A DNA stretch of 23,849 bases from Saccoglossus kowalevskii (taxonomy: Eukaryota > Hemichordata > Enteropneusta > Harrimaniidae), in contig NW_003111201.1 in the NCBI RefSeq assembly GCF_000003605.2, positions 1-23,849 of the forward strand, given 5' to 3'. Each line of letters starts with the position of its first letter. Within the stretch, counting starts at the first letter, position 1. The translations under genes were made by a program, and so were the position numbers. The notes under the pieces were generated by a model, which saw only the letters and a program-made list of their open reading frames with translations, was not told where the DNA came from and did no database searches. Below, in pieces: positions 1 through 23,849 of this stretch.

Positions 1-78
1 TCAATTTCAATTTCATTTTCTAAACGTTGATGCAACCGATGCCGCCAATGGTGTTCAACTGACACACAAAGTAAAGTC
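1..78. other. Partial spacer at left window edge, with weakened terminator
   Basis: This is the 3' flank of tDNA-1, cut by the window edge. The short T-run terminator region at 68-75 reads aaag-taaa on the plus strand, so tDNA-1 lacks the TTTT that follows nearly every other copy. Nothing else is recognisable. Confidence 0.7.
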
Positions 79-152
79 TGGCCGATATGGGGTTCGAACC
101 CACGACCTCAGCGTTATTAGCACCGCGCTCTAACCTACTGAGCTAACCGGCC
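79..152 (-). tRNA. tRNA-Ile-AAT: tDNA-1, tRNA-Ile(AAT)
   Basis: Full-length cloverleaf with a 7-bp acceptor stem, anticodon loop CTAATAA and A73. It differs from the consensus by T59A in the T loop and T17A in the D loop, both in non-pairing positions, so the fold is intact. The 3' flank has only TTT runs instead of TTTT. Spacer to the right is type a-A and otherwise empty. Confidence 0.9.
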
Positions 153-547
153 ATTACGACATGCTAAAATTTCGGTAATCGTGTTTTGAAAACAAATACG
201 ATAGCATATTATTAAATCTGTGTCGTTCGAAGTGGTTATTGAAGGCTGATATTTCGTAATATGAAGTTCGCTGTATTATTTTAACTAGTTTAAGGACGCA
301 TAACTAAGTGCTTGCAGAATGCAACGTCTATTACCCACAAGATGCTGGTAGTAGAATCAGCCAATAGCGTTCAAGAGTACGCAAAGCATTTTGAGTGACC
401 TTCATGCAGATGATTGCCACGATGCCATTCGTCGCACCATTCTCACAATTTTACACTCGAGCAACAGCGTATTTTAAATTTCAATATCCAAACGTTGATG
501 CAATCAAATGCCGCCAATGGTGTTCAACAGACACACAAAATAAAGAC

Positions 548-621
548 TGGCCGATATGGTGATCGAACCCACGACCTCAGCGTTATTAGCACCGCGCTCT
601 AACCAACTGAGCTAACCGGCC
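548..621 (-). tRNA. tRNA-Ile-AAT: tDNA-2, tRNA-Ile(AAT), B-box change
   Basis: Consensus except C61A, which breaks the T-stem closing pair G53-C61 and changes the end of the B box, a TFIIIC contact. TTTT terminator present at 537-540. May be weakly transcribed. Right spacer type a-C. Confidence 0.8.
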
Positions 622-780
622 ATTACGACATGCTAACATTTCGGTAATCGTGTTTTGAAAACAAATACAATAGCACATTATAAAATCTGTGCGTTTGGAA
701 GTGGTTATTGAAGGCTGTTGTTTCGTAATTTGAAATTCGCTGTTTTATTCTAACTATTTCAAGGTCGCATAACTAAGTGC

Positions 781-793
781 TTGCAGAATGCAA
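781..793. repeat. Short perfect inverted repeat TTGCA-gaa-TGCAA (example copy)
   Basis: A 5-bp inverted repeat around GAA, conserved in nearly all spacers at the start of the conserved 240-bp stretch. C2-type spacers carry cttggagaatg and lose the symmetry. No known role. Confidence 0.5.
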
Positions 794-835
794 CTTCTAT
801 TAACCACAAAATGCTGGGAGTAAAGTCAGCCAATA

Positions 836-851
836 GCGTTCAAGAGAACGC
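836..851. repeat. Short perfect inverted repeat in spacer (example copy)
   Basis: gcgttc-aaga-gaacgc is a perfect 6-bp inverted repeat with a 4-nt loop, found at the same place in about half of the units. In the others gaacgc is gtacgc, which introduces one mismatch. It lies just left of the conserved gagtgacctacatg stretch. Function unknown. Confidence 0.6.
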
Positions 852-1015
852 AAAGCATTTTGAGTGACCTACATGCAGATGATTCCCATGATGCCATTCG
901 TCGCACTATTCTCACAATTTTACATTCGAGCAACATCGGATTTCAAATTTCATTTTCTAAACGTTGATGCAACCGATGCCGCCAATGGTGTTCAACAGAC
1001 ACACAAAGTAAAGTC

Positions 1016-1080
1016 TGGCCGGTTAGGGTTAGACCTCAGCGTTATTAGCACCGCGCTCTAACCAACTGAGCTAACCGGCC
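1016..1080 (-). pseudogene. tDNA-3, tRNA-Ile pseudogene with rewritten T arm
   Basis: Only 65 bp long. The 5' half (D arm, anticodon arm with AAT) is intact, but 19 bp covering the acceptor 3' strand and T arm are replaced by about 10 bp, so the B box and T loop are gone. The plus strand at 1021-1032 reads two exact hexamers of the vertebrate-type telomere repeat (permuted TTAGGG), and 1017-1026 is an exact inverted copy of the tRNA's own first ten bases. The terminator is also weakened (aaagtaaag). Not expected to yield tRNA. Right spacer a-A. Confidence 0.93.
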
Positions 1081-1468
1081 ATTACGACATGCTAAAATTT
1101 CGGTAATCGTGTTTTGAAAACAAATACGATAGCACATTATTAAATCTGTGTCGTTCGAAGTGGTTATTGAAGGTTGATATTTCGTAATTTGAAATTCGCT
1201 GTATTATATTAACTAGTTTAAGGACGCATAACTAAGTGCTTGCAGAATGCAACGTCTGTTACCCACAAAATGCTGGTAGTGAAATAAGCCAATAGCGTTC
1301 AAGAGAACGCAAAGCATTATGAGTGACCTACATGCAGATGATTCCCATGATGTCATTCGTCGCACTATTCTCACAATTTTACACTCGAGCAACAGCGGAC
1401 TTCAATATCCAAACGTTGATGCAACCAAATGCCGCCAATGGTGTTCAACAGACACACAAAATAAAGAC

Positions 1469-1542
1469 TGGCCAATATGGGAATCGAACCCACGACCTTA
1501 GCGTTATTAGCACCGCGCTATAACCACCTGAGGTAACCGGCC
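1469..1542 (-). tRNA. tDNA-4, degenerate tRNA-Ile(AAT)
   Basis: Full length with anticodon AAT, but G10C and G22T break two of four D-stem pairs and damage the A box. G43A breaks 27-43. C68T (G-U), C60T and T16G are also present. Likely poorly expressed or dead. tDNA-14 shares most of these changes and tDNA-20 shares three. Right spacer d-D. Confidence 0.6.
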
Positions 1543-1937
1543 ATTACGTCATGCTAGAATTTCGATCGTCGTATTATGAAAACAACTGCAATAGCACATT
1601 ATCAAATCTCTGCGTTTCAAACTAGTTATTGACGGCTGTTGTTGCATAATTTGAAATACAGAGTTTTATCCTAACTAGTTCAAGATCACATAACTAAGTG
1701 CTTGCAGAATGCAACTTCTGTTAACCACAAAATGCTGGGAGTAAAGTCAGCCAATAGCGTTCAAGAGAACGCAAAGCATTTTGAGTGACCTACATGCAGA
1801 TGATTCCCATGATGCCATTCGTCGCACTATTCTCACAATTTTACATTCGAGCAACATCGGATTTCAAATTTCATTTTCTAAACGTTGATGCAATCAAATG
1901 CCGCCATTGGTGTTCAACAGACACACAAAATAAAGAC

Positions 1938-2011
1938 TGGCCGATATGGGGATCGAACCCACGACCTCAGCGTTATTAGCACCACGCTCTAACCAACTGA
2001 GCTAACCGGCC
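1938..2011 (-). tRNA. tRNA-Ile-AAT: tDNA-5, tRNA-Ile(AAT)
   Basis: Only C27T differs from consensus, changing C27-G43 to a U-G wobble, so the fold is sound. TTTT terminator present. Right spacer a-A. Confidence 0.92.
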
Positions 2012-2398
2012 ATTACGACATGTTAAAATTTTGGTAATCGTGTTTTGAAAACAAATACGATAGCACATTATAAATCTGTGTCGTTCGAAGTGGTTATTGA
2101 AGGCTGATATTTTGTAAATTGAAATTCGCTGTATTATATTAACTAGTTTAAGGACGCACAACTAAGTGCTTGCAGAATGCAACGTCTGTTACCCACAAGA
2201 TGCTGGTAGTAAAATAAGCCAATAGCATTCAAGAGAACGCAAAGCATTATGAGTGACCTACATGCAGATGATTCCCACGATGTCATTCGTCGCACTATTC
2301 TCACAATTTTACACTCGAGCAACAGCGGACTTAAATATCCAAACGTTGGTGCAACCAAATGCCGCCAATGGTGTTCAACAGACACACAAAATAAAGTC

Positions 2399-2472
2399 TG
2401 GCCGCTATGGAGATCGAACCCACGACCTCAGCGTTATTAACACCGCGCTCAAACCAACTGAGCTAACCGGCC
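2399..2472 (-). tRNA. tRNA-Ile-AAT: tDNA-6, tRNA-Ile(AAT) with acceptor mismatch
   Basis: T67G makes a G6-G67 mismatch in the acceptor stem. C61T leaves G53-U61 in the T stem. C32T and A21T are loop changes. Anticodon AAT kept. tDNA-11 carries the same set apart from C61T. Right spacer b-B. Confidence 0.75.
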
Positions 2473-2856
2473 ATTACGTCATGCTAGAATTTCTATAATC
2501 GTATTTTGAAAACAAATGCAATAGCACATTATCAAATCTCTGCGTTTCAAAAAGGTTATTGACGACTGTTGTTACATAATTTGAAATACAGAGTTTTATT
2601 CTAACTATTTTAAGGTCGCATAACTAAGTGCTTGCAGAATGCAACGTCTATTACCCACAAGATGCTTGTAGTAAAATAAGCCAATAGCGTTCAAGAGTAC
2701 GCAAAGCATTTTGAGTGACCTACATGCAGATGATTCCCGCAATGCCATTCGACGCACTATTCTCACAATTTTACATTCGAGCAACATCGGATTTCAAATT
2801 TCATTTTCTAAACGTTGATGCAATCATATGCCGCCAATGGTGTTCAGCAGACACAC

Positions 2857-2860
2857 AAAA
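2857..2860 (-). terminator. Pol III oligo-T terminator of tDNA-7 (typical copy)
   Basis: aaaa on the plus strand is TTTT on the transcript, 7 nt after A73, preceded by a TTT run. Four or more T residues end RNA polymerase III transcription. The same element follows nearly every tRNA here; exceptions are noted with tDNA-1, 3, 41 and 45. Confidence 0.85.
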
Positions 2861-2878
2861 TAAAGACTGGCCGATATG

Positions 2879-2889
2879 GGGATCGAACC
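2879..2889 (-). promoter_or_regulatory. B box of tDNA-7 (typical copy)
   Basis: Reads GGTTCGATCCC on the sense strand, matching the internal B box that TFIIIC binds. It forms the T arm. Altered in tDNA-2, 12, 19, 36, 47 and 48 and absent in tDNA-3. Confidence 0.9.
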
Positions 2890-2922
2890 CACGACCTCAG
2901 CGTTATTAGCACCGCGCTCTAA

Positions 2923-2934
2923 CCAACTGAGCTA
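2923..2934 (-). promoter_or_regulatory. A box of tDNA-7 (typical copy)
   Basis: Reads TAGCTCAGTTGG on the sense strand, positions 8-19 of the tRNA, matching the internal A box. Damaged in tDNA-4, 14, 18, 19, 20, 23, 28, 33, 38, 40, 46 and 52. Confidence 0.9.
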
Positions 2935-3332
2935 ACCGGCCATTACGACATGCTAACATTTCGGTAATCGTGTTTTGAAAACAAATACAATAGCACATTA
3001 TAAAATCTGTGCGTTTGGAAGTGGTTATTGAAGGCTGCTGTTTCGTAATTTGAAATTCGCTGTTTTATTCTAACTATTTCAAGGTCGCATAACTAAGTGC
3101 TTGCAGAATGCAACTTCTATTAACCACAAAATGCTGGGAGTAAAGTCAGCCAATAGCGTTCAGAGACGCAAGCATTTTGAGTGACCTACATGCAGATAAT
3201 TCCCATGATGCCATTCTTCGCACTATTCTCACAATTTTACATTCGAGCAACATCGGATTTCAAATTTCATTTTCTAAACGTTGATGCAACCGATGCCGCC
3301 AATGGTGTTCAACCGACACACAAAATAAAGTC

Positions 3333-3406
3333 TGGCCGCTATGGGGATCGAACCCACGACCTCAGCGTTATTAGCACCGCGCTCTAACCAACTGAGCTAA
3401 CCGGCC
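3333..3406 (-). tRNA. tRNA-Ile-AAT: tDNA-8, tRNA-Ile(AAT)
   Basis: Only T67G differs from consensus, giving a G6-G67 acceptor mismatch shared with tDNA-6 and 11. The rest of the cloverleaf is intact. The spacer on its left (3155-3175) lacks several A residues. Right spacer b-B. Confidence 0.85.
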
Positions 3407-3801
3407 ATTACGTCATGCTAGAATTTCTATAATCGTATTTTGAAAACAAATGCAATAGCACATTATCAAATCTCTGCGTTTCAAAAAGGTTATTGACGAC
3501 TGTTGTTACATAATTTGAAATACAGAGTTTTATTCTAACTATTTTAAGGTCGCATAACTAAGTGCTTGCAGAATGCAACGTCTATTACCCACAAGATGCT
3601 GGTAGTAAAATAAGCCAATAGCGTTCAAGAGAACGCAAACCATTTTGAGTGACCTACATGCAGATGATTCCCACAATGCCATTCGTCGCACTATTCTCAC
3701 AATTTTACATTCGAGCAACATCGGATTTCAAATTTCATTTTCTAAACGTTGATGCAATCAAATGCCGCCAATGGTGTTCAGCAGACACACAAAATAAAGA
3801 C

Positions 3802-3875
3802 TGGCCGATATGGGGATCGAACCCACGACCTCAGAGTTATTAACACCGCGCTCTGACCAACTGAGCTAACCGGCC
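3802..3875 (-). tRNA. tRNA-Ile-AAT: tDNA-9, tRNA-Ile(AAT) with anticodon-stem mismatch
   Basis: G40T makes a U30-U40 mismatch in the anticodon stem. C32T and the D-loop change T20a to C are minor. AAT kept. Right spacer a-A. Confidence 0.75.
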
Positions 3876-4269
3876 ATTACGACATGCTAAAATTTCGGTA
3901 ATCGTGTTTTGAAAACAAATACGATAGCACATTATTAAATCTGTGTCGTTCGAAGTGGTTATGAAGGCTGATATTTCGTAATTTGAAATTCGCTGTATTA
4001 TTTTAACTAGTTTAAGGTCGCATAACTACGTGCTTGCAGAATGCAACGTCTATTACCCACAAGATGCTGGTAGTAGATTCAGCCAAATAGCGTTCAAGAG
4101 TACGCAAAGCATTTTGAGTGACTACATGCAGATGATTCCCACGATGCCAATCGTCGCACCATTCTCACAATTTTACACTCGAGCAAGAGCGTATTTTAAA
4201 TTTCAATATCCAAACGTTGATGCAATCAAATGCCGCCAATGGTGTTCAACAGACACACAAAATAAAGAC

Positions 4270-4343
4270 TGGCCGATATGGGGATCGAACCCACGACCTC
4301 TGCGTTATTAGCACCGCGCTCTAACCAACTGAGCTAACCGGCC
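4270..4343 (-). tRNA. tRNA-Ile-AAT: tDNA-10, tRNA-Ile(AAT)
   Basis: Only T42A differs, replacing the G28-U42 wobble by G-A in the anticodon stem. tDNA-13, 1397 bp away, has the same change and the same spacer markers, so the two are copies of one segment. Right spacer a-A. Confidence 0.83.
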
Positions 4344-4730
4344 ATTACGACATGCTAAAATTTCGGTAATCGTGTTTTGAAAACAAATACGATAGCACAT
4401 TATTAAATCTATGTCGTTCGAAGTGGTTATTGAAGGTTGATATTTCGTAATTTGAAATTCGCTGTATTATATTAACTAGTTTAAGGACGCATAACTAAGT
4501 GCTTGCAGAATGCAACGTCTGTTACCCACAATATGCTGGTAGTGAAATAAGCCAATAGCGTTCAAGAGAACGCAAAGCATTATGAGTGACCTACATGCAG
4601 ATGATTCCACGATGTCATTCGTCGCACTATTCTCACAATTTTACACTCGAGCAACAGCGGACTTAAATATCCAAACGTTGGTGCAACCAAATGCCGCCAA
4701 TGGTGTTCAACAGACACACAAAATAAAGTC

Positions 4731-4804
4731 TGGCCGCTATGGGGATCGAACCCACGACCTCAGCGTTATTAACACCGCGCTCAAACCAACTGAGCTAACC
4801 GGCC
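4731..4804 (-). tRNA. tRNA-Ile-AAT: tDNA-11, tRNA-Ile(AAT) with acceptor mismatch
   Basis: Carries T67G (G6-G67 mismatch), C32T and A21T, the tDNA-6 set without C61T. Its unit shares the 7-bp-shorter ggacttaaatatcc spacer form with that of tDNA-6. Right spacer b-B. Confidence 0.78.
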
Positions 4805-5198
4805 ATTACGTCATGCTAGAATTTCTATAATCGTATTTTGAAAACAAATGCAATAGCACATTATCAAATCTCTGCGTTTCAAAAAGGTTATTGACGACTG
4901 TTGTTACATAATTTGAAATACAGAGTTTTATTCTAACTATTTTAAGGTCGCATATCTAAGTGCTTGCAGAATGCAACGTCTATTACCCACAAGATGCTGG
5001 TAGTAAAATAAGCCAATAGCGTTCAAGAGAACGCAAAGCATTTTGAGTGACCTACATGCAGATGATTCCCACAATGCCATTCGTCGCACTATTCTCACAA
5101 TTTTACATTCGAGCAACATCGGATTTCAAATTTAATTTTCTAAACGTTGATGCAACCGATGCCGCCAATGGTGTTCAACAGACACACAAAATAAAGTC

Positions 5199-5272
5199 TG
5201 GCCGATATGGGGATCAAACCCACGACCTCAGCGTTATTAGCACCGCGCTCTAACCAACTGAGCTAACCAGCC
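5199..5272 (-). tRNA. tRNA-Ile-AAT: tDNA-12, tRNA-Ile(AAT) lacking C56
   Basis: C56T removes an almost invariant T-loop base that pairs with G19 and is central to the B box. C4T leaves U4-G69. Anticodon AAT kept. Transcription and folding are probably reduced. Right spacer a-A. Confidence 0.7.
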
Positions 5273-5666
5273 ATTACGACATGCTAAAATTTCGGTAATC
5301 GTGTTTTGAAAACAAATACGATAGCACATTATTAAATCTGTGTCGTTCGAAGTGGTTATTGAAGGCTGATATTTCGTAATTTGAAATTCGCTGTATTATT
5401 TTAACTAGTTTAAGGACGCATAACTACGTGCTTGCAGAATGCAACGTCTATTACCCACAAGATGCTGGTAGTAGAATCAGCCAATAGCGTTCAAGAGTAC
5501 GCAAAGCATTTTGAGTGACTACATGCAGATGATTCCCACGATGCCAATCGTCGCACCATTCTCACAATTTTACACTCGAGCAAGAGCGTATTTTAAATTT
5601 CAATATCCAAACGTTGATGCAATCAAATGCCGCCAATGGTGTTCAACAGACACACAAAATAAAGAC

Positions 5667-5740
5667 TGGCCGATATGGGGATCGAACCCACGACCTCTGC
5701 GTTATTAGCACCGCGCTCTAACCAACTGAGCTAACCGGCC
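5667..5740 (-). tRNA. tRNA-Ile-AAT: tDNA-13, tRNA-Ile(AAT)
   Basis: Identical to tDNA-10, with T42A as the only change. Second copy in the 1397-bp repeat. Right spacer a-A. Confidence 0.83.
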
Positions 5741-6128
5741 ATTACGACATGCTAAAATTTCGGTAATCGTGTTTTGAAAACAAATACGATAGCACATTAT
5801 TAAATCTGTGTCGTTCGAAGTGGTTATTGAAGGTTGATATTTCGTAATTTGAAATTCGCTGTATTATATTAACTAGTTTAAGGACGCATAACTAAGTGCT
5901 TGCAGAATGCAACGTCTGTTACCCACAATATGCTGGTAGTGAAATAAGCCAATAGCGTTCAAGAGAACGCAAAGCATTATGAGTGACCTACATGCAGATG
6001 ATTCCCATGATGTCATTCGTCGCACTATTCTCACAATTTTACACTCGTGCAACAGCGGACTTCAATATCCAAACGTTGATGCAACCAAATGACGCCAATG
6101 GTGTTCAACAGGCACACAAAATAAAGAC

Positions 6129-6202
6129 TGGCCAATATGGGAATCGAACCCACGACCTTAGCGTTATTAGCACCGCGCTATAACCAACTGAGGTAACCGG
6201 CC
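6129..6202 (-). tRNA. tDNA-14, degenerate tRNA-Ile(AAT)
   Basis: C68T, C60T, G43A, G22T and G10C: the D stem loses two pairs, the A box is damaged and 27-43 is unpaired. Same lineage as tDNA-4. Right spacer d-D, the same rare spacer as tDNA-4 and 20, so gene and flank travel together. Confidence 0.6.
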
Positions 6203-6597
6203 ATTACGTCATGCTAGAATTTCGATCGTCGTATTATGAAAACAACTGCAATAGCACATTATCAAATCTCTGCGTTTCAAACTAGTTATTGACGGCTGTT
6301 GTTACATAATTTGAAATACAGAGTTTTATCCTAACTAGTTCAAGGTCACATAACTAAGTGCTTGCAGAATGCAACTTCTGTTAACCACAAAATGCTGGGA
6401 GTAAAGTCAGCCAATAGCGTTCAAGAGAACGCAAAGCATTTTGAGTGACCTACATGCAGATGATTCCCATGATGCCATTCGTCGCACTATTCTCACAATT
6501 TTACATTCGAGCAACATCGGATTTCAAATTTCATTTTCTAAACGTTGATGCAATCAAATGCCGCCAACGGTGTTCAACAGACACACAAAATAAAGAT

Positions 6598-6671
6598 TGG
6601 CCGATATGGGGATCGAACCCACGACCTCAGCGTTATTAGCACCGCGCTCTAACCAACTGAGCTAACCGGCC
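6598..6671 (-). tRNA. tRNA-Ile-AAT: tDNA-15, tRNA-Ile(AAT), exact consensus
   Basis: All 74 bases match the consensus. The trailer has one change (agattgg), leaving the TTTT intact. Right spacer a-A. Confidence 0.96.
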
Positions 6672-7066
6672 ATTACGACATGTTAAAATTTCGGTAATCG
6701 TGTTTTGAAAACAAATACGATAGCACATTATTAAATCTGTGTCGTTCGAAGTGGTTATTGAAGGCTGATATTTCGTAATTTGAAATTCGCTGTATTATTG
6801 TAACTAGTTTAAGGACGCATAACTAAGTGCTTGCAGAATGCATCGTCTGTTAAGCACAAGATACTGGTAGTAAAATAAGCCAATAGCCTTCGAGAAAACG
6901 CAAAGCATTTTGAGTGACCTACATGCAGATGATTCCCACAACGCCATTCGTCGCACTATTCTCACAATTTTACATTCGAGCAACAGCGGATTTCATATTT
7001 CATTTTCCAAACGTTGATGCAACCGAATGCAGCCAACGGTGTTCAACAGACACACAAAATAAAGAC

Positions 7067-7140
7067 TGGCCGATATGGGGATCGAACCCACGACCTCAGC
7101 GTTATTAGCATCGCGCTCTAACCAACTGAGCTAACCGGCC
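7067..7140 (-). tRNA. tRNA-Ile-AAT: tDNA-16, tRNA-Ile(AAT) with anticodon-stem mismatch
   Basis: Only G29A differs, making A29-C41 in the middle of the anticodon stem. Shared with tDNA-18 and 21. Right spacer b-B2, with a small deletion in the cggctgttac stretch shared with tDNA-18. Confidence 0.8.
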
Positions 7141-7532
7141 ATTACGTCATGCTGGAATTTCTATAATCGTATTTTGAAAACAAATACGAGAGCACATTAT
7201 CAAATCTCTGCGTTTCAAAAATGTTATTGACGGCTGTTACATAATTTGAAATACAGAGTTTTATTCTAACTAGTTCAAGGTCGCATAACTAAGTGCTTGC
7301 AGAATGCAACTTCTATTAACCACAAGATGCTGGTAGTAGAATCAGCCAATATCGTTCAAGAGAACGCAAAGCAATTTGAGAGACCTACATGCAGATGATT
7401 CCCACGATCCCATTCGTCTCACTATTCTCACAATTTTACATTCGAGCAACAGCGGATTTCATATTTCATTTTCCAAACGTTGATGCAACCGAATTCCGCT
7501 AACGGTGTTCAACAGACACACAAAATAAAGAC

Positions 7533-7605
7533 TGGCCGATATGGGGATCGAACCCACGATCTCAGCAATTTAGCACCGCGCTCTAACCAACTGAGCTAAC
7601 CGTCC
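7533..7605 (-). pseudogene. tDNA-17, tRNA-Ile pseudogene with broken anticodon loop
   Basis: 73 bp. The anticodon region reads GCTAAATTGC instead of GCTAATAACGC: one base is lost and the loop is rewritten, so AAT is no longer framed by a proper 7-nt loop. C3A adds an acceptor mismatch (A3-G70), and the variable loop is changed. B box intact, so it could still be transcribed. Right spacer a-A. Confidence 0.85.
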
Positions 7606-8000
7606 ATTACGACATGTTAAAATTTCGGTAATCGTGTTTTGAAAACAAATACGATAGCACATTATTAAATCTGTGTCGTTCGAAGTGGTTATTGAAGGCT
7701 GATATTTCGTAATTTGAAATTCGCTGTATTATTGTAACTAGTTTAAGGACGCATTACTAAGTGCTTGCAGAATGCAACGTCTGTTAAGCACAAGATACTG
7801 GTAGTAAAATAAGCCAATAGCCTTCGAGAAAACGCAAAGCGTTTTGAGTGACCTACATGCAGATGATTCCCACAACGCCATTCGTCGCACTATTCTCACA
7901 ATTTTACATTCGAGCAACAGCGGATTTCATATTTCATTTTCCAAACGTTGATGCAACCGAATGCCGCCAACGGTGTTCAACAGACACACAAAATAAAGAC

Positions 8001-8074
8001 TGGCCGATATGGGGATCGAACCCACGACCTCAGCGTTATTAGCATCGCGCTCTAACCAACTGAGAAAACCGGCC
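8001..8074 (-). tRNA. tDNA-18, degenerate tRNA-Ile(AAT)
   Basis: G29A in the anticodon stem plus A9T and G10T, which break the first D-stem pair and change the A box start. Acceptor, T arm and AAT are intact. Right spacer b-B2. Confidence 0.65.
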
Positions 8075-8466
8075 ATTACGTCATGCTGGCATTTCTATAA
8101 TCGTATTTTGAAAACAAATGCAATAGCACATTATCAAATCTCTGCGTTTCAAAAATGTTATTGACGGCTGTTACATAATTTGAAATACAGAGTTTTATTC
8201 TAACTAGTTCAAGGTCGCATAACTAAGTGCTTGCAGAATGCAACTTCTATTAACCACAAGATGCTGGCAGTAAAGTCAGCCAATAGCGTTCAAGAGAAGG
8301 CAAAGCATTTTGAGTGACCTACATGCAGATGATTCCCACGATCCCATTCGTCTCACTATTCTCACAATTTTACATTCGAGCAACAGCGGATTTCATATTT
8401 CATTTTCCAAACGTTGATGCAACCGAATGCTGCTAACGGTGTTCAACAGATACACAAAATAAAGAC

Positions 8467-8540
8467 TGGCCGTTATGGGGATCGAATCCACGACCTCAGT
8501 GTTATTAGCACTGCGGTCTAACCAACTGAGATAACCGGCC
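8467..8540 (-). pseudogene. tDNA-19, decayed tRNA-Ile(AAT)
   Basis: Most diverged full-length copy. T67A breaks 6-67, G53A breaks 53-61, G10T and G24C remove two D-stem pairs. The anticodon arm, in contrast, has G28A and G40A, which turn both wobble pairs into Watson-Crick pairs, and AAT is kept. Right spacer is a chimera, a-B. Confidence 0.8.
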
Positions 8541-8928
8541 ATTACGACATGCTAAAATTTCGGTAATCGTGTTTTGAAAACAAATACGATAGCACATTAT
8601 CAAATCTCTGCGTTTCAAAAAGGTTATTGACGACTGTTGTTACATAATTTGAAATACAGAGTTTTATTCTAACTATTTTAAGGTCGCATAACTAAGTGCT
8701 TGCAGAATGCAACGTCTATTACCCACAAGATGCTGGTAGTAAAATAAGCCAATAGCGTTCAAGAGTACGCAAAGCATTTTGAGTGACCTACATGCAGATG
8801 ATTCCCACAATGCCATTCGTCGCACTATTCTCACAATTTTACACTCGAGCAACAGCGGACTTCAATATCCAAACGTTGATGCAACCAAATGCCGCCAATG
8901 GTGTTCAACAGACACACAAAATAAAGAC

Positions 8929-9002
8929 TGGCCAATATGGGGATCGAACCCACGACCTTAGCGTTATTAGCACCGCGCTCTAACCAACTGAGGTAACCGG
9001 CC
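8929..9002 (-). tRNA. tRNA-Ile-AAT: tDNA-20, tRNA-Ile(AAT), partly degenerate
   Basis: C68T (G-U), G43A (C27-A43 mismatch) and G10C (D-stem mismatch, A box). It belongs to the tDNA-4/14 lineage but lacks G22T and C60T. Right spacer d-D. Confidence 0.68.
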
Positions 9003-9397
9003 ATTACGTCATGCTAGATTTTCGATCGTCGTATTATGAAAACAACTGCAATAGCACATTATCAAATCTCTGCGTTTCAAACTAGTTATTGACGGCTGTT
9101 GTTACATAATTTGAAATACAGAGTTTTATTCTAACTAGTTCAAGGTCACATAACTAAGTGCTTGCAGAATGCAAAGTCTATTACCCACAAAATGCTGGTA
9201 GTAAAATAAGCCAATAGCGTTCAAGAGAACGCAAAGCATTTTGAGTGACCTACATGCAGATGATTCCCATGATGCCATTCGTCGCACTATTCTCACAATT
9301 TTACATTCAAGCAACATCGGATTTCAAATTTCATTTTCCAAACGTTGATGCAACCGAATGCCGCCAACGGTGTTCAACAGACACACAAAATAAATAC

Positions 9398-9471
9398 TGG
9401 CCAATATGGGGATCGAACCCACGACCTAAGCGTTATTAACATCGCGCTCTAACCAACTGAGCTAACCGGCC
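9398..9471 (-). tRNA. tRNA-Ile-AAT: tDNA-21, tRNA-Ile(AAT) with weak anticodon stem
   Basis: C68T, G43T (C27-U43), G29A (A29-C41) and C32T. Two of five anticodon-stem pairs are lost. A and B boxes are intact. Right spacer a-A. Confidence 0.68.
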
Positions 9472-9865
9472 ATTACGACATGCTAGAATTTCGGTAATCG
9501 TGTTTTGAAAACAAATACGATAGCACATTATTAAATCTGTGTCGTTCGAAGTGGTTATTGAAGGCTGATATTTCGTAATTTGAAATTCGCTGTATTATTT
9601 TAACTAGTTTAAGGACGCATAACTAAGTGCTTGCAGAATGCAACGTCTATTACCCACAAAATGCTGGGAGTAAATTCAGCCAATAGCGTTCAAGAGAACG
9701 CAAAGCATTTTGAGTGACCTACATGCAGATGATTCCCATGATGCCATTCGTCGCACTATTCTCACAATTTTACATTCGAGCAACATCGGATTTCAAATTT
9801 CATTTTCTAAACGTTGATGCAACCGATGCCGCCAATGGTGTTCAACAGACACACAAAATAAAGAC

Positions 9866-9939
9866 TGGCCGATATGGGGATCGAACCCATGACCTCAGCG
9901 TTATTAGCACCGCGCTCTAACCAACTGAGCTAACCGGCC
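9866..9939 (-). tRNA. tRNA-Ile-AAT: tDNA-22, tRNA-Ile(AAT)
   Basis: Only G49A differs, which turns the G49-U65 wobble into A-U, so pairing improves. Right spacer is b-C1. First position of the 1875-bp repeat. Confidence 0.92.
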
Positions 9940-10334
9940 ATTACGTCATGCTAGAATTTCTATAATCGTATTTTGAAAACAAATGCAATAGCACATTATA
10001 AAATTTGTGCGATTCGAAGTGCTTATTGAAGACTGTTGTTTCGTAATTTGAATTTCGCTGTTTTATTCTAACTATTTCAAGGTCGCATAACTAAGTGCTT
10101 GCAGAATGCAACGTCTATTACCCACAAGATGCTGGTAGTAGAATCAGCCAATAGCGTTCAAGAGTACGCAAAGCATTTTGAGTGACCTACATGCAGATGA
10201 TTCCCAAGATGCCATTCGTCGCACCATTCTCACAATTTTACACTAGAGCACCAGCGGATTTTAAATTTCAATATCCAAACGTTGATGCAATCAAATGCCG
10301 CCAATGGTGTTCAACAGACACACAAAATAAAGAC

Positions 10335-10408
10335 TGGCCGATATGGGGATCGAACCCATGACCTCAGCGTTATTAGCACCGCGCTCTAAACAAATGAGCT
10401 AACTGGCC
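10335..10408 (-). tRNA. tRNA-Ile-AAT: tDNA-23, tRNA-Ile(AAT), D loop altered
   Basis: G49A (neutral), G15T and G19T in the D loop, and G5A (A5-C68 mismatch). Loss of G19 removes the G19-C56 contact. The D-loop pair is shared with tDNA-28, 38, 40, 46 and 52. Right spacer b-B. Confidence 0.68.
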
Positions 10409-10803
10409 ATTACGTCATGCTAGAATTTCTATAATCATATTTTGAAAATAAATGCAATAGCACATTATCAAATCTCTGCGTTTCAAAAAGGTGATTGACG
10501 ACTGTTGTTACATAATTTGAAATACAGAGTTTTATTCTAACTATTTTAAGGTCGCATAACTAAGTGCTTGCAGAATGCAACGTCTCTTACCCACAAGATG
10601 CTGGTAGTAATATCAGCCAATAGCGTTCAAGAGTACGCAAAGCATTTTGAGTGACCTACATGCAGATGATTCCCACGATGCCATTCGTCGCACCACTCTC
10701 ACAATATTACACTCGAGCAACAGCGTATTTTTAATTTCAATATCCAAACGTTGATGCAATCAAATGCCGCCAATGGTGTTCAACAGACACACAAAATAAA
10801 GAC

Positions 10804-10877
10804 AGGCCGATATGGGGATCGAACCAACGACCTCAGCGTTATTAGCACCGCGCTCTAACCAACTGAGCTAACCGGCC
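10804..10877 (-). tRNA. tRNA-Ile-AAT: tDNA-24, tRNA-Ile(AAT) with altered discriminator
   Basis: The discriminator is T instead of A73, and G51T breaks a T-stem pair. tDNA-43, 8744 bp to the right, has both changes. A73 is a general identity element for IleRS, so charging is doubtful. Right spacer a-A. Confidence 0.72.
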
Positions 10878-11272
10878 ATTACGACATGCTACAATTTCGG
10901 TAATCGTGTTTTGAAAACAAATACGATAGCACATTATTAAATCTGTGTCGTTCGAAGTGGTTATTGAAGGCTGATATTTCGTAATTTGAAATTCGCTGTA
11001 TTATTGTAACTAGTTTAAGGACGCATAACTAAGTGCTTGCAGAATGCAACGTCTATTACCCACAAGATGCTGGTAGTAGAATCAGCCAATAGCGTTCAAG
11101 AGTACGCAAAGCGTTTTGAGTGACCTACATGCAGATGATTTCCACGATGCCATTCGTCGCACCATTTTCACAATTTTACACTCGAGCAACAGCGTATTTT
11201 AATTTTCAATATCCAAACGTTGATGCAATCAAATGCCGCCACTGGTGTTCAACAGACACACAAAATAAAGAC

Positions 11273-11346
11273 TGGCCGATATGGGGATCGAACCCACGAC
11301 CTCAGCGTTATTAGCACCGCGCTCTAACCAACTGAGCTAACCGGCC
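11273..11346 (-). tRNA. tRNA-Ile-AAT: tDNA-25, tRNA-Ile(AAT), exact consensus
   Basis: All 74 bases match the consensus and TTTT is present. Right spacer a-A. Fourth position of the first 1875-bp repeat copy. Confidence 0.96.
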
Positions 11347-11740
11347 ATTACGACATGCTAAAATTTCGGTAATCGTGTTTTGAAAACAAATACGATAGCA
11401 CATTATTAAATCTGTGTCGTTCGAAGTGGTTATTGAAGGCTGATATTTCGTAATTTGAAATTCGCTGTATTATTGTAACTAGTTTAAGGACGCATAACTA
11501 AGTGCTTGCAGAATGCAACGTCTATTACCCACAAGATGCTGGTAGTAGAATCAGCCAATAGCGTTCAAGAGTACGCAAAGCATTTTGAGTGACCTACATG
11601 CAGATGATTCCCATGATGCCATTCGTCGCACTATTCTCACAATTTTACATTCGAGCAACATCGGATTTCAAATTTCATTTTCTAAACGTTGATGCAACCG
11701 ATGCCGCCAATGGTGTTCAACAGACACACAAAATAAAGAC

Positions 11741-11814
11741 TGGCCGATATGGGGATCGAACCCACGACCTCAGCGTTATTAGCACCGCGCTCTAACCAAC
11801 TGAGCTAACCGGCC
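11741..11814 (-). tRNA. tRNA-Ile-AAT: tDNA-26, tRNA-Ile(AAT), exact consensus
   Basis: Matches the consensus throughout; equivalent of tDNA-22 without its G49A. Right spacer b-C1. Confidence 0.96.
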
Positions 11815-12209
11815 ATTACGTCATGCTAGAATTTCTATAATCGTATTTTGAAAACAAATGCAATAGCACATTATAAAATTTGTGCGATTCGAAGTGCTTA
11901 TTGAAGACTGTTGTTTCGTAATTTGAATTTCGCTGTTTTATTCTAACTATTTCAAGGTCGCATAACTAAGTGCTTGCAGAATGCAACGTCTATTACCCAC
12001 AAGATGCTGGTAGTAGAATCAGCCAATAGCGTTCAAGAGTACGCAAAGCATTTTGAGTGACCTACATGCAGATGATTCCCAAGATGCCATTCGTCGCACC
12101 ATTCTCACAATTTTACACTAGAGCACCAGCGGATTTTAAATTTCAATATCCAAACGTTGATGCAATCAAATGCCGCCAATGGTGTTCAACAGACACACAA
12201 AATAAAGAC

Positions 12210-12283
12210 TGGCCGATATGGGGATCGAACCCACGCCCTCAGCGTTATTATCACCGCGCTCTAACCAACTGAGCTAACCGGCC
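12210..12283 (-). tRNA. tRNA-Ile-AAT: tDNA-27, tRNA-Ile(AAT)
   Basis: T47G in the variable loop and C32A in the anticodon loop; all stems are intact and AAT is kept. tDNA-31 is identical at +1875. Right spacer b-B. Confidence 0.88.
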
Positions 12284-12678
12284 ATTACCTCATGCTAGAA
12301 TTTCTATAATCGTATTTTGAAAACAAATGCAATAGCACATTATCAAATCTCTGCGTTTCAAAAAGGTTATTGACGACTGTTGTTACATAATTTGAAATAC
12401 AGAGTTTTATTCTAACTATTTTAAGGTCGCATAACTAAGTGCTTGCAGAATGCAACGTCTATTACCCACAAGATGCTGGTAGTAGAATCAGCCAATAGCG
12501 TTCAAGAGTACGCAAAGCATTTTGAGTGACCTACATGCAGATGATTCCCACGATGCCATTCGTCGCACCACTCTCACAATATTACACTCGAGCAACAGCG
12601 TATTTTTAATTTCAATATCCAAACGTTGATGCAATCAAATGCCGCCAATGGTGTTCAACAGATCCGCAAAATAAAGAC

Positions 12679-12752
12679 TGGCCGATATGGGGATCGAACC
12701 CACGACGTCAGCGTTATTAGCAGCGCGCTCTAAACAAATGAGCTAACCGGCC
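12679..12752 (-). tRNA. tDNA-28, degenerate tRNA-Ile(AAT)
   Basis: G15T and G19T in the D loop, G29C (C29-C41 mismatch) and G45C. Same haplotype as tDNA-52, and near-identical to 38 and 40, including the flanking marker agatccgcaaaat on the 3' side and ccgttacgtc on the 5' side. Right spacer a-A here but a-C2 in the others. Confidence 0.62.
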
Positions 12753-13147
12753 GTTACGTCATGCTATAATTTCGGTAATCGTGTTTTGAAAACAAATACG
12801 ATAGCACATTATTAAATCTGTGTCGTTCGAAGTGGTTATTGAAGGCTGATATTTCGTAATTTGAAATTCGCTGTATTATTGTAACTAGTTTAAGGACGCA
12901 TAACTAAGTGCTTGCAGAATGCAACGTCTATTACCCACAAGATGCTGGTAGTAGAATCAGCCAATAGCGTTCAAGAGTACGCAAAGCATTTTGAGTGACC
13001 TACATGCAGATGATTTCCACGATGCCATTCGTCGCACCATTCTCACAATTTTACACTCGAGCAACAGCGTATTTTAAATTTCAATATCCAAACGTTGATG
13101 CAATCAAATGCCGCCACTGGTGTTCAACAGACACGCAAAATAAAGAC

Positions 13148-13221
13148 TTGCCGATATGGGGATCGAACCCACGACCTCAGCGTTATTAGCACCGCGCTCT
13201 AACCAACTGAGCTAACCGGCC
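13148..13221 (-). tRNA. tRNA-Ile-AAT: tDNA-29, tRNA-Ile(AAT), last acceptor pair lost
   Basis: Only C72A differs, leaving G1-A72 unpaired at the acceptor end. tDNA-48 has the same change. Right spacer a-A. Confidence 0.82.
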
Positions 13222-13615
13222 ATTACGACATGCTAAAATTTCGGTAATCGTGCTTTGAAAACAAATACGATAGCACATTATTAAATCTGTGTCGTTCGAA
13301 GTGGTTATTGAAGGCTGATATTTCGTAATTTGAAATTCGCTGTATTATTTTAACTAGTTTAAGGACGCATAACTAAGTGCTTGCAGAATGCAACGTCTAT
13401 TACCCACAAAATGCTGGGAGTAAATTCAGCCAATAGCGTTCAAGAGAACGCAAAGCATTTTGAGTGACCTACATGCAGATGATTCCCATGATGCCATTCG
13501 TCGCACTATTCTCACAATTTTACATTCGAGCAACATCGGATTTCAAATTTCATTTTCTAAACGTTGATGCAACCGATGCCGCCAATGGTGTTCAACAGAC
13601 ACACAAAATAAAGAC

Positions 13616-13689
13616 TGGCCGATATGGGGATCGAACCCACGACCTCAGCGTTATTAGCACCGCGCTCTAACCAACTGAGCTAACCGGCC
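13616..13689 (-). tRNA. tRNA-Ile-AAT: tDNA-30, tRNA-Ile(AAT), exact consensus
   Basis: Matches the consensus throughout. First gene of the third 1875-bp repeat copy. Right spacer b-C1. Confidence 0.96.
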
Positions 13690-14084
13690 ATTACGTCATG
13701 CTAGAATTTCTATAATCGTATTTTGAAAACAAATGCAATAGCACATTATAAAATTTGTGCGATTCGAAGTGCTTATTGAAGACTGTTGTTTCGTAATTTG
13801 AATTTCGCTGTTTTATTCTAACTATTTCAAGGTCGCATAACTAAGTGCTTGCAGAATGCAACGTCTATTACCCACAAGATGCTGGTAGTAGAATCAGCCA
13901 ATAGCGTTCAAGTGTACGCAAAGCATTTTGAGTGACCTACATGCAGATGATTCCCAAGATGCCATTCGTCGCACCATTCTCACAATTTTACACTAGAGCA
14001 ACAGCGGATTTTAAATTTCAATATCCAAACGTTGATGCAATCAAATGCCGCCAATGGTGTTCAACAGACACACAAAATAAAGAC

Positions 14085-14158
14085 TGGCCGATATGGGGAT
14101 CGAACCCACGCCCTCAGCGTTATTATCACCGCGCTCTAACCAACTGAGCTAACCGGCC
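14085..14158 (-). tRNA. tRNA-Ile-AAT: tDNA-31, tRNA-Ile(AAT)
   Basis: T47G and C32A as in tDNA-27; stems intact. Right spacer b-B. Confidence 0.88.
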
Positions 14159-14553
14159 ATTACGTCATGCTAGAATTTCTATAATCGTATTTTGAAAACA
14201 AATGCAATAGCACATTATCAAATCTCTGCGTTTCAAAAAGGTTATTGACGACTGTTGTTACATAATTTGAAATACGGAGTTTTATTCTAACTATTTTAAG
14301 GTCGCATAACTAAGTGCTTGCAGAATGCAACGTCTATTACCCACAAGATGCTGGTAGTAGAATCAGCCAATAGCGTTCAAGAGTACGCAAAGCATTTTGA
14401 GTGACCTACATGCAGATGATTCCCACGATGCCATTCGTCGCACCACTCTCACAATATTACACTCGAGCAACAGCGTATTTTTAATTTCAATATCCAAACG
14501 TTGATGCAATCAAATGCCGCCAATGGTGTTCAACAGACACACAAAATAAAGAC

Positions 14554-14627
14554 TGGCCGATATGGGGATCGAACCTACGACCTCAGCGTTATTAGCACCG
14601 CGCTCTAACCAACTGAGCTAACCGGCC
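14554..14627 (-). tRNA. tRNA-Ile-AAT: tDNA-32, tRNA-Ile(AAT) with T-stem mismatch
   Basis: Only G51A differs, giving A51-C63 in the T stem. Right spacer b-B with the rarer cattagcaaatctc form shared with tDNA-34 and 42. Confidence 0.8.
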
Positions 14628-15020
14628 ATTACAACATGCTAGAATTTCTATAATCGTATTTTGAAAACAAATGCAATAGCACATTAGCAAATCTCTGCGT
14701 TTCAAAATTGTTATTGACGACTGTTGTTACATAATTTGAAATACAGAGTTTTATTCTAACTATTTTAAGGTCGCATAACTAAGTGCTTGCAGAATGCAAC
14801 GTCTATTACCCACAAGATGCTGGTAGTAGAATCAGCCAATAGCGTTCAAGAGTACGCAAAGCATTTTGAGTGACCTACATGCAGATGATTCCCACGATGC
14901 CATTCGTCGCACCATTCTCACATTTTACACTCGAGCAACAGCGGATTTCCAATTTCATTATCCAAACGTTGATGCAACCAAATGCGCAAATGGTGTTCAA
15001 CAGACACATAAAATAAAGAC

Positions 15021-15094
15021 TGGCCGATATGGGGATCGAACCCACGACCTCAGCGTTATTAGCACCACGTTCTAACCAACTGAGTTAACCGGCC
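15021..15094 (-). tRNA. tDNA-33, degenerate tRNA-Ile(AAT)
   Basis: G10A and G24A break two D-stem pairs and alter the A box; C27T leaves U27-G43. T arm, acceptor and AAT are intact. Right spacer b-D. Confidence 0.62.
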
Positions 15095-15488
15095 ATTACG
15101 TCATGCTAGAATTTCGATAATCGTATTTTGAAAACAAATGCAATAGCACATTATCAAATCTCTGCGTTTCAAACTAGTTATTGACGGCTGTTGTTATATA
15201 TTTGAAATACAGAGTTTTATTCTAACTAGCTCAAGGTCGCATAACTCAGTGCTTGCAGAATGCAACTTCTATTAACCACAAGATGCTGGTAGTAAAGTCA
15301 GCCAATTGCGTTCAAGAGAACGCAAAGCATTTTGAGTGACCTACATGCAGATGATTCCCACAACGCCATTCGTCGCACTATTCTCACAATTTTACACTCG
15401 AGCAACAGCGTATTTTTAATTTCAATATCCAAACGTTGATGCAATCAAATTCCGCCAATGGTGTTCAACAGACACACAAAATAAAGAC

Positions 15489-15562
15489 TGGCCGATATGG
15501 GGATCGAACCAACAACCTCAGCGTTATTAGCACCGCGCTCTAACCAACTGAGCTAACCGGCC
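15489..15562 (-). tRNA. tRNA-Ile-AAT: tDNA-34, tRNA-Ile(AAT) with T-stem mismatch
   Basis: G51T (T-stem mismatch) and C48T in the variable loop. Remainder as consensus. Right spacer b-B. Confidence 0.78.
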
Positions 15563-15860
15563 ATTACAACATGCTAGAATTTCTATAATCGTATTTTGAA
15601 AACAAATGCAATAGCACATTAGCAAATCTCTGCGTTTCAAAATTGTTATTGACGACTGTTGTTACATAATTTGAAATACAGAGTTTTATTCTAACTATTT
15701 TAAGGTCGCATAACTAAGTGCTTGCAGAATGCAACGTCTATTACCCACGAGATGCTGGTAGTAGAATCAGCCAATAGCGTTCAAGAGTACGCAAAGCATT
15801 TTGAGTGACCTACATGCAGATGATTCCCACGATGCCATTCGTCTCACAATTCTCACAATC

Positions 15861-15872
15861 AGCTAACCGGTC
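15861..15872 (-). pseudogene. tDNA-35, 12-bp remnant of a tRNA-Ile gene
   Basis: Only the first 12 tRNA bases survive (with C2A). A deletion of about 160 bp joins the spacer motif ctcacaat directly to this stub, removing the anticodon, T arm, terminator and 3' flank. The 5' flank to the right is present as a diverged a-C type spacer, unlike its neighbours. Confidence 0.85.
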
Positions 15873-16267
15873 ATTACGTCATGCTAAAATTTCGGTAATC
15901 GTGTTTTGAAAACAAATACAATAGCACAATATAAAAGCTGTGCGTTTCGAAGTGGTTCGTGAAGGCTGTTGTTTACTAATTTGAAATTCACTGTTTTATT
16001 CTAACTATTTTAAGGTCGTATAACTAAGTGCTTGCAGAATGCAACGTTTATTACCCACAAGATGCTGGTACTAAAGTCCGCTAATAGCATTCAAGAGAAC
16101 GCAAAGCATTTTGAGTGACCTACATGCAGATGATTCCCTCAATGCCATTCGTCGCACTATTCTCACAATTTTGCATTCGAGCAACAGCGGATTTCAAATT
16201 TCATTTTCCAAACTTTGATGCAACCGAATGCCGCCATTGGTTTTCAAAAGATACACAAAATAAAGAC

Positions 16268-16340
16268 TGGCCATATGGGGATCGAACACACGACCTCAGC
16301 GTTATTAGCACCGCGCTCTAACCAACTGAGCTAACCGGCC
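16268..16340 (-). pseudogene. tDNA-36, tRNA-Ile(AAT) with acceptor deletion
   Basis: 73 bp: one base is missing from the 3' acceptor strand (ggccatatgg in place of ggccgatatgg), so the acceptor stem cannot pair in full register. G52T breaks a T-stem pair in the B box. Anticodon arm and D arm are intact. Right spacer a-A. Confidence 0.7.
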
Positions 16341-16735
16341 ATTACGACATGCTAAAATTTCGATAATCGTGTTTTGAAAACAAATAGGATAGCACATTAT
16401 TAAATCTGTCTCGTTCGAAGTGGTTATTGAAGGCTGATATTTCGTAATTTGAAATTCGCTGTATTATTTTAACTAGTTTAAGGACGCATAACTAAGTGCT
16501 TGCAGAATGCAACGTCTGTTACCCACAAGATGCTGGTAGTAAAATAAGCCAATAGCGTTCAAGATTACGCAAAGCATTTTGAGTAACCTACATGCAGATG
16601 ATTCCCACAAGGCCATTCGTCGCACAATTCTCACAATTTTACACTCAAGCAACAGCGGATTTTAAATTTCAATATCCAAACGTTGATGCAACCAAATGCC
16701 GCCAATGGTGTTCAACAGACACACAAAATAAAGAC

Positions 16736-16809
16736 TGGCCGATATGGGGATCGAACCCACGACCTCAGCGTTATTAGCACCGCGCTCTAACCAACTGAGC
16801 TAACCGGCC
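16736..16809 (-). tRNA. tRNA-Ile-AAT: tDNA-37, tRNA-Ile(AAT), exact consensus
   Basis: Matches the consensus throughout. Right spacer b-B. Start of the 938-bp dimer block. Confidence 0.96.
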
Positions 16810-17204
16810 ATTACGTCATGCTCGAATTTCTATAATCGTATTTTGAAAACAAATGCAATAGCACATTATCAAATCTCTGCGTTTCAAAAAGGTTATTGAC
16901 GACTGTTGTTACATAATTTGAAATACAGAGTTTTATTTTAACTATTTTAAGGTCGCATAACTAAGTGCTGGCAGAATGCAACGTCTATTACCCACAAGAT
17001 GCTGGTAGTAAAGTAAGCCAATAGCGTTCAAGAGTACGCAAAGCATTTTGAGTGACCTACATGCAGATAATTCCCACAACGCCATTCGTTGCACTATTAT
17101 CACAATTTTACATTCAAGCAACAGCGGATTTCAAATTTCATTTTCCAAACGTTGATGCAACCGAATGCCGCCAATGGTGTTCAACAGATCCGCAAAATAA
17201 AGAC

Positions 17205-17278
17205 TGGCCGATATGGGGATCGAACCCACGACCTCAGCGTTATTAGCAGCGCGCTCTAAACAAATGAGCTAACCGGCC
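17205..17278 (-). tRNA. tDNA-38, degenerate tRNA-Ile(AAT)
   Basis: G15T, G19T and G29C, with the linked agatccgcaaaat 3' flank. Loss of G19 and a C29-C41 mismatch argue against a stable tRNA. Identical to tDNA-40. Right spacer a-C2. Confidence 0.62.
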
Positions 17279-17673
17279 GTTACGTCATGCTATAATATCG
17301 GTAATCGTGTTTTGAAAACAAATACAAGAGCATATTATTAAATCTGTGCTGTTCGAAGTGGTTATTGAAGGCTGTTGTTTTGTAATTTAAAATTCGCTGT
17401 TTCATTCTAACTATTTTAAGGTCGCATAACTAAGTGCTTGGAGAATGCAACGTCTATTACCCACAAGATGCTGGTAGTAAAAGCAGCCAATAGCGTTCAA
17501 GAGAACGCAAAGCATTTTGAGTGACCTACATGCAGATGATTCCCACGATGCCATTCGTCGCACCATTCTCACAATTTTACACTAGAGCAACAGCGGATTT
17601 TAAATTTCAATATCCAAACGTTTATGCAATCAAATGCCGCCAATGGTGTTCAACAGACACACAAAATAAAGAC

Positions 17674-17747
17674 TGGCCGATATGGGGATCGAACCCACGC
17701 CCTCAGCGTTATTAGCACCGCGCTCTAACCAACTGAGCTAACCGGCC
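17674..17747 (-). tRNA. tRNA-Ile-AAT: tDNA-39, tRNA-Ile(AAT)
   Basis: Only T47G in the variable loop differs; all stems and loops are sound. Same as tDNA-45. Right spacer b-B. Confidence 0.92.
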
Positions 17748-18142
17748 ATTACGTCATGCTAGAATTTCTATAATCGTATTTTGAAAACAAATGCAATAGC
17801 ACATTATCAAATCTCTGCGTTTCAAAAAGGTTATTGACGACTGTTGTTACATAATTTGAAATACAGAGTTTTATTCTAACTATTTTAAGGTCGCATAACT
17901 AAGTGCTTGCAGAATGCAACGTCTATTACCCACAAGATGCTGGTAGTAAAATAAGCCAATAGCGTTCAAGAGAACGCAAAGCATTTTGAGTGACCAACAT
18001 GCAGATGATTCCCACGATGCCATTCGTCGCACTATTCTCACAATTTTACATTCGAGCAACAGCGGATTTCAAATTTCATTTTCCAAACGTTGATGCAACC
18101 GAATGCCGCCAATGGTGTTCAACAGATCCGCAAAATAAAGAC

Positions 18143-18216
18143 TGGCCGATATGGGGATCGAACCCACGACCTCAGCGTTATTAGCAGCGCGCTCTAAACA
18201 AATGAGCTAACCGGCC
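18143..18216 (-). tRNA. tDNA-40, degenerate tRNA-Ile(AAT)
   Basis: Same G15T, G19T, G29C set as tDNA-38, 938 bp away. Right spacer a-C2. Confidence 0.62.
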
Positions 18217-18287
18217 GTTACGTCATGCTATAATTTCGGTAATCGTGTTTTGAAAACAAATACAATAACATATTATTAAATCTGTGC

Positions 18288-18297
18288 GGTTCGAAGT
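18288..18297 (+). other. B-box-like motif in C2 spacer, opposite strand
   Basis: GGTTCGAAGT matches the first eight bases of a canonical B box (GGTTCGANTCC). It is on the plus strand, inside the 5' flank of tDNA-40, and recurs at the same place in the spacer after tDNA-52. Most A, C and C1 spacers keep a TTCGAAGTG core. No A box or cloverleaf accompanies it, so it is at most an isolated TFIIIC site. Confidence 0.25.
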
Positions 18298-18605
18298 GGT
18301 TATTGAAGGCTGTTGTTTTGTAATTTAAAATTCGCTGTTTCATTCTAACTATTTTAAGGTCGCATAACTAAGTGCTTGGAGAATGCAACGTCTATTACCC
18401 ACAAGATGCTGGTAGTAAAATCAGCCAATAGCGTTCAAGAGAACGCAAAGCATTTTGAGTGACCTACATGCAGATGATTCCCACGATGCCATTCGTCGCA
18501 CCATTCTCACAATTTTACACTAGAGCAACAGCGGATTTTAAATTTCAATATCCAAACGTTGATGCAATCAAATGCCGCCAATGGTGTTCAACAGACACAC
18601 AAAAT

Positions 18606-18610
18606 AAAAA
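18606..18610 (-). terminator. Second, longer T-run next to tDNA-41
   Basis: The trailer of tDNA-41 has TTTTT starting 2 nt after A73, in addition to the usual TTTT at 18601-18604. Expected to end transcription almost at the mature 3' end. Confidence 0.7.
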
Positions 18611-18611
18611 C

Positions 18612-18685
18612 TGGCCGATATGGGGATCGAACCCACGACCTCAGCGTTATTAGCACCGCGCTCTAACCAACTGAGCTAACCGGCC
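18612..18685 (-). tRNA. tRNA-Ile-AAT: tDNA-41, tRNA-Ile(AAT), exact consensus
   Basis: Matches the consensus and has an unusually strong double terminator. Right spacer b-C, a combination not seen elsewhere in the window. Confidence 0.96.
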
Positions 18686-19080
18686 ATTACGTCATGCTAG
18701 AATTTCTATAATCGTATTTTGAAAACAAATGCAATAGCACATTATAAAATCTGTGCGTTTGGAAGTGGTTATTGAAGGCTGTTGTTTCGTAATTTGAAAT
18801 TCGCTGTTTTATTCTAACTATTTCAAGGTCGCATAACTAAGTGCTTGCAGAATGCAACGTCTATTACCCACAAGATGCTGGTAGTAGAATCAGCCAATAG
18901 CGTTCAAGAGTACGCAAAGCATTTTGAGTGACCTACATGCAGATGATTCCCACGATGCCATTCGTCGCACCATTCTCACAATTTTACACTCGAGCAACAG
19001 CGTATTTTTAATTTCAATATCCAAACGTTGATGCAATCAAATGCCGCCAATGGTGTTCAACAGACACACAAAATAAAGAC

Positions 19081-19154
19081 TGGCCGATATGGGGATCGAA
19101 CCCACGACCTCAGCGTTATTAGCACCGCGCTCTAACCAACTGAGCTAACCGGCC
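19081..19154 (-). tRNA. tRNA-Ile-AAT: tDNA-42, tRNA-Ile(AAT), exact consensus
   Basis: Matches the consensus. Right spacer b-B, cattagcaaatctc form, with two A-runs one base short (19190-19235). Confidence 0.96.
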
Positions 19155-19547
19155 ATTAGAACATGCTAGAATTTCTATAATCGTATTTTGAAACAAATGC
19201 AATAGCACATTAGCAAATCTCTGCGTTTCAAATTGTTATTGACGACTGTTGTTACATAATTTGAAATACAGAGTTTTATTCTAACTATTTTAAGGTCGCA
19301 TAACTAAGTGCTTGCAGAATGCAACGTCTATTACCCACAAGATGCTGGTAGTAAAATAAGCCAATAGCGTTCAAGAGTACGCAAAGCATTTTGAGTGACC
19401 TACATGCAGATGATTCCCACGATGCCATTCGTCGCACCACTCTCACAATATTACACTCGAGCAACAGCGTATTTTTAATTTCAATATCCAAACGTTGATG
19501 CAATCAAATGCCGCCAATGGTGTTCAACAGACACACAAAATAAAGAC

Positions 19548-19621
19548 AGGCCGATATGGGGATCGAACCAACGACCTCAGCGTTATTAGCACCGCGCTCT
19601 AACCAACTGAGCTAACCGGCC
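19548..19621 (-). tRNA. tRNA-Ile-AAT: tDNA-43, tRNA-Ile(AAT) with altered discriminator
   Basis: A73T and G51T, the same pair as tDNA-24. The next unit also matches that of tDNA-25 (gcgttttgag, gatgatttccacg), so at least one unit's length was copied between about 10.8 and 19.5 kb. Right spacer a-A. Confidence 0.72.
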
Positions 19622-20016
19622 ATTACGACATGCTACAATTTCGGTAATCGTGTTTTGAAAACAAATACGATAGCACATTATTAAATCTGTGTCGTTCGAA
19701 GTGGTTATTGAAGGCTGATATTTCGTAATTTGAAATTCGCTGTATTATTGTAACTAGTTTAAGGACGCATAACTAAGTGCTTGCAGAATGCAACGTCTAT
19801 TACCCACAAGATGCTGGTAGTAGAATCAGCCAATAGCGTTCAAGAGTACGCAAAGCGTTTTGAGTGACCTACATGCAGATGATTTCCACGATGCCATTCG
19901 TCGCACCATTCTCACAATTTTACACTCGAGCAACAGCGTATTTTAATTTTCAATATCCAAACGTTGATGCAATCAAATGCCGCCACTGGTGTTCAACAGA
20001 CACACAAAATAAAGAC

Positions 20017-20090
20017 TGGCCGATATGGGGATCGAACCCACGACCACAGCGTTATTAGCACCGCGCTCTAACCAACTGAGCTAACCGGCC
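20017..20090 (-). tRNA. tRNA-Ile-AAT: tDNA-44, tRNA-Ile(AAT)
   Basis: Only A44T at the edge of the variable loop differs; stems are intact. Right spacer a-C2. Confidence 0.92.
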
Positions 20091-20472
20091 ATTACGACAT
20101 GCCAAAATTTCAGTAATCGTGTTTTGAAAACAAATGCAATTGCACATTATTAAATCTGTGCGTTTCGAAGTGGTTATTGAAGGCTGTTGTTTTGTAATTT
20201 AAAATTCGCTGTTTCATTCTAACTATTTTAAGGTCGCATAACTAAGTGCTTGGAGAATGCAACGTCTATTACCCACAAGATTCTGGTAGTAAAATCAGCC
20301 AATAGCTTTCAAGAGAACGCAAAGCATTTTGAGTGACCTACATGCAGATGATTCCCACGATGCCATTCGTCGCACCATTCTCACAATTTTACACTAGAGC
20401 AACTGCGGATTTTAAATTTCAATATCCAAACGTTGATGCAATCAAATGCCGCCAATGGTGTTCAACAGACAC

Positions 20473-20478
20473 AAAAAA
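20473..20478 (-). terminator. T6 terminator of tDNA-45
   Basis: A c-to-a change extends the usual TTTT to TTTTTT, a stronger Pol III stop than in the other units. Confidence 0.75.
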
Positions 20479-20485
20479 TAAAGAC

Positions 20486-20559
20486 TGGCCGATATGGGGA
20501 TCGAACCCACGCCCTCAGCGTTATTAGCACCGCGCTCTAACCAACTGAGCTAACCGGCC
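20486..20559 (-). tRNA. tRNA-Ile-AAT: tDNA-45, tRNA-Ile(AAT)
   Basis: Only T47G differs, as in tDNA-39, 2812 bp to the left. Right spacer b-B. Confidence 0.92.
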
Positions 20560-20954
20560 ATTACGTCATGCTAGAATTTCTATAATCGTATTTTGAAAAC
20601 AAATGCAATAGCACATTATCAAATCTCTGCGTTTCAAAAAGGTTATTGACGACTGTTGTTACATAATTTGAAATACAGAGTTTTATTCTAACTATTTTAA
20701 GGTCGCATAACTAAGTGCTTGCAGAATGCAACGTCTATTACCCACAAGATGCTGGTAGTAAAATAAGCCAATAGCGTTCAAGAGAACGCAAAGCATTTTG
20801 AGTGACCTACATGCAGATGATTCCCACGTTGCCATTCGTCGCACTATTCTCACAATTTTACATTCGAGCAACAGCGGATTTCAAATTTCATTTTGCCAAA
20901 CGTTGATGCAACCGAATGCCGCCAATGGTGTCAACAGATCCGTAAAATAAAGAC

Positions 20955-21029
20955 TGGCCGATATGGGGATCGAACCCACGACTTCAGCGTTATTAGCAGC
21001 GCGCTCTAAACAAATGAGCTAACCGGGCC
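20955..21029 (-). pseudogene. tDNA-46, damaged tRNA-Ile(AAT)
   Basis: 75 bp: an extra base in the 5' acceptor strand (aaccgggcc in place of aaccggcc) shifts the pairing register. It also has G15T, G19T, G29C and G45A. Equivalent of tDNA-40 at +2812, with further decay, including agatccgtaaaat in the 3' flank. Right spacer a-C2. Confidence 0.7.
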
Positions 21030-21423
21030 ATACGACATGCCAAAATTTCAGTAATCGTGTTTTGAAAACAAATGCAATTGCACATTATTAAATCTGTGCG
21101 TTTCGAAGTGGTTATTGAAGGCTGTTGTTTTGTAATTTGAAATTCGCTGTTTCATTCTAACTATTTTAAGGTCGCATAACTAAGTACTTGGAGAATGCAA
21201 CGTCTATTACCCACAAGATGCTGGTAGTAGTATCAGCCAATAGCGTTCAAGAGTACGCAAAGCATTTTGAGTGACCTACATGCAGATGATTCCCACGATG
21301 CCATTCGTCGCACCACTCTCACAATTTTACACTCGAGCAACAGCGTATTTTTAATTTCAGTATCCAAACGTTGATGAAATCAAATGCCGCCAATGGTGTT
21401 CAACAGACACACAAAATAAAGAC

Positions 21424-21497
21424 TGGCCGATATGGGGATGGAACCAACGACCTCAGCGTTATTAGCACCGCGCTCTAACCAACTGAGCTAACCGGCC
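21424..21497 (-). tRNA. tRNA-Ile-AAT: tDNA-47, tRNA-Ile(AAT), T arm altered
   Basis: G57C in the T loop and B box, and G51T in the T stem. G57C is shared only with the next gene, tDNA-48. Right spacer a-A. Confidence 0.7.
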
Positions 21498-21892
21498 ATT
21501 ACGACATGCTAAAATTTCGGTAATCGTGTTTCGAAAACAAATACGATAGCACATTATTAAATCTGTGTCGTTCGAAGTGGTTATTGAAGGCTGATATTTC
21601 GTAATTTGAAATTCGCTGTATTATTGTAACTAGTTTAAGGACGCATAACTAAGTGCTTGCAGAATGCAACGTCTATTACCCATAAGATGCTGGTAGTAGA
21701 ATCAGCCAATAGCGTTCAAGAGTACGCAAAGCATTTTGAGTGACCTACATGCAGATGATTTGCACGATGCCATTCGTCGCACCATTCTCACAATTTTACA
21801 CTCGAGCAACAGCGTATTTTAAATTTCAATATCCAAACGTTGATGCAATCAAATGCCGCCACTGGTGTTCAACAGACACGCAAAATAAAGAC

Positions 21893-21966
21893 TTGCCGAT
21901 ATGGGGATGGAACCCACGACCTCAGCGTTATTAGCACCGCGCTCTAACCAACTGAGCTAACCGGCC
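21893..21966 (-). tRNA. tRNA-Ile-AAT: tDNA-48, tRNA-Ile(AAT), T loop and acceptor altered
   Basis: C72A as in tDNA-29 (+8745 bp) plus G57C as in neighbouring tDNA-47. AAT and D arm are intact. Right spacer a-A, near-identical to 13222-13615. Confidence 0.7.
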
Positions 21967-22360
21967 ATTACGACATGCTAAAATTTCGGTAATCGTGTTT
22001 TGAAAACAAATACGATAGCACATTATTAAATCTGTGTCGTTCGAAGTGGTTATTGAAGGCTGATATTTCGTAATTTGAAATTCGCTGTATTATTTTAACT
22101 AGTTTAAGGACGCATAACTAAGTGCTTGCAGAATGCAACGTCTATTACCCACAAAATGCTGGGAGTAAATTCAGCCAATAGCGTTCAAGAGAACGCAAAG
22201 CATTTTGAGTGACCTACATGCAGATGATTCCCATGATGCCATTCGTCGCACTATTCTCACAATTTTACATTCGAGCAACATCGGATTTCAAATTTCATTT
22301 TCTAAACGTTGATGCAACCGATGCCGCCAATGGTGTTCAACAGACACACAAAATAAAGAC

Positions 22361-22434
22361 TGGCCGATATGGGGATCGAACCCACGACCTCAGCGTTATT
22401 AGCACCGCGCTCTAACCAACTGAGCTAACCGGCC
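22361..22434 (-). tRNA. tRNA-Ile-AAT: tDNA-49, tRNA-Ile(AAT), exact consensus
   Basis: Matches the consensus. Equivalent of tDNA-30 at +8745. Its 5' spacer is cut to 142 bp by a deletion. Confidence 0.96.
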
Positions 22435-22576
22435 ATTACGTCATGCTAGAATTTCTATAATCGTATTTTGAAAACAAATGCAATAGCACATAATAAAATT
22501 TGTGCGATTCGAAGTGCTTAACGTTGATGCAATCAAATGCCGCCAATGGTGTTCAACAGACACACAAAATAAAGAC
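22435..22576. other. Truncated 142-bp spacer, deletion junction at 22520/22521
   Basis: A b-C1 spacer runs to gaagtgctta and then jumps to acgttgatgc, the 3' flank of the next gene. About 253 bp are missing: the conserved gcataactaagtgc stretch, both inverted repeats and the CCAAT motif. At most one base of homology is visible at the join. Both flanking tRNAs and the TTTT of tDNA-50 are intact. Confidence 0.9.
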
Positions 22577-22650
22577 TGGCCGATATGGGGATCGAACCCA
22601 CGACCTCAGCGTTATTAGCACCGCGCTCTAACCAACTGAGCTAACCGGCC
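22577..22650 (-). tRNA. tRNA-Ile-AAT: tDNA-50, tRNA-Ile(AAT), exact consensus
   Basis: Matches the consensus; starts only 216 bp after tDNA-49 starts. Right spacer is an a-B chimera. Confidence 0.96.
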
Positions 22651-23045
22651 ATTACGACATGCTATAATTTCGGTAATCGTGTTTTGAAAACAAATACGAT
22701 AGCACATTATTAAATCTCTGCGTTTCAAAAAGGTTATTGACGACTGTTGTTACATAATTTGAAATACAGAGTTTTATTCTAACTATTTTAAGGTCGCATA
22801 ACTAAGTGCTTGCAGAATGCAACGTCTATTACCCACAAGATGCTGGTAGTAAAATAAGCCAATAGCGTTCAAGAGAACGCAAAGCATTTTGAGTGACCTA
22901 CATGCAGATGATTCCCACGATGCCATTCGACGCACTATTCTCACAATTTTACACTCGAGCAACAGCGGATTTTAAATGTCAATATCCAAACGTTGATGCA
23001 ACCAAATGCCGCCAATGGTGTTCAACAGACACACAAAATAAAGAC

Positions 23046-23119
23046 TGGCCGATATGGGGATCGAACCCACGACCTCAGCGTTATTAGCACCGCGCTCTAA
23101 CCAACTGAGCTAACCGGCC
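23046..23119 (-). tRNA. tRNA-Ile-AAT: tDNA-51, tRNA-Ile(AAT), exact consensus
   Basis: Matches the consensus. Right spacer a-C1, with several one-base insertions near 23263-23330. Confidence 0.96.
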
Positions 23120-23516
23120 ATTGTGACATGCTCAAATTTCGGTAATCGTGTTTTGAAAACAAATCCAATAGCACATTATAAAATCTGTGCGATTCGAAGT
23201 GCTTATTGAAGACTGTTGTTTCGTAATTTGAATTTCGCTGTTTTATTCTAACTATGTCAAGGTCGCATAAACTAAGTGCTTGCAGAATGCAACGTCTATT
23301 ACACACAAGATGCAGGTAGTAGAAATCAGCCAATAGCGTTCAAGAGTACGCAAAGCATTTTGAGTGACCTACATGCAGATGATTCCCACGATGCCATTCG
23401 TCGCACTATTATCACAATTTTACATTCGAGCAACAGCGGATTTCAAATTTCATTTTCCAAACGTTGATGCAACCGAATGCCGCCAATGGTGTTCAACAGA
23501 TCCGCAAAATAAAGAC

Positions 23517-23590
23517 TGGCCGATATGGGGATCGAACCCACGACGTCAGCGTTATTAGCAGCGCGCTCTAAACAAATGAGCTAACCGGCC
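23517..23590 (-). tRNA. tDNA-52, degenerate tRNA-Ile(AAT)
   Basis: G15T, G19T, G29C and G45C, identical to tDNA-28, with the linked agatccgcaaaat flank. Right spacer a-C2, cut by the window end. Confidence 0.62.
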
Positions 23591-23849
23591 GTTACGTCAT
23601 GCTATAATTTCGGTAATCGTGTTTTGAAAACAAATACAATAGCATATTATTAAATCTGTGCGGTTCGAAGTGGTTATTGAAGGCTGTTGTTTTGTAATTT
23701 AAAATTCGCTGTTTCATTCTAACTATTTTAAGGTCGCATAACTAAGTGCTTGGAGAATGCAACGTCTATTACCCACAAGATTCTGGTAGTAAAATCAGCC
23801 AATAGCGTTTCAAAGAGAACGCAAAGCATTTTTGAGTGACCTAACATGC
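23591..23849. other. Partial C2 spacer at right window edge
   Basis: Matches the spacer at 20091-20350 until the last 50 bp, where four single-base insertions appear (cgttt, caaag, attttt, ctaac). No gene or other element seen. Confidence 0.75.

What the first reader, a model, noticed from the sequence alone, without database searches (positions are those of the whole stretch)
1..23849. A satellite-like array made of one tRNA gene: 52 tRNA-Ile(AAT) loci in 23.8 kb
Every unit has the same isoacceptor, strand and spacing, and the array runs off both ends. Known animal tandem tDNA arrays often mix isoacceptors; a single-isoacceptor, ~469-bp monomer array of this depth would be unusual. It could serve tRNA-Ile supply, act as a Pol III/TFIIIC-rich chromatin domain (boundary, clustering, condensin loading), or be a selfish satellite that carries a gene. 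Seen: copy number, order, conservation. Known: TFIIIC sites and tDNA clusters can act as insulators. Inferred: any such role here.
Basis: partly seen in the sequence, partly recalled or inferred. Interest (0 to 1): 0.8.

Follow-up and report, generated by a model that had tools for sequence, protein, structure and literature searches.

The report
Tandem array of isoleucine tRNA genes
This DNA is a long row of similar 469-base units, each carrying one isoleucine tRNA gene (many of them damaged), and other tRNA genes in the same genome are laid out in a similar way, so it belongs to a habit already reported in a few other organisms.

Summary
The array is real. The 23,849-bp window is one whole contig (C550) of an unnamed 572-Mb assembly. 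Only 17 of 50 pass my structural rules, while 49 of 50 keep a TTTT terminator. The tRNA block is less diverged than the spacer (0.027 against 0.067; 46 of 50 units). Linkage between variants decays within about 150 bp, a sign of exchange between units.

Three tRNA-Ile genes outside the array have its exact consensus. About 290 units are estimated genome-wide.

Very similar layouts are in print (Phytophthora infestans, Hydractinia). Verdict: a member of the tandem tDNA array kind, most likely an unequal-exchange gene satellite with weak selection on the tRNA. No chromatin role was tested.

The parts
1..23849 (-). tandem array of ~469-bp units, nearly all with one tRNA-Ile(AAT) gene; fills the whole contig C550
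   Evidence: TRF periods 469/471; 51 BLAST loci; window = whole contig
79..152 (-). tRNA-Ile(AAT), structurally intact by my rules but without TTTT within 40 nt downstream
1032..1080 (-). truncated tRNA: the stretch with the B box is replaced by GGTTAGGGTTA (+ strand 1021-1031)
1938..2011 (-). structurally intact tRNA-Ile(AAT)
2868..2941 (-). intact tRNA-Ile(AAT), consensus sequence
6598..6671 (-). intact tRNA-Ile(AAT), consensus sequence
9866..9939 (-). structurally intact tRNA-Ile(AAT)
   Evidence: best Rfam score, 63.4 bits
11273..11346 (-). intact tRNA-Ile(AAT), consensus sequence
11741..11814 (-). intact tRNA-Ile(AAT), consensus sequence
13616..13689 (-). intact tRNA-Ile(AAT), consensus sequence
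16736..16809 (-). intact tRNA-Ile(AAT), consensus sequence
17674..17747 (-). structurally intact tRNA-Ile(AAT)
18612..18685 (-). intact tRNA-Ile(AAT), consensus sequence
19081..19154 (-). intact tRNA-Ile(AAT), consensus sequence
20017..20090 (-). structurally intact tRNA-Ile(AAT)
20486..20559 (-). structurally intact tRNA-Ile(AAT)
22361..22434 (-). intact tRNA-Ile(AAT), consensus sequence; one of a close pair 216 bp apart
22577..22650 (-). intact tRNA-Ile(AAT), consensus sequence; the other of the close pair
23046..23119 (-). intact tRNA-Ile(AAT), consensus sequence
23517..23590 (-). defective tRNA carrying a recurrent haplotype (canonical positions 15, 19 and 29 altered); all three changes are in 5 units, two of them in a sixth
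15861..16169 (-). ~310-bp partial unit; keeps only 12 nt of the 5' end of the tRNA gene (15861-15872)
861..880 (-). one copy of a conserved spacer block (ATCTGCATGTAGGTCACTCA); exact at 44 places in the window, 248 in the genome
775..794 (-). one copy of a second conserved spacer block (GTTGCATTCTGCAAGCACTT, unit columns 417-436)

Best explanation
This is one of several tandem arrays in the same genome in which a Pol III gene (here tRNA-Ile(AAT)) and its ~395-bp spacer form a repeat unit. Shown: every typed locus is the same isoacceptor; single units and runs of up to six units recur at many distances; linkage between variants decays within about 150 bp; the tRNA block is less diverged than the spacer; about a third of copies are structurally intact by my rules. 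Inferred: an ordinary tRNA-Ile gene was tandemly duplicated, unequal exchange amplified and scrambled the units, and short-tract gene conversion mixes them. Weak purifying selection keeps damaged tRNA alleles from becoming common but does not remove them. The array probably supplies some tRNA-Ile from its intact copies and is otherwise surplus, behaving as a gene satellite.
For: Unit structure. High-identity unit pairs at lags of 2 to 37 units, with a 6-pair run at lag 4. Linkage r2 falls from 0.49 (<50 bp) to 0.035 (150-199 bp), and at least 19 exchanges are needed. tRNA divergence 0.0265 against spacer 0.0673, lower in 46 of 50 units; 0 of 322 spacer windows of equal length are as low (lowest 0.0282). 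No tRNA variant is in more than 6 of 50 copies, while 45 spacer variants are in 10 or more. Singletons are as frequent in the tRNA as in the spacer (29 in 74 sites against 121 in 395). 17 of 50 intact, 49 of 50 with TTTT. The consensus equals three tRNA-Ile genes on C128 outside the array. Similar layout for tRNA-Arg, tRNA-Cys, tRNA-His, 5S and a second tRNA-Ile array. The His array shows the same contrast (0.030 against 0.080, lower in 34 of 37 units).
Against: Among 52 distinct tRNA variants, 29 are structure-breaking against 32.5 expected at random (P = 0.11), so selection on tRNA structure itself is not shown. Two spacer blocks are more conserved than the tRNA (0.0125 and 0.0115), so low divergence alone does not prove selection on the gene. 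With the truncated unit included the tRNA was 13th of 469 windows for diversity, and 13% of windows have no more variants in 3 or more copies than the tRNA has (11). Units are related, so the Wilcoxon and Fisher P values are optimistic. Transcription was not measured.
Confidence: 0.75

Rival explanations
1. Dosage amplification: the array was selected and is kept to supply large amounts of tRNA-Ile(AAT), for example in the germ line or during rapid growth.
For: 17 of 50 copies are intact and 49 of 50 keep a terminator. The tRNA block is less diverged than the spacer. About 290 units are estimated genome-wide.
Against: 33 of 50 copies are defective by my rules, and a haplotype with three damaging changes is in 5 units. 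Three consensus tRNA-Ile genes exist outside the array. For Entamoeba arrays the authors argue that such numbers are not needed and are unrelated to codon usage (PMC2652664, passages).
Confidence: 0.17
2. Chromatin element: the repeated A/B boxes recruit TFIIIC/Pol III so that the array acts as an insulator, clustering or condensin-loading domain, whatever the tRNA product.
For: A box intact in 38 of 50 and B box in 43 of 50 copies, more than intact tRNAs (17 of 50). A boundary role is proposed for the human tRNA VNTR (PMC4041453, title and passages).
Against: The box counts are about what the mean divergence of 0.0265 per site gives for 8-9 specified sites (roughly 40 and 39 of 50; my arithmetic), so no special retention of promoters is seen. 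No occupancy data exist here.
Confidence: 0.05
3. Assembly artefact: the array was built or inflated by the assembler.
For: The contig is array from end to end with no unique flank, and so are the ends I read of the related contigs C1199, C1898 and C2006. Read depth could not be seen.
Against: Units differ by about 9% on average and the longest exact repeat is 552 bp. The same unit recurs on at least four contigs. Other tRNA and 5S arrays have a similar layout. Copy number, and whether contigs are alternative haplotypes, stay uncertain.
Confidence: 0.02
4. Tandemised tRNA-derived SINE rather than a real tRNA gene.
For: A tRNA-like head with a ~395-bp body.
Against: The tRNA consensus is identical to three tRNA genes outside the array, Rfam scores reach 63 bits, TTTT starts 8 nt after the tRNA, and no other RNA family reaches its gathering score. 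Dispersed single copies with target-site duplications were not looked for.
Confidence: 0.01

Closest known systems
Phytophthora infestans tRNA tandem arrays (PMC9584435; passages)
   Same: Head-to-tail arrays of one tRNA gene with ~0.5-kb units (271 tRNA-Cys(GCA) copies, 513-nt unit, one chromosome); ~64% of tRNA genes lie in arrays of the same gene; growth by unequal crossing-over proposed.
   Different: An oomycete; copies described as little diverged and numbers backed by read depth; 36% are in units with two or three tRNA genes. Here two thirds of tRNA copies are defective by my rules. Sequence kinship was not tested.
Hydractinia ncRNA tandem arrays (PMC11067881; section 14 read; other passages)
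   Same: [quoted passage not shown] 15.7-18.7% of the assemblies is tandem repeat.
   Different: Its two assemblies (406 Mb/4840 scaffolds and 565 Mb/7767 scaffolds) are not this one (572 Mb/4830 contigs). Kinship was not tested, and isoacceptor make-up per array was not in the text I read.
Entamoeba tRNA arrays (PMC2652664; passages)
   Same: tRNA genes in long tandem arrays; some units are named for one tRNA gene only.
   Different: Units hold up to 5 tRNA genes, with short tandem repeats in E. histolytica/E. dispar; Ile(AAT) is listed in units such as [WI]; no clear evidence of pseudogenes in the surveys.
Arabidopsis tRNA-Cys cluster (PMC10701932; passages)
   Same: ~420-bp units each with one tRNA gene, 84-94% identity, whole-unit copy variation.
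   Different: Only 4-6 units, overlaps Helitron annotations, reported as silenced though not completely.
Human 1q23.3 tRNA VNTR (PMC4041453; passages)
   Same: tRNA genes inside a tandem repeat.
   Different: 7.3-kb unit with five tRNA genes of four amino acids on both strands, bound by CTCF.

Membership tests
tandem tDNA array (Entamoeba / P. infestans / Hydractinia type) | head-to-tail units of near-constant length, each with at least one tRNA gene | tested here: met
   469-bp period, 51 loci, one strand; one partial unit lacks the gene
tandem tDNA array (Entamoeba / P. infestans / Hydractinia type) | spacers as well as genes are similar between units | tested here: met
   mean pairwise unit identity 0.911
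tandem tDNA array (Entamoeba / P. infestans / Hydractinia type) | several isoacceptors of the genome are organised this way | tested here: met
   Ile (two kinds), Arg, Cys, His and 5S; capped searches and short pieces, so which isoacceptors are not arrayed is unknown
tandem tDNA array (Entamoeba / P. infestans / Hydractinia type) | copies are mostly functional genes | tested here: inconclusive
   17 of 50 intact by my structural rules; expression unknown
tandem tDNA array (Entamoeba / P. infestans / Hydractinia type) | copy number supported by reads or an independent assembly | not testable with these tools
   no reads available
satellite DNA | long arrays that fill contigs, with exchange between units | tested here: met
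   window = whole contig; linkage decay and duplicated units
satellite DNA | heterochromatic or centromeric/telomeric location | not testable with these tools
   no chromosome map; one TTAGGG hexamer in the window, 4.2 expected
human-type tRNA VNTR with CTCF boundary role | kb-scale unit with several tRNA genes | tested here: not met
   one tRNA per 469-bp unit
human-type tRNA VNTR with CTCF boundary role | CTCF binding | not tested
   no CTCF motif scan was run
tRNA-derived SINE | tRNA head diverged from real tRNA genes | tested here: not met
   consensus identical to three tRNA genes outside the array
tRNA-derived SINE | dispersed copies with target-site duplications | not tested
   not searched

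The most novel reading that the evidence does not exclude
In this genome many Pol III gene families may live in single-gene satellites in which damaged tRNA alleles are allowed to spread to several copies but not to become common. The arrays would then be an evolving reservoir (a mutation-selection balance within a repeat), and a few genes outside the arrays would carry the essential supply. The two spacer blocks that are even more conserved than the tRNA would mark a bound element specific to the array.
Probability: 0.15. Interest if true: 0.6.

Novelty: new member of a known kind. Interest (0 to 1): 0.3.

Why it matters
Arrays of one tRNA gene with many distinguishable units are a good natural test of how selection and gene conversion act on repeated genes, and of how many copies a cell needs. 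This one adds a case where the same genome holds arrays of several tRNA genes plus genes outside the array identical to its consensus. It does not by itself show a new mechanism or function.

Tried and rejected
Rejected: hidden coding content (no closed ORF of 100 aa or more under the bacterial code); a second structured RNA in the unit (in 10878-12300 only tRNA, and a SCARNA7 match of 15.8 bits, far below its gathering score of 65); telomeric origin (one TTAGGG in the window against 4.2 expected); a clean higher-order repeat (identity by lag is patchy). Special retention of promoter boxes over tRNA structure was considered and not supported (with my arithmetic). G:C to A:T singletons are in excess in the tRNA (14 of 43 sites against 21 of 151, P = 0.012), more so at CpG (7 of 14 against 6 of 36, P = 0.029) than elsewhere (7 of 29 against 15 of 115, P = 0.15), so I do not claim transcription-linked mutation. 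Single-sequence folding of one consensus tRNA did not give the cloverleaf as its best fold (z = -1.72); the Rfam model scores it at 62 bits.

Led nowhere: exact spacer patterns in viral contigs and genome contigs gave 0 matches. A 469-bp query on the own genome had candidates that could not be scored. Passages of PMC4833346 held nothing on tRNA arrays. PMC7919458 gave Drosophila tRNA clusters only (passages).

Dropped rows: the truncated unit (u49) was left out and of the low-divergence ranking; it is and in the identity figures. The 16-mer ranking printed counted gaps as differences and is replaced by the gap-free ranking. In one search the untyped first locus of the His array and the last incomplete unit were not used (37 units compared; one search lists 39 genes).
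Full report
OBSERVATION. The window is a tandem array. TRF finds a 469-bp period over positions 4-15859 and 15861-22520 and 471 bp over 22520-23849. BLAST with the tRNA consensus finds 51 tRNA-Ile(AAT) loci, all on the minus strand: 50 full-length and one truncated. Rfam's tRNA model finds 50 and ARAGORN lists 48. Two spacings, 216 and 778 bp, break the rhythm. The window is the whole of contig C550 in an unnamed 572,110,611-base assembly with 4830 contigs.

ANATOMY. The unit has a 74-nt tRNA gene and about 395 bp of spacer. By rules I set (all 21 stem pairs standard, listed invariant bases kept, anticodon AAT, no gap), 17 of 50 full-length copies are intact. The A box fits in 38 of 50, the B box in 43 of 50, and a TTTT run within 20 nt downstream is present in 49 of 50. 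These rules may be stricter than a working tRNA needs. A haplotype with three damaging changes (canonical positions 15, 19, 29) is in 5 units, and two of those changes are in a sixth.

EVOLUTION OF THE UNITS. Mean pairwise identity is 0.911, ranging from 0.811 to 0.998. Unit pairs of 0.965 identity or more occur at many lags, with the longest run at lag 4 (six pairs, u21-u26 with u25-u30). Linkage between common variants drops from r2 0.49 below 50 bp to 0.035 at 150-199 bp, and the four-gamete test needs at least 19 exchanges. This fits unequal exchange plus short-tract conversion (inference). Divergence from consensus is 0.0265 in the tRNA and 0.0673 in the spacer, lower in the tRNA in 46 of 50 units; none of 322 spacer windows of 74 columns is as low, the lowest being 0.0282. 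Singletons are as frequent in the tRNA as in the spacer (29 in 74 sites against 121 in 395, P = 0.17), but no tRNA variant exceeds 6 of 50 copies while 45 spacer variants reach 10 or more. So new tRNA variants arise but do not become common. Against a simple reading, structure-breaking variants are not significantly depleted (29 of 52 against 32.5 expected, P = 0.11), 13% of windows have no more variants in 3 or more copies than the tRNA, and two spacer blocks are more conserved than the gene (0.0125 and 0.0115). Units are related, so all P values are optimistic.

THE REST OF THE GENOME. An exact spacer 20-mer occurs 248 times. The capped list shows 44 in the window, 21 on C1199, 20 on C1898 and 15 on the first part of C2006; C2006 (32.8 kb) can hold only about 70 units, so further contigs must carry some. 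Scaling by 51 loci to 44 matches gives about 290 units, a crude figure that ignores possible haplotype copies. The ends of C1199, C1898 and C2006 that I read are array. The 42-nt 5' part of the gene occurs 252 times. C636 has 34 of these and is another tRNA-Ile(AAT) array, with spacings of 195 and 336-354 bp in the stretch read and 490 bp elsewhere in the list; several of its units match this one at 75-77% over 275-288 columns that include the tRNA and about 200 bp upstream of it. C128 (785 kb) carries three tRNA-Ile genes 819 and 1382 bp apart with the exact consensus tRNA; only the tRNA matches the array unit there. I read 2.5 kb of that contig.

I fetched 20 stretches of 10 kb from contigs chosen arbitrarily (ten of them numbered next to C550), of which 3 were wholly N. 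Of the 17 with letters, one (C2500) is a tRNA-His array with 39 genes in 10 kb. Six further contig starts of 1.5 kb had none. The tRNA model on the own genome had 25,204 first-look candidates, of which only 63 were scored: 29 lie on C237 and 22 on C926. The pieces I cut are tRNA-Arg(TCG) on C237 (3 genes), C1937 (2) and C3006 (2), and tRNA-Cys(GCA) on C926 (5), C682 (3) and C4368 (4); C3484, C4103 and C4826 showed one tRNA each. So C237 and C926 are long arrays, and the others are short runs in the pieces read. 5S rRNA is in tandem on C3485, C2212 and C3801 (18,217 candidates, 47 scored). The His array shows the same contrast of gene and spacer (0.030 against 0.080, lower in 34 of 37 units).

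INTERPRETATION. The best-supported account is a gene satellite: a tRNA unit amplified and scrambled by unequal exchange, with weak selection that keeps damaged tRNA alleles rare. Supply from the intact third is plausible; a chromatin role is possible and untested.

COMPARISON WITH PRINT. P. infestans: about 64% of tRNA genes in arrays of the same gene, including 271 tRNA-Cys copies with a 513-nt unit (PMC9584435, passages). Hydractinia: tRNAs for all 20 amino acids and other ncRNAs in arrays (PMC11067881, section 14). Its assembly sizes do not match this genome, and I did not test kinship. Entamoeba (PMC2652664, passages), Arabidopsis tRNA-Cys (PMC10701932, passages), human VNTR (PMC4041453, passages) and a survey of eukaryotic tDNA clusters (PMC2888827, passages) complete the picture. 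I ran ten paper searches and saw no paper on this very array in their listings; the library holds open-licence papers only. That the tRNA looks animal-like is my recollection and comes from no call.

VERDICT. Real, well-formed, and a new member of a known kind. Interest is modest, and higher only if the array turns out to be a silent reservoir beside working genes elsewhere, or if the conserved spacer blocks prove to be bound.

Noticed in passing
window 1017-1032: The truncated tRNA has 20 nt replaced by GGTTAGGGTTA, which looks like a telomere repeat or a fold-back copy of the gene's own 5' end (GGCCGGTTAG); a possible template-switch scar.
   Followed up: partly
L014 (C2500:1-10000): In the tRNA-His array 10 of 39 listed genes have anticodon ATG instead of GTG; the commonest such form looks damaged in the anticodon stem by eye.
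   Followed up: partly
L001, L003, L005, L006, L018: These sampled stretches (three are short-period satellites by TRF) have CpG observed/expected of 0.02-0.06, whereas the window has 1.24 and the His array 1.19; other satellite stretches (L002, L009, L015) have 0.76-0.98, so the contrast is not general.
   Followed up: no
window, unit columns 323-362 and 417-442 (e.g. 861-880 and 775-794): Two spacer blocks are more conserved than the tRNA itself; the second contains the short interrupted palindrome TTGCAGAATGCAA. Function unknown.
   Followed up: partly
G000 contigs C3485, C2212, C3801: 5S rRNA genes lie in tandem with two main spacings, about 1139 and 1579 bp.
   Followed up: no
L049 (C636:5200-7100): A second tRNA-Ile(AAT) array with mixed 195- and 336-354-bp spacing, related to the window unit in the tRNA and part of the upstream spacer.
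   Followed up: partly
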